Positions 1 to 64,000 of a DNA stretch of 64,000 nucleotides are shown here, piece after piece. The notes beneath the pieces were generated by a model. It did not search any database and was not told the DNA's origin. It was given only the letters and a program-made list of their open reading frames with translations. Position 1 is the stretch's first letter. Every line of letters begins with the position of its first letter. Source of the DNA: Pontibacter pudoricolor (GTDB lineage Bacteria; Bacteroidota; Bacteroidia; Cytophagales; Hymenobacteraceae). The DNA is taken from contig NZ_CP048106.1 of NCBI RefSeq assembly GCF_010092985.1, positions 2,480,001-2,544,000 of the forward strand. The letters are read 5' to 3'. A program made the position numbers and the translations under genes.

Positions 1-322
1 GCACATTCGGGCCGAAAAGTGTGCGGTTGCCAATTGTTACCGGCATTACATCCAGCACCACGCAGTTAAAGTTGAAGAACACCTTCTCGCCAACTATAAT
101 GTTATAGCCATAGTCGCAGTAAAAGGGTGGTTGCAGCCACAGGCCTTCGCCAGCATTAGTTATAAGTTCTTTTAAGATGCGACTTCTTTCGATGGGATAA
201 TCTTCGCGGGAGTCGTTGAGTTGTTTCAGCAGCAGCCTTGCCTGTAGCCGTTCTTCCGATAATTGCGGATCGAGTGGGTCGTACAGCTCCCCTGCCAGCA
301 TTTTCTCTTTTTCGGTTTGCAT
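1..322 (-). CDS. Sugar O-acetyltransferase, maltose/galactoside acetyltransferase family (3' end beyond window)
   Basis: Reading leftward from the ATG at 322, the frame stays open to the window edge (107 codons). The start MQTEKEKMLAGELYDP is the classic N-terminal helix of the Maa/LacA/NodL hexapeptide acetyltransferases. It is followed by the conserved segments EGLWLQPPFYCDYGYNI and FNFNCVVLD, where the left-handed beta-helix begins, and by GNRTLFGPNV. These enzymes move an acetyl group from acetyl-CoA to a sugar hydroxyl in the cytoplasm. The catalytic histidine lies a few residues past the edge and cannot be checked. Family assignment is firm; the sugar substrate is unknown. Confidence 0.9.
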   Translation of the reverse strand, partial: MQTEKEKMLAGELYDPLDPQLSEERLQARLLLKQLNDSREDYPIERSRILKELITNAGEGLWLQPPFYCDYGYNIIVGEKVFFNFNCVVLDVMPVTIGNRTLFGPNV

Positions 323-385
323 GGAAGGTTGTACGTTAAGGGGCTATAGTTGGCCTTAATATACAAAAGCACTTTAGCCTTCGCC

Positions 386-456
386 CTTGCTGTGTGTTCT
401 CACCAGCAAGTTAAATAGCAGCTGAAGTGGAAATTGTTGGTGAAAACACCAACAAT
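386..456. other. Two small hairpins in the spacer upstream of the acetyltransferase gene
   Basis: The spacer 323-739 has no convincing gene. Bases 386-392 (CTTGCTG) pair with 404-410 (CAGCAAG). Bases 433-442 (ATTGTTGGTG) pair perfectly with 447-456 across an AAAA tetraloop. The second hairpin lacks a T-run, so it does not look like an intrinsic terminator. Both lie next to the long inverted repeat at 501-640, so this spacer is strongly structured. Function unknown. Confidence 0.55.
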
Positions 457-500
457 GGCGGAATAGAACTATAATTTTAAGCTATGTACCACTAACCATA

Positions 501-640
501 CCGCTTGTTTGAGCGCAGCGGTAACTGGTGGTGGAGCATGGCAGCCAGTTTGTAACTGGCGAAACTATAGTTTGGGTTACGCGCCAGTTACAAACTGGCA
601 CCACAGCAAGCCACAAGTTGCGCTGGCGCTAAACTTGCGG
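501..640. repeat. 140-bp imperfect inverted repeat (REP/MITE-like hairpin)
   Basis: Bases 544-561 (GCCAGTTTGTAACTGGCG) are a perfect 18-bp inverted repeat of 582-599. The loop contains the palindrome AACTATAGTT at 563-572. Outside the perfect stem the complementarity continues imperfectly to CCGCTTGTTTGAGCG on the left (from 501) and its counterpart ending AAACTTGCGG on the right (to 640). Each arm is itself partly self-complementary (CCAGTT...AACTGG). That nested structure is typical of REP/BIME elements or a miniature transposable element. No transposase or RAYT gene is in the window. Confidence 0.7.
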
Positions 641-739
641 CATGATGAATTTATAATATTCCATTATTATATTAGGTTATAGTTGTATAATAATTAAGAA
701 ATTAATATATTTAATTGACATCAACCAAAACTACAGAAA

Positions 740-1837
740 ATGGACTTTATAGACTCAATCAAAGCACTATCTGAAAAGGTAACAAGGCTGCAAAACAGTA
801 TCCATACTGAAGAAGCAACGAAGAATGCATTTATTATGCCTTTTATAGCGGCTTTAGGCTATGATGTTTTCAATCCACATGAGGTAGTTCCGGAATTCAT
901 TGCTGACTTGGGCATAAAGAAAGGAGAAAAGGTTGATTACTGTATTTTCAAAGATGATAAAGCCATCATTATTATTGAATGTAAGCACTGGAAAGAAGAT
1001 CTGAATGTACATAACAGTCAGTTGCACCGATATTTCCATGTTACCACCTCTAAGTTTGGCATACTTACTAATGGTATAATTTATAAGTTCTATACTGACT
1101 TGATAGAACCGAATAAGATGGATGACAAGCCCTTCTGGGAGTTTAATATCACTGAGATTACTGATGTTGCCGTAGCAGAATTAAAAAAATATCATAAAAG
1201 CACATTTGATATTGACAAGATCTTGAATGCTGCCACCGAGCTAAAATATAATCGGGAAATCAAAAAGATTATGTTGGAAGAAATGAATAATCCAACAGAT
1301 GCTTTTGTCAGACACTTTGCCAAGCAGATACATTCAGGTGTATTGACAGCCAAAGTAATGGAGCAGTTTACAGGTATAGTTAAAAAAGCTCTAAATCAGT
1401 ATGTGAGCGACTTAATTTCTGACAGATTGAAATCAGCACTTCAGAATGAAGCTAAGCGAGACTTTGCGGATACAGTATCCCTAACGCCTGAAAAGGATGC
1501 TGTTCTACCTGAAGAATCTGCTGAAAGTAAGGTAGTGACTACAGAGCTTGAGAAAGAAGCATTTTATATTGTTCGCTCTATTCTGAGAACTCAGTTCGAT
1601 ATAAACAGAATCGTTTACCGGGATGCACAGAGTTACTTCAGTGTATTAGTAGATGATAATAACAGAAAACCTGTTTGCAGATTATTCCTGGAAGGTATTA
1701 AGAAAAGTATTGTCGTGTTCGATGAAAACAGAAAGGAAACCAGGCACGAATTAACTTCCTTAGATGATATCTATTTATATACAGAGCAGTTAATTGCAAC
1801 GGCAACAGGGTATGATTCTAAAAAGGCAACAACGTAG
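740..1837 (+). CDS. Orphan type I restriction R-like N-terminal nuclease-domain protein
   Basis: This 365-residue protein matches the stand-alone HsdR N-terminal-like family (HSDR_N_2, COG4748-type). It opens with a helical segment containing EEATKNAFIMPFIAALGYDVFNPHEVVPEF, then a PD-(D/E)xK core: D66 in KVDYCIF and E80-C-K82 in IIIIECKHW. A conserved LHRYFHVTTSKFGILTNG strand follows. No helicase, methylase or specificity gene adjoins it, so it is not an ordinary type I system. The C-terminal third (about 270-355) is a separate conserved block of unknown role. The gene is visibly more AT-rich than its neighbours and lies between a hairpin repeat and a terminator, which suggests transfer. The target is unknown; defence is possible but unproven. 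Confidence 0.75.
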   Translation: MDFIDSIKALSEKVTRLQNSIHTEEATKNAFIMPFIAALGYDVFNPHEVVPEFIADLGIKKGEKVDYCIFKDDKAIIIIECKHWKEDLNVHNSQLHRYFHVTTSKFGILTNGIIYKFYTDLIEPNKMDDKPFWEFNITEITDVAVAELKKYHKSTFDIDKILNAATELKYNREIKKIMLEEMNNPTDAFVRHFAKQIHSGVLTAKVMEQFTGIVKKALNQYVSDLISDRLKSALQNEAKRDFADTVSLTPEKDAVLPEESAESKVVTTELEKEAFYIVRSILRTQFDINRIVYRDAQSYFSVLVDDNNRKPVCRLFLEGIKKSIVVFDENRKETRHELTSLDDIYLYTEQLIATATGYDSKKATT

Positions 1838-1857
1838 ATTTAATTAACGATAAATAA

Positions 1858-1906
1858 TTAGGCCCACATTCCTCTATGATAAGTAGAATGTGGGCCTTAC
1901 TTTTTC
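1858..1906. terminator. Bidirectional intrinsic terminator between convergent genes
   Basis: AGGCCCACATTC (1860-1871) pairs perfectly with GAATGTGGGCCT (1886-1897) across a 14-nt loop. A T-rich tract (1901-1905) follows on the plus strand, and an A-rich tract precedes the stem. It can therefore stop transcription of both the nuclease gene and lpxB, whose stop codon begins at 1922. Confidence 0.85.
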
Positions 1907-1921
1907 TAAGGAAGTACTACT

Positions 1922-3034
1922 CTACCCCCTCAAATAACCCACCATCAATTCAGCGGCGCGTTCGGCGGTGCGGTACTCTCCTATTTTCTCACGCACAAGG
2001 GCGTAGCCTTCCTTTTGTTTTTTGATGAAGACCCTGTCGAAGAGGATGCTTTTTAGCTCGGCTGTTACCTGTTTTCCGGTAAAATCGTCCTGAATCAGTT
2101 CGGTGACTACCTGTTTGCCGGCAATCAGGTTTACCAGCGAAATGTAAGGTACTTTTATGACCAGCTTCCCAATGGTGTAAGATATTTTACTGGTTTTGTA
2201 GCATACCACCTGCGGCACATTAAACAGGGCTGTTTCGAGAGTGGCTGTGCCCGACGTAACCAAAGCTGCTACCGAGTGCGAGAGTAGGTCGTAGGTCTGG
2301 TCGTATACTATTTTAATATTCTTGTCTTTGTTGTACTGCTCGTAATACTCCTTGCCAAACGTAGACACGCCGGCCACTACAAACTGGTAATCGCGAAACG
2401 ACGGGAGCACGCTCAGCATCACATCCAGCATGTTCTCAATTTCCTGGGCGCGGCTGCCGGGCAATATGGCAACTATAGGTTTGTTGTTGAGCAGCCTGTT
2501 CTTAAGCCTGAAATCCGGATTGGCCACGTGGTCGGTTACCGAATCCGAAACCGGGTTGCCGATGTAGTCTACCTCGTAATCAAAGCGCTTGTAGAACTCC
2601 TTCTCAAACGGCATGATCACGAACATGCGGTCCACTACTTTTTTAATATTGTGGGCACGTCCCTGGTTCCAGGCCCAGACCTTCGGGGAGATGTAATAGA
2701 AAACCTTAAGCCCTTTACTTTTGGCAAATTTGGCGATGCGCAGGTTAAAACCGGCATAATCTACCAGTATCACCACATCGGGTTTATAGTTGGCGATGTC
2801 GGCTTTGGCTTCTTTCATGTAGCCAAAAATCTTGCGCAGGTTTTTCGCCACTTCGGCAAAGCCCATAAAAGCCATGTCCTGGTAATGGCGCACCAGCTCC
2901 ATGCCGGCTTCCTGCATCATATCGCCGCCCCAGCCACGTATTTCAGCCCCCGGGTCTTTCTTCCGGAGTTCTTTAATAAGATTGGAACCATGCAAATCAC
3001 CTGATCGCTCGCCAGCTATAATGTAGTATTTCAT
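1922..3034 (-). CDS. lpxB: Lipid-A-disaccharide synthase
   Basis: This glycosyltransferase (family GT19) condenses UDP-2,3-diacylglucosamine with lipid X to form the tetraacyl disaccharide of lipid A at the inner membrane. The 370-residue length is usual. Family blocks are clear: MKYYIIAGERSGDLHGSNLI at the N terminus (commonly GEASGD elsewhere), GFNLRIAKFAKSKG, YYISPKVWAWNQGR, the GNPVSDSV segment, and the sugar-nucleotide site LPGSRAQEIENMLDVML. The later block ALVTSGTATLETALFNVPQVVCYKTS is diagnostic. It is the last gene of a probable four-gene operon (BtuF-like, FecCD, QueD-like, lpxB) with a gap of 61 bp, and it ends at a shared terminator. Confidence 0.97.
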   Translation of the reverse strand: MKYYIIAGERSGDLHGSNLIKELRKKDPGAEIRGWGGDMMQEAGMELVRHYQDMAFMGFAEVAKNLRKIFGYMKEAKADIANYKPDVVILVDYAGFNLRIAKFAKSKGLKVFYYISPKVWAWNQGRAHNIKKVVDRMFVIMPFEKEFYKRFDYEVDYIGNPVSDSVTDHVANPDFRLKNRLLNNKPIVAILPGSRAQEIENMLDVMLSVLPSFRDYQFVVAGVSTFGKEYYEQYNKDKNIKIVYDQTYDLLSHSVAALVTSGTATLETALFNVPQVVCYKTSKISYTIGKLVIKVPYISLVNLIAGKQVVTELIQDDFTGKQVTAELKSILFDRVFIKKQKEGYALVREKIGEYRTAERAAELMVGYLRG

Positions 3035-3095
3035 GTAATGCAGAAACGTAATGGGCTACCTGAACAGGTATAAGCGCACTAAAATTAAAAGGAAA

Positions 3096-3512
3096 TTATT
3101 CTCCGAAGTACTCCACGTAGTTGCGCGGGGTTTCGTAAAGTTTAAGGCTGTGCAGTTTTGCGTTGGATATCTGCTCTATCTGTGGCGCCAGGATGTTCCA
3201 GAACTCAACGATCAGGTTCTCGGTGCTGGCCAGTTTGCCTTCCATAAAAGGCACGTCCAGGTTCAGGTTTTTGTGGTCAACCTTGTCTATGATGTGCGTA
3301 CGAATTAAAGTGCTTAGCTTTTTAAGGTCGATCACGAAACCGGTATCGGGTTCCGGCTTGCCTTTTACGGTAACTATGAGCTCATAATTATGCCCATGCC
3401 AGTTGGTATTTGCACACGGCCCGAATACCTCCTTGTTCTTCTCCATCGACCAATTCGGGTTGTGCAGCTTGTGGGCTGCATTAAAATGCTCTAATCTGCT
3501 AACGTAAATCAT
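3096..3512 (-). CDS. 6-pyruvoyl-tetrahydropterin synthase / QueD family protein
   Basis: The 138-residue protein has the T-fold enzyme signature. Predicted zinc ligands are H14 in FNAAHKL and H39 and H41 in WHGHNY. C33 in FGPCANTNWHGH is the likely catalytic cysteine, and the YETP motif near the C terminus holds the substrate-binding glutamate. QueD makes 6-carboxytetrahydropterin from dihydroneopterin triphosphate for queuosine synthesis, whereas PTPS makes pyruvoyl-tetrahydropterin; the sequence alone does not decide. Its start abuts the stop of the FecCD permease (3513), so they are probably cotranscribed. No queC, queE or queF gene is nearby. The link to a transporter is curious but may only be operon convenience. 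Confidence 0.85.
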   Translation of the reverse strand: MIYVSRLEHFNAAHKLHNPNWSMEKNKEVFGPCANTNWHGHNYELIVTVKGKPEPDTGFVIDLKKLSTLIRTHIIDKVDHKNLNLDVPFMEGKLASTENLIVEFWNILAPQIEQISNAKLHSLKLYETPRNYVEYFGE

Positions 3513-4520
3513 TTAACTGCTAAACTTGTAATTTTTTCTGGACAGCAAATATACAAAGAAAGGAACACCAAAGAACGATGTGATGATTCCAATTGGCAGT
3601 CCGGTGGGCGGATATATTATTCTGGAGAGTAAATCGCAGAGCAGCATGAACAAACCGCCCACAAAAGCGCAGAAAAGCAGGTTGCTCCTGCCAGTAGTGC
3701 CCAGCAGCCCGCGCGTTACATGTGGAACAATAAGCCCCACAAACCCGATAGGCCCGGAAGTAGCCACGGCAAAGCCCGTAACTATAGAAACGGTAACAAG
3801 TATAGCCCAGCGCGTATGCGACACCTGCACGCCCAGCGCCTGCGCCCTTTCGGAGCCCAGCATGAGTATATTCAGCTGTTTTTGCAGGAAGGCGAAAAGA
3901 AACAGCGCAACTATAAGCGCCACAGCCGGGTATGGCAGCAAGGTCCAGCTGGCCCGCTCAAAACTCCCCATACTCCAGAAAATAACCGACTTCAGTTTGC
4001 CTTCCGAATCAGAGAGAAAAGTAAGCAAACCCACCATAGCCGTACAAAGCGAGCTGATAGCAATACCAGCCAGCAGCAACTGCGCAGGAATCAACTGGCG
4101 TTTGCGGTAACCGAGTACCACCACCACCAGCGTAACTATAAAAGCACCCGCCATGGCCAGCACCGGCGGCATGTAAAAACTACCAACCGTTATCTCCACA
4201 AACCCAAAGAAAACCAGCACCGCACCTAACGAAGCCCCCGAAGCCGTTCCCAACAAATAAGGATCTGCCAGCCCGTTGTTCACCATGGCCTGCATCAGAT
4301 AACCGCAAAAAGCCAGCGAAGCACCCACCACCAAAGCCAGCAGCAAGCGCGGCAAACGCAGATGAACTATAGCGTAATGGGTAGTATTGTCGGGGTTATA
4401 GTTCAGGAAGGCTTCGGCTATAGTTGAAAGATCCGACTCAAAAGAACCCACCTGCAGGCCCAAAACTATAACTATAGCAATGAGCAGCAGCGCAAGTATA
4501 AAGTACAGGCTGCGCATCAT
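3513..4520 (-). CDS. FecCD/BtuC-family ABC transporter permease (iron-siderophore or cobalamin)
   Basis: A 335-residue polytopic inner-membrane protein with about ten hydrophobic helices. It carries the family blocks RLPRLLLALVVGASLAFCGYLMQ, NNGLADPYLLGTASGASLGAV, and the late SGPIGFVGLIVPHVTRGLLG that contacts the ATPase. It would pass a metal chelate delivered by the binding protein encoded just upstream; the two genes overlap by four bases (ATGA), implying translational coupling. The matching ATPase gene is absent from the window, so the importer must borrow one from elsewhere. Substrate (heme, siderophore or corrinoid) cannot be told from the permease. Confidence 0.93.
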   Translation of the reverse strand: MMRSLYFILALLLIAIVIVLGLQVGSFESDLSTIAEAFLNYNPDNTTHYAIVHLRLPRLLLALVVGASLAFCGYLMQAMVNNGLADPYLLGTASGASLGAVLVFFGFVEITVGSFYMPPVLAMAGAFIVTLVVVVLGYRKRQLIPAQLLLAGIAISSLCTAMVGLLTFLSDSEGKLKSVIFWSMGSFERASWTLLPYPAVALIVALFLFAFLQKQLNILMLGSERAQALGVQVSHTRWAILVTVSIVTGFAVATSGPIGFVGLIVPHVTRGLLGTTGRSNLLFCAFVGGLFMLLCDLLSRIIYPPTGLPIGIITSFFGVPFFVYLLSRKNYKFSS

Positions 4521-5431
4521 GGGTACAGAAATCCTTCCAGTTCTCTGATCGATTCCACAATTCTTGGTCCCGGCCGCTCTATCAGGTTGCCGGTTGGCGC
4601 GTAAATTCTGTTGGTCTGGTAGGCTTTTATTTTGCGCAGTTCCGGGTACTGGCTGAAAAAGGTTTGCTCCAGTTTCTCTTTCGTGCCGCCCATCAACACA
4701 TCGGGGTTCAGCTTTAAAATATACTCGCGGGTAAGCGCCGGGTAAGGCTGGTCGAATGTTTCCTTTACCGCGTTCTCAGCTCCTAAAATGCGGAGCTTGT
4801 CTGTCAGCAGCGTGTTTTTCCCATACACATAGATCGGGTCCGTCCAGGTTATCGTCAGCACCTGAAGCTTATTCTGATGGTTTTTATAGTTGGCTTCGAG
4901 TTGCTTTACTTCTTTTCTCAGGGAATCTGCCAAGTGATTAGCTACCTGCTCACGTCCCATGATACGGCCAATGTCTTCTATACCCTTCAGTACATCTTCT
5001 ACGGTTCTGTACTTCTGGTAATATACCGGAATGCCCAGTTCTTCCAGTCGGGCAGCATCATCCAATGGTGTCATCCCTTCGCTGGTAAAGATCAGGTCGG
5101 GTTTCAGGGCGAGCACCTGTTCCAGATCTACGGGGTAATTGCTGACGACAGGTTTGGTGTAAACGGCGGCAGGGTAATCGCAATCTGGTGTTCTGGCTAT
5201 GATGTTGGCGGTATCAACTATAGCAAACAGCATTTCGGTCATCGCCGATGTGAAGCCGAAAACACGCTCTGGTTGTTTAGCCAGGTGTAGTTCGCGGCCC
5301 AGGTCATCGGTTATTGTTATGCCCTGCTCCTGCCCTGCCTGCTCCTGTTTTTGCTGACAACCAACTATAGTTAGCCCTGCAACTATAAAACACAGCAAGT
5401 GTAAAGTATAAACTATAGTTTTGTTCTTCAT
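4517..5431 (-). CDS. ABC transporter substrate-binding lipoprotein, BtuF/FepB-like
   Basis: I place the start at the ATG at 5431, which gives a lipoprotein signal: MKNKTIVYTLHLLCFIVAG, then a lipobox ending in Cys (TIVG-C). Fourteen more residues could be read upstream but would spoil the signal. The mature part has the class III binding-protein pattern: ITITDDLGRELHLAKQPERVFGF, LALKPDLIFTSEG, the long connecting helix ADSLRKEVKQLEANY, and LNPDVLMGG. It is anchored to the periplasmic face and feeds the FecCD permease encoded downstream, overlapping it by four bases. Ligand is probably an iron chelate, heme or corrinoid. Confidence 0.9.
   Translation of the reverse strand: MKNKTIVYTLHLLCFIVAGLTIVGCQQKQEQAGQEQGITITDDLGRELHLAKQPERVFGFTSAMTEMLFAIVDTANIIARTPDCDYPAAVYTKPVVSNYPVDLEQVLALKPDLIFTSEGMTPLDDAARLEELGIPVYYQKYRTVEDVLKGIEDIGRIMGREQVANHLADSLRKEVKQLEANYKNHQNKLQVLTITWTDPIYVYGKNTLLTDKLRILGAENAVKETFDQPYPALTREYILKLNPDVLMGGTKEKLEQTFFSQYPELRKIKAYQTNRIYAPTGNLIERPGPRIVESIRELEGFLYP
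5363..5420. repeat. Two exact copies of palindrome AACTATAGTT inside a signal-peptide coding region
   Basis: AACTATAGTT occurs at 5363-5372 and 5411-5420, with a truncated AACTATAA between them, all within the first 25 codons of the binding-protein gene. Here the palindrome encodes parts of the hydrophobic signal (TIV). It illustrates the window-wide repeat described in the findings. Confidence 0.8.
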
Positions 5432-5458
5432 CGGGGCAGGACCTGCTCTTGATATTTT

Positions 5459-5470
5459 CGTAAATTTACG
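5459..5470. promoter_or_regulatory. 12-bp perfect palindrome between divergent genes
   Basis: CGTAAATTTACG is a perfect palindrome in the 64-bp space between the divergent starts at 5431 and 5496. TAAATTTA within it differs by one base from the Bacteroidetes -7 box TAnnTTTG on both strands. It could be a two-way promoter element or a dimeric repressor operator. No binding protein is known from the window. Confidence 0.4.
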
Positions 5471-5495
5471 CAAAATCTAACATAGCCCTAATTCT

Positions 5496-6461
5496 ATGAT
5501 CGTAGTAACCGGTGCTGCCGGGTTTATTGCCAGTTGCCTGGTAAGCCGATTGAATGCAGCGAACTTTAATGATATCGTGGTGGTGGATAATTTCTCTGTC
5601 GCTAAAAAAGAAGATAACCTGAAAGGTAAAAAGATAAAGGAGTTTGTTGACCGCGATCACTTTATAGCGTGGTTGGACAAGCACTACGAAGACGTAGAAT
5701 TCATCTTCCACCTAGGCGCCCGCACCGATACCACCGAGTTTAACAAAGACGTATTCGACCTGCTGAACCTGAACTACTCCAAAGCCATCTGGAATGCCTG
5801 CTGCGAGTATCAGATTCCGTTGGTTTATGCTTCTTCGGCAGCTACTTATGGCTCCGGCACGCTGGGTTATGACGATGACGAAGCAACTATTCCGTTACTG
5901 AAACCGCTAAACCCCTACGGCGATTCTAAGAACGATTTCGATATCTGGGCTTTGCAGCAAACGGCAAAACCTTTCTTCTGGGCTGGCCTGAAATTCTTTA
6001 ACGTGTATGGTCCGAACGAGTATCACAAAGGCAAAATGGCATCGGTTATTTTCCATGCCTACAACCAAATAAAGGCCCATGGCAGCATGAAACTGTTCCG
6101 CTCGCACCACCCCGATTTTAAGGACGGCGAGCAGATGCGCGACTTTGTGTATGTAAAAGATGTGGTGGAAGTTTGCATGTTCCTGATGCATCACCGCAAA
6201 AACTCCGGCATCTATAACTTAGGCTCCGGTCAGGCCCGCACGTTTATGGCACTGGCGCTAAATACTTTCGAAGCGATGGGCGTAACCCCAAACATCGACT
6301 TCATGGACACCCCCGAAAACCTGCGCGACAACTACCAGTATTTCACCGAAGCCAACATGAACAAACTCCGTTCCATCGGCTACGATAAACCATTCTATAG
6401 TTTGGAAGAAGGCGTGAAGGATTATGTGCAGGGTTATTTGATGCAGGGGAAGTATTATTAG
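5496..6461 (+). CDS. hldD: ADP-L-glycero-D-manno-heptose 6-epimerase
   Basis: A 321-residue short-chain dehydrogenase-type epimerase that converts ADP-D-glycero- to ADP-L-glycero-D-manno-heptose, the activated heptose of the LPS inner core. The NAD(P)-binding site is GAAGFIAS at residues 6-13. Catalytic residues are in YASSAATYG (about 111-119) and the Y141-x3-K145 pair in NPYGDSKNDFD. The substrate loop FFNVYGPNEYHKGKMASV, and QMRDFVYVKDV further on, are typical of HldD rather than GalE. It is divergent from the transporter operon. Being near lpxB fits an envelope-lipid neighbourhood. No other heptose gene is present. Confidence 0.93.
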   Translation: MIVVTGAAGFIASCLVSRLNAANFNDIVVVDNFSVAKKEDNLKGKKIKEFVDRDHFIAWLDKHYEDVEFIFHLGARTDTTEFNKDVFDLLNLNYSKAIWNACCEYQIPLVYASSAATYGSGTLGYDDDEATIPLLKPLNPYGDSKNDFDIWALQQTAKPFFWAGLKFFNVYGPNEYHKGKMASVIFHAYNQIKAHGSMKLFRSHHPDFKDGEQMRDFVYVKDVVEVCMFLMHHRKNSGIYNLGSGQARTFMALALNTFEAMGVTPNIDFMDTPENLRDNYQYFTEANMNKLRSIGYDKPFYSLEEGVKDYVQGYLMQGKYY

Positions 6462-6462
6462 T

Positions 6463-6701
6463 AATTGTCTGAATCGGGATTAATGGAGGTTTTTGGGATT
6501 GGCAGGATTATGGTTCAACATAAAACTATAGCCCCAACTATTGTACAGCCAGAAAAGCCCCCTCCTTAGACAAGTAGGGGCCGGGGTGGTTGGACCACCA
6601 AAACTATAGAACTATGTCTCAAACGCTTGCAGTAGCTGCGCACACTGCTAGGTTAAAATCCCGTTAATCTTTTCATCCTGAAAATCCTGATTCAGACAAT
6701 T
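6463..6701. repeat. MITE-like element with terminal inverted repeats
   Basis: AATTGTCTGAATC (6463-6475) is a perfect inverted copy of GATTCAGACAATT (6689-6701). The match extends over the next six bases with one mismatch (18 of 19). Inside are repeat phrases often seen in Bacteroidetes intergenic DNA: a GGATTTTCAGGATGAAAAG-type phrase on the right arm, read on the minus strand, and the CCCCTCCTT...AGGGGCCGGGGTGG phrase at about 6559-6594. AACTATAG occurs near 6525 and 6603. There is no coding capacity; it fills the 283-bp space between hldD and the next gene. Confidence 0.65.
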
Positions 6702-6744
6702 AATTTAAATAACTAACTTGATAGCTGCATTTAAATTCATAACC

Positions 6745-7203
6745 ATGAAATACCTTTTCACACTAGCCATATTTTGCTGCATCGGTTTTACAGCTAATGC
6801 CCAGTCGCAGAACCCTAACTATAACAAAGCACTTGCTGACTCACTTGGCGCTGACGATTATGGCATGAAACAGTATGTGCTGGCTATACTTAAAACCGGC
6901 TCCAACACCACCACCGACAAAGAGAAACTTAACGGCTACTTCCGGGGCCACATGGAAAATATTGGCAGACTGGCAAAAGAAGGAAAATTAGTAGTAGCTG
7001 GTCCACTTGGCAAAAATGACAGGAACTACCGCGGCATTTTTATTCTGAACGTAAAAACTGTGGAAGAAGCGGAAAAATTAGTGGAAACTGACCCGGCTGT
7101 TAAAGCTAGGATATTTGACATCGAACTATATCCGTGGTACGGTTCAGCTGCCTTACCGATGTACCTGGATACGCATAAGGTTATAGAAAAGCAGAATCCC
7201 TGA
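6745..7203 (+). CDS. Secreted YCII-related domain protein
   Basis: The ATG at 6745 gives MKYLFTLAIFCCIGFTANAQ, a clean Sec signal peptide with predicted cleavage at ANA-Q. A TTG at 6718 is open in frame but would precede the signal and is unlikely. The mature part resembles the YCII/dimeric alpha-beta barrel fold: MKQYVLAILKTGSN, then HMENIGRLAKEGKLVVAGPLG, then RGIFILNVKTVEEAEKLVETDPAVKA. YCII proteins are usually cytosolic, so export is notable; biochemical role unknown. Its TGA stop shares bases with the outer end of the GxxExxY element. Confidence 0.75.
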   Translation: MKYLFTLAIFCCIGFTANAQSQNPNYNKALADSLGADDYGMKQYVLAILKTGSNTTTDKEKLNGYFRGHMENIGRLAKEGKLVVAGPLGKNDRNYRGIFILNVKTVEEAEKLVETDPAVKARIFDIELYPWYGSAALPMYLDTHKVIEKQNP

Positions 7204-7861
7204 CCAGTGATTAAGGGGATTTGGCTGATTTTTATGATTTTTGTCTGAACTATAAAATCAGGCTACAGTTTAGTCCAACTTTGCTGAACTCTATTTATGA
7301 TAGTTAGGATTTATACTTAGCATTATAAAGTCTTCTAAACTCGAGACTCTTTGCTCCAAAATTTATCAACAACCCTACTTCCAGTTTGTAGGCTTCCAGG
7401 TAGTTGATGGCTTGTGCAGAGTGAGCATCTTCTAATTTAGTAACTGCCTTTAGTTCAACAGGTATTTTATTTTCAACCAGGAAATCTACTCTTCTGCTGC
7501 CAATCTTCTCGCCTTTATAATACACAGGTGCATCGTACTCCCTGATTACCTGTAGGTTTCTTAAACCCATCTCCTTCTCAAGCGCCCTTTGGTAAATTAT
7601 CTCATGAAATCCATTTTTCAATGTAGCATGTACCTCCATTGCAGCACCTATAATCTGAGAAGTTAGATCTGAATATTTATAGTTAGATGAAGAATTTATA
7701 GTTATGGCCGATTGCAACTTATCCATAGTTAAGCTATTCATTGTTCGCCTAACTATAAAACCAACCATTAAATTCAGTAACACATAAAATATCCGACTAA
7801 AAGATTTAAATTACTTAGACAGAAATCAGAAAAATCAGTTAAATCCCCTTAATCACTGGTC
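7202..7861. mobile_element. GxxExxY nuclease cassette bounded by 45-bp inverted repeats
   Basis: The left arm 7202-7246 and the inverted right arm 7817-7861 agree at 41 of 45 bases, the outer 21 perfectly (both begin GACCAGTGATTAAGGGGATT). They enclose a single gene, the GxxExxY protein. The outermost bases are shared with the stop codons of both flanking convergent genes: GA of TGA at 7201-7203, and G of TAG at 7861-7863. I see no target-site duplication and no transposase, so movement would need help from outside, or the arms may be a paired terminator. The arms share the GTCTGAA/GGATT wording of the repeat at 6463-6701. Confidence 0.6.
7304..7741 (-). CDS. GxxExxY family protein (PD-(D/E)xK nuclease-like)
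   Basis: Read from an ATG at 7741; ATGs at 7783 and 7726 are also possible, and the N terminus is poorly fixed. Counting from the 7783 start, the family motif is G58-F-H-E61-I-I-Y64, preceded by the typical LTSQIIGAAMEVHATL helix. A PD-(D/E)xK-like core follows: D100 in RRVDFLVEN, E110-L-K112, then the QAINYLEAYK helix. The family is common and multicopy in Bacteroidetes genomes; its biological role is not established to my knowledge. It is the only gene inside the inverted-repeat cassette. An endonuclease fold beside inverted repeats suggests a part in the element's own spread, but this is inference. Confidence 0.88.
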   Translation of the reverse strand: MNSLTMDKLQSAITINSSSNYKYSDLTSQIIGAAMEVHATLKNGFHEIIYQRALEKEMGLRNLQVIREYDAPVYYKGEKIGSRRVDFLVENKIPVELKAVTKLEDAHSAQAINYLEAYKLEVGLLINFGAKSLEFRRLYNAKYKS

Positions 7862-10800
7862 TAGAACAACACCGACACCTGTGTCCTACCTGTATGCACT
7901 GCATTAATTCCATTTGCTTTACGGCCATCGTAGTTTAGCGAAATGTTAAGGCCGTTGCTCAGGCGTTGCTGCACGTTCAGGCTCCAGGTAATGTTGTTGC
8001 CGGGGCGCAGGGCATTCAGGATTTCGTAGCCCACAAAAGAATTCTCTACTCCGGTAAAGCCGATCTTAACGTAACGCAGGTTGGCGGTTGCAGCACGTTT
8101 GTTTACCTGGCTCAGTTTCGTTTCAATTCCCAGTTCATGGAAATCTGCTTGTTGGTCGTTTCCTTCCAGGTTTAATTCGTCTTCACGGTGCGAGAACTGG
8201 TAGGTGCCGGTAAAGCGGAGGCGAGTGTTAGGTTGGTAAGCAAGCTCCGGCGATAGTTCCGTTGAGCGTATCCGGAAGTTTTTGGACTCCAGGAAATTCG
8301 ACTGGTTTTCACGCACATTCTTCCCTGCCGTTACTTTTGTGCTTAACACTTCATTCAGGTTCAATCTGCCAATAACACTGTGGCTGCCCACATTTCGGGT
8401 TTCAGAGCCGTTGGCAAGTAAAGACTTCTGCTGGTTCTGCTGAAACGTATACTCCAGGCCATACTGCGGGTTGCTGCGGTTAAAATACACCGAATTGCGC
8501 AGGGTTCTTGCCATCGAGATCAGAAACTCATCTTCTATATCCTGGCTAAACGGGTTAAAACGGTTCTGAAGGTTATCGTCAGTTGTTTTCTTATCGATAC
8601 TGATGAACGTAAGTACAGTAAACCGCGATGCAAAGCCCCTGGCTCCGGACTCAGCCCGCCAGTTGCGTGGTGCATTGGTATTAAGGCGGTAGGTAAACTG
8701 GTTGGTATAAGCGTTAATATATTCATCGGTAGGCAGAAATATTTTAATGTAGCGCTGCTGGTCTACAGTCTGGGCTTCCAGGTAATCGTTCAGGTCGTTG
8801 GGATTGCCTCCCTCGCGGAGGTAATGTGTGCCCTGGCCCGGAAGCGTTTCCCGGAAAACAAAAATCCGCTTCAGCTCCCGGCCTGTGCCTACTGCATATG
8901 TCAGCTCCGACCTGAAACTGCCATCTAAAAAACTGGCATTCCAGTCTGCACGGTTCTGTATCGTTTCCTCCAGCCTGCCATCTGCTAACTTAAGCTTACG
9001 GTACGTGGCCTGCAGCGCCAGGTCGCTTTCTGCACCAATAGGAGTACTGAGCGCTGCATTATAGGTTTGCCCTACTTCCGGAGCGCCAAACTTACCTATA
9101 GTTGTCGGTCGCTGGTCTGTTCGGTGGCTATAATCTACCCTGAAACGGGTGCGGGCTGTGTCACTGCTTTCGAGGTAAAACAGGTGCTCATCAAAATACT
9201 GGGCAGAGCCTATTAAAGAGTCAGAACCTATAGTTGTGATCTTATTTTTATCGAAGCGATAGACATACCCGGGCGAAAAACCTTTGAATTTATACTTTGC
9301 ACCTACATCACCACGGTACCAATCAGACTGAGAAGCGCTTTGTTCGCTGTTCAGTAAAAAGAAATTATTCCGCAGCTCAAGCCTCCCAATCTCCTTTACC
9401 AGATCCAGGTAATGCTGCACACCGTCCAGCTGGTTCTCGCGGTAACGCCTGCTGATGCGGTAACTATACAGGTTCTTCGGGTCTTTAACAGCGCCAACCG
9501 AGAAGTTAAAAATGTGATCTTCTGCTTTCTGATCAGGTGTCTGCAGGCTCCAGTCGCGGTCAAATTCTATCGGGCGGTAACGGTCGATGGGTTCAAAGTT
9601 TTCATCTGTATACTCATAATTCAGGGTGCTGTTCAGTTTATAGTTGCCGAGCAGGGTTAGTTCTTTATTTTCTACCTGGTAACCTACGCGCATGGCTTTC
9701 CCGTTATCATCAGCAGCATCTACCGTAGAGAAGCGGTTGAGATCATTCTGCGAGGCGGCACCTTCCAGGAAAACATTCACGCCTTTCTGTAGTTCGTAAC
9801 CGGCTCCCATGGTTATCAGTTGCTTCTTGCGCGGTGTAGGCACAATGCGCACCGGCAGATAGTTTCCCTGGCGCACGCCATTTACTGGAGCCAGCCAGCG
9901 GTAAACCCTGCCATTAACCGTGGTATTTGCAATTACATAATCACCCTGCCCCTGTCCTACTTCCGAAAACCGCACATTATAGTACGCCGAGTCCGGGTTT
10001 GTCGAATACACATAGATCTCGCTCAGCAAGCCATTCACTACCGTATCCTTCCGGGCATACAGCACCTGGTTGGGGTCAAACGCTACACTGTCCACTCCCG
10101 GAATAACGGCTCGGTTCAGGTCATCGCCAATACTTGCCAGCAGCTCCTTGTCTTCATCGCGCAGGTCCAGGTTAAGCAGGTTGTTGGGGTTATCCTGTTC
10201 GCTGTAGTAGTTGCCGTAAACGCTTAGTTTGTTAAGTTGCTGGTAATGGCTGGCGTGGTAAATACTGCGGCTATAGTTCTGGTCAGAGTACTCAAAATCA
10301 ACTTTAATCCGTGAATTTTTGGTGATGACATGGCGCGTTGTAAACGTAATTTCTGACTGGTTATAGTCTATGACATAATCGTAATCGTAACCGCGTAACA
10401 GCAACCTGCCATCTAAAAACACCCGCTCTGAGTTAGCCAGCACTATAATAAAACGCTCGTTATTAGGGCCACGCAACCGGTATGGCCCCAGCATACCTTC
10501 CAGCGGCTGAATTTCCTGTGATGCAAATTTCCCTTTTGAGGCCGATGCGGCTATAGTTGTAATTCCCTGCTTTTCCGGCGACTGCCCTATAGTTGTTTCA
10601 AAAGCGGCGCCCTGTACATTTTTATAGAACTGCAGAAAGTAAGACGGCTTGTTTCGCAACACCACATCGCCTGCGGTAAGCTGCCATAGTTTGTGTTTGA
10701 GGGTAATGTATACTTTATCAAATTCCTGCAACTGCTGTGTATTTCCTTCCGGCTGAAACGGGATGTTCTGGTCGGTAATAGCAGCGGTGATACTTATCTC

Positions 10801-11346
10801 ATCGGTCAGCTTTCCATCCAGCTGTAAGTTCAGGGCAGAGTTTACAAACACGTTCTGTGTATTACCAAACGAGATGCCCCGGCTTATACTTCCGGTCTTG
10901 TTCAGGCCGGGTGTTTTAAAAATCTCTTCGCGTGTACTGATGTCTTCCTGGTAAAAGCCTTTGTTAAAAGAGCTCATGTCGAGCTGTGATACATCTCTCC
11001 GGAAAGCAGGTTTGGTAAGGTTAAGCGGCAACACACGGTAACAGATAAGTACCGAATCGGGTATGGCCTGCAAGGTGCCAAGCGTATCTATAGCTACAGA
11101 ATCAGGGGCAGGAAAGCGGGTAAACGTGAACTCGTTGCGGCTATAGTTGTAATCGAAACTATACTGGTCTTTTTTAGGGCCGAAGAATTTTACCGTGGAT
11201 GGCAGCAACGTCATGGAGTCGAGTACCATGGGCTCCGTAGTTACCCGTAGCCATTGGCAGCGTTTGTTGCTCAGGGGTTTCTGGGCCAGCAACGGAAGGC
11301 ACAACAAGAACAGCAATATGCTTACAAGAAGCCTCTTAGGACACAT
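7861..11346 (-). CDS. Large outer-membrane/surface protein of unknown function
   Basis: A 1161-residue protein beginning MCPKRLLVSILLFLLCLPLLAQ, a Sec signal. After about 150 residues comes SISRGISFGNTQNVFVNSALNLQLDG, followed by many alternating amphipathic strands rich in Tyr, Asn and Arg. It ends in RTQVSVLF; a terminal Phe after a strand is typical of a beta-barrel. The block PYRLRGPNNERFIIVLANSERVFLDGRLLLRGYDYDYVIDYNQSEITF resembles an Ig-like plug motif seen in other large envelope proteins. I do not recognise a named family. The gene starts 11 bases inside the end of the upstream histidine kinase gene, so the two are very likely cotranscribed and functionally linked. Confidence 0.6.
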   Translation of the reverse strand: MCPKRLLVSILLFLLCLPLLAQKPLSNKRCQWLRVTTEPMVLDSMTLLPSTVKFFGPKKDQYSFDYNYSRNEFTFTRFPAPDSVAIDTLGTLQAIPDSVLICYRVLPLNLTKPAFRRDVSQLDMSSFNKGFYQEDISTREEIFKTPGLNKTGSISRGISFGNTQNVFVNSALNLQLDGKLTDEISITAAITDQNIPFQPEGNTQQLQEFDKVYITLKHKLWQLTAGDVVLRNKPSYFLQFYKNVQGAAFETTIGQSPEKQGITTIAASASKGKFASQEIQPLEGMLGPYRLRGPNNERFIIVLANSERVFLDGRLLLRGYDYDYVIDYNQSEITFTTRHVITKNSRIKVDFEYSDQNYSRSIYHASHYQQLNKLSVYGNYYSEQDNPNNLLNLDLRDEDKELLASIGDDLNRAVIPGVDSVAFDPNQVLYARKDTVVNGLLSEIYVYSTNPDSAYYNVRFSEVGQGQGDYVIANTTVNGRVYRWLAPVNGVRQGNYLPVRIVPTPRKKQLITMGAGYELQKGVNVFLEGAASQNDLNRFSTVDAADDNGKAMRVGYQVENKELTLLGNYKLNSTLNYEYTDENFEPIDRYRPIEFDRDWSLQTPDQKAEDHIFNFSVGAVKDPKNLYSYRISRRYRENQLDGVQHYLDLVKEIGRLELRNNFFLLNSEQSASQSDWYRGDVGAKYKFKGFSPGYVYRFDKNKITTIGSDSLIGSAQYFDEHLFYLESSDTARTRFRVDYSHRTDQRPTTIGKFGAPEVGQTYNAALSTPIGAESDLALQATYRKLKLADGRLEETIQNRADWNASFLDGSFRSELTYAVGTGRELKRIFVFRETLPGQGTHYLREGGNPNDLNDYLEAQTVDQQRYIKIFLPTDEYINAYTNQFTYRLNTNAPRNWRAESGARGFASRFTVLTFISIDKKTTDDNLQNRFNPFSQDIEDEFLISMARTLRNSVYFNRSNPQYGLEYTFQQNQQKSLLANGSETRNVGSHSVIGRLNLNEVLSTKVTAGKNVRENQSNFLESKNFRIRSTELSPELAYQPNTRLRFTGTYQFSHREDELNLEGNDQQADFHELGIETKLSQVNKRAATANLRYVKIGFTGVENSFVGYEILNALRPGNNITWSLNVQQRLSNGLNISLNYDGRKANGINAVHTGRTQVSVLF

Positions 11347-14300
11347 GCTGTGCTAGCGGCAACGTGATCTTAAATGTAGTGCCTTTGCCATTTTCAGTCT
11401 CAAACCAGATCTTACCGCCCGCATTTTCTATACCGCGTTTCGCCACTGCCAGGCCTATGCCCGACCCTGTATACTTGGTGCTGAAATTAGGTACAAACAC
11501 TTTCTGGCGTATGTCTTCCGGTATGCCGGTGCCGTTGTCTTTAATATCAATATGCACCTGCTCCGGTGTATAGTTCAGTTCTACTTTTATAGTTGGCTTA
11601 CGCGTGGCAGGCACTGCCTGTATCGCGTTCAGCAGCAGGTTATTAAACGTACGTACCAGCAAACTTTCGTCAGCCATTACCATCACTTCTTCAGCAGGTA
11701 TAGTGGCTGTAATTTTGGCTGAAGCCGGGTCGTTGTGCAGGTCAGCCGCTTTACGTAGCGCCGCCGCTACATCTACCAGCTCAGCTTTAGGCTCCGGCAT
11801 GGAGGTAAAACTGGAGAATGAGGTAGCAATGTCGCTCAGGATATTGATCTGCGTAATCAGTGTGTGCGATATCTTATCAATGAGCTGTTCTGTGTTCGGC
11901 TTTTTCTCCGCAATGGCTTTCTGCAGGTATTGCAGCGACAGCTTCATCGGGGTAAGCGGGTTCTTGATCTCGTGGGCAACCTGACGGGCCATTTCGCGCC
12001 AGGCAGCTTCTTTTTCCTGTATGGCCAGGTCCTGCTTGTTCTGCTCCAGCGTTAACAACATGCGGTTATACTCATTTACCAGCATACCTATTTCATCGGC
12101 ACCTTCATAAGCAAGCATTTCGTTTTTACCGGTCAGGGAGGTTCGTTTCAGTTTATCGGCCAGCAGGCGCAACGGCACCGTTAAGGCCCGCGAAGCAAAG
12201 AAAGACAGCAGCATAAACACGATAAACATTACCGTAAAAATGTTCATGGTAGTCGTGATCAGATCAATCAGCTTCAGGTCAAGCTCTTTTTCGGAATCAA
12301 AGAACGGTATACCAACGAACCCGGACAATGTGAACGGATCGTTATTTACCCGAAGCGGCAGATACACCGCATTAAAAGTAAGGTTACCGGCTTTCTCCTC
12401 TAAAAACACACGAAGTGCCTGCCGCTCCGAAATGGCCGCAAAAGCCTCCGGATTAAGCAGCTTGGATAGCAGACCGGCTTCGAAGATCAACGGCTGGCTT
12501 GTTGTTATCAGGCGGCCGTTGCGGTCGTACAGGTTTATATCGGTTTCTGAGATAGACGCAATTTCAGAGATCCGCTTCTGTAATTCACTCTTGTTTTCCA
12601 GCACGCCTGTACCAATAAGGGCGTTCAGGTTTTCCTGTATGGCTTTGCCGCGCTGTTCGTACGCCGTTTTCAGGTCCTTTTTGTATGATGCCGTAACCAA
12701 ACTGGCAATAGCAATACTAACCAGCAGCAAAGGCAACAGAATACCGAAATTGAGGAACACCTGTATCTTGGTACTGAAATTAGGCCTGAACTCCCGGATA
12801 TAGTTGCGATTGTATAACAAGATGAGAAGCCCGAGCAAGATAAATCCCGCCATAAAAATAAGGAACAGGAAAGAGAAGTTGGAAAGCACCTCGGTGGCAC
12901 TGTATTTCGCATTCGTTACTACAAGCACCTTATCCTTGCCGGCCACCACCCCAAAATGATGGTAATCTCCCTGGTTATGGCCGTCTCTGTAAAATTCTGA
13001 ATGGCCAATGTGGTCGGGATTAAGGTTGGTGGCGTAGTCGTATTCGCCTTCGCTGTAGCTTAACTTCCTGTTCTCGTAAATAGCATAGCTCAGCAAATCC
13101 ATCCGGAAAGGCTGGTTATGCTGCTGGCCTGAAAGCAGCTCCGGCACCAGACTATGAGGCAGTAATTTCTGCAGGCTTAGCTGCAATACGATAGTTCCTT
13201 TCTGCCCATAAGCCAGCGGAACTTCTATGAGTTTGAGATATAAGCGCGAATTATACCTGGCCGGGTTCTGCACTAAAAAAAGGTTCTTCCGCTCGGTCCG
13301 GTTCTCGGGAGTATCGTATTTGCGAAGTAGCTCCTGTAAGGTAGCGGCCGTGGTATCGGCACTTTCCAGGGAGTTACCCTTGCTATCGAACAGAAGCACA
13401 TTGGTTTCATACTTATCAAAATAATCGCGGAGGTACTGCTTGGAGATCTTGCGTTTTATAAAAGATGCATCTACATAAGGCCCCAGCATTTTGAGTCGTA
13501 TCAGCCCATCTTTCGCTATTTTATCCGCTACCTCATCCAGGAAAAACTCGCCCACAACATCATTACCCTGTATAATACTGGATGCGAATGTCTGTTTGTA
13601 TAGTTTAACCTCGTTCTGGTAATGCCTGAAAAGCGCAAATGCTCCTGTCATGGCGCTCATCATTATAACCAGTAAAATGAACAGGTAAGTACGGTAAGCC
13701 GCACTTACTACATTTTTATGCTGTGCCGATAAAATAATGATGATCCAGAAAAACGTACCGATCAAAACAACTCCCCAGAACTGTACTTTGGCCAGCACAG
13801 TGATCAGCAGCAACACCAGACTGATCAGGAACAATAAACGGTAAGGCCAGGCTTTCTTTTCTTTGTAGAGTAAAACAATGGTTGTAGTGGTAAGCATGTA
13901 AGCAAAACCGCACAGCGCCATAGTATGCAGCAGCATTATGCTGTAAAGTATTATTTTGTATTTCGAGAACTCCAGCGATTGGTTTATATCCAGTATAAGC
14001 GGGGAATTGTGGTAGATGCCATAGTAGAACAGAAACAGAACGATAAGCAACAGGTAGAAGCCCAGGATGCAGCTTATAATGATAGGACGTCTGTAACTGA
14101 TATCTATAGTTTTAAGCTGTGCCAGTATGTTGTTCTTATAGAACAGGTACAAACCGGCCGCTGCAACTATAAGTAACAGCAGAATATTAAGTGCCAGATC
14201 GCCAATGGATGGAGACCAGCGCGAGGCTGCATAAAGTCTGGGATCGAATAACTCTGTATCAGCAATAGCAAAAGGCAGGTTAAACACCAGGAGCACAATG

Positions 14301-15046
14301 CGCAGCAGAATTAACATGACCAACAGCGTAATTACGCCTTTGCCGTGTTTTCCATGCTGTACCTGTTGCCGGCAATAAATGACAGCTGCAGCTACATAAA
14401 GTATCACGCCAAGCAGTAACAGGGTTAGCTGTGTTGTTTGCCTGCTTTGGTCTGCTTCATTTTCGTTGAGATCTACTGAGAACAGGTAATCGCCCTGGGG
14501 TGATCTTACCTGCGGCAACCGAATCCTCGGATCGGGAACAATACCGGCTATAGGCTGATCAAATATTTCTTCTGAAAGCGATTTGTTCAGGTATTCGTTC
14601 TTAATGCGGTAATCTGTTTCCAGGGGAATATAGACGAATATTTTATAGCCTTTTACCTGGTACGGTACAACTATAAAAGAACCATACTCACTGCTTGCAA
14701 AGCCTACCTTTTTTGCCTCCGGTGCAACATCCAGGTCCGTAATAGCCACATGCGCCGACCAGAATACGATGTGGTTATTTTTGTAGACCAGTGTCGGATA
14801 TTCCGTTTTATCAAGTATGGAAGAAAAGGAAACGGTTTCCGGGCTTAGTTGCCGGCCTATAGTTTCTGCCTGCTTTCTGGCTTTGGCAATACAATAAAGT
14901 GTGCGCTCCTGTATAGTTCCCAGCTTTTTCTGATTCCCTGAAAATATGGAAGGCGCAGGAATTACATAGAAATGAATAGCCGCCGTAGCTATAAAACACA
15001 GCAACGACAGTAAAAGAAGTATAAAGGGGGTTACCTTCCGATTCAA
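11336..15046 (-). CDS. Large membrane sensor histidine kinase (HAMP-HisKA-HATPase)
   Basis: A 1236-residue kinase. The start is TTG at 15046: a TAG lies two codons upstream in frame and no ATG precedes the first hydrophobic helix. There are many membrane segments in residues 1-480, an extracytoplasmic stretch, another helix near 700-740, a second sensor region, a HAMP region after FASRALTVPLRLLADKLKR, then the H-box with H1025 (HEIKNPLTPMKLSLQ). The ATPase has N-box NNLLLNAIQA (about 1135), G1 DIKDNGTGIPE and G2 GSGIGLAVAKR. This is the NtrY-like class by H-box wording. No response regulator lies nearby. It overlaps the outer-membrane protein gene downstream. Confidence 0.85.
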   Translation of the reverse strand: MNRKVTPFILLLLSLLCFIATAAIHFYVIPAPSIFSGNQKKLGTIQERTLYCIAKARKQAETIGRQLSPETVSFSSILDKTEYPTLVYKNNHIVFWSAHVAITDLDVAPEAKKVGFASSEYGSFIVVPYQVKGYKIFVYIPLETDYRIKNEYLNKSLSEEIFDQPIAGIVPDPRIRLPQVRSPQGDYLFSVDLNENEADQSRQTTQLTLLLLGVILYVAAAVIYCRQQVQHGKHGKGVITLLVMLILLRIVLLVFNLPFAIADTELFDPRLYAASRWSPSIGDLALNILLLLIVAAAGLYLFYKNNILAQLKTIDISYRRPIIISCILGFYLLLIVLFLFYYGIYHNSPLILDINQSLEFSKYKIILYSIMLLHTMALCGFAYMLTTTTIVLLYKEKKAWPYRLLFLISLVLLLITVLAKVQFWGVVLIGTFFWIIIILSAQHKNVVSAAYRTYLFILLVIMMSAMTGAFALFRHYQNEVKLYKQTFASSIIQGNDVVGEFFLDEVADKIAKDGLIRLKMLGPYVDASFIKRKISKQYLRDYFDKYETNVLLFDSKGNSLESADTTAATLQELLRKYDTPENRTERKNLFLVQNPARYNSRLYLKLIEVPLAYGQKGTIVLQLSLQKLLPHSLVPELLSGQQHNQPFRMDLLSYAIYENRKLSYSEGEYDYATNLNPDHIGHSEFYRDGHNQGDYHHFGVVAGKDKVLVVTNAKYSATEVLSNFSFLFLIFMAGFILLGLLILLYNRNYIREFRPNFSTKIQVFLNFGILLPLLLVSIAIASLVTASYKKDLKTAYEQRGKAIQENLNALIGTGVLENKSELQKRISEIASISETDINLYDRNGRLITTSQPLIFEAGLLSKLLNPEAFAAISERQALRVFLEEKAGNLTFNAVYLPLRVNNDPFTLSGFVGIPFFDSEKELDLKLIDLITTTMNIFTVMFIVFMLLSFFASRALTVPLRLLADKLKRTSLTGKNEMLAYEGADEIGMLVNEYNRMLLTLEQNKQDLAIQEKEAAWREMARQVAHEIKNPLTPMKLSLQYLQKAIAEKKPNTEQLIDKISHTLITQINILSDIATSFSSFTSMPEPKAELVDVAAALRKAADLHNDPASAKITATIPAEEVMVMADESLLVRTFNNLLLNAIQAVPATRKPTIKVELNYTPEQVHIDIKDNGTGIPEDIRQKVFVPNFSTKYTGSGIGLAVAKRGIENAGGKIWFETENGKGTTFKITLPLAQHVS

Positions 15047-15112
15047 GATCTAACAGTTTATCCCACGAATTTAACTAAAACGCAGGATAAGGCCTATTGA
15101 TTCAGTACAGAT

Positions 15113-15499
15113 TTATACTTTGTTATAGGATGGGTTATAGTTAATGCCTGAAAAAAAGTACAGCATCAGCACGCGGGAGTAACGGAATAATACGGGAGCT
15201 GCTACAATGACAATGCCGGCAACTGTACTAATGTATACCCAAGTAGGCGGATCTCCGGCGAGGTTATAGAGAAGAACGCCAACTATAAAAACGATCGCTA
15301 CCGAAAAACCATAGCTGATGTACATGGCGCCGTAAAATAGCCCTACTTCCACCTCATAGTGCAACCCACACACGGGGCAGTCATCATACATGCTATCGAA
15401 TTTGCGGAGGTTGTAAGCAGGATGCGTGAATATTTTACCTTTACGGCAACGCGGACAACGACAGTTTACAATAGCTCCTACTTTAGTTGGTGCCGCCAT
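15113..15499 (-). CDS. DUF983 family membrane protein, last gene of the respiratory operon
   Basis: 128 residues. The N-terminal half has a zinc-ribbon-like pattern, CRCPRC at 14-19 and CPVC near 41-44; the second half has two to three membrane helices (YGAMYISYGFSVAIVFIVGVLL and VAGIVIVAAPVLFRY). DUF983 genes commonly accompany cytochrome oxidase genes; their biochemical role is unknown, and a part in oxidase assembly is inference. The gene overlaps the previous one by 17 bases, consistent with the same transcript. Confidence 0.82.
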   Translation of the reverse strand: MAAPTKVGAIVNCRCPRCRKGKIFTHPAYNLRKFDSMYDDCPVCGLHYEVEVGLFYGAMYISYGFSVAIVFIVGVLLYNLAGDPPTWVYISTVAGIVIVAAPVLFRYSRVLMLYFFSGINYNPSYNKV

Positions 15500-15758
15500 T
15501 CTTGTTTTTCTTGTTGCTCTTGTACCATAAAAAGCCTACAGTTCCGATCAGGATGTATGGTATCGCCATCAGGTACAGGATACCTGTGTTCAACCCGGAA
15601 CCGACTGCAGTATCAGACTCTGCTTTGCCTGTTCCCACATTAGACTCAACTGTGGCTCGGCACATGGCGCACTGGCTATAGCTGTTTGTAGCTGTGGCAA
15701 GTACTAGCCCCAACACAAAAACTATAGTTGCCAAACCTTTGATCGTTAACTTTTTCAT
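15483..15758 (-). CDS. 91-residue exported membrane mini-protein with CxxC, in the oxidase operon
   Basis: MKKLTIKGLATIVFVLGLVLATATNSYSQ is a signal peptide. Right after it comes CAMCRATVESN, so a CxxC pair would sit at the mature N terminus in the periplasm. A single membrane helix follows (ILYLMAIPYILIGTVGFLWY) and a Lys/Asn-rich tail. No named family comes to mind, although I recall similar QCAMCRA proteins from other Bacteroidetes. It lies between DUF420 and DUF983 at the end of an operon that also encodes SCO, so a redox or copper-handling role in oxidase maturation is a reasonable guess, not shown. Confidence 0.7.
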   Translation of the reverse strand: MKKLTIKGLATIVFVLGLVLATATNSYSQCAMCRATVESNVGTGKAESDTAVGSGLNTGILYLMAIPYILIGTVGFLWYKSNKKNKNGGTN

Positions 15759-15788
15759 ATGCCCAACAAGTAATTTACTTTACGTAAT

Positions 15789-16346
15789 TTAATTATAATA
15801 TGGCGAAATAAGCAGGTAAACCAACACACCCGAAATTGCCACATATAACCAGATCGGGAATGTCCAGCGTGATATGCGGCGATGGCGCGCAAGCTGATTT
15901 GTAATACCAAAATAAACAGAGAGCAGTACCAACGGAACTATAACTACCGCCAGCACTATATGTGTAAGCAGTACAAAATAGTAAATATACTTTAAGGCAC
16001 CTTCGCCGCCATATATGGTGCGCTCACCTAAAAAATGGTAAGTTACATACGACACCAGGAAGATTGCCGATAACCCGAACGCTGTAAGCATCGAGGCACG
16101 GTGCACTTTAATGTTATTACGTTTGATGTTATAGTAACCAACTATAAGTGCAATAGCCGTTAACGAATTTAGTACAGCATGTAAAGGTGGCTGAAAAGAA
16201 ACATCAACGGAAGCATCTGCCACTGCCTTGTCGAGAAAGAATAAAGCCGCTACAGCCACAGGAATTAAAATTGACAGCGTAGCAATCAGGAACATCATGC
16301 GCCTTTCGCGGGCAGCATTGGGATTATTTACTTTTACTGTACTCAT
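15789..16346 (-). CDS. DUF420 family membrane protein
   Basis: 185 residues with about five membrane helices. It has the DUF420 pattern: FQPPLHAVLNSLTAIALIVGYYNIKRNNIKVHRASMLTAF, then SYVTYHFLGERTIYGG and VLLTHIVLAVVIVPLVLLSVY. Conserved histidines in HAVLN, VHRA, THIV and the YHF segment could bind heme or metal. The Bacillus relative CtaM is needed for oxidase maturation, so an assembly role is likely. Its start lies 23 bases inside the end of the SCO gene. Confidence 0.82.
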   Translation of the reverse strand: MSTVKVNNPNAARERRMMFLIATLSILIPVAVAALFFLDKAVADASVDVSFQPPLHAVLNSLTAIALIVGYYNIKRNNIKVHRASMLTAFGLSAIFLVSYVTYHFLGERTIYGGEGALKYIYYFVLLTHIVLAVVIVPLVLLSVYFGITNQLARHRRISRWTFPIWLYVAISGVLVYLLISPYYN

Positions 16347-16992
16347 CTAATAGAACGTTAATCTCTAGTATAAGCCGGTCTACATCGGTTACACTGGTGC
16401 CTTTATAAACTCCTCTTACCTTGTGCTCTTTATCCACCAGTATAAACTTATCGCTATGTAAAAAGTCTTCAGGTCCACCGGTCTTTTGCAAAGGCAGTTT
16501 AAAACCATTTTGTGCCAGCCTATAGATTTCCTTCTTGTCGCCTGTCAGGAAATGCCATTTTGTAGTATCGGCACTATATTCTGAAGCATACTTTTTTAAT
16601 ACACTAACAGAATCTTCTTCAGGTTTGGTTGTAATAGAAACAAGCGCTATAGTTGGATTGTTCTGGTAAGCATCCTGCACCCGTACTAACTGAGAACTCA
16701 TTTTGCGGCATAGGTCCGGGCAATCCGTGTAAAAAAAGTTTACAACATAAATCTTGACTTGCAGATCGGCCTGCGAAAAAGTAGTATTGCTCTGGTCGGT
16801 AAGTTTAAAATCCTGCACCGTCTGGAAAAGCGTATCGCCTTTCTCGTTAAACAGCACTTCTCCTTTATCATTTGTTTCCGGGTAGTAGCCTTTTACTTTG
16901 AAATGGTGCTCCCCGAAAGTATAGATAAATATAAAAACGAAAATAGGCACTAATATCAGGAGTCCTAACATTAGTGCCTTTATCTTACGCAT
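16324..16992 (-). CDS. SCO1/SenC family copper chaperone
   Basis: The chosen ATG at 16992 yields MRKIKALMLGLLILVPIFVFIFIYTFG, a membrane anchor, and avoids overlapping the subunit IV gene; an upstream in-frame start at 17052 would overlap it. The thioredoxin-like domain has DFKLTDQSNTTFSQADLQ and the copper-binding CPDLC (C-x3-C) in VVNFFYTDCPDLCRKM. The distal His ligand is in EDFLHSDKFILVD. SCO proteins deliver or reduce the CuA site of oxidase subunit II in the periplasm, encoded here by coxB in the same operon. Confidence 0.92.
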   Translation of the reverse strand: MRKIKALMLGLLILVPIFVFIFIYTFGEHHFKVKGYYPETNDKGEVLFNEKGDTLFQTVQDFKLTDQSNTTFSQADLQVKIYVVNFFYTDCPDLCRKMSSQLVRVQDAYQNNPTIALVSITTKPEEDSVSVLKKYASEYSADTTKWHFLTGDKKEIYRLAQNGFKLPLQKTGGPEDFLHSDKFILVDKEHKVRGVYKGTSVTDVDRLILEINVLLDEYSKSK

Positions 16993-17002
16993 GTAGTCTT
17001 GT

Positions 17003-17344
17003 TTATTTGAAATAATTCGTGATCGACTCGAAGTAGTAACTTCCTTCTGCAATTAACGCTACCATAAGCCAGGTTACCAGTGCCATTGGTAAAAGTATAG
17101 ACCATATAAGCACTTTTGACTCGTGCTTTAAGTGCATAAACTCACCTACAATGTAAAATGCTTTGAAAATGGTAAGTATAATAAAGATTGAGTTACGAAC
17201 TGTGCTGGCTTCCATTGTAAAGGCAAATATGAATTCTACCGCCGTTAATGCTACCAGTATGATGAAAGTTCTCCAGATCGCTTTTGTTTGCGGCTTCGGA
17301 ACTTCTGTAGTTGTATTAAAATCTTGTTCGTGATGCGTTGCCAT
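17003..17344 (-). CDS. Cytochrome c oxidase subunit IV-type protein
   Basis: 113 residues with three membrane helices. It has the prokaryotic subunit IV pattern: IWRTFIILVALTAVEFIFAF, then FIILTIFKAFYIVGEFMHLKHESKVLIWSILLPMALVTWL. The KAFYIVGEFMHLKHE block is the family signature. This small subunit packs against subunits I/III and aids assembly or stability. It lies between a subunit III gene (70-bp gap) and SCO. Confidence 0.88.
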   Translation of the reverse strand: MATHHEQDFNTTTEVPKPQTKAIWRTFIILVALTAVEFIFAFTMEASTVRNSIFIILTIFKAFYIVGEFMHLKHESKVLIWSILLPMALVTWLMVALIAEGSYYFESITNYFK

Positions 17345-17414
17345 ATGTTATAACGTTTATACCTGTTTTACTGTGTTAAGCGCTAGGCAGGTAATTAGTT
17401 TATACTTTGTTCTG

Positions 17415-18161
17415 TTAGATCAGGTAGAAGAATGTGAAAACGAATACCCACACAAGGTCAACAAAGTGCCAGTACAGACCAACTTTCTCAACCATCTCGT
17501 AATGTCCGCGTTTGTGGTACACTCCGTTAACAGTATTAATGAATATCATTACCAGCATGATCCAGCCAGTAAATACGTGCGTACCGTGGAAACCTGTGAT
17601 AAAGAAAAACAGGTCGGCAAACAACGGCGGGCCATATTGATTCATGGTCAGGTTAGCGCCCATTATAGTTGTGCCATCGGCTAACTGTAATCCTACGCCA
17701 TCACCTGCAATAAAGTGAGACCATTCCCATGCCTGGCAACCAAGGAAAGTTGCACCAAACAGGATTGTCCAAAGTAACCACTTCTGCACATCATTCTTAT
17801 CCATTCTGTGTCCGGCTTCAACGGCTAGTACCATTGTTACAGAACTCAAAATCAGAATCATGGTCATTAACGCAACGAATGCAAGCGGAAGATCCATGCC
17901 ATGCAGGCCAGGGAATGCATTAAATACTTTTTCAGGTATTGGCCACCATTCTGTAGAGAAAGTGAAATCCTCAGCTTTTCCGGTATAGGCCAGGTTGCTA
18001 TGACGCGACAAACCATAAACGATCAGAAAAGCGCCAAATGTAAATGCATCGGACAGCAGGAAAAACCACATCATGAGTTTTCCATAGCTCGCTTTCAATG
18101 GTTCATTGCCACCATCCCATGTACCTGTATTAGGTGCTTCCAGCGTAGTTGATGTAGACAT
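17415..18161 (-). CDS. Cytochrome c oxidase subunit III (long paralogue)
   Basis: 248 residues and six to seven membrane helices. Family blocks: YGKLMMWFFLLSDAFTFGAFL near the start, LLWTILFGATFLGCQAWEWSHFI, and the hallmark FFITGFHGTHVFTGWIMLVMIF with the HGTHV motif, ending in GLYWHFVDLVWVFVFTFFYLI. Subunit III supports stable proton uptake by subunit I. A second, shorter subunit III gene lies immediately upstream. Tandem subunit III genes are usual in this type of operon, and both chains are probably part of the enzyme. Confidence 0.92.
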   Translation of the reverse strand: MSTSTTLEAPNTGTWDGGNEPLKASYGKLMMWFFLLSDAFTFGAFLIVYGLSRHSNLAYTGKAEDFTFSTEWWPIPEKVFNAFPGLHGMDLPLAFVALMTMILILSSVTMVLAVEAGHRMDKNDVQKWLLWTILFGATFLGCQAWEWSHFIAGDGVGLQLADGTTIMGANLTMNQYGPPLFADLFFFITGFHGTHVFTGWIMLVMIFINTVNGVYHKRGHYEMVEKVGLYWHFVDLVWVFVFTFFYLI

Positions 18162-18181
18162 AGTTTATGTATAAAACGTGT

Positions 18182-18760
18182 TTAGTGATTTACCAGTAAA
18201 AAGAAGTACAAATATAGCCAAAGTCCGCCTAAAAAGTGCCAATACGTAGTACATAACTGCATACGGAGCATTTTTTTGGAGTGTACTTTATATTTAAAGC
18301 TCGCTATCAGCAGGATAGCTAAAAATATTAATCCTGTTATTAAGTGAAAACCGTGAACTCCTGTTAGTACATACAGAAACGAGCCGGCCGGGTTGCTTTC
18401 TGTTCCTCCAAAATACACGTTATTCTGTACCAGGTCTCCCCAGGCACTTAACTGTCCATATAAAAAGACAATTCCTAATGCCATTGTAAGGAACAACATA
18501 AGCTTAACCAAGCCCAGGTTATTCTTTTTGGCAGCAAAGTAAGCCCATTGCATTGTAATACTACTTGCTATAATAACTATAGTATTGATGATGAACATCT
18601 GCGGCAGGTCAAATTCCAGCCAGTTGCCTTCTTCGCGCCTTACTATATAAGCACTTGTAAAAGCTCCGAACATCATCAGGATACTGATAATGATTAACCA
18701 GAGCGAAAATTTAAGCGGGTGAACGCTTCCGGTATTTTGATTTTCTATATTCGTAACCAT
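18182..18760 (-). CDS. Cytochrome c oxidase subunit III (short paralogue)
   Basis: 192 residues, five membrane helices. It carries the same core as its neighbour: LWLIIISILMMFGAFTSAYIV, TMQWAYFAAKKNN, and LTGVHGFHLITGLIFLAILL with HGFH in place of HGTH, ending TTYWHFLGGLWLYLYFFLLV. It lacks the N-terminal extra segment of the 248-residue paralogue. Position just after ctaB and before the long form suggests an old duplication with division of roles. Confidence 0.9.
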   Translation of the reverse strand: MVTNIENQNTGSVHPLKFSLWLIIISILMMFGAFTSAYIVRREEGNWLEFDLPQMFIINTIVIIASSITMQWAYFAAKKNNLGLVKLMLFLTMALGIVFLYGQLSAWGDLVQNNVYFGGTESNPAGSFLYVLTGVHGFHLITGLIFLAILLIASFKYKVHSKKMLRMQLCTTYWHFLGGLWLYLYFFLLVNH

Positions 18761-18762
18761 GG

Positions 18763-19665
18763 TTATAGGTTAACTTTATCTAAAACAAATGCGATCTGTA
18801 CGATCGGTAAATATAAAAATGATCCGAACATGATATTCATCGCTGCTTTTTTAGTGCAGGTACGCATGAGATAAAATGTTTGGGCCAGGAACAGTACGCC
18901 ACAAACTACAGCTATAAGCGCTGAGGTTGTTCCTGTCATACCAAACTGCAATGGTAACAGGCTAAACGGAATCAGTACTAAGGTATAGATCATGATCTGG
19001 ATAGCTGTTTTAAGGTTTTTCCCGCCAGCCATTGGCAGCATTTTAAACCCTGCTTTCTTATAATCATCATCCAACACCCAGGCAATAGCCCAAAAATGCG
19101 GGAACTGCCACATAAACTGAATTCCGAATAATATCCAGGCTTCTACTCCCAACACTCCTGTTGCAGCCACCCAACCAATTAGCGGAGGCATTGCTCCTGG
19201 AATTGCTCCAACAAATACACAGATCGGGCTGATACGCTTAAGTGGCGTATAAACAAATCCGTATAGTACAAGCGAAAGTAACGATAAAGCAGCTGTCAGT
19301 ACATTAAAAGTATATCCAAGAATCAGTAATCCTGCTACACCTGTAATTATACAGACACCAATTGCTTCAGCTACACTAACCTGCCCGGTTGGCAATGGTC
19401 GCTTCGCTGTACGTTTCATAAGTTTGTCGTACTCTCTTTCAATGATCTGGTTTATAATGTTAGCAGATCCTGTTACCAGTAATCCACCAATCATTACAAG
19501 AGCTATCTCCCAGTAAGTAGCTACTGGCCTGCCAAGTATAAACCCGATAGCACTGGAAAAAGAGACCGTAAAGCTTAGCCTGAACTTCAGTAACTTGAAA
19601 TATGCTGAGGCTTTAGTTCCCATTCCAATTTGAGGCAGTAGCGCTTTCTTTTCTTCAATCAACAT
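18763..19665 (-). CDS. ctaB: Protoheme IX farnesyltransferase (heme O synthase)
   Basis: This UbiA-family membrane prenyltransferase adds farnesyl to heme B, giving heme O, the precursor of the heme A used by the aa3 oxidase in this operon. It has about eight helices. Motifs include the first Asp-rich site NIINQIIEREYDKLMKRTAKRPLPTG and the loop YTPLKRISPICVFVGAIPGAMPPLIGW; further on comes FMWQFPHFWAIAWVLDDDYKKAGFKMLP. I use the ATG at 19665; a GTG three bases upstream overlaps the ctaA stop (TAGTGATG), so initiation is probably coupled to ctaA termination. Confidence 0.95.
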   Translation of the reverse strand: MLIEEKKALLPQIGMGTKASAYFKLLKFRLSFTVSFSSAIGFILGRPVATYWEIALVMIGGLLVTGSANIINQIIEREYDKLMKRTAKRPLPTGQVSVAEAIGVCIITGVAGLLILGYTFNVLTAALSLLSLVLYGFVYTPLKRISPICVFVGAIPGAMPPLIGWVAATGVLGVEAWILFGIQFMWQFPHFWAIAWVLDDDYKKAGFKMLPMAGGKNLKTAIQIMIYTLVLIPFSLLPLQFGMTGTTSALIAVVCGVLFLAQTFYLMRTCTKKAAMNIMFGSFLYLPIVQIAFVLDKVNL

Positions 19666-19667
19666 CA

Positions 19668-20741
19668 CTATACTATAGCTACCGACTTTTTATGCACCCT
19701 TTTAGATGCGTAATAATAAATTATCAGAATCATGAACTCCGCTCCGAACAATAACGCTGCAAACGTTAAATGAAGTGGTTGCATTACCGATGGCATTGCA
19801 AAGTAGGTCAGAATAACACCGAAGATAACCTCTGCAAGAACTATAAAAAGCATCACATTGGTCCAACGGGTTAATCTTTGGTCTTTTAGTTGATAGATCA
19901 GGTAAGCAAGATATACATGCATACCCACAACAACTATAGAAAAAGACCGGTGTATATAAAAACTTAAACCGAGGTTGTCAATCCACTCAGCGCGGAGCGC
20001 ATCCCCCATGGTAAAAGCAACTATATCTATTTCTTCTCTGATCTGAGTTCCGAGCAGTATCTGTCCGAACGTAGTTAACAGTACTGCCCAGATCATTACA
20101 TTCAGCCTGCTGCTGAATGGTAAGGTTGTTTTTTTATCACGTTCTCTTACTCTTACTACAGCATACTGCAACAAAGCTACAAGAACCAGCGCAAGCGCCA
20201 TATGTATCGTAATCGTTATCGGTAACAGATTGGTCGATACAACAATAGACCCCAACCACCCTTCTATGCCAACGAGTATAAAACTAGCCAGAGATAAATA
20301 GAAAACAGAAGGGTCAGATTTTAGAAAAGGTATGGCGTAGAGTAAGGTCAGAAATATCAGAATACCTATGCCAACACCAACCAGTCTGTTAAGATACTCT
20401 ATCCAGGTTTTGGTTACGTTAAACTCAGTTTCGATGTACTGACTCGGATGTGTAAAGATATACGCTGCTACCTTTTCAAATCCCGCCTTATCCAGGTATC
20501 CTGCCAGTTTCTGATTCTTCTCTATCCTCTGCTTTTTGTATACCTCAAGGTAATCTTCTGGCAATTGGTTAACATTAGTTGGAGGAACCCAACTTCCAAA
20601 GCACTTTGGCCAGTCTGGACAACCCATCCCCGATCCCGTGCTTCTGACGATTCCTCCAACTAAGATTAGAAAGTAAACAGCAATTACTGTAAGTACCCCT
20701 ATTCTTCTAAATTTTTGTTCCTTAGAAGATTTATTAACCAT
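19668..20741 (-). CDS. ctaA: Heme A synthase (COX15/CtaA family)
   Basis: 357 residues with eight membrane helices. CtaA oxidises the C8 methyl of heme O to formyl, giving heme A. The N-terminal block VGGIVRSTGSGMGCPDWPKCFGSWVPP is diagnostic, with the CxxxxxC loop. It is followed by EYLNRLVGVGIGILIF, THMALAL-type histidine helices (ITIHMALALVLVALLQY), the second-half repeat YIHRSFSIVVVGMHVYL, and MQPLHLTFAALLFGAE. Heme-binding histidines are visible in each. It sits 8 bp after coxA and directly before ctaB. Confidence 0.95.
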   Translation of the reverse strand: MVNKSSKEQKFRRIGVLTVIAVYFLILVGGIVRSTGSGMGCPDWPKCFGSWVPPTNVNQLPEDYLEVYKKQRIEKNQKLAGYLDKAGFEKVAAYIFTHPSQYIETEFNVTKTWIEYLNRLVGVGIGILIFLTLLYAIPFLKSDPSVFYLSLASFILVGIEGWLGSIVVSTNLLPITITIHMALALVLVALLQYAVVRVRERDKKTTLPFSSRLNVMIWAVLLTTFGQILLGTQIREEIDIVAFTMGDALRAEWIDNLGLSFYIHRSFSIVVVGMHVYLAYLIYQLKDQRLTRWTNVMLFIVLAEVIFGVILTYFAMPSVMQPLHLTFAALLFGAEFMILIIYYYASKRVHKKSVAIV

Positions 20742-20749
20742 TTATGAAA

Positions 20750-22579
20750 TTACTCTAGAACTCTCTCCTGTGGCAGGTTAGATGACTGCGTCTCTGAGAA
20801 AGGTACGTTCTGCGGAATAAAGTCTTCAGCTGCACCCGGCTTGCTATAATCGTAAGGCCATCTGTAAACAGCTGGGATCTCACCTGGCCAGTTACCGTGT
20901 CCCGGATTTACTGGTGTTGTCCACTCAAGCGTGTTAGAATGCCATGGGTTAAGTGATGCTCTTCTTCCTTTAAACATGCTGTAAATGAAGTTGAACAGGA
21001 ACAAGAACTGCGCTGTAAAACCAATTATTGCAGCAATACTAATGAAAGTATTAAGATCAGTGAACATGTTAAATGTTTCGAAACCTGTCCAGTTGTAGTA
21101 TCTTCTTGGGAAGCCTGCAATACCTACATAGTGCATAGGCATAAACACCAGGTAAACAGCAATGAATGTTAACCAGAAATGAACAAATCCCATTTTCTCA
21201 TCCATCATTCTGCCGAACATCTTAGGGAACCAGTGATAAATACCGCAGAACATACCGAAGAATGCTGCTGCTCCCATTACAAGGTGGAAGTGAGCTACTA
21301 CAAAGTATGTATCGTGTAGCTGAATATCAAGTGCTGAGTTACCAAGAATAATACCTGTTAAACCACCTGAAATAAACAGGGATACGAAACCGATGGCGAA
21401 CATCATGGCTGATGTAAAGCGGATGTTACCCCTCCACAGTGTGGCTATCCAGTTAAATACTTTCACGGCCGAAGGTACAGCAATGATCAGTGTCAGGAAC
21501 ATGAAGACCGATCCTAAGAAAGGATTCATACCTGTTACGAACATGTGGTGTGCCCAGACTACGAAAGAAAGTACCGCAATACCCAGCATTGAGCCGATCA
21601 TGGCTCTGTAACCAAATATAGGTTTGCGTGAATTAGTAGCGATAACTTCAGAAACGATACCGAAGGTTGGAAGGATTACAATGTAAACTTCAGGGTGACC
21701 TAAGAACCAGAACAAGTGCTGGAACAGAATCGGGCTACCTCCTGTGTTTGATAAAGCCTGTCCGGCAATATAAATATCAGATAAGAAGAAGCTGGTTCCG
21801 AAGCTACGGTCGAATATAAGAAGCAGTGCAGCTGATAAAAGTACTGGGAAAGATAACAAACCCAGGATTGCTGTTAACGTAAAAGCCCAGATTGTAAGAG
21901 GAAGTTTTGTCATAGACATCCCCTTTGTTCTAAGGTTAATAACTGTTGTTATATAGTTAACACCTCCCAGCAGCTGAGAAATAATAAATAGCGCCATGCT
22001 TATCAACCATAAGGTCATACCAGTACCTGAACCCTGGATAGCCTGCGGTAAAGCACTTAATGGAGGATAAATGGTCCATCCACCACCTGCAGGACCTGAA
22101 TCAAGGAACAATGAGGTAAACATGATGATACTTGCCAGGAAGAAAATCCAGAAAGACAGCATGTTCATAAACCCTGATGCCATGTCGCGCGCACCGATCT
22201 GAAGCGGAATAAGGAAGTTACTGAAAGTACCACTTAAGCCAGCAGTAAGAACGAAGAACACCATGATTGTACCGTGCATAGTAACCATTGCCAGGTAAAA
22301 TTCCGGGTCAATTTTTCCGTTTTGCACCCATCCACCCAGAATCGGCTCCAGGAAAGTAAAGGTAGCTTCAGGCCATCCTAACTGTAAGCGGAACAGAACT
22401 GAAAGGAAACCACCGATGAAAGCCCATAAAATACCCATGAAAAGATATTGCTTGGCAATAATCTTATGATCAAGGCTAAAAATGTACTTTTCAAAAAAAT
22501 TCAAATCGTGATGATGATCATGCTCTTCATGGCCATGATGCATATCAGTCTGGTTAATAGCGATATCTGTACTAGACAT
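20750..22579 (-). CDS. coxA: Cytochrome c oxidase subunit I
   Basis: 609 residues, about 12 helices; the catalytic subunit holding heme a and the heme a3-CuB centre, which reduces O2 and pumps protons. Visible motifs: YLAMVTMHGTIMVFFVLTAG (heme a ligand His); WFLGHPEVYIVILPTFGIVSEV, with the CuB His and the cross-linked Tyr of A-type oxidases; VWAHHMFVTGMNP, with the other two CuB histidines; and YFVVAHFHLVMGA, with the heme a3 and heme a ligands. The N terminus is unusually His-rich (HHGHEEHDHHHDLNFFEKYI). It follows coxB by 18 bp. Confidence 0.98.
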   Translation of the reverse strand: MSSTDIAINQTDMHHGHEEHDHHHDLNFFEKYIFSLDHKIIAKQYLFMGILWAFIGGFLSVLFRLQLGWPEATFTFLEPILGGWVQNGKIDPEFYLAMVTMHGTIMVFFVLTAGLSGTFSNFLIPLQIGARDMASGFMNMLSFWIFFLASIIMFTSLFLDSGPAGGGWTIYPPLSALPQAIQGSGTGMTLWLISMALFIISQLLGGVNYITTVINLRTKGMSMTKLPLTIWAFTLTAILGLLSFPVLLSAALLLIFDRSFGTSFFLSDIYIAGQALSNTGGSPILFQHLFWFLGHPEVYIVILPTFGIVSEVIATNSRKPIFGYRAMIGSMLGIAVLSFVVWAHHMFVTGMNPFLGSVFMFLTLIIAVPSAVKVFNWIATLWRGNIRFTSAMMFAIGFVSLFISGGLTGIILGNSALDIQLHDTYFVVAHFHLVMGAAAFFGMFCGIYHWFPKMFGRMMDEKMGFVHFWLTFIAVYLVFMPMHYVGIAGFPRRYYNWTGFETFNMFTDLNTFISIAAIIGFTAQFLFLFNFIYSMFKGRRASLNPWHSNTLEWTTPVNPGHGNWPGEIPAVYRWPYDYSKPGAAEDFIPQNVPFSETQSSNLPQERVLE

Positions 22580-22597
22580 TTTCTAAGTATTTAAATG

Positions 22598-23665
22598 CTA
22601 TAATTCTGTTTTCTCTTCCTCTGCCGCAGCATCCAATCTTGTTGCAGGCTGATCAGCCTTAGTAGTCTGGAATTTTGCTACTACATCCGGGTTCTGTGAC
22701 GCAAAGGCCTTCTGCCCTGCTAACCAAGCTTCATAATCTTCTGGCTCATCAACTACAACTACATAACGCATTGCAAAGTGACCACGGCCGCAGATTTCAG
22801 TACAAGCTAGCTCATACTTAAATTCAGGATTGCCAGTCTCATTTTGCATTTCACTAGTAGTCTTGGTTGGAACAAACCATAACTTTGTAGGCATTCCCGG
22901 TACAGCATCCATCTTCTGACGGAAGTGAGGTAGGAATACACTGTGGATCACATCTCTAGAACGAATCTTAAATAACACAGGTTTACCTTTTGGAATATGT
23001 AACTCCAATGGGTTAACTATATCATCCTGTGCATTCGGATCAGAAAAATCAATACCAAATTCATTGGTTGCATCTATCAGAGACGTCTTTGTAATACCTA
23101 GTTTCCCATCAGCACCAGGATATCTTACCATCCAGTTAAACTGCTTACCCATAACTTCTACTACAACTGCATCAGCAGGGGCAGCACTGGTAATGTTGGT
23201 CCAGGTTTTCCAGCCGGCAAATACCAGAATTGCCATTACAACGGCCGGGATCATTGTCCAGATCAGCTCCAGTTTGTTATTGTGCGGGTAATAATAGGCA
23301 CGCTTTTCATCCTGATGCTGGTATTTATAAGAATACCAGAACAGAAGCACTTGTGTGATAACAAACACGATACCGATGATGATCATCGTTGTCCAGAATA
23401 GCTCATCTGTCCATTCACCGTGTACTGATGCCAACGGCTGGTTCATATCATCCCATGATGCAGAGAAAGACCAGGCAAAGGCTATACCACCTATTATCAT
23501 GAATAGTAGCAGAAGCATACTGTTCACTTTATTGCTTGTTTTAGTTGTACCTACTGCTCTCTGAGAGGAACCTCTGAATATAGATGCCAGCGTCCCGATC
23601 CTGAAAAGAAGGAAAAGAACGACGAAAAGCAGAAGTATGGATAAACCAATAGCGATCGTAATCAT
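22598..23665 (-). CDS. coxB: Cytochrome c oxidase subunit II (CuA, no fused cytochrome c)
   Basis: 355 residues. An additional N-terminal helix (MITIAIGLSILLLFVVLFLLF) precedes the usual two-helix hairpin, then the cupredoxin domain with EVMGKQFNWMVRYPGADG and the CuA site CTEICGRGHFAMRY. No CxxCH is present, so this is aa3 and not caa3; electrons must come from a separate cytochrome c domain, most likely those encoded by actA or actE upstream in the same operon. A roughly 50-residue tail after the CuA domain ends in Ala/Glu-rich sequence. Confidence 0.96.
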   Translation of the reverse strand: MITIAIGLSILLLFVVLFLLFRIGTLASIFRGSSQRAVGTTKTSNKVNSMLLLLFMIIGGIAFAWSFSASWDDMNQPLASVHGEWTDELFWTTMIIIGIVFVITQVLLFWYSYKYQHQDEKRAYYYPHNNKLELIWTMIPAVVMAILVFAGWKTWTNITSAAPADAVVVEVMGKQFNWMVRYPGADGKLGITKTSLIDATNEFGIDFSDPNAQDDIVNPLELHIPKGKPVLFKIRSRDVIHSVFLPHFRQKMDAVPGMPTKLWFVPTKTTSEMQNETGNPEFKYELACTEICGRGHFAMRYVVVVDEPEDYEAWLAGQKAFASQNPDVVAKFQTTKADQPATRLDAAAEEEKTEL

Positions 23666-23689
23666 TGTATTGTGTTTTTAGTATTATCT

Positions 23690-24949
23690 CTAAACGTGAT
23701 GGTGTATACTTTCTTCCAGGAACGGGTGATTAGCAGGTACCAGAGAGGCTTTTGTAAGTCCTTTCGTAAATACCAGTAAGAATATTCCCAGGAAGATAAG
23801 CGTTGTTCCAATCTCAATGAAACCGATACCCGCGTCGCCGCGCATAGTCCCCGGCATCATCATCAGGTAAAAGTCCAACCAGTGACCAACTAGAATTGCA
23901 ATCATTACAATTTTCAGCATGATCATCTGACGTTTTGCATCTCTCGTCATTAACACCAGGAACGGGAATACAAAGTTGACAAGAAGGTTCACAAAGAATA
24001 CCCACTTAAAGTTCGGTCCTAAGCGCTCTAGGAAGTAGATTGATTCTTCCGGAATGTTTGCATACCAGATCAGCATGAACTGAGAGAACCAGATATATGT
24101 CCAGAAGATAGAGAACGCAAATACAAACTTACCCAGATCATGCAGGTGATTCGCATTAACCATTTTAAGGTAACCATTCTGCTTCAGGAAAACTACGGTT
24201 AGCGTGATAGCTGCTAAACCAGATACGAACCAGCTTGCAAACACATACCAGCCAAACATTGTAGAATACCAGTGTGTATCAATAGACAGTACCCAGTCCC
24301 AGGCAGCCATAGAAGAAGATACTCCGAACACTACCAGGAACATAGCTGAAACAGTTATGCTCTTATGATAGAAAGATGTTCCTCCATGCAGGTCTTCATT
24401 AATGGATAATCTTCTCAACCAGTTAAAGAACAATATCCAAAGCGCGAAGAAAAGAATCATTCTGATCAGGAAGAACCAAAAGTTCAGGTAACCTGATTTT
24501 CCGGAAATGATTGGGTCATAGCGCGGATCATTCACATCATAAAGATAGTCATGTGTCCAATGGAAGATATCGTGACCACCAAATAGGAAGATAACGATCA
24601 TGATAAGACCGCCTATAGGTAAAAAGTAACCTAAAGCTTCCGGAATACGCTTGATAAGAACTGACCAGCCTGCATATGCAACATACTGAACAGCTACAAA
24701 GAATACACCTACAATCGCAATGCCTGTAAAGTATACGTTATTTAACCAAAGGTTTATGAACAAGCGCTTCGTCCAGGAAGCTGCTTCGTGACCTGCTGCT
24801 GCAGCTTCACCATGTCCTTCACCATGTTCCGCTCCACCACCGGCAGCCATTAATAGTATCCCTGCTATTAACAGGACAACACCTATGGCTATCATTAAGA
24901 AAAACTTGTTATTTGTTTTTCGTGGTATAATGAGTCTTTCTTCTGTCAT
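23690..24949 (-). CDS. actF: Alternative complex III subunit ActF
   Basis: I take the ATG at 24949 (MTEERLIIPRKTNNKFF); a TTG nine bases upstream is less likely. About 419 residues with ten helices. A Gly/His/Glu-rich loop (GGGAEHGEGHGEAAAAGHEAA) follows the first helix. The segments LSINEDLHGGTSFYHKSITVSAMFLVVFGVSSSMAAWDWVLSIDTHWYSTMFGWYVFASWFV and FSIFWTYIWFSQFMLIWYANIPEESIYF match ActF, the NrfD-like quinol-side subunit paralogous to ActC. It ends with HHHV. It follows actE by 26 bp. Confidence 0.93.
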   Translation of the reverse strand: MTEERLIIPRKTNNKFFLMIAIGVVLLIAGILLMAAGGGAEHGEGHGEAAAAGHEAASWTKRLFINLWLNNVYFTGIAIVGVFFVAVQYVAYAGWSVLIKRIPEALGYFLPIGGLIMIVIFLFGGHDIFHWTHDYLYDVNDPRYDPIISGKSGYLNFWFFLIRMILFFALWILFFNWLRRLSINEDLHGGTSFYHKSITVSAMFLVVFGVSSSMAAWDWVLSIDTHWYSTMFGWYVFASWFVSGLAAITLTVVFLKQNGYLKMVNANHLHDLGKFVFAFSIFWTYIWFSQFMLIWYANIPEESIYFLERLGPNFKWVFFVNLLVNFVFPFLVLMTRDAKRQMIMLKIVMIAILVGHWLDFYLMMMPGTMRGDAGIGFIEIGTTLIFLGIFLLVFTKGLTKASLVPANHPFLEESIHHHV

Positions 24950-24975
24950 TATTCTCAAAAATTAATGCTTCAGTC

Positions 24976-25623
24976 TTAATTATTAGGTGTTGCTGTTTGT
25001 GTTTGTGCTGAAGTTGTATCTCCTGCCGCTTCCGTCGCTTCAACAGTTGTGCCTGTTTCGCCTTTCTGCAATTGCTGAACATACATTACAATTTTCCAGC
25101 GTTCGTTCGGGTCTACCTGTGAAGCGTGAGGCATCATTCTGCCACGCCCGTTTGTGATAACATGGTAGATATGTCCGCCTGGTAACTCAGCTACTCTGCC
25201 TGCAGTATAGGAAGGTACACCTTTGAATTTCTGTCCAACCAAGCCCTGGCCGTCACCTTGTTCACCATGGCAAGGTGAGCAGAAGCGTGTATAAAGGATC
25301 TTACCTTCTGCCAGGTTTGCACTGGTTCTTTCCAATGGATTTACCAATTCATTACCTGCAGCCTCAGCATTATCAGCTGAAAGATACATATTATAACCCT
25401 GTTTGCCTCGCGCTACTGTTCCGACTGCTGGCTGACGCATATTCATGCCGCCCGGGTTAAACTTATTTTCTTTAATCTGTGAATATGGATCGAGTGCAAC
25501 AGAATGATACATATCCGGTGCATATTCCAGACCTGGGTCTTGCTCGTTACTGCAGGCTACCAGCATTGCAGCAGAGAAGAAAACAGCAGAGGCTTTTACG
25601 CCTATATTCATGAAATTTTTCAT
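24976..25623 (-). CDS. actE: Alternative complex III subunit ActE, monoheme cytochrome c lipoprotein
   Basis: 215 residues. The signal ends in a lipobox (AAMLVAC-S, Cys about residue 24), so the mature chain is lipid-anchored on the periplasmic side. The cytochrome domain has NLAEGKILYTRFCSPCHGEQGDGQG, one CxxCH heme site, and a likely axial Met in GRGRMMPHASQV. The C-terminal tail is Thr/Ala/Gln-rich. It passes electrons out of the complex towards cytochrome oxidase. The start overlaps the actD stop (TAATG). Confidence 0.93.
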   Translation of the reverse strand: MKNFMNIGVKASAVFFSAAMLVACSNEQDPGLEYAPDMYHSVALDPYSQIKENKFNPGGMNMRQPAVGTVARGKQGYNMYLSADNAEAAGNELVNPLERTSANLAEGKILYTRFCSPCHGEQGDGQGLVGQKFKGVPSYTAGRVAELPGGHIYHVITNGRGRMMPHASQVDPNERWKIVMYVQQLQKGETGTTVEATEAAGDTTSAQTQTATPNN

Positions 25624-26139
25624 TACTTGATTACCTCCTTCTCGTTTACTTCGATTGCACCGTTTGAACGAAGCAGGTTATTCAGTGCTGACATGTCAGT
25701 TACTCCTTCCTTAACTTCGATCGCCATTACAAACTTATCATCTGTAGAGCGCTTGTCGAAAACATTCACTTTGAAAGATGGCTTCAGTCGTGATACGATA
25801 AAGAATGTGATCACCATACCGAAAGCAGAACACAGAACCGTTAACTCAAATGTTACCGGGATAAATGCCGGAATTGCAATGTGCGGCTTACCACCAATAA
25901 TCATTGGCCAGTCAAAGCCCAGCATCCAGATCTGCATCCAAAGTGCAAAAGATGTTCCGAACAGTCCGCAAAAGAAAGCTACGATCGGAAGTCTTGAACG
26001 CTTAATACCTAATACATCATCAATACCGTGTACCGGGTATGGCGAGAATACGTCATATATCTTAGTACCGGCAGCCCGTACGTTTTCGATGGCTTCTAAA
26101 AGCACATCCTCATCATCGTAGATACCTAAAACAAACTTC

Positions 26140-26147
<8 letters not shown>
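25623..26147 (-). CDS. actD: Alternative complex III subunit ActD (DUF3341)
   Basis: Start taken at 26147 ([20 protein letters not shown]). A longer frame to 26219 overlaps actC heavily and lacks family sequence. About 174 residues. A small soluble alpha-beta domain ([25 protein letters not shown]) is followed by two membrane helices ([22 protein letters not shown] and [26 protein letters not shown]) and a C-terminal soluble strand pair. ActD is a structural subunit without cofactors. It overlaps actC by 8 bp and actE by 1 bp, so translation is tightly coupled. Confidence 0.92.
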
Positions 26148-27576
<1,429 letters not shown>

Positions 27577-27596
27577 AATTCTCTCGAATTTTATTT

Positions 27597-30590
27597 TTAA
27601 GCTAAGTTTCTAATTTTAGTCAGGTAAGTCACGTTTGGCTGAACGTTAAGTTCTTCCAGTACGTGGAAGGCACGCTCACCCTTTTCGCTGGCCAGAACCT
27701 TAGAGATACGGCTTTCTTTATCCAGCATATCACCGAATACGATCGCTTCTGTAGGGCATGACTGTGCACATGCAGTTACGATCTCACCATCTTTAGGTCT
27801 TCTGTTCTCACGTTTTGCTTCTAACTTACCAAGCTGAACACGCTGTACGCAGAAAGAGCATTTCTCCATTACACCACGTCCACGAACTGTAACATCCGGG
27901 TTAAGTACAAACTTAGCCAGGTCGTTATTCATGGTATAGTCAAACTTATCGTTGTTAGAATAAGCGAACCAGTTGAAGCGACGAACTTTGTAAGGGCAGT
28001 TGTTTGCACAGTAACGTGTACCTACGCAACGGTTGTAAGCCATCTGGTTAAGACCTTCAGAGCTGTGCATCGTTGCAGCAACCGGGCAAACAGTCTCACA
28101 CGGAGCGTGGTTACAGTGCTGGCAAAGCATCGGCTGGAAAATAACAGAAGGGTTTTCTGCCGGATCTTCCATCGTCTCATAATCCTTCGGCTCATGCTCT
28201 ACTGCGCTATAGTATCTGTCGATACGCATCCAGTGCATTTCGCGACGCATCAGAACTTCAGCCTTACCTACTACCGGAATGTTGTTCTCAGCCTGGCAGC
28301 TTATAGTACAAGCTCCGCAACCAATACAAGAGTTAAGGTCGATAACCATACCCCAGTGGTGGTTCTTGTATTCATAATCATCCCAAAGTGAAATAGCAGA
28401 CGGCTTCGCAGGGCCTTCATGTGTTGCAATGCGAATATATTCCGTTACATCTTTTGGATTTTCTTTGTACTTAGCCAACGTGTTTTCCTGCACTACCAGA
28501 CGATCCATGATCGTGTGGTGTGTCTGCATCTGAGCAATTTCAGATGTAGCGTTGGTTTTCTCTATTTTAACAGGGCTTGTATAATAAATGCTGTTATTTG
28601 CTACAGTAGCAATCGGGAATGCATTTGCACCCAGTCCTTTAGCAACCGGCATTGAATCTATAGCACGGCCGTAACCCATTGCTATACCCACAGTACCCTG
28701 CGCCTGACCTGGCTGTACAAGTACCGGAAGTTCGATAACTGAATTGTTCGCTAACGTAACTTTAACTACAGTACCCTGCTCAAGCTTCATTTCTTCAGCC
28801 ATCTTACGCGGCATTGCTACATAGTTACCCCATGTTGCTTTAGAAATAGGGTCAGCCATTTCCTGTAACCAAGGGTTGTTAGCTTCAACACCTGAACCAA
28901 TGGCTACTTTTTCGTAAAGAACAGCCTCTATAGCTCCCGAACTTGGTTTAGCTGGAGCCGCACCTATAGTTGCCGGAGTGAAGGTATTGCTGACAGCAAG
29001 CATGCTGGTACCATTCTGCAATACGCCATCATGTACTGCTTTTTCCCATGCTTTATTGAAATCACCAGTTAATACTTTTCTCCAGTTGTTGCGGATGTAT
29101 TCGTAGTAGCTGGTTGAATTACCACTCCAGGTTAACAGGGAATCCTGCATCTGGCGGGTAGTAAAGATTGGGGAAAGAACAGGTTGAGCTAAGCTTATAT
29201 AGCCTTTCTTTGGTTCGTAATCATTCCATGACTCCAGGAAGTTATGATCCGGGGCCACGATATCTGCCAACGCTGCAGTTTCATCCACACGCTCAGCAAA
29301 CGACACTTTTAAGCCAACTTTCTTCAGGCCACCAGCTATTTTGTCAGCAAGCGGATGATCGTAGGCAGGGTTTGCATTATAGAAGAACACAGCCCCAACT
29401 GAGCCATTGTTCATTTCATTGATCAGGCGGATCATCTGCGCATCGTTACCCTGCTTTACAAAGTAAGGTGTAGCAGCATCTATAGTTGCGCCGTTAGCTC
29501 CTAAAGAGTTGTTAATAGCGGCAACCATTGCCTGAACTGAAGGATCATTAGAGCCGGAAACAACAAGTGCCTTGCCTGAATTAGCTTTAAGATCTTTTAC
29601 AGCATTTGCCAATGCTTTAGAATCGATACCTTCTACAGATCCGGCTGCACCGCCACCCGTGATGGCATTGTAAAGCGCTGAAACTACAGCATGCTCCTGT
29701 GATGGCTTGATCGGTACACGAATATCAGCGTTAGCACCAGTAAGTGACATAATTGTCTCAAACTGATAGTGACGCGACATGTCCTTTTTGTCAGAAGATA
29801 ACTTTCTGTTCGTGATATATTGTTTCGAGAAGATAACCGGCGCTAACCAGGTACCCAGGAAATCCGCATTGATACTAACGATAATGTTTGCCTTGCTGAA
29901 ATCATAGCCAGGAACCACACCATTGTTAGCGCTTAGTAATGCTGAAGAAGAGCTGGCATCATAAACCACGTGTTCGAAGTTACCGAAACGTGAACCGAAC
30001 TCATTGATCAGCTGCTTAGTAGATGGAGAAATTACTGTAGATGAAACTATAGCAACCTTGCCACTTACAGAGCCTAAACGGGAAGCGATCTCTTTGTCAA
30101 CCTGCTCCCAGGTAGCCTCTTTGCCTTTCAATAATGGTGTACGAAGTCTGTTGTTATCATACACGCTTAGTACCGCGGCCTGAGCTCTTGCACTAGTACC
30201 AATTGGCGTAAGTGCAGACGTAGGGTTTGGCTCAATCTTGATCGGGCGTGCCTCACGGGTTTTTACAAGAATACTGTTGTAATCTCCGTTAAGGTAGTAA
30301 GTAGTAGCATACCAGTTAGCTGTTCCTGGTTCTACATCCACTGGCTTGTTCAGGTAAGGTATAGCTTTTCTTACCGGTGCCTCGCACGAAGCAAGCGATA
30401 CAGCAGCAACACTGAAACCTAATAGCTTCAGAAAATCTCTGCGGTGTGTTTTACCACTCCCTGAAGTTTCTTGGCCACTGCCTTCACCAACTGGCAGGAA
30501 TTCTGGAAACTCATTATGAGCATGCTTTGCGAACTCCGGAGTATTTTCTAACTCCTCAATTCCTTTCCAGTATTTTATTCTGTCTTGCAT
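27597..30590 (-). CDS. actB: Alternative complex III subunit ActB, molybdopterin-oxidoreductase-like iron-sulfur protein
   Basis: 997 residues, a fusion of a catalytic-subunit-like domain (about 70-700) with a four-cluster ferredoxin domain. A Tat signal, R50-R51-DFLK, is followed by a lipobox-like SLAS-C69, so it is probably exported folded and lipid-anchored. Cysteine motifs in order: [50 protein letters not shown], and CSFCVQRVQ with a late [10 protein letters not shown]. Known ActB proteins have lost the molybdenum cofactor. It carries electrons from the quinol site to the hemes of ActA. Gaps to its neighbours are 20 and 43 bp. Confidence 0.96.
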
Positions 30591-30633
30591 AATATGTTTA
30601 GAAAACTCGAATATTCAGATTAAAATTGACTGC

Positions 30634-31959
30634 TTAGTAGTGACACTTAGAACACTCTGTACCCCCGTTTGAAGCTACTGTGAAAGCTCCTTTTGAAGAA
30701 GATTCGTGCAGTTTCACAAGGTTATCATAGTATGCGTTTCCTTGAGTGTTCAGAGGTGTTTCGCGGTGGCAGTCGATACACCAGCCCATCGTAAGTGGAG
30801 AATATTGATATACAACATCCATTTCTTCGATAGGTCCGTGGCAGGTCTGGCATTCTACACCACCCACTTGTGTATGCTGCGAGTGGTTAAAGTATGAAAG
30901 ATCAGGCAGGTTGTGGATACGCACCCACTCGATTGGCTTATTGCGCTCGATAGCCTTGTATATCTTCTGAATCTCAGGAGATTCTTTTTTGATCTGGCTA
31001 TGGCAGTTCATACAGATGTTAGCGGATGGAATACTGGCGCTCTTGCTTTCGTAAACAGTTGAGTGGCAGTAGTTACAATCGATCTGATGCTCGCCTGCGT
31101 GTAGTTTGTGCGAGAAAGCAATCGGCTGCTTCGGCGCATAGCCCTGCTGTATACCAATACCCATCACTTTATCAAGGCTCAGATCCAGCAACACAACTAC
31201 AAAAATCAGCATTACCAACGTGCGAACAGCTTTAGACTTATAGATCTTAGAGAAGTCGAAACGCTGATTTACGATTTCTCTATCGTCTTCAGCAAGATCA
31301 CGGTTCTTGTTAAGGTAGTTTTTAAGCAGTGAAGAGATCAGTAAAAGTGTTACCACTAACACGATCAGCACAACTATAAGCACTACCAGGATGATGTCTA
31401 AATAACTGCCAACAGCGCCAATTGCATCAGTCCCCACATTCTCGCCAGGCGTCGCTCCTTCCGGACCGGCTACCGTGGTAGGTGCGGCAGCTGCTACATT
31501 TGCCTGCGCATCAACATATGCTAAAATAGACTTGATCTCATCGTCAGAGAAAGCAAAAGAAGGCATTGCCTGCTTGTTGTACTCGTTGTAAATAGCAACA
31601 GCATGCTCATCGCCTGACTGAATAAGAGCCTGAGAGTTTTTAATCCAGCTAATCAGCCAGCTCTCACTTCTCGCCTTTGTTACGCCCTTTAAACCAGGAC
31701 CAACAATCACATCGCTACCTGCAGAGTGGCAAACGGCACAGTTATTTTTGAATAAAGCAGCCCCAGCGTCAATAATCGCAGGATCTGCAGAACCTGTTTC
31801 AGCACCTTCAGTAGAACCTGGCTCTACTCCTTTAGTAGCTATTTCTGCCTGCTCGCTTTCGCCCTGCGCCTGTGCCCCGAAGGTTACAGCCAGAGTTAAC
31901 AAGAAGGCAAGAAAAATCTTGTGTGTAGTTTTAAGTATACAGCTAATCGTAGCCATCAT
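30634..31959 (-). CDS. actA: Alternative complex III subunit ActA with six c-type heme sites
   Basis: First gene of the respiratory operon. ATG at 31959 is preferred over a GTG at 31962. After a signal peptide (AFLLTLAVTFGAQAQ) comes a class I cytochrome c domain with CAVCH near residue 75 and a likely Met ligand in NKQAMPSFAF. Next are two membrane helices (about 188-212 and 245-265), then the classical pentaheme part: CNYCH, CMNCH, CQTCH, CIDCH and CSKCH. Thus six hemes, against five in the plain ActA. The added domain may serve as the built-in electron carrier to the aa3 oxidase encoded downstream, whose CoxB lacks a heme. Confidence 0.95.
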   Translation of the reverse strand: MMATISCILKTTHKIFLAFLLTLAVTFGAQAQGESEQAEIATKGVEPGSTEGAETGSADPAIIDAGAALFKNNCAVCHSAGSDVIVGPGLKGVTKARSESWLISWIKNSQALIQSGDEHAVAIYNEYNKQAMPSFAFSDDEIKSILAYVDAQANVAAAAPTTVAGPEGATPGENVGTDAIGAVGSYLDIILVVLIVVLIVLVVTLLLISSLLKNYLNKNRDLAEDDREIVNQRFDFSKIYKSKAVRTLVMLIFVVVLLDLSLDKVMGIGIQQGYAPKQPIAFSHKLHAGEHQIDCNYCHSTVYESKSASIPSANICMNCHSQIKKESPEIQKIYKAIERNKPIEWVRIHNLPDLSYFNHSQHTQVGGVECQTCHGPIEEMDVVYQYSPLTMGWCIDCHRETPLNTQGNAYYDNLVKLHESSSKGAFTVASNGGTECSKCHY

Positions 31960-32384
31960 CACTTGCGTTTTAGTATAATGGTGAACTTACTTTTCGGGCA
32001 CAAACTTACTATGCGATTTCCATTATTCAAACAGATACTTTTTATTTTTGGAACCTTATGCATAGCTGGTTGGTTTCCAGACGTTGAACGATCAAAATAT
32101 CGTTTATTTCCGTTTTTAAGGCTTTTTATTTAGAATCATTTTAAATTACTCGGCCTTTCACTCCAACATATCCAGGTTTGATTTATCTAATTTCAGCTTG
32201 GTTCCAGTACAATTACCTGTGGGTATACTTGCATACTGTGTTATTGGTTTTTAATGCAAGTTTATATCGATTTAAACCTCTTCTTTAAAAACCACTATTA
32301 CACCTTATTTATATAATATACATTTCCTTGCATACAATAATAGCTCAGCTATTCTCTGGCTCATCTATATTTATTGTATAAACT
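31960..32384. other. AT-rich divergent regulatory spacer between actA and rpsF
   Basis: About 480 bp separate the divergent starts of actA and rpsF. An open frame of 70 codons across 31921-32133 overlaps the actA start and has no recognisable protein character. I could not identify a clear actA promoter. The spacer presumably holds the promoters of both operons; the rpsF side ends in a recognisable promoter at 32385-32416. Confidence 0.5.
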
Positions 32385-32416
32385 TTTGGTTTTAAAAATA
32401 CTAAGCTGTAATTTTG
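32385..32416 (+). promoter_or_regulatory. Bacteroidetes-type promoter of the rpsF operon
   Basis: TTTG at 32385-32388 and TAATTTTG at 32409-32416 match the -33 TTTG and -7 TAnnTTTG boxes of the Bacteroidetes housekeeping sigma factor, with a 20-bp spacer (19 is usual). Transcription would start about 25 bases before the rpsF ATG at 32448. The leader has no Shine-Dalgarno sequence, only A-rich sequence. Confidence 0.75.
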
Positions 32417-32447
32417 CAAGCTAAATCAAAAAAATTCTACTAAAAGA

Positions 32448-32813
32448 ATGGAATTAAAAAATTACGAAACGGTCTTCATCCTGACGCCTCTATTAAACGA
32501 GACGCAGATGCAGGAAACGGTCGAGAAGTTCAGACAGGTGCTTAAGGAAAATAGCGCCGACATTATCCACGAGGAGAACTGGGGTCTACGTAAGCTTGCT
32601 TACCCAATCCAGAAGAAATCAACTGGTTTCTATCATCTAATCGAGTTTAAGGCTCCCGGATCAGTAGTAGATCAGCTTGAGCTGACTTACCGCCGTGATG
32701 AGAAAGTTGTTCGCTTCCTGACCACTGTACTGGATAAGCACGCAGTTGCTTATAACGAGCGCAGAAGAAATGGCGAGTTCAAACAAGCTAAAAAAGAGGA
32801 GGTTAAAGGATAA
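32448..32813 (+). CDS. rpsF: 30S ribosomal protein bS6
   Basis: 121 residues. The ferredoxin-like fold of bS6 is evident from [55 protein letters not shown] and [27 protein letters not shown], with the lysine-rich tail. bS6 binds bS18 on the small-subunit platform beside the 3' end of 16S rRNA. First gene of rpsF-rpsR-rplI. Its start lacks a Shine-Dalgarno site, in contrast to the two downstream genes. Its stop overlaps the rpsR start in TAATG. Confidence 0.97.
32796..32810 (+). promoter_or_regulatory. Shine-Dalgarno sequence of rpsR
   Basis: GAGGAGGT at 32796-32803, followed by AAAGGA at 32805-32810, lies 2-10 bases before the rpsR ATG at 32813, inside the last codons of rpsF (KEEVKG). Such strong sites are rare in Bacteroidetes, whose ribosomes usually hide the anti-Shine-Dalgarno end. 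Confidence 0.7.
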
Positions 32814-33064
32814 TGAGCTTAGTTAACGAAAGAGTACACAAGCAGGAGAATCGTCAGAAATACTGCCGTTTCAAAAAGAGCGGTATCAAGTACATCGATT
32901 ACAAAGATGGCAACTTCCTCCTGAAATTTGTAAATGAGCAGGGCAAGATTCTTCCAAGAAGATTGACAGGTACCAGCCTTAAGTTCCAGCGTAAAGTAGC
33001 TCAGGCGGTTGCAAGAGCTCGTCACCTGGCTATTTTACCTTATGTAACAGATTCTTTAAAATAA
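32813..33064 (+). CDS. rpsR: 30S ribosomal protein bS18
   Basis: 83 residues, the usual size. The motif [63 protein letters not shown] is the bS18 core. It forms a heterodimer with bS6, encoded just upstream with overlapping stop and start. In Flavobacterium bS18 helps bS21 and bS6 to sequester the anti-Shine-Dalgarno sequence, which makes the strong Shine-Dalgarno site of its own gene noteworthy. Confidence 0.97.
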
Positions 33065-33069
33065 GGAGG
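33063..33069 (+). promoter_or_regulatory. Consensus Shine-Dalgarno sequence of rplI
   Basis: AAGGAGG ends 8 bases before the rplI ATG at 33078 and overlaps the rpsR stop. This is a textbook ideal site, unlike nearly all other starts in the window. Confidence 0.8.
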
Positions 33070-33077
33070 GACTAGAG

Positions 33078-33524
33078 ATGGAAGTAATACTTAAAGATGA
33101 CGTTAAAGGCTTAGGTTACAAAAACGATACAGTTGATGTAAAGCCAGGTTATGGCCGTAACTACCTGATCCCTCAGGGTCTTGCAGTTATCGCTGACAAA
33201 GCAAACAAGAAAATGGTAGCTGAGAACATCCGTCAGGCTGCTCACAAAGCTGATAAGATTAAGAATGATGCACAGGAGATTGCTAACAGCATCGGTGATA
33301 TCACGCTTGAGATTCCGGCTAAAGTTGGTGAGACTGGTAAGATCTTCGGTTCAGTAACTACAAACCAACTTTCTGAAGCTCTTAAGGCTAAAGGAATTGA
33401 TGTAGACCGTAAGCGTATCTCGTTTGACCAGGATGTGAAAACTGCAGGTGAATACACTGCATCTATCAACCTGCACAAAGAGGTGAAGCACACAGTTAAA
33501 TTTAACGTAGTTTCTGCTGAGTAA
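33078..33524 (+). CDS. rplI: 50S ribosomal protein bL9
   Basis: 148 residues. N-terminal MEVILKDDVKGLGYKNDTVDVKPGYGRNYLIPQGLAVIA is the bL9 signature, binding 23S rRNA near the L1 stalk. A long connecting helix (ANKKMVAENIRQAAHKADKIKNDAQEIAN) leads to the C-terminal domain with GETGKIFGSVTTNQLSEALKAKG. Last gene of the operon, followed by a strong terminator. Confidence 0.97.
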   Translation: MEVILKDDVKGLGYKNDTVDVKPGYGRNYLIPQGLAVIADKANKKMVAENIRQAAHKADKIKNDAQEIANSIGDITLEIPAKVGETGKIFGSVTTNQLSEALKAKGIDVDRKRISFDQDVKTAGEYTASINLHKEVKHTVKFNVVSAE

Positions 33525-33544
33525 TCAGAACTATAGGTTATATA

Positions 33545-33578
33545 AAAGCGCCCTGAAGTAATTCGGGGCGCTTTTTTT
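33545..33578 (+). terminator. Intrinsic terminator of rpsF-rpsR-rplI
   Basis: AAAGCGCCC (33545-33553) pairs perfectly with GGGCGCTTT (33566-33574) and runs straight into a T7 tract. It lies about 20 bases after the rplI stop. Confidence 0.92.
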
Positions 33579-33610
33579 ATGCGCATATCTCAGGCTAAAC
33601 TATAACTTAC

Positions 33611-33620
33611 AACTATAGTT
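33611..33620. repeat. Exact AACTATAGTT palindrome in the leader of the GSCFA gene
   Basis: The palindrome lies 30 bases before the ATG at 33650, with partial AACTATAA/ACTATAAC copies on both sides (33597-33648). Being intergenic, this copy cannot be explained by codon preference. Confidence 0.75.
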
Positions 33621-33649
33621 TGTAGTTTTAGCAGTATAACACTATAACT

Positions 33650-34630
33650 ATGTTTCGCACCGAAGTAACAATACCAGCATCTGACCTTAACCTAAGCCTG
33701 CACGACAAGGTGGTAACTATAGGTTCATGCTTTGCAGAAGTGATCGGGACAAAACTTAAGGCATATAAAGGTAATGTGCTGGTAAACCCTTTCGGAACGA
33801 TATTCAACCCGATATCGGTATGCCGCTTACTGCAGGCTGTAACCGGCGAACCTTTAGACCTGGAGCAAAGCCTGGTGCAGCGCGATGGCATCTGGTATAG
33901 TTACGACCTGCATTCGTCGCTCTCGTCTCCCAGCAAAGACGAACTGCTGCAACTGATAACCCAACGGCTAGTACAGACCCGCGAACAGCTTAAAGAAGCT
34001 AAACTACTTATTATTACCTTTGGAACAGCCGTATCTTATAAGCTAACTGATACCGGAACTATAGTTGCCAACTGCCACAAACTACCCGCAAAGCAATTCA
34101 GCAGGACATTATTAACTATAGAGGAGATAAACTATAGTCTGGAAGCATGTTACCAGGCACTTAAGACGTTTAACCCTGAGCTGCAAACTATAGTTACCGT
34201 TAGCCCGGTGCGCCATGTAAAGGAAACACTGCCCACAAACAGTGTCAGTAAATCAATACTACGGTTGGCTGCACATGATATGACAGAGCGCCACCAAGAT
34301 GTACTATACTTCCCGGCATACGAGATCATGCTGGACGACCTGCGGGATTACCGTTTTTACGGGCCTGACATGTTGCACCCCACTCCTGTTGCTGAAGATT
34401 ATATCTGGCAAAAGTTCGCAACGGCTTACTTAGAACCGCGTTTTCAGGAATTTATACCAGCCTGGGAAAAGATAAGAAGAGCCATTACTCACCGACCATT
34501 CCACCCCCACACAGAAGCGCACCAGACTTTTATAACTAAAACGATTGCGCAACTGCAACAGCTTTCAGACAACTATAATATCTCCACTGAGTCGGAAGAA
34601 CGTGAACTGCGCAGGCAACTAACGACTTAA
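33650..34630 (+). CDS. GSCFA domain protein
   Basis: 326 residues. The family name motif G25-S-C-F-A29 is present in KVVTIGSCFAEVIGTKL, the Ser being the putative nucleophile of a GDSL/SGNH-like fold. It is followed by NPFGTIFNPISVCRLL, then LLIITFGTAVSYKL, the VTVSPVRHVKETLPTNSVSKSILR block, and the late YRFYGPDMLHPTPVAEDYIW, whose Asp and His may complete a catalytic set. The function of GSCFA proteins is not established; an acyl or carbohydrate-ester hydrolase is a guess. Several AACTATAG palindromes lie inside the gene (for example 34057 and 34186). Confidence 0.88.
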   Translation: MFRTEVTIPASDLNLSLHDKVVTIGSCFAEVIGTKLKAYKGNVLVNPFGTIFNPISVCRLLQAVTGEPLDLEQSLVQRDGIWYSYDLHSSLSSPSKDELLQLITQRLVQTREQLKEAKLLIITFGTAVSYKLTDTGTIVANCHKLPAKQFSRTLLTIEEINYSLEACYQALKTFNPELQTIVTVSPVRHVKETLPTNSVSKSILRLAAHDMTERHQDVLYFPAYEIMLDDLRDYRFYGPDMLHPTPVAEDYIWQKFATAYLEPRFQEFIPAWEKIRRAITHRPFHPHTEAHQTFITKTIAQLQQLSDNYNISTESEERELRRQLTT

Positions 34631-34678
34631 TTTTCGCCTGCCTTAACAACTAAGTACCTGAGGTGCGTAAAATAAAGT

Positions 34679-36760
34679 ATGAATCCACCAGCACATACTA
34701 ACCCGGCAGACAAGAAACCAAACCGGCTTATTAAAGAAAGCAGTCCTTACCTGTTACAGCATGCTTACAACCCTGTAGACTGGTATGCATGGGGCGAAGA
34801 AGCCTTGCAACGTGCCAAACAGGAAGACAAGCCTATATTGGTAAGTATTGGATATGCCGCCTGCCATTGGTGCCATGTTATGGAGCATCAGTCTTTTGAG
34901 AACCAGAAGGTGGCAGATGTGATGAATGAGCACTTTGTTTGCATAAAAGCAGACCGCGAAGAGCGCCCTGATGTAGATGCTGTTTATATAGATGCTGTGC
35001 ACGCCATGGGAATGCAGGGCGGTTGGCCATTAAATGTGTTCCTGACTTCCGAAGCCAAGCCTTTTTATGGCGGAACATACTTTGCCCCGCAGCAATGGGT
35101 ACAACTGCTGCAGAACATTGCCAACGCCTATAAGCAAAACCGCCAGGAACTGAACGAGACTGCCGAGCAATTTGCAGAGCACCTGAATGCGAGCGACCTG
35201 GATAAATACGGCCTGAAACAAAGTGATAGTCAGGTATCAGAAGAGGATCTGCAGCAACTATACCGCAATCTCAGCAAGCGCTTTGACAAGAAGAAAGGCG
35301 GCTTGTCTCCGGCTCCTAAATTCCCGATGCCTTCTAACTTCCTATTCTTGTTGCGTTACAGCCATCATACCCAAAGCGAAACAGCCCTGGCACATGTAAA
35401 CCTGACACTTAGCCAAATGGCTTATGGTGGAATTTACGACCAGGTAGGAGGTGGTTTTGCACGTTACGCTGTGGATGCAGACTGGCTGGTACCACATTTC
35501 GAGAAGATGCTTTACGATAATGCCCAGCTAGTTACACTCTATGCCGAAGCTTACCAGGTTACCAAAGACCCGCTTTACAAACAGGTGGTGTACGAAACTA
35601 TAAAGTTTGTGGAGCGTGAGCTGATGAGTGAGGAATATGGTTTCTACTCGTCGCTGGATGCCGACAGTGAAGGCGAAGAAGGCAGGTTTTATACATTTAC
35701 CCGGGATGAACTGCAAAAGATCCTGAAAGACGAGGAACCGCTTTTCTCGAAATACTATAACGTTACGGCCGCCGGCAATTTTGAGCATGGCCGCAACATA
35801 CTGCACCGCCTCGAAAGCGACGAAGCATTTGCCAGAGAGAACGAACTGGAACTGGAAGTGCTGCAGGAAATGGTTATGGAATGGAAGGCAAAGCTGATGA
35901 AAGTGCGCGCCAAACGCATAAGCCCCGCGTTGGATGACAAGATACTTTGCTCCTGGAATGCCCTGATGCTGAAAGCACTGGCAGATGCTTACAGTGTTTT
36001 CGGGGAAAAACGCTTCCTGGACCTGGCACTTAAGAACGTCGATTTCATATTCGAGAAGATCAGAGAAGGAAATAAACTGTGCCACAACTATAAAAATGGC
36101 AAAACAACTATAGATGGCTTCCTGGAAGATTATGCTTTGCTGATAGCTGCCCTGATCCGGCTTTATGAAGTAACTTTTAACGAAGAATGGCTTACACAGG
36201 CAAAACGCTTTACAGATTACACATTGTCTAACTTCCTGGATAAGGAAGATGGCATGTTTTACTTTACAGACCAAACCGCTGAAAAGCTGATTGCCCGTAA
36301 AAAGGAGATCTTCGACAATGTTATTCCTTCGTCTAACTCTGTAATGGCTATAAACCTGCACTTGCTGGGCCTGTATTTCGATAATGAAGCCTATCAGCAA
36401 ACAGCTAACAAAATGCTGAATACCGTCATTCCGCTGATTATCAAAGAGCCATCCCACCTGAGCAACTGGGCCATTCTATACTATAGTAAACTTACCCCAA
36501 CCGCCGAGGTAGCTATAGTTGGCAAGCAGGTGCCACAAATGCGCGAAGAACTGAGTGTTTTTTACCTGCCCAACATGATCCTGATGGGTAGCGATCATAA
36601 AAGCAAGCTCCCGCTCCTCTCCGACAAAATTCCTGTCAATGGCAAAACCACCATTTATGTGTGCTATAACAAAACCTGCCAGCTACCGGTGCACACTCCT
36701 GCCGAAGCGCTCAAACAACTACAGGGCTGGCAACAGGAAAGCAAGTTCCCTGGTCTATAG
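34679..36760 (+). CDS. Thioredoxin-domain protein, YyaL/SSP411 (DUF255) family
   Basis: 693 residues. The N-terminal thioredoxin-like DUF255 domain is clear: [25 protein letters not shown], then [17 protein letters not shown] with C62-x2-C65, then [26 protein letters not shown]. The rest is an alpha/alpha-toroid like N-acylglucosamine epimerases or glycosidases: [75 protein letters not shown]. Length and architecture match the widely conserved YyaL/SPATA20 family, whose reaction is unknown. A long antisense open frame (35528-36457) is a shadow of this gene. Confidence 0.92.
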
Positions 36761-36874
36761 TTCTGGCTGCAAACTATAAACAGGTTCTTCTTCACATCTT
36801 TAATCTTAATCTGCACCTTGCTACATGTCGTGCTTTTTCCCGACATTTGTATAGATCACGTATAGATTGCACCC

Positions 36875-39406
36875 TTGTCAGAGCTACTCAATTTTAATTA
36901 CCCGCCCGAGCCGGCCGTAGACCGCGTTACGCTTTTTGCTGATGTGATCCTGCCCCTGCCGTTGCCTAAACTATACACCTACCGCATTCCGTTCGAGATG
37001 AATGATGAGGTACTGGTCGGTGTGCGGGTAATTGTGCAGTTCGGCGCTAAAAGGGTGCTTAGCTGTATAGTTGCCGAAATTCACGAACAAGCCCCGGCAG
37101 ATTACCAGGCCAAGTATATACTGGATGTGCTGGACGATACGCCTATAGTTACCGTACCACAGCTCAAGCTTTTTAAGTGGATTGCGGATTACTATATGTG
37201 CACACTCGGCGAAGTGATCAATGCTGCGTTGCCCTCTGCTTTAAAACTCAGCAGCGAGTCGCGGATACAGTTGCACCCGCACTTTAACCCCGAAGAAGAC
37301 GACATTCCGCTGGCTGCTCAGGAAGTGAAGATAATTTACGCGCTGCAGCACAACCAGGCCATGACCTTTACGGATATTGGCAACCTGTTGCAGGTTAAAA
37401 GCTACCACAAATACATTAAATCGCTGATCCAGAAAGAAGCGATCATTATATACGAGCAGGTAAGCGACAAATTCTCGCCCAAGGTGGTGAAGAAGATTCG
37501 CCTGAGCGAACATTTTGTGCACGGAGAAGGCATGCTGGAAGAACTGTTCGAGCAGCTGACGCCAAGACCAAAGCAGCTCGACATTCTGTTAAATTACCTG
37601 CAGAAAGTACCGGTGCACCAGGACGTAAACCTGAACTATAAAGGCATCGAGAAATCAGCACTTACCAATAACCCGCACCTGTCCAAATCATCCATCGATT
37701 CGCTGATAAAGAAAGGAGTGCTGGAGCAGTTCGACCAGATCATTTCCCGTTTCCCGGTTGATGATTCGCCGCGCCAGCTGCCCATGAATTTATCGGAGCA
37801 CCAGCTGCAGGCGAAAGATGAAATACTGGGCTTGTTTAAGGAGAAAGATACTGTGCTGTTGCATGGCGTTACAGGTAGCGGTAAAACTGAAGTATATATC
37901 GACCTGATAAAACATGCCCTGGAAGGCGGCGGTCAGGTGTTATACCTGCTCCCCGAAATTGCCCTTACGGCCCAGATCGTAACCCGCCTGATGAAAGTGT
38001 TTGGCGAAAAACTGGGCGTGTACCATTCCAAGTTCTCAGATAACGAGCGGGCTGAAGTGTGGCAGGGTGTGCTTTCGGGCAGGTTCCAGGTGGTGGTTGG
38101 CGTGCGCTCTGCTGTTTTCCTGCCGTTCCATAATTTGTCGCTGATTATAGTTGACGAAGAGCACGAAGCCAGTTACAAGCAATACGACCCGGCTCCGCGC
38201 TACAATGCCCGCGAAACTGCCCTGATGATGGCACATTTGCAGGGAGCTAAAACCTTGCTGGGTTCTGCCACACCATCTATAGAGACCTACTATAACTGCA
38301 AAACCGACCGCTGGGGGCTTGTAATGATGCTGAAACGCTTCGGCGAAGCGCAACTACCCGACGTGGAACTGGTGAATACCCGCGAAGAGCAGCAGCGCAA
38401 ATCCATGCACAGCCACTTTTCGAGCAAGCTGTTAGATGGTATTGAGGCGCGCCTGAAACGAAAGGAACAGGTTATCCTTTTCCAGAACCGACGTGGCTAC
38501 GCGCCTTTCATTTCCTGCGACGAATGCTCCTGGATCCCGAAGTGCCGTAACTGTGCCGTGAGCTTATCTTACCATAAATTCAGCGGTGAGCTGCGATGTC
38601 ATTACTGCGGCTACCACGAACGTATGCCTTCTGATTGCCCGGCCTGTGGCGCAACTACGCTGAAAAGCATGGGCTTTGGTACCGAAAAGATAGAAGACGA
38701 CCTGAAACTGATGCTGCCAAGCGCCGAGGTGCAGCGCATGGACCTGGATACTACCAAAAAGAAAAACAGTTACCAGCAGATCATCGCCGATTTTGAGAAT
38801 GGAAAGACCAACGTGCTGGTAGGCACGCAAATGGTAACCAAAGGCCTGGACTTCGAAAATGTGAGTCTGGTGGGTATACTTAACGCTGACAGTATTATTC
38901 ACTTCCCCGATTTCAGGGCGCATGAGCGGGCATTCCAGTTATTTGTGCAGGTAAGCGGACGCGCTGGTCGTAAAGGCAAGCCGGGCACCGTTATTATCCA
39001 GACCCGCGACCCGATGCAGGCTATTTTCCGAAAGGTAAAAAGTGTGGACTACGAAGCCTTGTATGCGCATGAGATCGAAGAACGGATGCGTTTTAACTAT
39101 CCGCCTTTTGTGCGCATGATAAAAGTAACCGTAAAACATGCAGATGAGCGGACATCGGAAAACGCAGCTATAGTTCTGGCAAAGGACCTGACCGACAGGT
39201 TAGGGAAACAGCAAGTGCTGGGACCTGAAATACCATATATTTTCCGCATCCGGAATCTGTTCCTGAACGAGATACATATTAAGATTCCACGTGAAAACGT
39301 AAACCTGCGCACAGCCAAGGGACAGATCGCGATGGCTATTCAGCAACTATACCTGATGCCGGACTTTAAAGGAATAAGGGTGGTGGCCGATGTTGACCCG
39401 ATGTAG
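36875..39406 (+). CDS. priA: Primosomal protein N', replication-restart helicase PriA
   Basis: 843 residues. It begins with TTG at 36875: a TAG lies four codons upstream and the first ATG would remove the conserved DNA-binding N terminus (VDRVTLFADVILPLPLPKLYTYRIPF). Walker A is GVTGSGKT at 331-338, with the DEEH box in LIIVDEEHEASYKQYDPAPRY. The zinc-binding insertion, CDECSWIPKCRNC followed by CHYCGYHERMPSDCPACG, holds the eight cysteines. The helicase C part includes GTQMVTKGLDFENVSLVGILNAD and QVSGRAGRKGKPG. PriA reloads the replisome at stalled forks. Confidence 0.97.
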   Translation: MSELLNFNYPPEPAVDRVTLFADVILPLPLPKLYTYRIPFEMNDEVLVGVRVIVQFGAKRVLSCIVAEIHEQAPADYQAKYILDVLDDTPIVTVPQLKLFKWIADYYMCTLGEVINAALPSALKLSSESRIQLHPHFNPEEDDIPLAAQEVKIIYALQHNQAMTFTDIGNLLQVKSYHKYIKSLIQKEAIIIYEQVSDKFSPKVVKKIRLSEHFVHGEGMLEELFEQLTPRPKQLDILLNYLQKVPVHQDVNLNYKGIEKSALTNNPHLSKSSIDSLIKKGVLEQFDQIISRFPVDDSPRQLPMNLSEHQLQAKDEILGLFKEKDTVLLHGVTGSGKTEVYIDLIKHALEGGGQVLYLLPEIALTAQIVTRLMKVFGEKLGVYHSKFSDNERAEVWQGVLSGRFQVVVGVRSAVFLPFHNLSLIIVDEEHEASYKQYDPAPRYNARETALMMAHLQGAKTLLGSATPSIETYYNCKTDRWGLVMMLKRFGEAQLPDVELVNTREEQQRKSMHSHFSSKLLDGIEARLKRKEQVILFQNRRGYAPFISCDECSWIPKCRNCAVSLSYHKFSGELRCHYCGYHERMPSDCPACGATTLKSMGFGTEKIEDDLKLMLPSAEVQRMDLDTTKKKNSYQQIIADFENGKTNVLVGTQMVTKGLDFENVSLVGILNADSIIHFPDFRAHERAFQLFVQVSGRAGRKGKPGTVIIQTRDPMQAIFRKVKSVDYEALYAHEIEERMRFNYPPFVRMIKVTVKHADERTSENAAIVLAKDLTDRLGKQQVLGPEIPYIFRIRNLFLNEIHIKIPRENVNLRTAKGQIAMAIQQLYLMPDFKGIRVVADVDPM

Positions 39407-39550
39407 GAATTATTTTTTGGCCGAAAACATCGTTTTTAAGCAGGGAAGGCACTTTCAGAAAAAAGTTTAAAATATTTTAAGCTTTTCACACAATAAACCT
39501 AACCTTTCCAAAACCGCGGCGTATAAATTGATACCTTTGGCTAAAAGTTG

Positions 39551-39603
39551 AAAACCTGAAAATCTTAAGCATCTACCAAGAAACTTACGGATTTTCAGGT
39601 TTT
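39551..39603. terminator. Bidirectional terminator between priA and the small membrane protein gene
   Basis: AAAACCTGAAAATC (39551-39564) pairs perfectly with GATTTTCAGGTTTT (39590-39603), followed by T-rich sequence and preceded by A-rich sequence. The 25-nt loop is large. It suits the converging priA and 39608-39781 genes. Confidence 0.7.
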
Positions 39604-39607
39604 TCCT

Positions 39608-39781
39608 TTATATCCCCTTCCGTAGCCTGTAAACGTACATTATGCCGGCCAGCAGAAACAACACGCCCAGCACTATATTCATAATATCTTCATCGCCCTG
39701 CGCGTAGCGATAAGCATTTAGCCCGGCAGCTCCAAAACAGGCAATAGCAAGTATAATTTTAAAGGTTCGGTTGTCTCTCAT
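39608..39781 (-). CDS. 57-residue membrane protein, function unknown
   Basis: Translating the minus strand from the ATG at 39781 to the TAA at 39608 gives a 57-residue protein. It starts MRDNRTFKIILAIACFGAAG, has a short polar centre around YAQGDEDI, then a second hydrophobic helix (MNIVLGVLFLLAGIMYVY) and a basic end RLRKGI. The two-helix hairpin with a positive tail reads like a real small inner-membrane protein, and it has its own terminators on both sides. No family is recognised. Confidence 0.65.
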   Translation of the reverse strand: MRDNRTFKIILAIACFGAAGLNAYRYAQGDEDIMNIVLGVLFLLAGIMYVYRLRKGI

Positions 39782-39855
39782 TATAGTTTATAGTGTGTTA
39801 TTAAGCCTAAGCCCTAAGATATAGGTTAATAGCTAACATACATAATGGCATTATA

Positions 39856-39892
39856 TAAAAAAGGTCTTCCGGTGTATGTCGGAAGACCTTTT
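39856..39892 (-). terminator. Intrinsic terminator of the first M14 peptidase gene
   Basis: AAAAGGTCTTCCG (39859-39871) pairs perfectly with CGGAAGACCTTTT (39880-39892) across an 8-base loop. Read on the minus strand it ends in a run of Ts, 16 bases after the peptidase stop codon. Confidence 0.88.
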
Positions 39893-39907
39893 CAGCTTTA
39901 GCTATAG

Positions 39908-42466
39908 TTACTGCCCTACAACAAAAACGGCATTCCCGAACATCAGTTTACCACTGTGCCAGAACCCACGAAACAGCGGATTATCAGCCATATAAATTAC
40001 CTGTCCGTTGCCCATTGGCTGTGCGCCCAGTATCAGCGCATTCTGTAGTTTCTCTTTTATGGCGGAGCCTACAAAGCCGGTGGTATAGTTGTCCTTTTTA
40101 AGCACGCCCACGTTCCAGCCTTCTTTCAGGTACTCAAATGTGTTTGATGAGCGGATAAGGGCAAAGTAAGTATCGCCGTAGCCAAATGCCAACGGGTGCG
40201 ACTTATCCAGGTTCACACGGAACACACTGCCCTGCACTTCTTCAGCCAATGCTTCACGCTCGCGGTCGCCGTAGGTTTTCAGGTATTGGTAGGGATTCTC
40301 CTCTTTCTTTTCCTTTGCCTTCTCGCCTTCCGCTTTATCCTCTCCCTTTTTCTTCAGGTCAAAATCCTTTTTACCAACCAGAAATGCGGCTGCACTTTCC
40401 ATGGCAATTAGTTTACCACCGCTTTTTACCCAGTTTTTTACCTGCTCCAGCGTCTGCTCGTCCAGCACCTTATTGTAATTACCTGACGGAAGTATCAGTA
40501 CATCGAATTCGTGCAGGGGCACATTTTTAAAGTAGCTTGTATTGATGGCTGTAACCGGGTAATTGATCTGCTGCTCGAAATAATGCCAGACCTCCCCAAA
40601 AGCATATGGCGAAACGCCCTCGCCGGTCATTAAAGCTACTTTAGGCATTTTAAGATAACGAACCGAACCTGATCCGAAATCAGCACCGCTGCTTACAAAA
40701 CCTGTAGCCGTAGCAGCCAGGTCTATAGTTTGCTGTTTAGCCAGATCACGAACTATAGCATCAAATTTGTCACCCAGCTTTTCGTTTCCGGTACGGGTTA
40801 TAATAAGCGTACCAGCCGCGTATTGCTGCTTGTCTGTTTCGAACGCTTTTTCAGCCATGCGCACTTTTATACCCTGCTTCATCAGCTCCGTCAGGAATTT
40901 AAGGTCCTGCAGGTTGTTCCAGCGCACCAGGTAGGCGTATGGTTTTTCTATAGTTGGCGTGGCTATAGTTGCTGCAGCATGCTGTTTGTTTTGCGGCTCC
41001 AGTTTCTTTTTCATAGCATACGCCTGCACGCCAAAAGCGTAAGGCATCGCCCAGGAGGTTATGTCGTAAGTCAGGGAATCTTCCAAAGCTGCATTTGGCT
41101 CAAACAGAACCTTCACCAGCGTAGACTTCGGCTGATACATGCTGATCACCAGATCCTTCTCCCCTACTTTTACATTCTCTTCTTTGCCGGTGCTATAGTT
41201 AAAGCCCCGCCCTGACGAGCTTTTGCCGGCATAGCCGTATTGTATCTGCTGACGATCCAGGTAATCGGTGAGTGCTTTTACGTTGCCAGCTCTGTTGCCG
41301 TCAGCTTTTACTACAAAGGCTTTATAGTTGCCGCCTGGTTTGTTCAGATTGTTCTCATAATACTTTTTGAACTCCTGCTTTATCTGGTCGGCTTTTTCGG
41401 AAGTAGCCTGCATAGTTGCCATGCTGGCCGCTACGTGGTGCGCAATCCTATCTGTTAAGGTAAGTGTATCTCCGCTTTGTGTTTTAATGGCTAAACCCGC
41501 TCTGCCGGATCCGCCCTGCTCATAGGTCATGCCGATGGCACCGTTAAAAGTAGGCCATGTATCGCCATAACTAGGGTAAAACAGGTCAAAGCTTTCGCGG
41601 GTAAAATACAGCCAGTTGTTCTTGTCGAAATAAGAGCGGTTATAGTCGCCGATAGTGTTCTGAAACTGGCGCTGCCAAGGCGTTATGCTTTCGTGAAAAG
41701 GCTTTGCCGCCGGCGAAAAGTAATAGGGCGCTTCTACTCCCATTTCATGAAAATCAGCGTGCACCTGTGGCAGCCAGTTGTTATAAACTGCCAGGCGCTG
41801 CTTCGATTCTATTTGTGTTTGCCAGGCCCAGTCGCGGTTCAGGTCGAAGTAATAATGGTTTGGCCTGCCGCCCGGCCATGGCTCATTGTGTTCCCAGGCA
41901 TATGGCATTGCGTTTCCGCCCTGCGCCGCTGCCTGCTTGTACCACTGCACGTAACGCTCACGACCGTCCGGGTTTACACAAGGGTCAACTATAACCAGTG
42001 TATTTTTCAGCCAGTTCTGCGTTTGTGTATTGGCAGGGTTTGCCAGTTCGTACAGTACCTGCATTACCGCTTCCGTACTCACCGATTCATTGCCATGTAT
42101 GTTGTAGCTCATCCAAACTATAGCCGGCTGGCTTCCCTGTGCCTGTCCCTGCTGTACACCCGCCAGTTTTAAGTTATTTTCCCTTATCTCCTCCAGGCGT
42201 GGCAAATTCTCTTCTGATGCCACATATGCCAGCACCAGTGGCCTACCTTCGTAGGTTTTGCCATATTCCTGTAGTTTTATACGGTTAGGTGCCTGCGCCG
42301 CCAGGTAATTTACATAGTCGAGCACACGGCTATGAAACGTAAACTGCTCCCCGAGTTTGTAACCCAGGAACTGTTCAGGCGTCTGTATACTTTGCTGCGC
42401 CCATGTAACCTGCACATTCATCCAGATCAGTATAAAAACAGGCAGCCACTTAAGAGATTTTCTCAT
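39908..42466 (-). CDS. Secreted M14 family zinc carboxypeptidase (paralogue 1)
   Basis: 852 residues with signal peptide MRKSLKWLPVFILIWMNVQVTWAQ. The M14 domain covers about 45-370: zinc ligands H and E in SYNIHGNESVSTEA, substrate Arg in VDPCVNPDGRERYVQWY, third ligand in QVHADFHEMGVEAPYYF, and catalytic Glu probably in IGMTYEQGGSGRAG. The C-terminal part contains a class I glutamine-amidotransferase-like fold (VALMTGEGVSPYAFGEVWHYFEQ, VLILPSGNYNKVL, SGGKLIAMESAAAFLV), interrupted by a Lys/Glu-rich stretch (about 720-745). It probably trims peptides outside the cytoplasm. A related gene lies at 51901. Confidence 0.92.
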   Translation of the reverse strand: MRKSLKWLPVFILIWMNVQVTWAQQSIQTPEQFLGYKLGEQFTFHSRVLDYVNYLAAQAPNRIKLQEYGKTYEGRPLVLAYVASEENLPRLEEIRENNLKLAGVQQGQAQGSQPAIVWMSYNIHGNESVSTEAVMQVLYELANPANTQTQNWLKNTLVIVDPCVNPDGRERYVQWYKQAAAQGGNAMPYAWEHNEPWPGGRPNHYYFDLNRDWAWQTQIESKQRLAVYNNWLPQVHADFHEMGVEAPYYFSPAAKPFHESITPWQRQFQNTIGDYNRSYFDKNNWLYFTRESFDLFYPSYGDTWPTFNGAIGMTYEQGGSGRAGLAIKTQSGDTLTLTDRIAHHVAASMATMQATSEKADQIKQEFKKYYENNLNKPGGNYKAFVVKADGNRAGNVKALTDYLDRQQIQYGYAGKSSSGRGFNYSTGKEENVKVGEKDLVISMYQPKSTLVKVLFEPNAALEDSLTYDITSWAMPYAFGVQAYAMKKKLEPQNKQHAAATIATPTIEKPYAYLVRWNNLQDLKFLTELMKQGIKVRMAEKAFETDKQQYAAGTLIITRTGNEKLGDKFDAIVRDLAKQQTIDLAATATGFVSSGADFGSGSVRYLKMPKVALMTGEGVSPYAFGEVWHYFEQQINYPVTAINTSYFKNVPLHEFDVLILPSGNYNKVLDEQTLEQVKNWVKSGGKLIAMESAAAFLVGKKDFDLKKKGEDKAEGEKAKEKKEENPYQYLKTYGDREREALAEEVQGSVFRVNLDKSHPLAFGYGDTYFALIRSSNTFEYLKEGWNVGVLKKDNYTTGFVGSAIKEKLQNALILGAQPMGNGQVIYMADNPLFRGFWHSGKLMFGNAVFVVGQ

Positions 42467-42601
42467 GTTATTAGGTATAGGAATGAAAAGGGAAGTAAAC
42501 TACAGGGGTAAATTTACTGATTTTTCACAGCAATTATGTTTTATACTTTTTTAGCCAAAACTGGTTTATATAGTTATAGGTAGCTTTCGTAAATTGTAAG
42601 T

Positions 42602-43291
42602 ATGCTGCTAAATAAACATTTGGTGAGGTTGCTTTTAAGATTAGTTTATAGTTTAGGTATACTGGTATTTCTAACTATAGCTACAGCCCTTATACTTAGT
42701 GTTTTACCTGTAAATACAGGTTTTGCGCAAACCCAGCAAAATGAGCATATCGAGATCTATATCACCTCCAATGGCATCCACACCGACTTCGTGTTACCAG
42801 TTGCGACACCTTATATAGACTGGCGCAACAAGATAGGTTTGCAGCATTTTGCCGGTGCAGACAGCAGTTTTACACATATAAGTTTTGGCTGGGGAGACCG
42901 CGAGTTTTACATGGAAACCCCGGAGTGGAGCGATCTTACCTTAAAAGTTGCGCTCTCAGCTATGTTCTGGCCATCCCCATCAGCCATGCACGTGGAATAT
43001 ATCCGGAGGCCCTTAATGCCAAACAAACACCAACGCCCGATCCGGATCACTCCCGGGCAATACCAGAAGCTTGTAACCTATATCTATCGTTCGTTCCAGA
43101 GCAGAGACGGCAACTTTATGCTTATTCCAGGCAAAGGCTATAGTTCTACCGATAATTTTTACGAGGCCCGCGAAAAATTCTACTTCCCTAAAAACTGCAA
43201 CAACTGGGTGAATGGTGGCTTAAAAGCCGCCGGCCTAAGAGCTGCTTTGTTCGCACCCTTTCCTTATGCTGTTATGCGCCACTACAGGTAA
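42602..43291 (+). CDS. DUF2459 / TIGR02117 family membrane-anchored protein
   Basis: 229 residues. The N-terminal helix (LLRLVYSLGILVFLTIATALILSVLPV) anchors it; the rest is extracytoplasmic. The family pattern is clear: IYITSNGIHTDFVLPVATPYIDW, then HISFGWGDREFYMETPEWSDLTLKVALSAMFWPSPSAMHVEY. The end NCNNWVNGGLKAAGLRAALFAPFPYAVMRHY contains a conserved Cys-Asn pair. These blocks suggest a papain-like (NlpC/P60-type) arrangement, but activity is unproven. It is transcribed divergently from the M14 gene over 135 bp. Confidence 0.82.
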   Translation: MLLNKHLVRLLLRLVYSLGILVFLTIATALILSVLPVNTGFAQTQQNEHIEIYITSNGIHTDFVLPVATPYIDWRNKIGLQHFAGADSSFTHISFGWGDREFYMETPEWSDLTLKVALSAMFWPSPSAMHVEYIRRPLMPNKHQRPIRITPGQYQKLVTYIYRSFQSRDGNFMLIPGKGYSSTDNFYEAREKFYFPKNCNNWVNGGLKAAGLRAALFAPFPYAVMRHYR

Positions 43292-43343
43292 TAGCTAGCT
43301 TACTTCTATAGTTGGTAGTACTGAATGAGAACCTTCTAAAATG

Positions 43344-43370
43344 AAAAAGACGGGTAATGTACCCGTCCCT
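43344..43370. terminator. Terminator between the DUF2459 and adhesin genes
   Basis: GACGGGTA (43349-43356) pairs perfectly with TACCCGTC (43360-43367) across a 3-base loop. On the minus strand a T5 run follows, matching the end of the adhesin gene (stop at 43393). On the plus strand the downstream tract is weaker (CCTTTCT), so it may also serve the DUF2459 gene. Confidence 0.8.
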
Positions 43371-43392
43371 TTCTGCTTTAAACCCTAATAGT

Positions 43393-46300
43393 TTATTTCT
43401 TCATTAATTTAAAATTCGTTGTTATGCCATTCAGGCGAGTAGTAACTATGTAGATGCCTGCCGGTAACCCTTCTCCCAGGTCTAACACTGCTGAACTTCT
43501 ACCTTTAGCTACCTCTATCGATTTTGTCATCAGCTTTTTGCCCATCAGGTTAGTCAGCGTTACTTCCATAGTTGCATCCTTCTCCGAGTCCACATCCAGT
43601 TTCACTTCGCGCACGAATGGGTTAGGATAAACAAACACACTGTTAACAACATCTCCAAAAATTACCATCTGCGGGCCGTAGTAAGCATGCTGCCCATCCG
43701 AATCGAGTTGTTTTAACCTGTAATAGCGTGTGCCAAACTTACCATTTTCCTTATCTACAAATTCGTAGGTCTGTTTTATGGAGGTGTTGCCATTCTTGGT
43801 CGGCACAAACTGCAGTTGTCTATAGTTCACGCCATCCTGCGATACCTGCACTTCAAAGCCTTCGTTGTTTTTCTCCATGGCCGTAGCCCACGTCAGTACC
43901 GCATTATTCTCTCTGCGGGTAGCTTTAAAGTACATGAGCTCTACTGGCAGTGGGGTAATGGTTCCTATGAAGAATGCAGTGATAGTAGGTGAAATATAAC
44001 ACTCATTCACCGTTGAACCGATTATAGTGATATTCACCTTGATTTCGTACGGGTTATCGTTTTCTGCAACACGTTCATATACATTTGTACTTGTTTTAGC
44101 TGCAAATGCCCATTGTGTATCATCCTGCTCAGGAGACTTCACAAACCAGGTATACTCAACAATTTCCCCATTCTTAGCGAAGTCATTTACCACTGTAAAC
44201 ACTGCCACCTCGCCTATTTTAACCGGATCAGTATCAGTGATTGGTCTTCCATCGGTTTTATGTGTGGCGAATATTTCTCCTATCGCAGGTACATTAGGTT
44301 TAATTGTCAGCGTACCCATTTCCACTATTACCCCGCCAGGTGTGCATGTTCCGGTTACTTTCACAGTGTAAGTACCATTATTGGCTACCTGCGCATTCGG
44401 TATGTTCAGCGTATTGCTATTATTACCTATAGATGCGTTGTCTTTAAACCATTCATAAGCAAGACCTGTACCTGTTGCTGTTACACTCATTGTTACAGCG
44501 CTACCCTGGCATTGTGTTGTAGCCGTAAGGTTTGGAGATGCTACAACAGGCTCATTAACTATAAGCGTAGCAATGGCAGAAGTTAATACGCCACATGTAC
44601 CGGTAACTCTTACAGTATAATCTCCGGCATCTGCTGCAGTAACTGATGTTATATTTAATGTGGCTGCAGTAGCACCCTGCAAAGCAGTAGTTCCTTTGTA
44701 CCATTGGTAAGTCAGGTTTGTACCGGTTGCTGTTGCGCTGAATGATGCCGGACTACCTGGACAAACTGTTAAGCCTTGCGGCTGTGAAGTGAGCCTGGTC
44801 AGCGGATTAACTATAAGCTCTGTAGTATTGGATGTAACCGTTGAGCTGCAAACTGATGTAGCACTGTTGCTTACCGTTACATAATACTTGCCGGCATCAG
44901 ATAAAGCCAGGTTGCTTATAGTGATTGCATTAGTTGTAGCACCGCTTATTTTTCCTTGAGTATCTACAAGTGGTGTGGCAGAACCTTCCTTATACCAGGC
45001 ATACTGCAGGTTAGAACCTGTAGCTGTTACACTTAAAGTTACACTTCCGGCTTCGCACTGAGCTGGTGTAGCAGTAAGGTTGGCTGTCAGAGCCACATTC
45101 TGATCGATCCTTATTGTTATTGCCTGAGAGGTTTCAGGATCTGAGCTACATTTTGAGCTGGTTACAGTGTCAATATCTGATGTGAACTCTAAATAAACCT
45201 GATCTCCATTCTGGAATGTACTTCTTGGCTTTGTAATACTTATAGTAGTTCCGCTTACTCCGGTTGTTGTTGCCAATAAAATATCAGCTACTCCACTGCG
45301 TCTGAGATACCATCTAACTGTTACATTAGCAGCTTCCCAGCCTCCAACTAAGTTTCCTAAAGTCGCGGTAAGTGTTACATTACTCTGATCGTTAGGGTTA
45401 TAACACCAGGCAGGCACACTGCTTAATGTCATAGAGTAACCTTGTGGCTCGCTAAAGTATATTCTGCTGGATAAAGCACCTAAGCCTGGACCGCATATTG
45501 TGCCGGCATTTTTAGGGCTAACCCAGACACCAACCCAGTCCGTGGCAGACAGACCGGCAAACCCTCTTGTTCGGGCATCGTTTCCTATTGTACTGCCATC
45601 AGATCTGCTACGAGTCCATCCGTAAGTAAATTGATTTACCTTCGTATCTTGTCCATCACCTTCATTGACTTTTGCACCACTATTTCCCAAAATCACCTTC
45701 GCTTCAAAGTATCTATAGGCGTACTGCTTTATGATTGCAGGCGTGTTAGCAGGAACATAGTTTGCTATATACTCTGGGTTTGGAGCTGGCTCTTCATTAT
45801 CAGCTACCACCTGCCCCTGCGCGTTTAGTGGCTGTCCAGCAGCATTTGTCATGTATGGATAGATCACTCGTTCAATATCCCGGTAAACATGAGCTTTATA
45901 GTCTGTGTTCTGACCCCTACAAACCGGGAACGGATCAGCAGTAACAACTACAGTGTATTTGGACTCTCTGACAGTTACAGTTTTGCTCACTGTGCTAGTG
46001 CACTGATTAGGGCTTGTCCCAGTAGTTAGTGTATATGTAATCATGTGTGTACCGGCTCCCGCTGTACATGGGTTAAAAGTAGTTCCACTCACACCTGGCC
46101 CAGCAAAGACCCCATTTGCTGGCGATGCAGAAAGAGCGATAGGCCCCTGACCTGTAAAGAATTCGCTGGTAGTGGCGAGTGTTCCGGTAAAGCTAACAAC
46201 CGGATTAGGATTAACCCTTACCGTTACATTTTGGGTATTTGTACAGCCATTAGCTGTCATTTGCACCGCATAAACTACATTTATCGCACTAGCTGTAGTA

Positions 46301-48588
46301 TTGATAAGTGTTTCGCTAATTACATTACCAGCCACATTCGATACCGGAGCATTGCTGATGCCTGTTACTGCAGCGCGTGACCAACTGAAAGAAGTGTTGG
46401 CTGTGGCACTCGTTGCAGTATAGTTAAATGCTGATCTACTACAAACAGCTGCCGGCGTCAAGGAACTGGAGAGCTTAGGAGTAGGATTAACAATAATAGT
46501 AAATGACATTTGAGTGGCTGAGCAACCGTTTACAGTCGCATTAACACTTACAGTTGTAGTTACAGGATTTGTACCAGTGTTATTTGCGGTAAATGCAGGG
46601 ATATTACCAGTTCCGCTTGTTCCAAACCCAACATCTTTAGTCGATGTCCAGGTAATAGAGGAACCTGCAACGCTGCTTGCAAAATTAACTGCTGCACCTT
46701 GTTCTCCATTACAATAAGTCTTGCTAGCTACAGAAGTAATAACAGGAGTAGGTTTAACTGTATAAACAACTTCATCGGATGTAGAGCACCCATTTGTTGT
46801 AACAGTCATAGTAAGTGTTACATTACCAACACCTGTTATATCGACACGTTGTTTATATTCCCAATCATAACCTATGGATACTGAGTTTATTCCAGGATCT
46901 TTACTCTTAAGTGTCCATCTTACGTCCAGACTTTGATTAGAACCTACCCCACTACCACTTCCGTCTCTCCAGAAATAGTTCGGTCCTGATGTTGCCTGGC
47001 ATTGAATCTGATCCGCCCCTGCATTTGCGATTGGCATAGGATGTACCGTTAAGGTAACATCTCTGAAAGCAGTGGTACAGCTGGCTACTGAGCTACTGGA
47101 AGATAACCGCATTGTAACGGTACCAATACCAGCTACTGTAACCTGAGTACCAGTTGTGTTAGGGCTGCTGATATTACTTACAGTTGCACCTCCGGTAGTT
47201 CCAACTACTGTCCATAATGGAGTACCATTAGCTACTGAACCGGTTAAATCGAAAACTGTAACGTTTCCGGTGCCAACACACTTCGCAGCCGGGCTGGCAG
47301 ATGCAGCCGAAACTACAGGCTGTGCATTTACTGTTACTGCGGTAGCAGTTGCTGTTGTAGCCTCGCAAGTGGTTGTATTGTTTGTAACACGTACAGTATA
47401 GTTGCCTGCGGTTGAGGCAGTATATTGCTGGTTAGTTGCGTCGACAATTGCGGTTGTTCCGTTAAACCACTGATAAGAATAGTTACCCTCTGGAGCACTT
47501 AGCACAACTGATCCGCCCTGGCAGAAGGTAGTAGGACCACCTGCAGTTATAGTTGCAACCGGCAGAGGATCTACAGTAAGTGTAGTTGTACTCTCTGCTG
47601 TGTTACAAGCCGATGCTGCATTAGAGGTACTTAAAGTTATAGTTGCTGTACCAGTGCCAGTTGCTACAATAGTTGCAGTTGCTTGTCCAGTTGTAGTATA
47701 ATAAACCGGGTTCTGAATCTGGAAGCTGGTATTTGAAGAAACCCATTGTGCTGTGCCACCAGAGAAGGTACCACTTACAGTGAAAGTTGTTGAGTTTCCG
47801 GCTCCGATACATTTTGCCTGATTGTTGCCTGTGATAGTTGCAGTTGGTTGTGGAATAACTGTAACGTTAGTAGCTGTAGGAGTAACTGCTACACAGCCTG
47901 TAACGCTATTTGTTACTTCTACAGTATAGCCACCTGATTGGCTTGCGGTATATTGTTGACCGGTACCGGCTGTTGAAATTACTGCCCCATCTCTGAGCCA
48001 CTGATACGTATAGCCGGCTCCCTGAGGGGCACTGAGTACTACAGAACCGTCCTGGCAAAATGTTGTAGGGCCGCCTGCGGCTATAGTTGTACTTGGTAAT
48101 GGATTAACAGTTAATGTTACAGCGCTATTGGCTGTAGTACAACTCGCCGCATTGTTTGTGGTGCGTAATGTAATTGTGCTCGCACCTGAACCTGTTGCTG
48201 TAACCGTTGCGGTAGCTTTGCCTGTAGCTGTATTAAAAACAGGATTACTGATCACAAAAGCTGGGTTTGAACTTACCCATTGTGCTGTTCCTCCTGAAAA
48301 ATCACCTGTAACAGAGAAAGTAGTTGTGTTGCCTGTGCCCAAACACTTTTGCTCGCTGCTGCTGGTTATAGTTGCAACTGGTTGTGGCAGTACAGTAACA
48401 GATACATTTAAAGAGGTTTTGGAGCAGCCTTCTATTAAGTTGGTTACCTCAACCTGGTAATTGCCCGCTTCTGTTGCTGTTAAGTTTACTTCAGTAGCAT
48501 TTGGTATCTCAATACCTTCCTTAAACCATTTATAGTCATAAGTCTGGCCAGATGGAGCCTGGTTTGCCCTGAGCTCTACACTACCCCC
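43393..48588 (-). CDS. T9SS-sorted Ig-like adhesin, C-terminal part (separated from its N terminus by a frameshift)
   Basis: This frame has no credible start codon of its own: it reads continuously from about 48588 as GGSVELRANQAPSGQTYDYKWF, exactly the continuation expected after TFCEG in the upstream frame. About 1730 residues of Ig/PKD-like modules follow, with repeated phrases such as GGPTTFCQGGSVVLSAP...YQW and GNYTVRVTN. A region of different sequence (about 45400-46000) interrupts the repeats. The end VFVYPNPFVREVKLDVDSE...GLPAGIYIVTTRLNGITTNFKLMKK is a type A T9SS sorting domain, so the whole protein should be secreted and anchored on the surface. Confidence 0.85.
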   Translation of the reverse strand, partial: GGSVELRANQAPSGQTYDYKWFKEGIEIPNATEVNLTATEAGNYQVEVTNLIEGCSKTSLNVSVTVLPQPVATITSSSEQKCLGTGNTTTFSVTGDFSGGTAQWVSSNPAFVISNPVFNTATGKATATVTATGSGASTITLRTTNNAASCTTANSAVTLTVNPLPSTTIAAGGPTTFCQDGSVVLSAPQGAGYTYQWLRDGAVISTAGTGQQYTASQSGGYTVEVTNSVTGCVAVTPTATNVTVIPQPTATITGNNQAKCIGAGNSTTFTVSGTFSGGTAQWVSSNTSFQIQNPVYYTTTGQATATIVATGTGTATITLSTSNAASACNTAESTTTLTVDPLPVATITAGGPTTFCQGGSVVLSAPEGNYSYQWFNGTTAIVDATNQQYTASTAGNYTVRVTNNTTTCEATTATATAVTVNAQPVVSAASASPAAKCVGTGNVTVFDLTGSVANGTPLWTVVGTTGGATVSNISSPNTTGTQVTVAGIGTVTMRLSSSSSVASCTTAFRDVTLTVHPMPIANAGADQIQCQATSGPNYFWRDGSGSGVGSNQSLDVRWTLKSKDPGINSVSIGYDWEYKQRVDITGVGNVTLTMTVTTNGCSTSDEVVYTVKPTPVITSVASKTYCNGEQGAAVNFASSVAGSSITWTSTKDVGFGTSGTGNIPAFTANNTGTNPVTTTVSVNATVNGCSATQMSFTIIVNPTPKLSSSLTPAAVCSRSAFNYTATSATANTSFSWSRAAVTGISNAPVSNVAGNVISETLINTTASAINVVYAVQMTANGCTNTQNVTVRVNPNPVVSFTGTLATTSEFFTGQGPIALSASPANGVFAGPGVSGTTFNPCTAGAGTHMITYTLTTGTSPNQCTSTVSKTVTVRESKYTVVVTADPFPVCRGQNTDYKAHVYRDIERVIYPYMTNAAGQPLNAQGQVVADNEEPAPNPEYIANYVPANTPAIIKQYAYRYFEAKVILGNSGAKVNEGDGQDTKVNQFTYGWTRSRSDGSTIGNDARTRGFAGLSATDWVGVWVSPKNAGTICGPGLGALSSRIYFSEPQGYSMTLSSVPAWCYNPNDQSNVTLTATLGNLVGGWEAANVTVRWYLRRSGVADILLATTTGVSGTTISITKPRSTFQNGDQVYLEFTSDIDTVTSSKCSSDPETSQAITIRIDQNVALTANLTATPAQCEAGSVTLSVTATGSNLQYAWYKEGSATPLVDTQGKISGATTNAITISNLALSDAGKYYVTVSNSATSVCSSTVTSNTTELIVNPLTRLTSQPQGLTVCPGSPASFSATATGTNLTYQWYKGTTALQGATAATLNITSVTAADAGDYTVRVTGTCGVLTSAIATLIVNEPVVASPNLTATTQCQGSAVTMSVTATGTGLAYEWFKDNASIGNNSNTLNIPNAQVANNGTYTVKVTGTCTPGGVIVEMGTLTIKPNVPAIGEIFATHKTDGRPITDTDPVKIGEVAVFTVVNDFAKNGEIVEYTWFVKSPEQDDTQWAFAAKTSTNVYERVAENDNPYEIKVNITIIGSTVNECYISPTITAFFIGTITPLPVELMYFKATRRENNAVLTWATAMEKNNEGFEVQVSQDGVNYRQLQFVPTKNGNTSIKQTYEFVDKENGKFGTRYYRLKQLDSDGQHAYYGPQMVIFGDVVNSVFVYPNPFVREVKLDVDSEKDATMEVTLTNLMGKKLMTKSIEVAKGRSSAVLDLGEGLPAGIYIVTTRLNGITTNFKLMKK

Positions 48589-51167
48589 TCGCAGAAGGTA
48601 CTGGAACCCACCACTGTAACAATAGCTTCAGTTGGTTTTTCTGCAACTATTACAGTTAATGTCTGAGAAGTCTGCTGGCATCCGTTCTGGTTTGTTACTA
48701 CCAGGTAATAAGATCCGGAGGCAGTGGCAACATAATCTCTTTCAGCAGATACTTCCGAATCATCGGTCGCATCAAACCATTGGTATGTGAAAGTATCTGT
48801 GTCAGGTAGAGCTTTTGGCACCAGCACAACCGAGTTACCCTCGCAGAATTGAAGCGGGCCTGTTGGGGTTATACTTACTGTTGGCAATGGATTTACAGTT
48901 ACTGCAACCGGGGCAGAAGATGCACTGGTACAGCTGTTGCCATCTGTTACCTGCACTGTATAATTACCCGAAGTAGTTACTGTAATAGATTCGGTTGTAG
49001 CCCCATTACTCCATAAATAAGAGTTGCCACCGCTTGCAGTTAAGGTCACTGACCCACCCTGGCAGAAAGTAGTCGGGCCTCCTGCGGTTATTGTTGCTAC
49101 AGGAAGCGAATTAACCGTTACAGTAGTTGCTGCTGACTCAACACTCTGACAGCCTTTTGCATCTGTAACTACTACTGAAAATGAACCACTTGAAGTAACC
49201 GTTATAGATTGGGTGGTTGCTCCGTTACTCCAAAGCCAGGAATCTCCTGCACTGGCTGTAAGAATTACAGACCCGCCCTGGCAGAAAGTAGTAGGGCCAT
49301 TCGGTGTTATAGTTGCTACCGGCAGTGGGTTTACAGTTGCTGTTACTGCTACTCTTTCACTTTCGCAGCCAGTGGTCTCATTAAAACTTGACGCATAATA
49401 GTCTGTAGTTGCTGAAAGGCTTGCTGTGGTGTAAGTTCCTCCGGTTGCAATAGGGGTTCCTCCGGTTGCATCTGAATACCATCTTACTAGTGTACCGTTT
49501 CCACCAACAGTTGCAGTAAGTGTAACTTCACCCTGACCGCAAACTTCACCCCCCACTGTTACTGGTGTAGCAGGAATAGGATTAACTATAACAACAATGC
49601 TTTCAGACGGATTACTGGTACAGGTATTAGCATCTGTTACCTGTACAGAATAAGAACCGCTTTGAGTTACAGTTATCGCACGGGTAGTAGCACCGTTACT
49701 CCACGAATAGCTTGCACCTGCATTAGCAGTTAAGGTAACTGAACCACCATCACAAAAAGTAGTAGATCCGCCGGGAGTTATAGTTGCAACAGGCAATGGA
49801 TTTACAGTTAACGCTACATTACTAGAAGCTGTATTACAATTCGAGTTAGCGTTGCTGGTAGTAAGCGTTATAGTTGCGTTACCAGCCCCTGTAGCTACTA
49901 CAGTAGCAGTTGCCTGCCCTGTGGCTAAATCAAAAACCGGATTTTGAATTTCGAAAGCTGGATTTGAGGAAGTCCATAGAGCTGTACCGTTGGCGAATGT
50001 ACCGCTAACAGTAAAAGTTGTAGTATTATTTGCCCCTATACACAATACCTGAGGTCCTCCATTTATACCTGCTGTAGGCTGAGGAAGGACTGTAACGGTT
50101 GTTGCTGCAGATGGATTACTTGGGCAATTGCCCTGAGGGCTGGTTATAACAACAGAGTAATTACCGGATGTAGTAGCAGTGTAAGTTGAGTTTGTTGCAC
50201 CTGGTATATTAGTGCCATTGTTACTCCATTGGTAACTATAGTTACCACTTGCTGGAGTAGTTGGATTAGCAACCGCAGTTAGTATCACAGAACCACCAGT
50301 ACAAAATGTTGTTGGAGTTGATGTAGAGATTGATGCTGTTGGCGTTGTATTAACTGTTACAGTTACAGGCTTTATATCAAAACAGCCTGGAGCCCTAGTT
50401 GCTTTTATATAGTATGTCCCGCTCGCAGTTATTGCTGAAGGATTACTTAATGGAACTGTAGCAGCAGCGTCTGTCCAATAGTCAAATGTTAAACCAGATG
50501 TACTACCAGCGGTAACTGCAGCAGCTGTTATATTAACGGATCCGGGTGAGCAAACTGGCGAAGGGTTACTTATATTAAGATTAATGCTGTTACAAGTAGC
50601 AGTAATGACAAAATCATCTAAGTAAAGGACGGGACTATTACCGCCACTTACAGTATATAAACCGATAAAAAAGGATTGGGTGCTTGATACAGTAAAAGGA
50701 GTACTTATAGTTTGAAATGTTGAGGAGATTGCGACGTTATTTGTTGCCGAACCAAGAATCCTATTCCCTGAAGATGCTCTAGCATTTGCTTGAGTTGTTC
50801 CAAAAGTAATTTCAACTTTACCTGTTTCATTTGCTGCTCTAGCCTTAAGTGAAATAGTATAAGTTATACCAGGATAGAATGTAATTGTATTTGTAGTTAC
50901 AGCATATCCATCATATCCTCTAGGGTTTCCAGTTAATCCAATAACTTGCAATTGCCCTCCGGTTATGCTGGCATTTCCTCTAGTATAAGGGCCAAGAGTC
51001 GTTTGCGTATTATTACTAAAATCATCTCTAAAAGGCTCTGTAGTCTGCGCCGAAACCTGCCGGCCGACAAGCAACAGAGCTATAAGCAGGAAGAGTGTGA
51101 GTAGTGTGATTAAACTTTGCCGAACATTGTCTGTCGAGCTGATAAGTCGAGTAAAATTTTTCTTCAT
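48576..51167 (-). CDS. T9SS-sorted Ig-like adhesin, N-terminal part
   Basis: The ATG at 51167 gives MKKNFTRLISS followed by a long hydrophobic signal ending VGRQVSAQ; a further 35 codons upstream are open but lack signal character. Residues about 45-190 look like a jelly-roll carbohydrate-binding-type domain (FRDDFSNNTQTTLGPYTRG ... VLYLDDFVITATC). About eight Ig-like repeats follow, with ITPGGSTTFCDGGSVTLTA and SYSWSNGATTRAITVTQSGSYSVQVTD-type wording. The frame ends early at TAG 48576, in STFCEGVV, where other repeats read TFCxGGSV. Joined to the downstream frame it would encode about 2590 residues. Confidence 0.85.
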   Translation of the reverse strand: MKKNFTRLISSTDNVRQSLITLLTLFLLIALLLVGRQVSAQTTEPFRDDFSNNTQTTLGPYTRGNASITGGQLQVIGLTGNPRGYDGYAVTTNTITFYPGITYTISLKARAANETGKVEITFGTTQANARASSGNRILGSATNNVAISSTFQTISTPFTVSSTQSFFIGLYTVSGGNSPVLYLDDFVITATCNSINLNISNPSPVCSPGSVNITAAAVTAGSTSGLTFDYWTDAAATVPLSNPSAITASGTYYIKATRAPGCFDIKPVTVTVNTTPTASISTSTPTTFCTGGSVILTAVANPTTPASGNYSYQWSNNGTNIPGATNSTYTATTSGNYSVVITSPQGNCPSNPSAATTVTVLPQPTAGINGGPQVLCIGANNTTTFTVSGTFANGTALWTSSNPAFEIQNPVFDLATGQATATVVATGAGNATITLTTSNANSNCNTASSNVALTVNPLPVATITPGGSTTFCDGGSVTLTANAGASYSWSNGATTRAITVTQSGSYSVQVTDANTCTSNPSESIVVIVNPIPATPVTVGGEVCGQGEVTLTATVGGNGTLVRWYSDATGGTPIATGGTYTTASLSATTDYYASSFNETTGCESERVAVTATVNPLPVATITPNGPTTFCQGGSVILTASAGDSWLWSNGATTQSITVTSSGSFSVVVTDAKGCQSVESAATTVTVNSLPVATITAGGPTTFCQGGSVTLTASGGNSYLWSNGATTESITVTTSGNYTVQVTDGNSCTSASSAPVAVTVNPLPTVSITPTGPLQFCEGNSVVLVPKALPDTDTFTYQWFDATDDSEVSAERDYVATASGSYYLVVTNQNGCQQTSQTLTVIVAEKPTEAIVTVVGSSTFCEGVV
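48584..48588 (-). other. Frameshift site at a five-G tract (minus strand)
   Basis: The coding strand has GAGGGGGTAGTG. One more G (six in place of five) would read E-G-G-S-V and join the two adhesin frames without any other change. Nothing else in the area suggests decay. It is either a sequencing or assembly slip, a phase-variation tract, or a true mutation. Confidence 0.75.
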
Positions 51168-51900
51168 GAGGTTAATGACTTTAGGGATTAAGCTGGGTTT
51201 GGGTTGTGTTGTGTTTGGGAGCACCTTTGGGTTATGAAGTGCAGTGGAGTGTAAATGCTTCTGAAATGGCAATAAACAGCCTGACCACCCTGTTTTTTAA
51301 GGTGGTTTTTCAGTTGCTATGAGATAAACCTTATAGCATTACTTTAAGAAATTGCAGTTTAATCAGGTGGTTGAGAAGAGGAATTGAAGTAACTTTCCTC
51401 TAATGACCTATAAAATTGCACTAAAACAACAAAGTATAGCTTCTGCATAATATTTTTTGGTTATAAGTACCAAATATTATTAACATAGTACATATATTTT
51501 GTATTTTAGTTACGCTAATATTTAACTTTTTTTATTCCTGTTATCATTACAGGGTTTAAACGCATATATTATTTGAACTATATTTATAGATATAAATATT
51601 TGAATAATACCTATAAATAGCATTTAAACCGCTTTTTGTATTAAAACCAGACACAAGCCGCCCAGCAACTATAGCTTCAGAAAAATCTTACAAGTCTCAG
51701 TTAACAAACCCTGATGTTGGGTAGCATGTGGCGTTGCTTAAACCTGAGTTTTGCTTTGCAGGTCAGAAGTGCTTTGATGATGCGAATAATTGACAACTGT
51801 CAGTACGTGTGGCATGACAGGATTTAACATTTGTAAAAGACTATATAAAAAGACAAATTGCAGTAGTAAACTTCTTCATCTTAAACTTTAAACTTCCCTA
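51168..51900. other. AT-rich divergent spacer between the adhesin and the second M14 gene
   Basis: This spacer of about 730 bp contains no credible gene. It is strongly AT-rich between 51400 and 51650. A short hairpin (ACCACC 51284-51289 with GGTGGT 51301-51306, followed by T4) and an AACTATAG copy near 51669 are the only structures I noticed. It presumably carries the promoters of both genes. Confidence 0.45.
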
Positions 51901-54471
51901 ATGAAAAAACTGTACGCACTTGCTGTTACAGCACTTTTACTATGTAGCCAGCTGGCACAGGCACAGGCTACACTCTCGTACTACCTGCCTAAAAATGTTA
52001 CTTATGATAAAAACATACCAACTCCGCAGCAGGTACTTGGCTACGAAGTTGGCGAATGGCATATAAGCCACGACCAACTGGTAACGTACATGCGCTATAT
52101 GGATCAGGTATCAGACAGGATAACGATAGCTGAGTATGGCCGCAGCCACGAAAACCGACCACTGTACCTGCTCACTATCACCTCTCCGGATAATCATAAA
52201 AATATAGAGAAGCTAAAAGCAGACCACAAGCAATTAACAGACCCGGAGAACTCCGGTAAGCTGGATATAAAAAACATGCCGGCTGTTGTTTGGATGGGCT
52301 ATAGTGTGCACGGTAACGAACCAAGCGGTAGCAATGCCGCCTTACTGGCAGTTTACCATCTGGCTGCTGCGCAGGGGCCAGAGATCGAAAAACTACTAAA
52401 AGAAACTATAGTTCTGGTTGACCCTGCCATTAACCCGGATGGCCTGAACCGATTTGCCAGCTGGGTAAACACAAACCGTGGCAAAAACCTGGTATCAGAC
52501 CCGAACAGCTCCGAATTTGCTGAAGTATGGCCTCGAAGCAGAACCAACCACTACTGGTTCGACCTTAACCGCGACTGGTTACCGTTACAGCACCCGGAAT
52601 CGCAGGGCAGGCTGGCAAAGTTCCATGAGTGGAAACCAAACCTGCTGACCGACCACCACGAAATGGGCACAAATGCTACATTCTTTTTCCAGCCGGGAAT
52701 ACCGAGCCGCAACCACCCGCTTTCGCCGGAGAACACGTTTAAACTGACACAGAAAATCGGCAATTACCACGCAAAAGCTCTGGACAAGATCGGCTCACTG
52801 TACTATACCGAAGAAAGCTACGACGACTTTTACTATGGCAAGGGATCTACTTACCCGGATGTGAATGGCGCCGTTGGTATTTTGTTTGAACAGGCAAGTT
52901 CCCGTGGGCATGCGCAGGAGAGCATAAATGGGGTACTCACCTTCCCGTTCACCATCCGTAACCAGTTTGTAACTACACTTTCATCGTTAGAGGCCGCCAA
53001 CGCCATGCGCGAAGAACTACTGGCACATCAGCGTGATTTCTATAAGCAGTCAATAAACGAATCGAAGAAGGCAGCTACCAAAGCTTATATTTTTGGCTCT
53101 GAGAAAGATCCTGCCCGCGCTTATCACCTGGCCGAGATCATTCGCCAGCACCAGATCGCTATCTATAAGCCAAAAGAAACTATAAAAGTAGGCAACACAA
53201 ACTATAACCCGGAGAGCGCTTACATTGTACCACTGGAGCAGCCGCAATACAAACTGATTGAGGCCATGTTCGAGAAACGTACCACGTTTAAAGACAGCCT
53301 TTTCTACGACATTTCTGCCTGGACTTTCCCGCTGGCTTTTGACCTGGAATACAACGCCCTGAACGGGAAGAACTATAAACCGGCACAGCTCGGTGAGAAA
53401 GTAACTAACCCACAGATGCCAACTGGTAAAATAACCGGAGGACAAAGCACCTACGCCTATGCTTTTGAGTGGAAAGCATATTATGCTCCTCGTGTACTTA
53501 ACACTTTATTTGACTACGGCATACAGGCTAAGGTAGCCACCGATACTTTTAAGGGCGGAGATGGAAAAACGTTTGATTACGGAACCATACTTATACCTGT
53601 GGCGGGCCAGCCAGTATCCGGCGCAGAGCTATACAAGCTATTAGAAGAGGCAGCGCTTAAAAATGGCATAGAAGTGTTTGCAATGCAAACCGGCCTTACC
53701 TCATCAGGTATAAAACTGGGTAGCCCGATGATGTTGAATCTGCGCAAACCAAGCATTATGTTACTTACAGGTGATGGAGTGAACAGCAACGATGCAGGAG
53801 AGGCCTGGCACCTGCTTGATAACCGTTTCGATATTAAAACCACGCTAATAACAACAGATAACTTTAACCGCGCCAACCTGAGCCGTTACAATGTATTAGT
53901 GATGGCCGATGGTTCTTATAACAGCATCTCTAAAGACAAACTTCGCGCCTGGGTACAGCAGGGGAATACAGTTATAGGCATGGGCGATGCAATCAAATGG
54001 CTGGCAGATAACGGCCTGAGCAACATTACCTTTAAAAACGTAAAGGACACACCTGCAGCTTTGCGCAAAACGTACGCTGACCTTGGCAATGAATCTGGAG
54101 CTCAGGTAATTGGCGGTGCCATTTTTGAGACCACGCTAGACCTTACACACCCGCTGGCTTATGGTTATACAGACAACAAATTACCGATCTTCCGCAGCAA
54201 TACCTTGTTTGTAGAGCCATCTCAGAACCCTTATGCTAACCCGGTTATGTATACTGCCAACCCGTTAATGGCTGGCTACATTTCAAAACAGAACCTGCAA
54301 CAGATAAAGAACTCAGCCGCAGTTGCAGTTACAGCGGTTGGTGCAGGCAAAGTGGTAGCAATGCCGGACAACCCGAACTTCAGGGCATTCTGGTATGGCA
54401 CCAACAAACTTTTCCTGAACAGCATCTTCTTCGGCCAGATTATTAACAACCGTTCTGCCCGCGCCGAGTAA
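51901..54471 (+). CDS. Secreted M14 family zinc carboxypeptidase (paralogue 2)
   Basis: 856 residues with signal peptide MKKLYALAVTALLLCSQLAQAQ. It has the same plan as the protein at 39908-42466. The M14 domain has HGNEPSGSNAA (zinc His and Glu), VDPAINPDGLNRFASW, LLTDHHEMGTNATFFFQPG (third zinc His), and GILFEQASSRGHAQE, where the catalytic Glu is expected. The C-terminal amidotransferase-like part reads IMLLTGDGVNSNDAGEAWHLLDN and VLVMADGSYNSISKDKLRAWVQQGNTVIGMGDAIKWL. It lacks the Lys/Glu-rich insertion of paralogue 1. The gene stands alone with its own terminator. Confidence 0.92.
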   Translation: MKKLYALAVTALLLCSQLAQAQATLSYYLPKNVTYDKNIPTPQQVLGYEVGEWHISHDQLVTYMRYMDQVSDRITIAEYGRSHENRPLYLLTITSPDNHKNIEKLKADHKQLTDPENSGKLDIKNMPAVVWMGYSVHGNEPSGSNAALLAVYHLAAAQGPEIEKLLKETIVLVDPAINPDGLNRFASWVNTNRGKNLVSDPNSSEFAEVWPRSRTNHYWFDLNRDWLPLQHPESQGRLAKFHEWKPNLLTDHHEMGTNATFFFQPGIPSRNHPLSPENTFKLTQKIGNYHAKALDKIGSLYYTEESYDDFYYGKGSTYPDVNGAVGILFEQASSRGHAQESINGVLTFPFTIRNQFVTTLSSLEAANAMREELLAHQRDFYKQSINESKKAATKAYIFGSEKDPARAYHLAEIIRQHQIAIYKPKETIKVGNTNYNPESAYIVPLEQPQYKLIEAMFEKRTTFKDSLFYDISAWTFPLAFDLEYNALNGKNYKPAQLGEKVTNPQMPTGKITGGQSTYAYAFEWKAYYAPRVLNTLFDYGIQAKVATDTFKGGDGKTFDYGTILIPVAGQPVSGAELYKLLEEAALKNGIEVFAMQTGLTSSGIKLGSPMMLNLRKPSIMLLTGDGVNSNDAGEAWHLLDNRFDIKTTLITTDNFNRANLSRYNVLVMADGSYNSISKDKLRAWVQQGNTVIGMGDAIKWLADNGLSNITFKNVKDTPAALRKTYADLGNESGAQVIGGAIFETTLDLTHPLAYGYTDNKLPIFRSNTLFVEPSQNPYANPVMYTANPLMAGYISKQNLQQIKNSAAVAVTAVGAGKVVAMPDNPNFRAFWYGTNKLFLNSIFFGQIINNRSARAE

Positions 54472-54500
54472 CAGCAACTATAAACTATAGCCTGTATTGC

Positions 54501-54534
54501 AAAAGCCCTGACCACAAGTCAGGGCTTTTTGTTT
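54501..54534 (+). terminator. Intrinsic terminator of the second M14 gene
   Basis: AAAAGCCCTGAC (54501-54512) pairs perfectly with GTCAGGGCTTTT (54518-54529) across a 5-base loop, followed by TGTTTT. It lies 30 bases after the stop. Confidence 0.9.
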
Positions 54535-54931
54535 TAAGTATCGTCGTGAATTACAATTTTCCTTCCAAGCCCCTTCGATAGCAGAAACCACAAAACAGAT
54601 ACCTGGCGAATTTAAATAGTTATAAAAAAATATAGTTTAAATTATAATTACGAACGACCGTTATTTTTCCTTTTTATTAAGGTATTAATATATTATAGTT
54701 AGCTTATTTATTAGTTTTCAACACTATAGCAGTATAAAAAATTGCTACGGGAGAAACTATAATTTGTTATTATTGCTTTACAGATCAGCTCAAACTTTCT
54801 AAATATTATACTAATTAAGTTATTGATACATCAAACATAACGCATGTTGAATACATCAATAATTTATATGTTTTTAGTGCAATTTATTTTGATAGTAGAC
54901 CAATTATAGTACACAGTTATACGAATTGCTT
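54535..54931. other. Very AT-rich leader region of the giant repeat protein
   Basis: Nearly 400 bases without a credible gene, among the most AT-rich of the window. Several TATAGTT/AACTATA variants occur (for example near 54695 and 54756). I could not fix a promoter with confidence; ATTTATTTTG near 54886-54895 resembles a -7 box with one mismatch. Confidence 0.45.
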
Positions 54932-57900
54932 ATGAGAATACTTCTACCGCTGGTGTTCACTTTATTGTTTTTAGGGTTTTTACCATCAGCTGCATTATCG
55001 CAATGTCAGCCGCCTTCTGTTACCCTTCCGGATGACATTGGTTACTGCGGCCCGAGAGCTATAGCTTTTAGCACAACCAACCCAGCCCATACGCCGAAAT
55101 ATTCTAACGATGCCCTAACGTATTCCTGGAAGCTGAACGGAACTGTGGTAGCAACTACTGCTTACCCAACTATAAACTTCCCGACACCGGGCACACACAC
55201 CGTTACTGTTACGGTTACCAAGCGTTGCGGAAGGGATGAAATTGCAAGAGCCGAGGATACACAGCTTATAACGATAGAAGCAATTCCGGCTGCACCTGAT
55301 GTGGATGACATGGCCGTATGTACAGGAAGCAATGCCACGCTATGGGTAAACAATGCAGACCCGAACCTGATCTATAAATGGTATAACAAAAGCACAGGCG
55401 CATTGCTGGTATGGGGCACCTCTTATACTATGAACAACGCCAGCTATATGCAGGTAGAGGTAGAGGCTATAACAGCCAACGGATGTACTTCTCCCCGTAC
55501 TACAGCAACTATAACTTCCTCTTTAACCAACGGAAATGCAACCATACTGAACGGTAACCAGGAAATATGCGCCGGCACCAGGCCCCGCACCATTGATGGC
55601 AACGCACCCCAGAACATGACCTTTCAGTGGTTACAAAGCACTACAGGTGCCGGTTCCGGATATAGCCCAATTGCATCAGCTACCGACAAAAGCTACTCAC
55701 CTCCCCCACTTTACCAAACTACCTGGTACAAAAGAATAGCTTACAACGGCGGTTGCGGCGAAGAAACCAACCCGGTAAAAGTAACTGTAACAGCCATCCC
55801 TCCCACACCAATCGTTTCTGACCAGCTGGTATGCTCTGGCGAGCGGGCCCGGTTTGTAGTTTCGAACAACGATGGCAACACGATTTATAATTGGTATGCC
55901 ACAGCCACCAGCACTACTATGCTGGGCACCGGGCCAACTTTTATAACACCTCAGCCAGTAACAGGTCCGGTAACATATTATGTAGAAGCCACAACTACTG
56001 CACAGACACAGTGCTTTAACACAACCCGGATTGCAGTAAATGCCAATGCAACACCAGTTATTGCTAATAACAGTATTTCGGCAAACCAGGCCATGTGTAC
56101 CGGTGGCAAGCCGGAACCCCTGATTGGCACTACACCAACAGGCGGTGGCGGTGGCTACATTTACCAGTGGCAGCAAAGCACAGATGGCAACACGTTTACG
56201 GATGTGCAGGGAGCCAATGCCAAAGACTTTGCGCCTGCTTCGCTTAAGGTTACGACCTGGTTCCGAAGAACCATAAAGGCGGCCAGCAGCTGCCCGATGA
56301 ATATAAGTAATATAGTTGTTGTAACGGTTACGCCAATGCCTGCAACTATAGATATTGATGATCCGATGATTTGTTATGGGTCCCCGGCCTCTATAGTTGT
56401 AACCAACCCTGAACCTGACTTTACTTACCGCTGGTACGATGTTGCCGAAGGCGGGACGTTGCTGGCTACGGGCACAACCTATACGACAACCCCACTTACA
56501 TCAAGCAAAACGTTTTATGTAGAGGCCACTTCCGATGCCGGTTGTTATAGTGTGCGCCGTTCTGTGGAAGTAACAGTTACTGCCTTACCTGGTGTACCAA
56601 ATGCGGCCAATATCACTATCTGCGAAGGCACCAACGCTATACTGGCCGTAGAACCTACCGATGCCGCAATCTTCTACAGATGGTATGACAGCAACAATAC
56701 ACTTGTCGCTACAGGCATCAACTATAGCACTCCTCCGCTAACCGTTAACACAACCTATTATGTAGAGGCCGTAACAAAAGCTTCGCCGGGCTGTGCAAGT
56801 CCTAAAGTAGCCGTAGAAGTTACTGTAACACCAAAAATAGACGGAAATACTATCTCTACTGACCAGGTACTTTGCAGCGGTGCCAAGCCTGCTCCGCTGC
56901 AAGGCACCGTACCAACTGGTGGCGGCGGCGGTTATACCTACCAGTGGGAATATAGCATAGACGGAAGTTTATTCTATACGATAACAGGAGCTACAGGCAT
57001 ACACTTTGCCCCAGGCGCTCTAACAGCCACTACCTGGTACCGCCGAAAGGTGAACGCTACAGGCAGCTGTAAAACGTCTGTAAGTAACCTGGTTAAGATC
57101 ACTGTAAATCAATTACCTGGCGCTCCTACAGCCACAAGCACTTCTATCTGTACCGGTTCCGGAGTTACGCTGGCTGTAAACAGCCCGGATGCCAACCTGA
57201 CTTACAAATGGTACAGCACGGCCACAGGTGGTTCAGCCATTGCAACAGGCAGCACCTATAATACAGGCATCCTCACATCAGGCAAAGATTATTATATTGA
57301 GGCTACTTCTGCCACTGGTTGCGTTAGCCCGGCCCGTGGAAAAGTATCTGTAACGGTTATCCCGCTTCCTGCTACCCCGGAGGCCGACAATGCCTCGGTT
57401 TGCGCGGGTGCTACGGTAACACTAAAAGTACTTGCTCCTGATGCCAACCTGGTTTACCGCTGGTATAACGATGATACGGACGGAACACTGCTTGCAACCG
57501 GCACCAACTATACAACCGAAGCCCTGGCTGAAAGCTCCATTTTTTATGTAGAAGCATCAACCGTTGAAGGCTGCACGAGTTCTGACAGAAAGCCGGTTTA
57601 TGTGAACGTAACGCCATTGCCAGCTATCCCGGATGTATCCAACACAACTATCTGCTCCGGCGATGCGGCAGTGTTATTTGTAAACAACCCGGACCCTACG
57701 GCAACTTATCACTGGTACCTGGGCGGCTCGTTGCTTGCATCGGGTGTTACCTTCACTACTGATATTCTGGCTTATAGCACCACCTACCACGTAGAGGCCG
57801 TTTCGAATACAACAACTGCCTGTCCGAGCCCTGCACGTCGTGCGGTGGTAGTTACTGTTACGCCGAACATTGCCAATAACACTATCAGCAGCGCGCAAAC

Positions 57901-60900
57901 TATCTGTAGCGGAGGCACGCCATATACGCTAACAGGCACGCAGCCAACCGGCGGAAGCGGAACCTATACGTACCAGTGGGAAAGAAGCGAAGACGGCACA
58001 AACTTTTCCAGTATTGCCGGAGCCGTTAATTCCACTTACAGCCCGGGTTCGCTAACTATAACTACCTGGTTCAGAAGAAAAGTAAAAGCAGCTGCAGGCT
58101 CCTGCCCTGAACATGTAAGCACCCCGGTTAAAATTACCGTATCTCCTCAGCCAACTACACCAACTGCTCTTAACACTACTGTTTGTAATGGAGAAAGAGC
58201 ACAATTAAGCATTTCAACACCAGACCCGTCGCTGACTTACAAGTGGTACAGCACGGCAACAGGCGGAAGTCCGGTAGGCGTTGGTGCTACCTTACTTACA
58301 GAAACCCTTACAGCTACTACTACTTATTATGTGGATGCTACCAGCACAACTGGCTGCACCAGCAACAGAAGAGCCGTAACTGCTACAGTAAGACCACTAC
58401 CTGAAATGCCGCAGGCGCTGGATAAAACTATCTGCGCAGGAAGCAGCACAACCTTATCTGTAACAAACCCGAACGCAACGCTGGCCTATCGCTGGTTCAA
58501 CGCAAGTGGCGACCAGGTAGCTACCGGAACTACATTCACAACTGCTGCGCTGCAAACTACTACTACCTATTATGTAGAAGCATCAACAGTAACCAACCCT
58601 GTTTGTGCCAGCCCACGCAAAGCAGTAGTTGTATCTGTAACACCTATCCCGGGCATGCCTGCGGCTGAAAGTGTAGCTATCTGTACGGGAAGCGCGGCTG
58701 TGCTTACAGTTACCTCTCCTGATGTATCGTTTACTTACAACTGGTACACTTCTGCTACAGGAGGTTCTGCCATTGGCACAGGTACTTCGTTCAACACCGG
58801 CACCCTTACTTCAGCCAGATCGTTTTACCTGGAAGCTGTAACAGCTGCTGGTTGTGTGAGCGCACGTTCTAAAGTTGATGTTACCGTAACGCCACTTCCT
58901 GCAACACCAACAGCAGACAATGTATCGATCTGTGCCGGCGCTCCGGCCACCCTGACAGTAAAAGACCCAGTTGCCAATGTTTCGTACAGATGGTACACTG
59001 CGGCAACCGGTGGCACGTTACTGGCAACAGGCAACAGTTACGCTATTGGCTCTGTAGCAGCAACTACAACCTATTACATAGAGGCAGTAACTACAGGCGG
59101 ATGCGCCAGCACTTCACGTGGAACGGTTACGGTACAGGTTACGCCATTGCCGGCTACTCCGAATGCTGATAACGCTACCGTTTGTGCAGGCAACAGCACT
59201 ACCCTTTGGGTGAAGAACCCGGAGCCTGGCCTGATCTATCGCTGGTACCAGGATGGCGTACAGATTGCAACAGGCATTTCTTACACTACCGAAGTGCTGA
59301 ACTATAGCGCGACATACCAGCTTGAGGCTGTCACAAACAACAGCAACGCCTGCGTCAGCGCTTCGCGCCGTACCGTTAGTGTTACCGTTACGCCAGCCAT
59401 CACAAACAACATTATCTCTGCAGACCAGAACATTTGCAGCGGCACGGCACCGGCAACCTTTACCGGAACACTGCCGGCCGGCGATGGCAGCGACTTCTCG
59501 TACCAATGGGAGCGCAGCGAGGACGGGGTTAACTTCTCGATCATCGCAAATGCAACCGGACAGTCTTATACAGCGGGAGCTTTAAATGCGACAAGCTGGT
59601 TCAGAAGAAGAGTAAAGTCAAACAATAACTGCCCAGAACATGTCAGCAACGTTGTTAAAGTAACTATAAACCAACTGCCCGCTACCCCGCTTGCTGATAA
59701 CGCCACTACCTGTGAGGGAAGCACCGCTACGTTAAGCGTTAAAGACCCGAACGCTGCATACACCTATCGTTGGTACACAGTAGCTACCGGGGGCAGCATA
59801 CTGGGTGTTGGCACCACTCTTACCACACCTGCTGTAACTACCAATACTACTTATTATGTAGAAGCATCCAACGCGACAGGTTGTTTAAGCCCACGCAAAG
59901 CAGTTACGGTATCAGTAACGCCATTGCCAACAGCTCCGGTAGTAAAAGACCGCAGCATTTGCGTAAACGAGCAGGCTATTCTGGCGGTAAGTTCTCCAAA
60001 TGCAACCCTGATCTACCGTTGGTATAACAGCGCCGGAAACTTGTTAGCAACCGGCCCTACCTATACCACCGATGCGCTTTCAGCCAACACTGTTTACTAT
60101 GTAGATGCTGCAACTATAGCAACGCCATCTTGCATAAGCAACCGCAGTACGGTTATAGTAAGCGTAACGCCATTACCAGCAACGCCACAGGCAACTGATG
60201 TAACCGTATGCTCGGGCAGCACGGCAGACCTTGCCGTGAAAGATGTTGACCCGAACCTGACCTATAAGTGGTATAGTACAGCAAACGGCGGAACAGCGCT
60301 GCATACAGGCTCTACTTACAGAACGACAACGTTAACCTCAGGCAGAACATATTACATTGAAGCTGTAAATGCTGCGGGCTGCATAAGCACATCGCGCAAA
60401 GCCGTATCTGTAAATGTTATTCCTATTCCATCTGCTCCGGTTGTAAATAACACCACCATTTGTGCAGGCAGCAGTGCTACCCTGACTATAACAGCACCGG
60501 ATGCCTCGCTTACCTACCACTGGTATGATAATACCGGTAACCTGCTAGGCTCTGGCACTTCGTTTAACACAGGAGCACTAAGCAGCACTACCAACTATAG
60601 TGTGGAAGCTGTTGCCCTTGCTACTACCGGTTGTAACAGCACACGCCGCACGGTAACGGTAACAGTAACGCCATTGCCAGCTACGCCGGAAGTAAACCAG
60701 CCTACTATCTGCGCCGGAGCTACGGCAACCCTGGTTGTACAAAACCCGGTACCATCTGTAAACTATAACTGGTATGATGGAAACGAGAACCTGATCACGA
60801 CCGGGACATCGTTTACGACAGGCACACTTACTGAGAGCTCGCTATATTACGTGGAAGCTGTGACCAGTAACGGTTGCGCCAGCCCGGCCAAAGAAGTGGT

Positions 60901-63900
60901 AACTGTAAAAGTGCTGCAGCCGGTAAGCAACAACGCCATCACAGCTGAACAGGTCATTTGCTATGCGAGCGCACCAACTACACTTAGCGGAACCGAGCCA
61001 CTGGCAGGAGGCGCTAACTATAGTTACCAGTGGGAGAAGAGTGAGGATGGCCTGAACTTTACAACTATAACCGGTGCCACCACGCAACACTATAGTCCGG
61101 AAGCACTTACAACCGATACCTGGTTCAGAAGAAAAGTAGTAACCGATGGCCCTTGCAAAGAGAATAACAGCAACATAGTAAAGATAACTGTAACGCCTCT
61201 TCCTGCTGTACCAACTGCTGCCAATGCTACTGTCTGTGCGGGCTCATCTGCCAGCTTAAGCATATCCGGTGCGGTAGCAAACTATACATACCGCTGGTTT
61301 AATGCCGCAAGTGGCGGAACAGTGTTGAGATCCGGAGTTACCTTTACCACCCCGGAACTACAGGCAACTACCACTTACTATGTAGAGGCAATTAACGAAG
61401 CCGGATGTATAAGCCCAAGAAGAGCTGTAACTGTAACCGTAACCCCAATGCCTGGTGCGCCTGTGGTTGCCAACAAAACCGTTTGTTCAGGCACCCCGGC
61501 CGTTCTGAGTGTCAGTGCACCGGATCAGTCGCTGGTTTATAAATGGTATAACAGCATCGGTGAGCAGGTAGCTTCCGGCGCTACTTTCAACACTGGCAGC
61601 CTAACTACTACTACAACATATTATGTGGAAGCAGCCACTACAAGCGCTCCTTTCTGTGTAAGCAGCCGCAGCACCGTTATAGTTACCGTAACCGATCTGC
61701 CAACTATACCTGTAGTTGAGAACACCAGTGTTTGCGCAGGCGAGACAGCTACGCTTTCTGTTCTTGTTGTAGATCCGGCCTATACTTATAAGTGGTATAC
61801 TTCGGCAGCAGGCGGAACAGTAGTTGGCTCCGGCGCTACTTACAACACAGGTGCCTTAACATCAGACAGAACCTATTATGTAGAGGCTGTTTCGGCGGCA
61901 GGTTGTGCCAGCCAGCGGGCAAAAATTGCTGTAACTGTAACGCCACTGCCAGCTGCTCCTTCTGCGGATAATGTTAGCATTTGCGCAGGTCAGCCGGCAA
62001 CACTGGCTATAAACGCACCGGATGCTAACCTGTCTTACAGATGGTATAACGCGGCTACCGACGGAACGCTGCTGGCAACCGGCGACACGTACACAACCGG
62101 AAGCCTGTCAGTTAGCGAGACCTACTATGTAGAGGCGGTAACAGCCACAGGCTGCGCCAGCACAACCCGCAAAGCAGTAACCGTAAATGTAACGCCACTG
62201 CCAGCTACGCCAGTAACCGAAAATGCTTCTATCTGCGCGGGCAGCAGCACTACCCTGTGGGTGAAGAACCCGGACCCTACGGCATACTATAACTGGTATA
62301 GCGGTGGCGCGCTGGTTGGTACCGGCATTTCGTTTGCTACCGGTGTGCTCAACTATAGCGCAACATATTATGTAGAAGCAGTCAGCAATACGGGTACAGC
62401 CTGCAGCAGCGCTTCGCGCAGCGCGGTAACTGTAACTGTTACGCCGGCTATTTCCAACAACTTCATCACTGCAGACCAGAATATTTGCAGCGGCAGTTCA
62501 CCAGCTACACTGACTGGCTCGTTGCCAAACGGTGGAGGCGGAAACTATAGTTACCAGTGGGAACGCAGCGAAGATGGCGTAAACTTTACAGCCATCAGCA
62601 ATGCCACCACACAAAACTATAGCCCGGCTGCCCTTAACATTACTACCTGGTACAGAAGAAAAGTAAAAGCAGTTGGCCCATGCGGCGAGCAGGTGAGTAA
62701 CACGATCCAGATAACTGTTCAGCCGATACCAGCTACTCCGGTTGCCGACAACACAACAATTTGTGCTGGCGCTACTGCTACGCTGAGCGTAAAAGATGTA
62801 ACTCCTGGCTATACCTATCGCTGGTACACGACACCAACCGGCGGAAGCGCAATCGTAACCGGAACATCTTTCACAACTACACCATTGGAGAGCACAACCA
62901 CCTACTATGTAGAAGCTGTGAATGCGACAGGTTGTATCAGCTCAAGGAGAACAGTTTCTGTAACGGTAATGCCTTTACCGGAAGCCCCGATGGTAGCAGA
63001 CCAGAATATCTGCGCCGGCGAACAGGCCATACTGGCAGTAGAGAACCAGACCGCCAGCCTGACCTACCGCTGGTACGATAGCAACGGAACTTTACTTGCA
63101 ACAGGAACATCCTACACGACCGCCACACTAAACAGCAACGCTACTTATTATGTAGAGGCAGTTACGTCTGGTGCGCTAAGCTGCGCAAGTGGCCGAACTA
63201 TAGTTGCTGTAAATGTTGCTACCAGACCTGCCACTCCGCTTGCTGATAACACCAGTGTTTGTGCAGGCTCATCGGCCCAGCTTTCTGTGAAGAGTATCAT
63301 CCCGGGCATTACTTATAAGTGGTACACGGTAGCAACCGGCGGAACTCCGGTATTTATTGGATCTGCTTACACTACGGCTGCCCTTACTTCTAACAGAACC
63401 TATTATGTAGAGGCATCAACAGCGTCGGGTTGCACCAGCGAGAGCCGCAAGGCAGTTACGGTGACGGTTATTCAGCAGCCAGCCATGCCGGCTGTAGCCG
63501 ACCAGACCATTTGCCAGGGCAGCGAAGTTGTACTGACAGTTTCTAACCCGGATGCCAGCCTGATGTACCGCTGGTACAACCAGGGCGGAACGGCCTTAGC
63601 AACCGGTACTTCCTACACCGCACGCGGACTGACAGTTAACACCATGTTCTATGTAGAGGCGGTAACAACTACTTCTCCTGGCTGCGTAAGTGCCCGCGAA
63701 ACAGTATATGTAACCGTAACGCCATCGCCGGCAGCACCGCTTGCCGATGATGCGAAGATCTGTGCAGGCTCTACAGCTACGTTGTACGTGAAGAACGCGA
63801 CACCAGCTGTTGTGTACAAGTGGTACGATGACACAGAAACATTACTGCACACTGGTACAACCTTCACAACTCCGGTGCTTGCTGCCGATGCCATTTACTA

Positions 63901-64000
63901 TATTGAGGCAAGCTCAGGTGCAGGTTGCGTGAACCCGAATCGTACAGTGGCTACCGTATATGTTGCCCAGCCAATTATTAACAACACGATAAGTGGCAAC
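54932..64000 (+). CDS. Giant Ig-like repeat surface protein (C terminus beyond window)
   Basis: Open without a stop from the ATG at 54932 to the right edge (over 3020 codons). Signal peptide: MRILLPLVFTLLFLGFLPSAALSQ. After a unique 150-residue start come about 25 Ig-like modules of about 80 residues (Ig_7/CHU_C-associated type), each with a Cys near the start (SICAG), a central YxWYxxxxG, the phrase TTYYVEA, and a second Cys (GCxS), probably disulfide-bonded. Interleaved is a second module type: NNxISxxQxICSG, then YQWERSEDGxNF, then TTWFRRKV. Secretion probably uses T9SS, but the sorting domain would lie outside the window. Likely an adhesin or extracellular filament; ligand unknown. Confidence 0.9.
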   Translation, partial: MRILLPLVFTLLFLGFLPSAALSQCQPPSVTLPDDIGYCGPRAIAFSTTNPAHTPKYSNDALTYSWKLNGTVVATTAYPTINFPTPGTHTVTVTVTKRCGRDEIARAEDTQLITIEAIPAAPDVDDMAVCTGSNATLWVNNADPNLIYKWYNKSTGALLVWGTSYTMNNASYMQVEVEAITANGCTSPRTTATITSSLTNGNATILNGNQEICAGTRPRTIDGNAPQNMTFQWLQSTTGAGSGYSPIASATDKSYSPPPLYQTTWYKRIAYNGGCGEETNPVKVTVTAIPPTPIVSDQLVCSGERARFVVSNNDGNTIYNWYATATSTTMLGTGPTFITPQPVTGPVTYYVEATTTAQTQCFNTTRIAVNANATPVIANNSISANQAMCTGGKPEPLIGTTPTGGGGGYIYQWQQSTDGNTFTDVQGANAKDFAPASLKVTTWFRRTIKAASSCPMNISNIVVVTVTPMPATIDIDDPMICYGSPASIVVTNPEPDFTYRWYDVAEGGTLLATGTTYTTTPLTSSKTFYVEATSDAGCYSVRRSVEVTVTALPGVPNAANITICEGTNAILAVEPTDAAIFYRWYDSNNTLVATGINYSTPPLTVNTTYYVEAVTKASPGCASPKVAVEVTVTPKIDGNTISTDQVLCSGAKPAPLQGTVPTGGGGGYTYQWEYSIDGSLFYTITGATGIHFAPGALTATTWYRRKVNATGSCKTSVSNLVKITVNQLPGAPTATSTSICTGSGVTLAVNSPDANLTYKWYSTATGGSAIATGSTYNTGILTSGKDYYIEATSATGCVSPARGKVSVTVIPLPATPEADNASVCAGATVTLKVLAPDANLVYRWYNDDTDGTLLATGTNYTTEALAESSIFYVEASTVEGCTSSDRKPVYVNVTPLPAIPDVSNTTICSGDAAVLFVNNPDPTATYHWYLGGSLLASGVTFTTDILAYSTTYHVEAVSNTTTACPSPARRAVVVTVTPNIANNTISSAQTICSGGTPYTLTGTQPTGGSGTYTYQWERSEDGTNFSSIAGAVNSTYSPGSLTITTWFRRKVKAAAGSCPEHVSTPVKITVSPQPTTPTALNTTVCNGERAQLSISTPDPSLTYKWYSTATGGSPVGVGATLLTETLTATTTYYVDATSTTGCTSNRRAVTATVRPLPEMPQALDKTICAGSSTTLSVTNPNATLAYRWFNASGDQVATGTTFTTAALQTTTTYYVEASTVTNPVCASPRKAVVVSVTPIPGMPAAESVAICTGSAAVLTVTSPDVSFTYNWYTSATGGSAIGTGTSFNTGTLTSARSFYLEAVTAAGCVSARSKVDVTVTPLPATPTADNVSICAGAPATLTVKDPVANVSYRWYTAATGGTLLATGNSYAIGSVAATTTYYIEAVTTGGCASTSRGTVTVQVTPLPATPNADNATVCAGNSTTLWVKNPEPGLIYRWYQDGVQIATGISYTTEVLNYSATYQLEAVTNNSNACVSASRRTVSVTVTPAITNNIISADQNICSGTAPATFTGTLPAGDGSDFSYQWERSEDGVNFSIIANATGQSYTAGALNATSWFRRRVKSNNNCPEHVSNVVKVTINQLPATPLADNATTCEGSTATLSVKDPNAAYTYRWYTVATGGSILGVGTTLTTPAVTTNTTYYVEASNATGCLSPRKAVTVSVTPLPTAPVVKDRSICVNEQAILAVSSPNATLIYRWYNSAGNLLATGPTYTTDALSANTVYYVDAATIATPSCISNRSTVIVSVTPLPATPQATDVTVCSGSTADLAVKDVDPNLTYKWYSTANGGTALHTGSTYRTTTLTSGRTYYIEAVNAAGCISTSRKAVSVNVIPIPSAPVVNNTTICAGSSATLTITAPDASLTYHWYDNTGNLLGSGTSFNTGALSSTTNYSVEAVALATTGCNSTRRTVTVTVTPLPATPEVNQPTICAGATATLVVQNPVPSVNYNWYDGNENLITTGTSFTTGTLTESSLYYVEAVTSNGCASPAKEVVTVKVLQPVSNNAITAEQVICYASAPTTLSGTEPLAGGANYSYQWEKSEDGLNFTTITGATTQHYSPEALTTDTWFRRKVVTDGPCKENNSNIVKITVTPLPAVPTAANATVCAGSSASLSISGAVANYTYRWFNAASGGTVLRSGVTFTTPELQATTTYYVEAINEAGCISPRRAVTVTVTPMPGAPVVANKTVCSGTPAVLSVSAPDQSLVYKWYNSIGEQVASGATFNTGSLTTTTTYYVEAATTSAPFCVSSRSTVIVTVTDLPTIPVVENTSVCAGETATLSVLVVDPAYTYKWYTSAAGGTVVGSGATYNTGALTSDRTYYVEAVSAAGCASQRAKIAVTVTPLPAAPSADNVSICAGQPATLAINAPDANLSYRWYNAATDGTLLATGDTYTTGSLSVSETYYVEAVTATGCASTTRKAVTVNVTPLPATPVTENASICAGSSTTLWVKNPDPTAYYNWYSGGALVGTGISFATGVLNYSATYYVEAVSNTGTACSSASRSAVTVTVTPAISNNFITADQNICSGSSPATLTGSLPNGGGGNYSYQWERSEDGVNFTAISNATTQNYSPAALNITTWYRRKVKAVGPCGEQVSNTIQITVQPIPATPVADNTTICAGATATLSVKDVTPGYTYRWYTTPTGGSAIVTGTSFTTTPLESTTTYYVEAVNATGCISSRRTVSVTVMPLPEAPMVADQNICAGEQAILAVENQTASLTYRWYDSNGTLLATGTSYTTATLNSNATYYVEAVTSGALSCASGRTIVAVNVATRPATPLADNTSVCAGSSAQLSVKSIIPGITYKWYTVATGGTPVFIGSAYTTAALTSNRTYYVEASTASGCTSESRKAVTVTVIQQPAMPAVADQTICQGSEVVLTVSNPDASLMYRWYNQGGTALATGTSYTARGLTVNTMFYVEAVTTTSPGCVSARETVYVTVTPSPAAPLADDAKICAGSTATLYVKNATPAVVYKWYDDTETLLHTGTTFTTPVLAADAIYYIEASSGAGCVNPNRTVATVYVAQPIINNTISGN
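57875..63979 (+). repeat. Tandem higher-order repeat of about 1.525 kb (four full units)
   Basis: The marker sequence for NN-x-I-(S/T) starts at 57875, 59405, 60929, 62456 and 63980, a spacing of 1530, 1524, 1527 and 1524 bp, always a multiple of three. Each unit is one module of the FRRKV type plus five Ig-like modules. Two shorter units precede them (from 56066, 777 bp, two Ig modules; from 56843, 1032 bp, three Ig modules). Units differ clearly in DNA sequence, so the amplification is not recent, yet length is held to within six bases. Confidence 0.85.

Follow-up and report, generated by a model that had tools for sequence, protein, structure and literature searches.

DNA uptake sequences, as far as the partly available sources go, have been described in two proteobacterial families, the Pasteurellaceae and the Neisseriaceae. 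With such words, cells of Neisseria and Haemophilus recognise DNA from their relatives and import it. The core of the Pasteurellaceae sequence (USS) is non-palindromic. To our knowledge, a route of uptake free of a pilus is known only from Riemerella. In reports on the DNA uptake sequence (DUS) dialects of the Neisseriaceae, a CTG core is fixed across dialects (PMC3630211), the receptor is ComP (PMC3868556), the word is absent from recently acquired genes and occurs about once per 1.1-1.5 kb (PMC2397512), and it is atypical in ICEs (PMC7371117). The predicted USS receptor is given as a type IV minor pilin (PMC12616744). HIP1 and the other HIPs are described as palindromic cyanobacterial words linked to orphan methylases (PMC4390886), and pilus-free natural transformation with ComEC is reported for Riemerella anatipestifer (PMC8459023).

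The Pontibacter word described here behaves like the DUS dialects. The analogy with what is reported of them lies in an asymmetric short word with thousands of copies, dialects distributed along the species tree, an invariant core, word-free genomes within the family, conservation above the surroundings, placement in permissive positions and rarity in acquired DNA. The Pontibacter word differs in its TATA core, its Bacteroidota host, the lack of a recognised type IV pilus ATPase and a density in the window's genome of 2.7 units per kb (464 kb), which exceeds that given for Neisseria. Like the USS it is over-represented genome-wide and non-palindromic at its core, although sequence and host are different and the predicted receptor of the USS is a pilin. 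Riemerella belongs to the same phylum, has ComEC and is reported to have no pilus homologues, but the accessible text of its report makes no mention of an uptake word.

An asymmetric unit and its palindromic form

The window is the whole 64-kb stretch of Pontibacter DNA that was analysed. The original prediction singled out 12 exact copies of the 10-bp palindrome AACTATAGTT, and all 12 positions are correct. It also put chance expectation at about 0.1 copies in 64 kb, and dinucleotide shuffles (n=100) gave a mean of 0.10 and a maximum of 1. The features of the window are as follows; the palindromes and the word count carry no strand, and reading frames were obtained by arithmetic.

563..572: AACTATAGTT, two overlapping units, upstream of open frame 740-1837 (+)
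5363..5372: AACTATAGTT, within open frame 4517-5473 (-) or immediately ahead of its true start
5411..5420: AACTATAGTT, same region, 48 bases from the 5363 copy
15720..15729: AACTATAGTT, in the gap separating frames 11336-15046 (-) and 15789-16346 (-)
33611..33620: AACTATAGTT, immediately ahead of frame 33650-34630 (+)
34057..34066: AACTATAGTT, within frame 33650-34630 (+), reading T-I-V
34186..34195: AACTATAGTT, within frame 33650-34630 (+), reading T-I-V
50234..50243: AACTATAGTT, within frame 48576-51272 (-), reading N-Y-S
52404..52413: AACTATAGTT, within frame 51901-54471 (+), reading T-I-V
61016..61025: AACTATAGTT, within the giant open frame starting at 54926 (+), reading N-Y-S
62543..62552: AACTATAGTT, within the same giant frame (+), reading N-Y-S
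63196..63205: AACTATAGTT, within the same giant frame (+), reading T-I-V
36875..39406, + strand: priA (TIGR00595, above its cut-off), outside the motif system; it served to anchor the genus tree and the comparison of orthologous stretches
1..64000: AACTATA, the basic word, 166 copies on both strands, 24 of them within the 12 palindromes

The 64-kb window contains no tandem repeats and no RNA family reaching its gathering score. Against a third-order Markov model on both strands it holds 24 copies of AACTATAGTT where 1.21 are expected (equivalent to 12 versus 0.6), 80 of AACTATAG (9.1 expected), 60 of AACTATAA (11.1 expected) and 166 of AACTATA (35.5 expected); the last three counts bear out the claim of truncated forms well in excess of 100. 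The enrichment is neither limited to the window nor close to the Markov-corrected expectation: the whole 4.34-Mb genome has 1,164 copies of AACTATAGTT and eight of the reversed control, and over a second-order Markov model in 464 kb of the genome AACTATA is enriched 14.5-fold, AACTATAG 43-fold and AACTATAGTT 151-fold.

In the window's genome the unit is the asymmetric 8-mer AACTATA[G/A], and AACTATAGTT is two such units overlapping with TATA in common. The palindrome was rejected as the basic unit: in the AGG dialect AGGTATACCT was observed 0 times with 1.2 expected, yet AGGTATAG is enriched 35-fold. In the AAG dialect A is favoured at position 8. Substitutions within TATA leave 0-1.7-fold enrichment and those within the first three bases 4-61-fold, so the TATA core is fixed. 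Flanks, palindromes and strand polarity were assessed together, polarity in 20 dispersed 20-kb regions; two of the stretches used in this analysis (L113 and L100) overlap by 7 kb. In the AAC dialect the flanks carry less than 0.035 bits of information at every position beyond the first base next to the 10-mer. With flanks this close to background, and with units on either strand, within genes as well as intergenic, across the genome, the word is, as had been proposed, no gene-family repeat. The original prediction had coding copies read T-I-V or N-Y-S only, and 29 and 9, respectively, of the 38 palindromes in called coding sequence do so, with none in the third frame; these counts and those of placement below depend on a crude gene caller, which called 75-77% of the sequence coding. 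The suggested poverty of the oxidase genes is also borne out: positions 16001-32000 of the window (genome 2496001-2512000) carry 14 units in 16 kb, whereas most of the stretches nearby have about 20-35 per 8 kb.

Dialects and conservation across the genus

Among 50 Pontibacter genomes, AAGTATAA is the word of 22 (2,246-7,030 copies; reversed control 80-196), AGGTATAG that of 12, again in thousands (2,823-5,222; control 65-133), and AACTATA that of five (AACTATAGTT 1,087-1,477; control 4-9). The remaining 11 are low, a label assigned after the counts were known, which includes G163 (87% complete, 1,201 copies of AAGTATAA) and G187, where the variants GGGTATA and AGGTATA are each enriched 4.9-fold in 82.5 kb. 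The labels AAC and AAG also cover mixed genomes (G161, G159 and G191). For G195 the whole-genome AAGTATAA count is the better one, as its stretch-based counts are inflated because the two stretches overlap (L126 lies within L066).

The four labels require nine changes on the priA tree versus 24.5 when shuffled. The AGG dialect forms one clade, on one side of a single branch with support 100/100, the AAC and AAG labels interleave within the clade of the window's species, and the low state occurs in several separate branches (five changes, three of them forced by well-supported branches). The dialects thus follow phylogeny around an invariant TATA core, and the spellings in other branches are new relative to the first reading of this DNA. 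The word carried by most of the Pontibacter genomes examined is A[A/G][C/G]TATA[A/G], short, asymmetric and genome-wide, with the palindrome as its most visible form.

The sites are conserved beyond their surroundings, as a comparison of orthologous stretches proposed in the original prediction makes evident. Between the window's genome and P. populi, 0.77 of 620 units are kept versus 0.58 of 3,993 permuted 7-mers, and the per-base identity is 0.949 in the unit and 0.873 in the flanks (control 0.905 versus about 0.90). Intergenic sites behave likewise, with 0.73 of 250 units and 0.60 of 1,121 controls kept. Against Tf4 the unit bases (0.807) are barely above the flanks (0.78). Conservation above flanks and controls supports the earlier suggestion that selection or a biased process maintains the word.

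Sites in relatives are frequently one base off, and in one genome the differences record an exchange of spelling. G159 is the sister of P. fetidus on the priA tree. It keeps 46 of the 98 sites common to P. fetidus and the window's genome, and 11 of its 23 single changes read AAGTATA, versus 3 of 109 in the C>G control (p = 1.1e-7). The spelling at shared sites is thus exchanged by a C/G transversion, with parsimony favouring the direction AAC to AAG. The C>G excess at shared sites is not significant with G164, G155, G184 or G191 as target, and at the 33 sites that Tf4 shares with P. burrus, AAGTATA accounts for just 2 of 9 single changes (control 4/51, p = 0.22). It is possible that parallel AAG to AAC changes took place elsewhere instead of a switch in G159, and this would apply under any drive.

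In the window's genome, a 40-kb integrated island adjoining a tRNA-Ser and a tyrosine integrase holds 20 units and no palindromes, with a mostly ordinary TATA content. DNA unaligned to P. populi has 2.26 units per kb versus 3.14 in aligned DNA, a mild overall depletion. The word is therefore rare in recently acquired DNA on this one island, and the contrast is milder across all unaligned DNA.

Proposed self-DNA uptake and its rivals

On balance, the word found in most of the Pontibacter genomes examined is somewhat more probably than not a self-DNA uptake tag with branch-specific spellings. The enrichment, dialects, fixed core, conservation, exchange in G159, permissive gaps, poverty of the island and presence of ComEC in all 50 genomes favour this reading; against it weigh the lack of a recognised pilus ATPase, a ComEC that does not discriminate, a direction of exchange that rests on parsimony, the mild depletion in unaligned DNA, the thin margin against Tf4 and the density, which is higher than in Neisseria. 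We infer uptake as the driver of the word. A putative surface or periplasmic receptor, part of a pilus-free Bacteroidota transformation machinery, would bind it, DNA from kin carrying the word would be taken up and recombined more often, and the word would then spread by molecular drive. If the taste of the receptor shifted, the genome would follow through single-base changes.

The ComEC domain has an internal stop in two of the 50 genomes (G167 and G186), one of which, G186, ranks third in its number of AGGTATAG copies. ComEC was discarded as the discriminating gene, being present in word-bearing and low genomes alike. No type IV pilus ATPase (PF00437) was recognised in the 50 genomes, with 31 of 27-45 candidates scored in most of them; there were only short partial matches, above the cut-off in three genomes (best 25.9 versus 24.9 bits). 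With no such ATPase recognised, the type IV pilus machinery was set aside as a source of the receptor, and a receptor of the class used by Neisseria is not available to these genomes. Ten frames scanned around comEC (L206) include a helicase, an acetyltransferase and PhoH, with no receptor candidate among them, and the families searched yielded no gene whose distribution tracks that of the word.

Alternatively, an abundant chromosomal protein acting in nucleoid organisation, segregation or global regulation could bind the word, with selection keeping thousands of sites; we regard this as rather unlikely. Conservation and a fixed core with tolerant flanks agree with it, the dialects could follow a drifting binding protein, and the excess of TT after AACTATAG (646 observed, about 176 expected, 3.7-fold, computed from the counts of the flank analysis) fits a dimer preferring both half-sites. 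However, units are sparsest in divergent, promoter-bearing gaps (3.51 per kb, versus 5.99 in tandem and 9.74 in convergent gaps), they show no replication-strand bias (551 leading and 525 lagging in the 20 regions, with strand taken from the sign of the GC skew), and 695 of 1,242 lie within called genes (464 kb). By extrapolation the genome holds more than ten thousand units, a heavy selective load, and the occurrence of low genomes in several separate branches fits a dispensable function.

Marking of the word by a DNA methylase, with enrichment through methylation-biased repair or selection as proposed for HIP1, is improbable. The HIP1 paper (PMC4390886) describes a comparable density, enriched one-off forms, a fixed centre and sporadic species with other words, all of which resemble the Pontibacter case. 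HIP words are palindromic, whereas the Pontibacter unit is asymmetric, and none of four methylase families separates word-bearing from low genomes among the 50. PF01555 is missing from four of the five AACTATA genomes. The window's genome lacks PF02086, as do 37 of 50 genomes, and PF00145 is missing from 27, its 23 carriers falling on both sides. PF02384 does not discriminate because all 50 genomes have it, and its long-frame members look patchy among the matches listed. A single PF02384 orthologue, an Eco57I-type enzyme (PF07669) or another kind of modification could still mark the word. The original idea of a HIP1-like palindrome with an orphan methylase is not supported by the asymmetry of the unit or by these four families.

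Chi sites are asymmetric, short, over-represented and lineage-specific. A Chi-like recombination signal, drifting between lineages with an AddAB- or RecBCD-type reader, would share these properties with the Pontibacter word, but the 43-fold enrichment of the 8-mer is greater than is known for Chi, and the replication-strand bias expected of Chi or of polarised octamers (KOPS) is missing from the 20 dispersed 20-kb regions, which makes this explanation more doubtful still. A short mobile element (MITE-like or REP-like) with the word as its conserved end is scarcely credible: thousands of copies and some clumping (390 spacings below 100 bases versus 257 expected) would suit it, but the flanks have no homology and the sites of relatives often differ by one base.

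Returning to the uptake tag, a fuller proposition is advanced tentatively, as somewhat short of an even chance: that Pontibacter takes up DNA sequence-specifically and independently of a pilus, in three or more dialects built around TATA; that this is the first watermark of self-DNA in the Bacteroidota, with a dialect switch caught in one living species; and that its sister genus Hymenobacter runs a system of this kind on different words. A literature search, with most subscription journals outside its range, found nothing linking Pontibacter with DNA uptake or describing a Pontibacter uptake word, and titles and abstract openings revealed no uptake word in Bacteroidetes. As a string in the literature, AACTATAGTT led to malaria papers, among the matches listed.

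If the uptake reading is true, the uptake-word strategy evolved independently in a phylum without a recognised pilus ATPase, and the 50 genomes, with three spellings, low branches and one intermediate species, would offer a natural setting in which to study how genomes track their receptors. The word would also serve as a marker for foreign islands and as a handle for transforming these bacteria. The low genomes (4.9-6.5 Mb, n=11) are larger than the word-bearing ones (3.8-5.5 Mb, n=39; p = 3.5e-6, uncorrected for kinship), a contrast that would open the long-standing issue of foreign-DNA exclusion by such words to testing.

A word and its distribution

All 12 copies of the palindrome AACTATAGTT predicted in the window are at the listed positions, against 0.10 when the window is shuffled. 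The source genome, a single contig of 4,344,619 bases with the window at 2480001-2544000, contains 1,164 copies against 8 for the reversed pattern; a priA search assigns it to Pontibacter, with P. populi HLY7-15 as the closest named relative. The HIP1-like palindrome of the original prediction has given way to a different unit. The word is an asymmetric 8-mer, AACTATA followed by G or A, and AACTATAGTT is two opposite-strand units with a common TATA, since in pooled stretches of five AAC genomes (dialects are named by their first three bases) enrichment falls from 45-fold for AACTATAG to 16-fold for AACTATAA, 6.6-fold for AACTATAC and 2.1-fold for AACTATAT, and since the flanks in a logo of 3,867 units from these stretches are near background past the first base outside the 10-mer. 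Identity with cyanobacterial HIP1 is ruled out, the Pontibacter unit not being palindromic.

Enrichment over a second-order Markov model in 464 kb of the source genome was 14.5-fold for AACTATA, 43-fold for AACTATAG, 16-fold for AACTATAA and 151-fold for AACTATAGTT. Single-base variants within the central TATA fell to as little as 0-1.7-fold, and variants in the first three bases were still enriched 4-61-fold. TT follows AACTATAG on its 3' side at 3.7 times the expected frequency, a ratio derived from AAC-genome counts. Enrichment in called genes persists after synonymous-codon shuffling (real versus shuffled: AACTATA, 453 versus 78; TATAGTT, 242 versus 23; palindrome, 38 versus 1.6), and the word shows no replication-strand polarity in 20 dispersed 20-kb regions. 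Convergent gaps are densest in units (9.74 per kb; tandem 5.99, divergent 3.51) and in palindromes (1.23, 0.64 and 0.09 per kb, respectively).

The predicted scarcity of copies in the oxidase genes was confirmed: the region carries few words even though all of it aligns with P. populi, which is consistent with constraint on the proteins. A further region, of ordinary GC and mostly ordinary TATA content, holds 20 units and no palindromes in 40 kb, where its neighbors hold 15-30 units per 8 kb:

genome 2368001-2408000 (stretches L111-L113), 40 kb: integrated island, one end near tRNA-Ser, tyrosine integrase adjoining
L113:7281-8351: tyrosine integrase beside the island

The island encodes HipA, AbiEii and SusC/D-type genes. 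Because this integrated DNA is nearly without the word, resident DNA would appear to gain the word slowly. The island is itself detectable through the near-absence of the word.

The window also has a second enriched word family, ATTATGTAGAGG and its kin, with 8-mers that include CTACATAA and TATGTAGA (17 copies on both strands versus 1.6 expected); the ATTATGTAGAGG family apparently belongs to a longer repeat. Two other features were encountered, the second through cross-matches in the synteny search:

window 54926-64000 and beyond: open frame of 4,137 codons stop to stop, from window 54899 to 3.3 kb past the window end
genome about 2348k, 2438k, 2549k, 2576k, 2583k and 2611k: dispersed element or domain of ~400-600 bases, copies ~68-78% alike

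Dialects across Pontibacter and beyond

In ~22.5-kb stretches around priA, many of the named species poor in AACTATA had abundant AAGTATA or AGGTATA, while others had neither in abundance. Whole-genome counts for 50 Pontibacter genomes bore this out, with 2,246-7,030 copies of AAGTATAA in 22 (reversed control, 80-196), 2,823-5,222 of AGGTATAG in 12 (control, 65-133) and 1,087-1,477 of AACTATAGTT in five (control, 4-9); 11 were low in all three. Mixed spelling occurs in three genomes of the clade to which the window belongs, with AACTATAGTT/AAGTATAA counts of 1,087/2,125 (P. fetidus, G161), 232/4,476 (its sister, G159) and 330/3,911 (G191). On the priA tree the dialect labels require 9 changes versus 24.5 when shuffled; AGG forms one clade, and the low state requires 5 changes, of which well-supported branches force 3. 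Low genomes are larger (4.9-6.5 Mb) than word-bearing ones (3.8-5.5 Mb; p = 3.5e-6, uncorrected for kinship). An AGGTATAG array of period ~66 bases at G147:C1:1944098-1946633, in another of the compared genomes, is perhaps tandem or CRISPR-like.

Outside the genus, where the palindrome was the spelling counted, 154 genomes of the same family had 0-8 copies of AACTATAGTT, and the highest count in an order-wide sample of 390 genomes (19 of the genus, 60 of the remaining family) was 46. The phenomenon may be family-wide with other words, since some of the sampled Hymenobacter stretches (which include L051 and L058) carry their own over-represented 8-mers. These are CCCTACCC in genome G012 (L209, L225-L228; 100 kb; 18-fold, a value raised in part by a tandem at L209:9323-9403), CTAGGCCA in G036 (L232, L233; 40 kb; 19-fold), CCCTAGGG in L060 (12 sites in 22.5 kb), ACCTAGGG in L052 and L053, and AGGGCCCC/GGGGCCCC in L056 and L075. 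Stretches of G015, G025 and G053 had no 8-mer as strongly enriched.

Conservation and exchange of spelling

In a 207-kb alignment with P. populi (88.6% identity), 0.77 of 620 units were intact versus 0.58 of 3,993 permuted 7-mers. The corresponding values were 0.50 versus 0.30 for P. fetidus, 0.48 versus 0.29 for Tf4, 0.52 versus 0.24 for P. burrus and, in the mixed genomes, 0.38 versus 0.25 for G191 and 0.32 versus 0.25 for G159; in the AAG species P. vulgaris, 0.15 of 33 units of the source genome were intact versus 0.21. Base identity with P. populi was 0.949 in units versus 0.873 in their flanks (permuted words, 0.905 versus ~0.90), a margin that is narrower in other genomes (Tf4, 0.807 versus 0.78). 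Units called intergenic were kept at 0.73 of 250 versus 0.60 of 1,121 controls in P. populi, 0.52 of 54 versus 0.29 of 334 in P. fetidus and 0.32 of 56 versus 0.30 of 352 in G159. Pointing in the opposite direction, at sites already common to two genomes the advantage was reduced or nil in several comparisons (source genome and P. fetidus to Tf4, 0.60 versus 0.60); for control words too, shared sites are slow-changing ones.

An 18.5-kb tree places G159 as the sister of P. fetidus (SH-aLRT 99-100), and the priA tree does so with weaker support (94/61). Among 98 AACTATA sites common to the source genome and P. fetidus, G159 has kept 46, reads AAGTATA at 11, differs by some other single change at 12 and by more than one change at 29; in permuted words under the same condition, C>G makes up 3 of the 109 single changes (p = 1.1e-7). 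Other pairs gave AAGTATA in 8 of 19 single changes versus 6 of 79 (source genome and Tf4; p = 0.0007), 4 of 16 versus 3 of 61 (source genome and P. burrus; p = 0.03) and 2 of 9 versus 4 of 51 (Tf4 and P. burrus; p = 0.22), and no comparison with G164, G155, G184 or G191 as target gave a significant excess. AAC and AAG are exchanged at identical sites through the single transversion that separates them, whichever the direction. By parsimony G159 turned AAC into AAG at old sites, the alternative being opposite, parallel changes in its relatives.

A candidate driver and known uptake systems

Published work on the DNA uptake sequence (DUS) of Neisseriaceae describes an invariant core and lineage-specific dialects, with the word conserved, placed in permissive locations and rare in acquired DNA (PMC3630211, PMC2397512, PMC7371117), as is seen here. 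Mutation and uptake bias have been argued to be enough for such words to accumulate (PMC1939737), and in Riemerella, another genus of this phylum, transformation proceeds without pilus homologs (PMC8459023). On these grounds we give slightly better than even chances to the view that the word is driven by sequence-biased DNA uptake and subsequent recombination; Pontibacter would then possess competence, a receptor and an uptake bias. The word works like DUS and the uptake signal sequence (USS) of Pasteurellaceae, with which it shares four genomic features (genome-wide over-representation, dialects on an invariant core, conservation above the flanks and, in the one island, rarity in acquired DNA). 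We do not class it with the known DUS or USS systems, since the uptake bias is putative and no type IV pilus ATPase was recognized in Pontibacter: among candidates scored in the 50 genomes, PF00437 gave short weak matches only.

Of the methylase families, PF01555 is missing in four of the five AAC genomes, PF00145 occurs in 23 of 50 genomes, PF02086 in 13 (the source genome not among them) and PF02384 in all 50. ComEC is likewise present in all 50, and two genomes with an internal stop in the comEC frame (G167:C1:2771217-2771876 and G186:C76:160505-161305) still bear the word.
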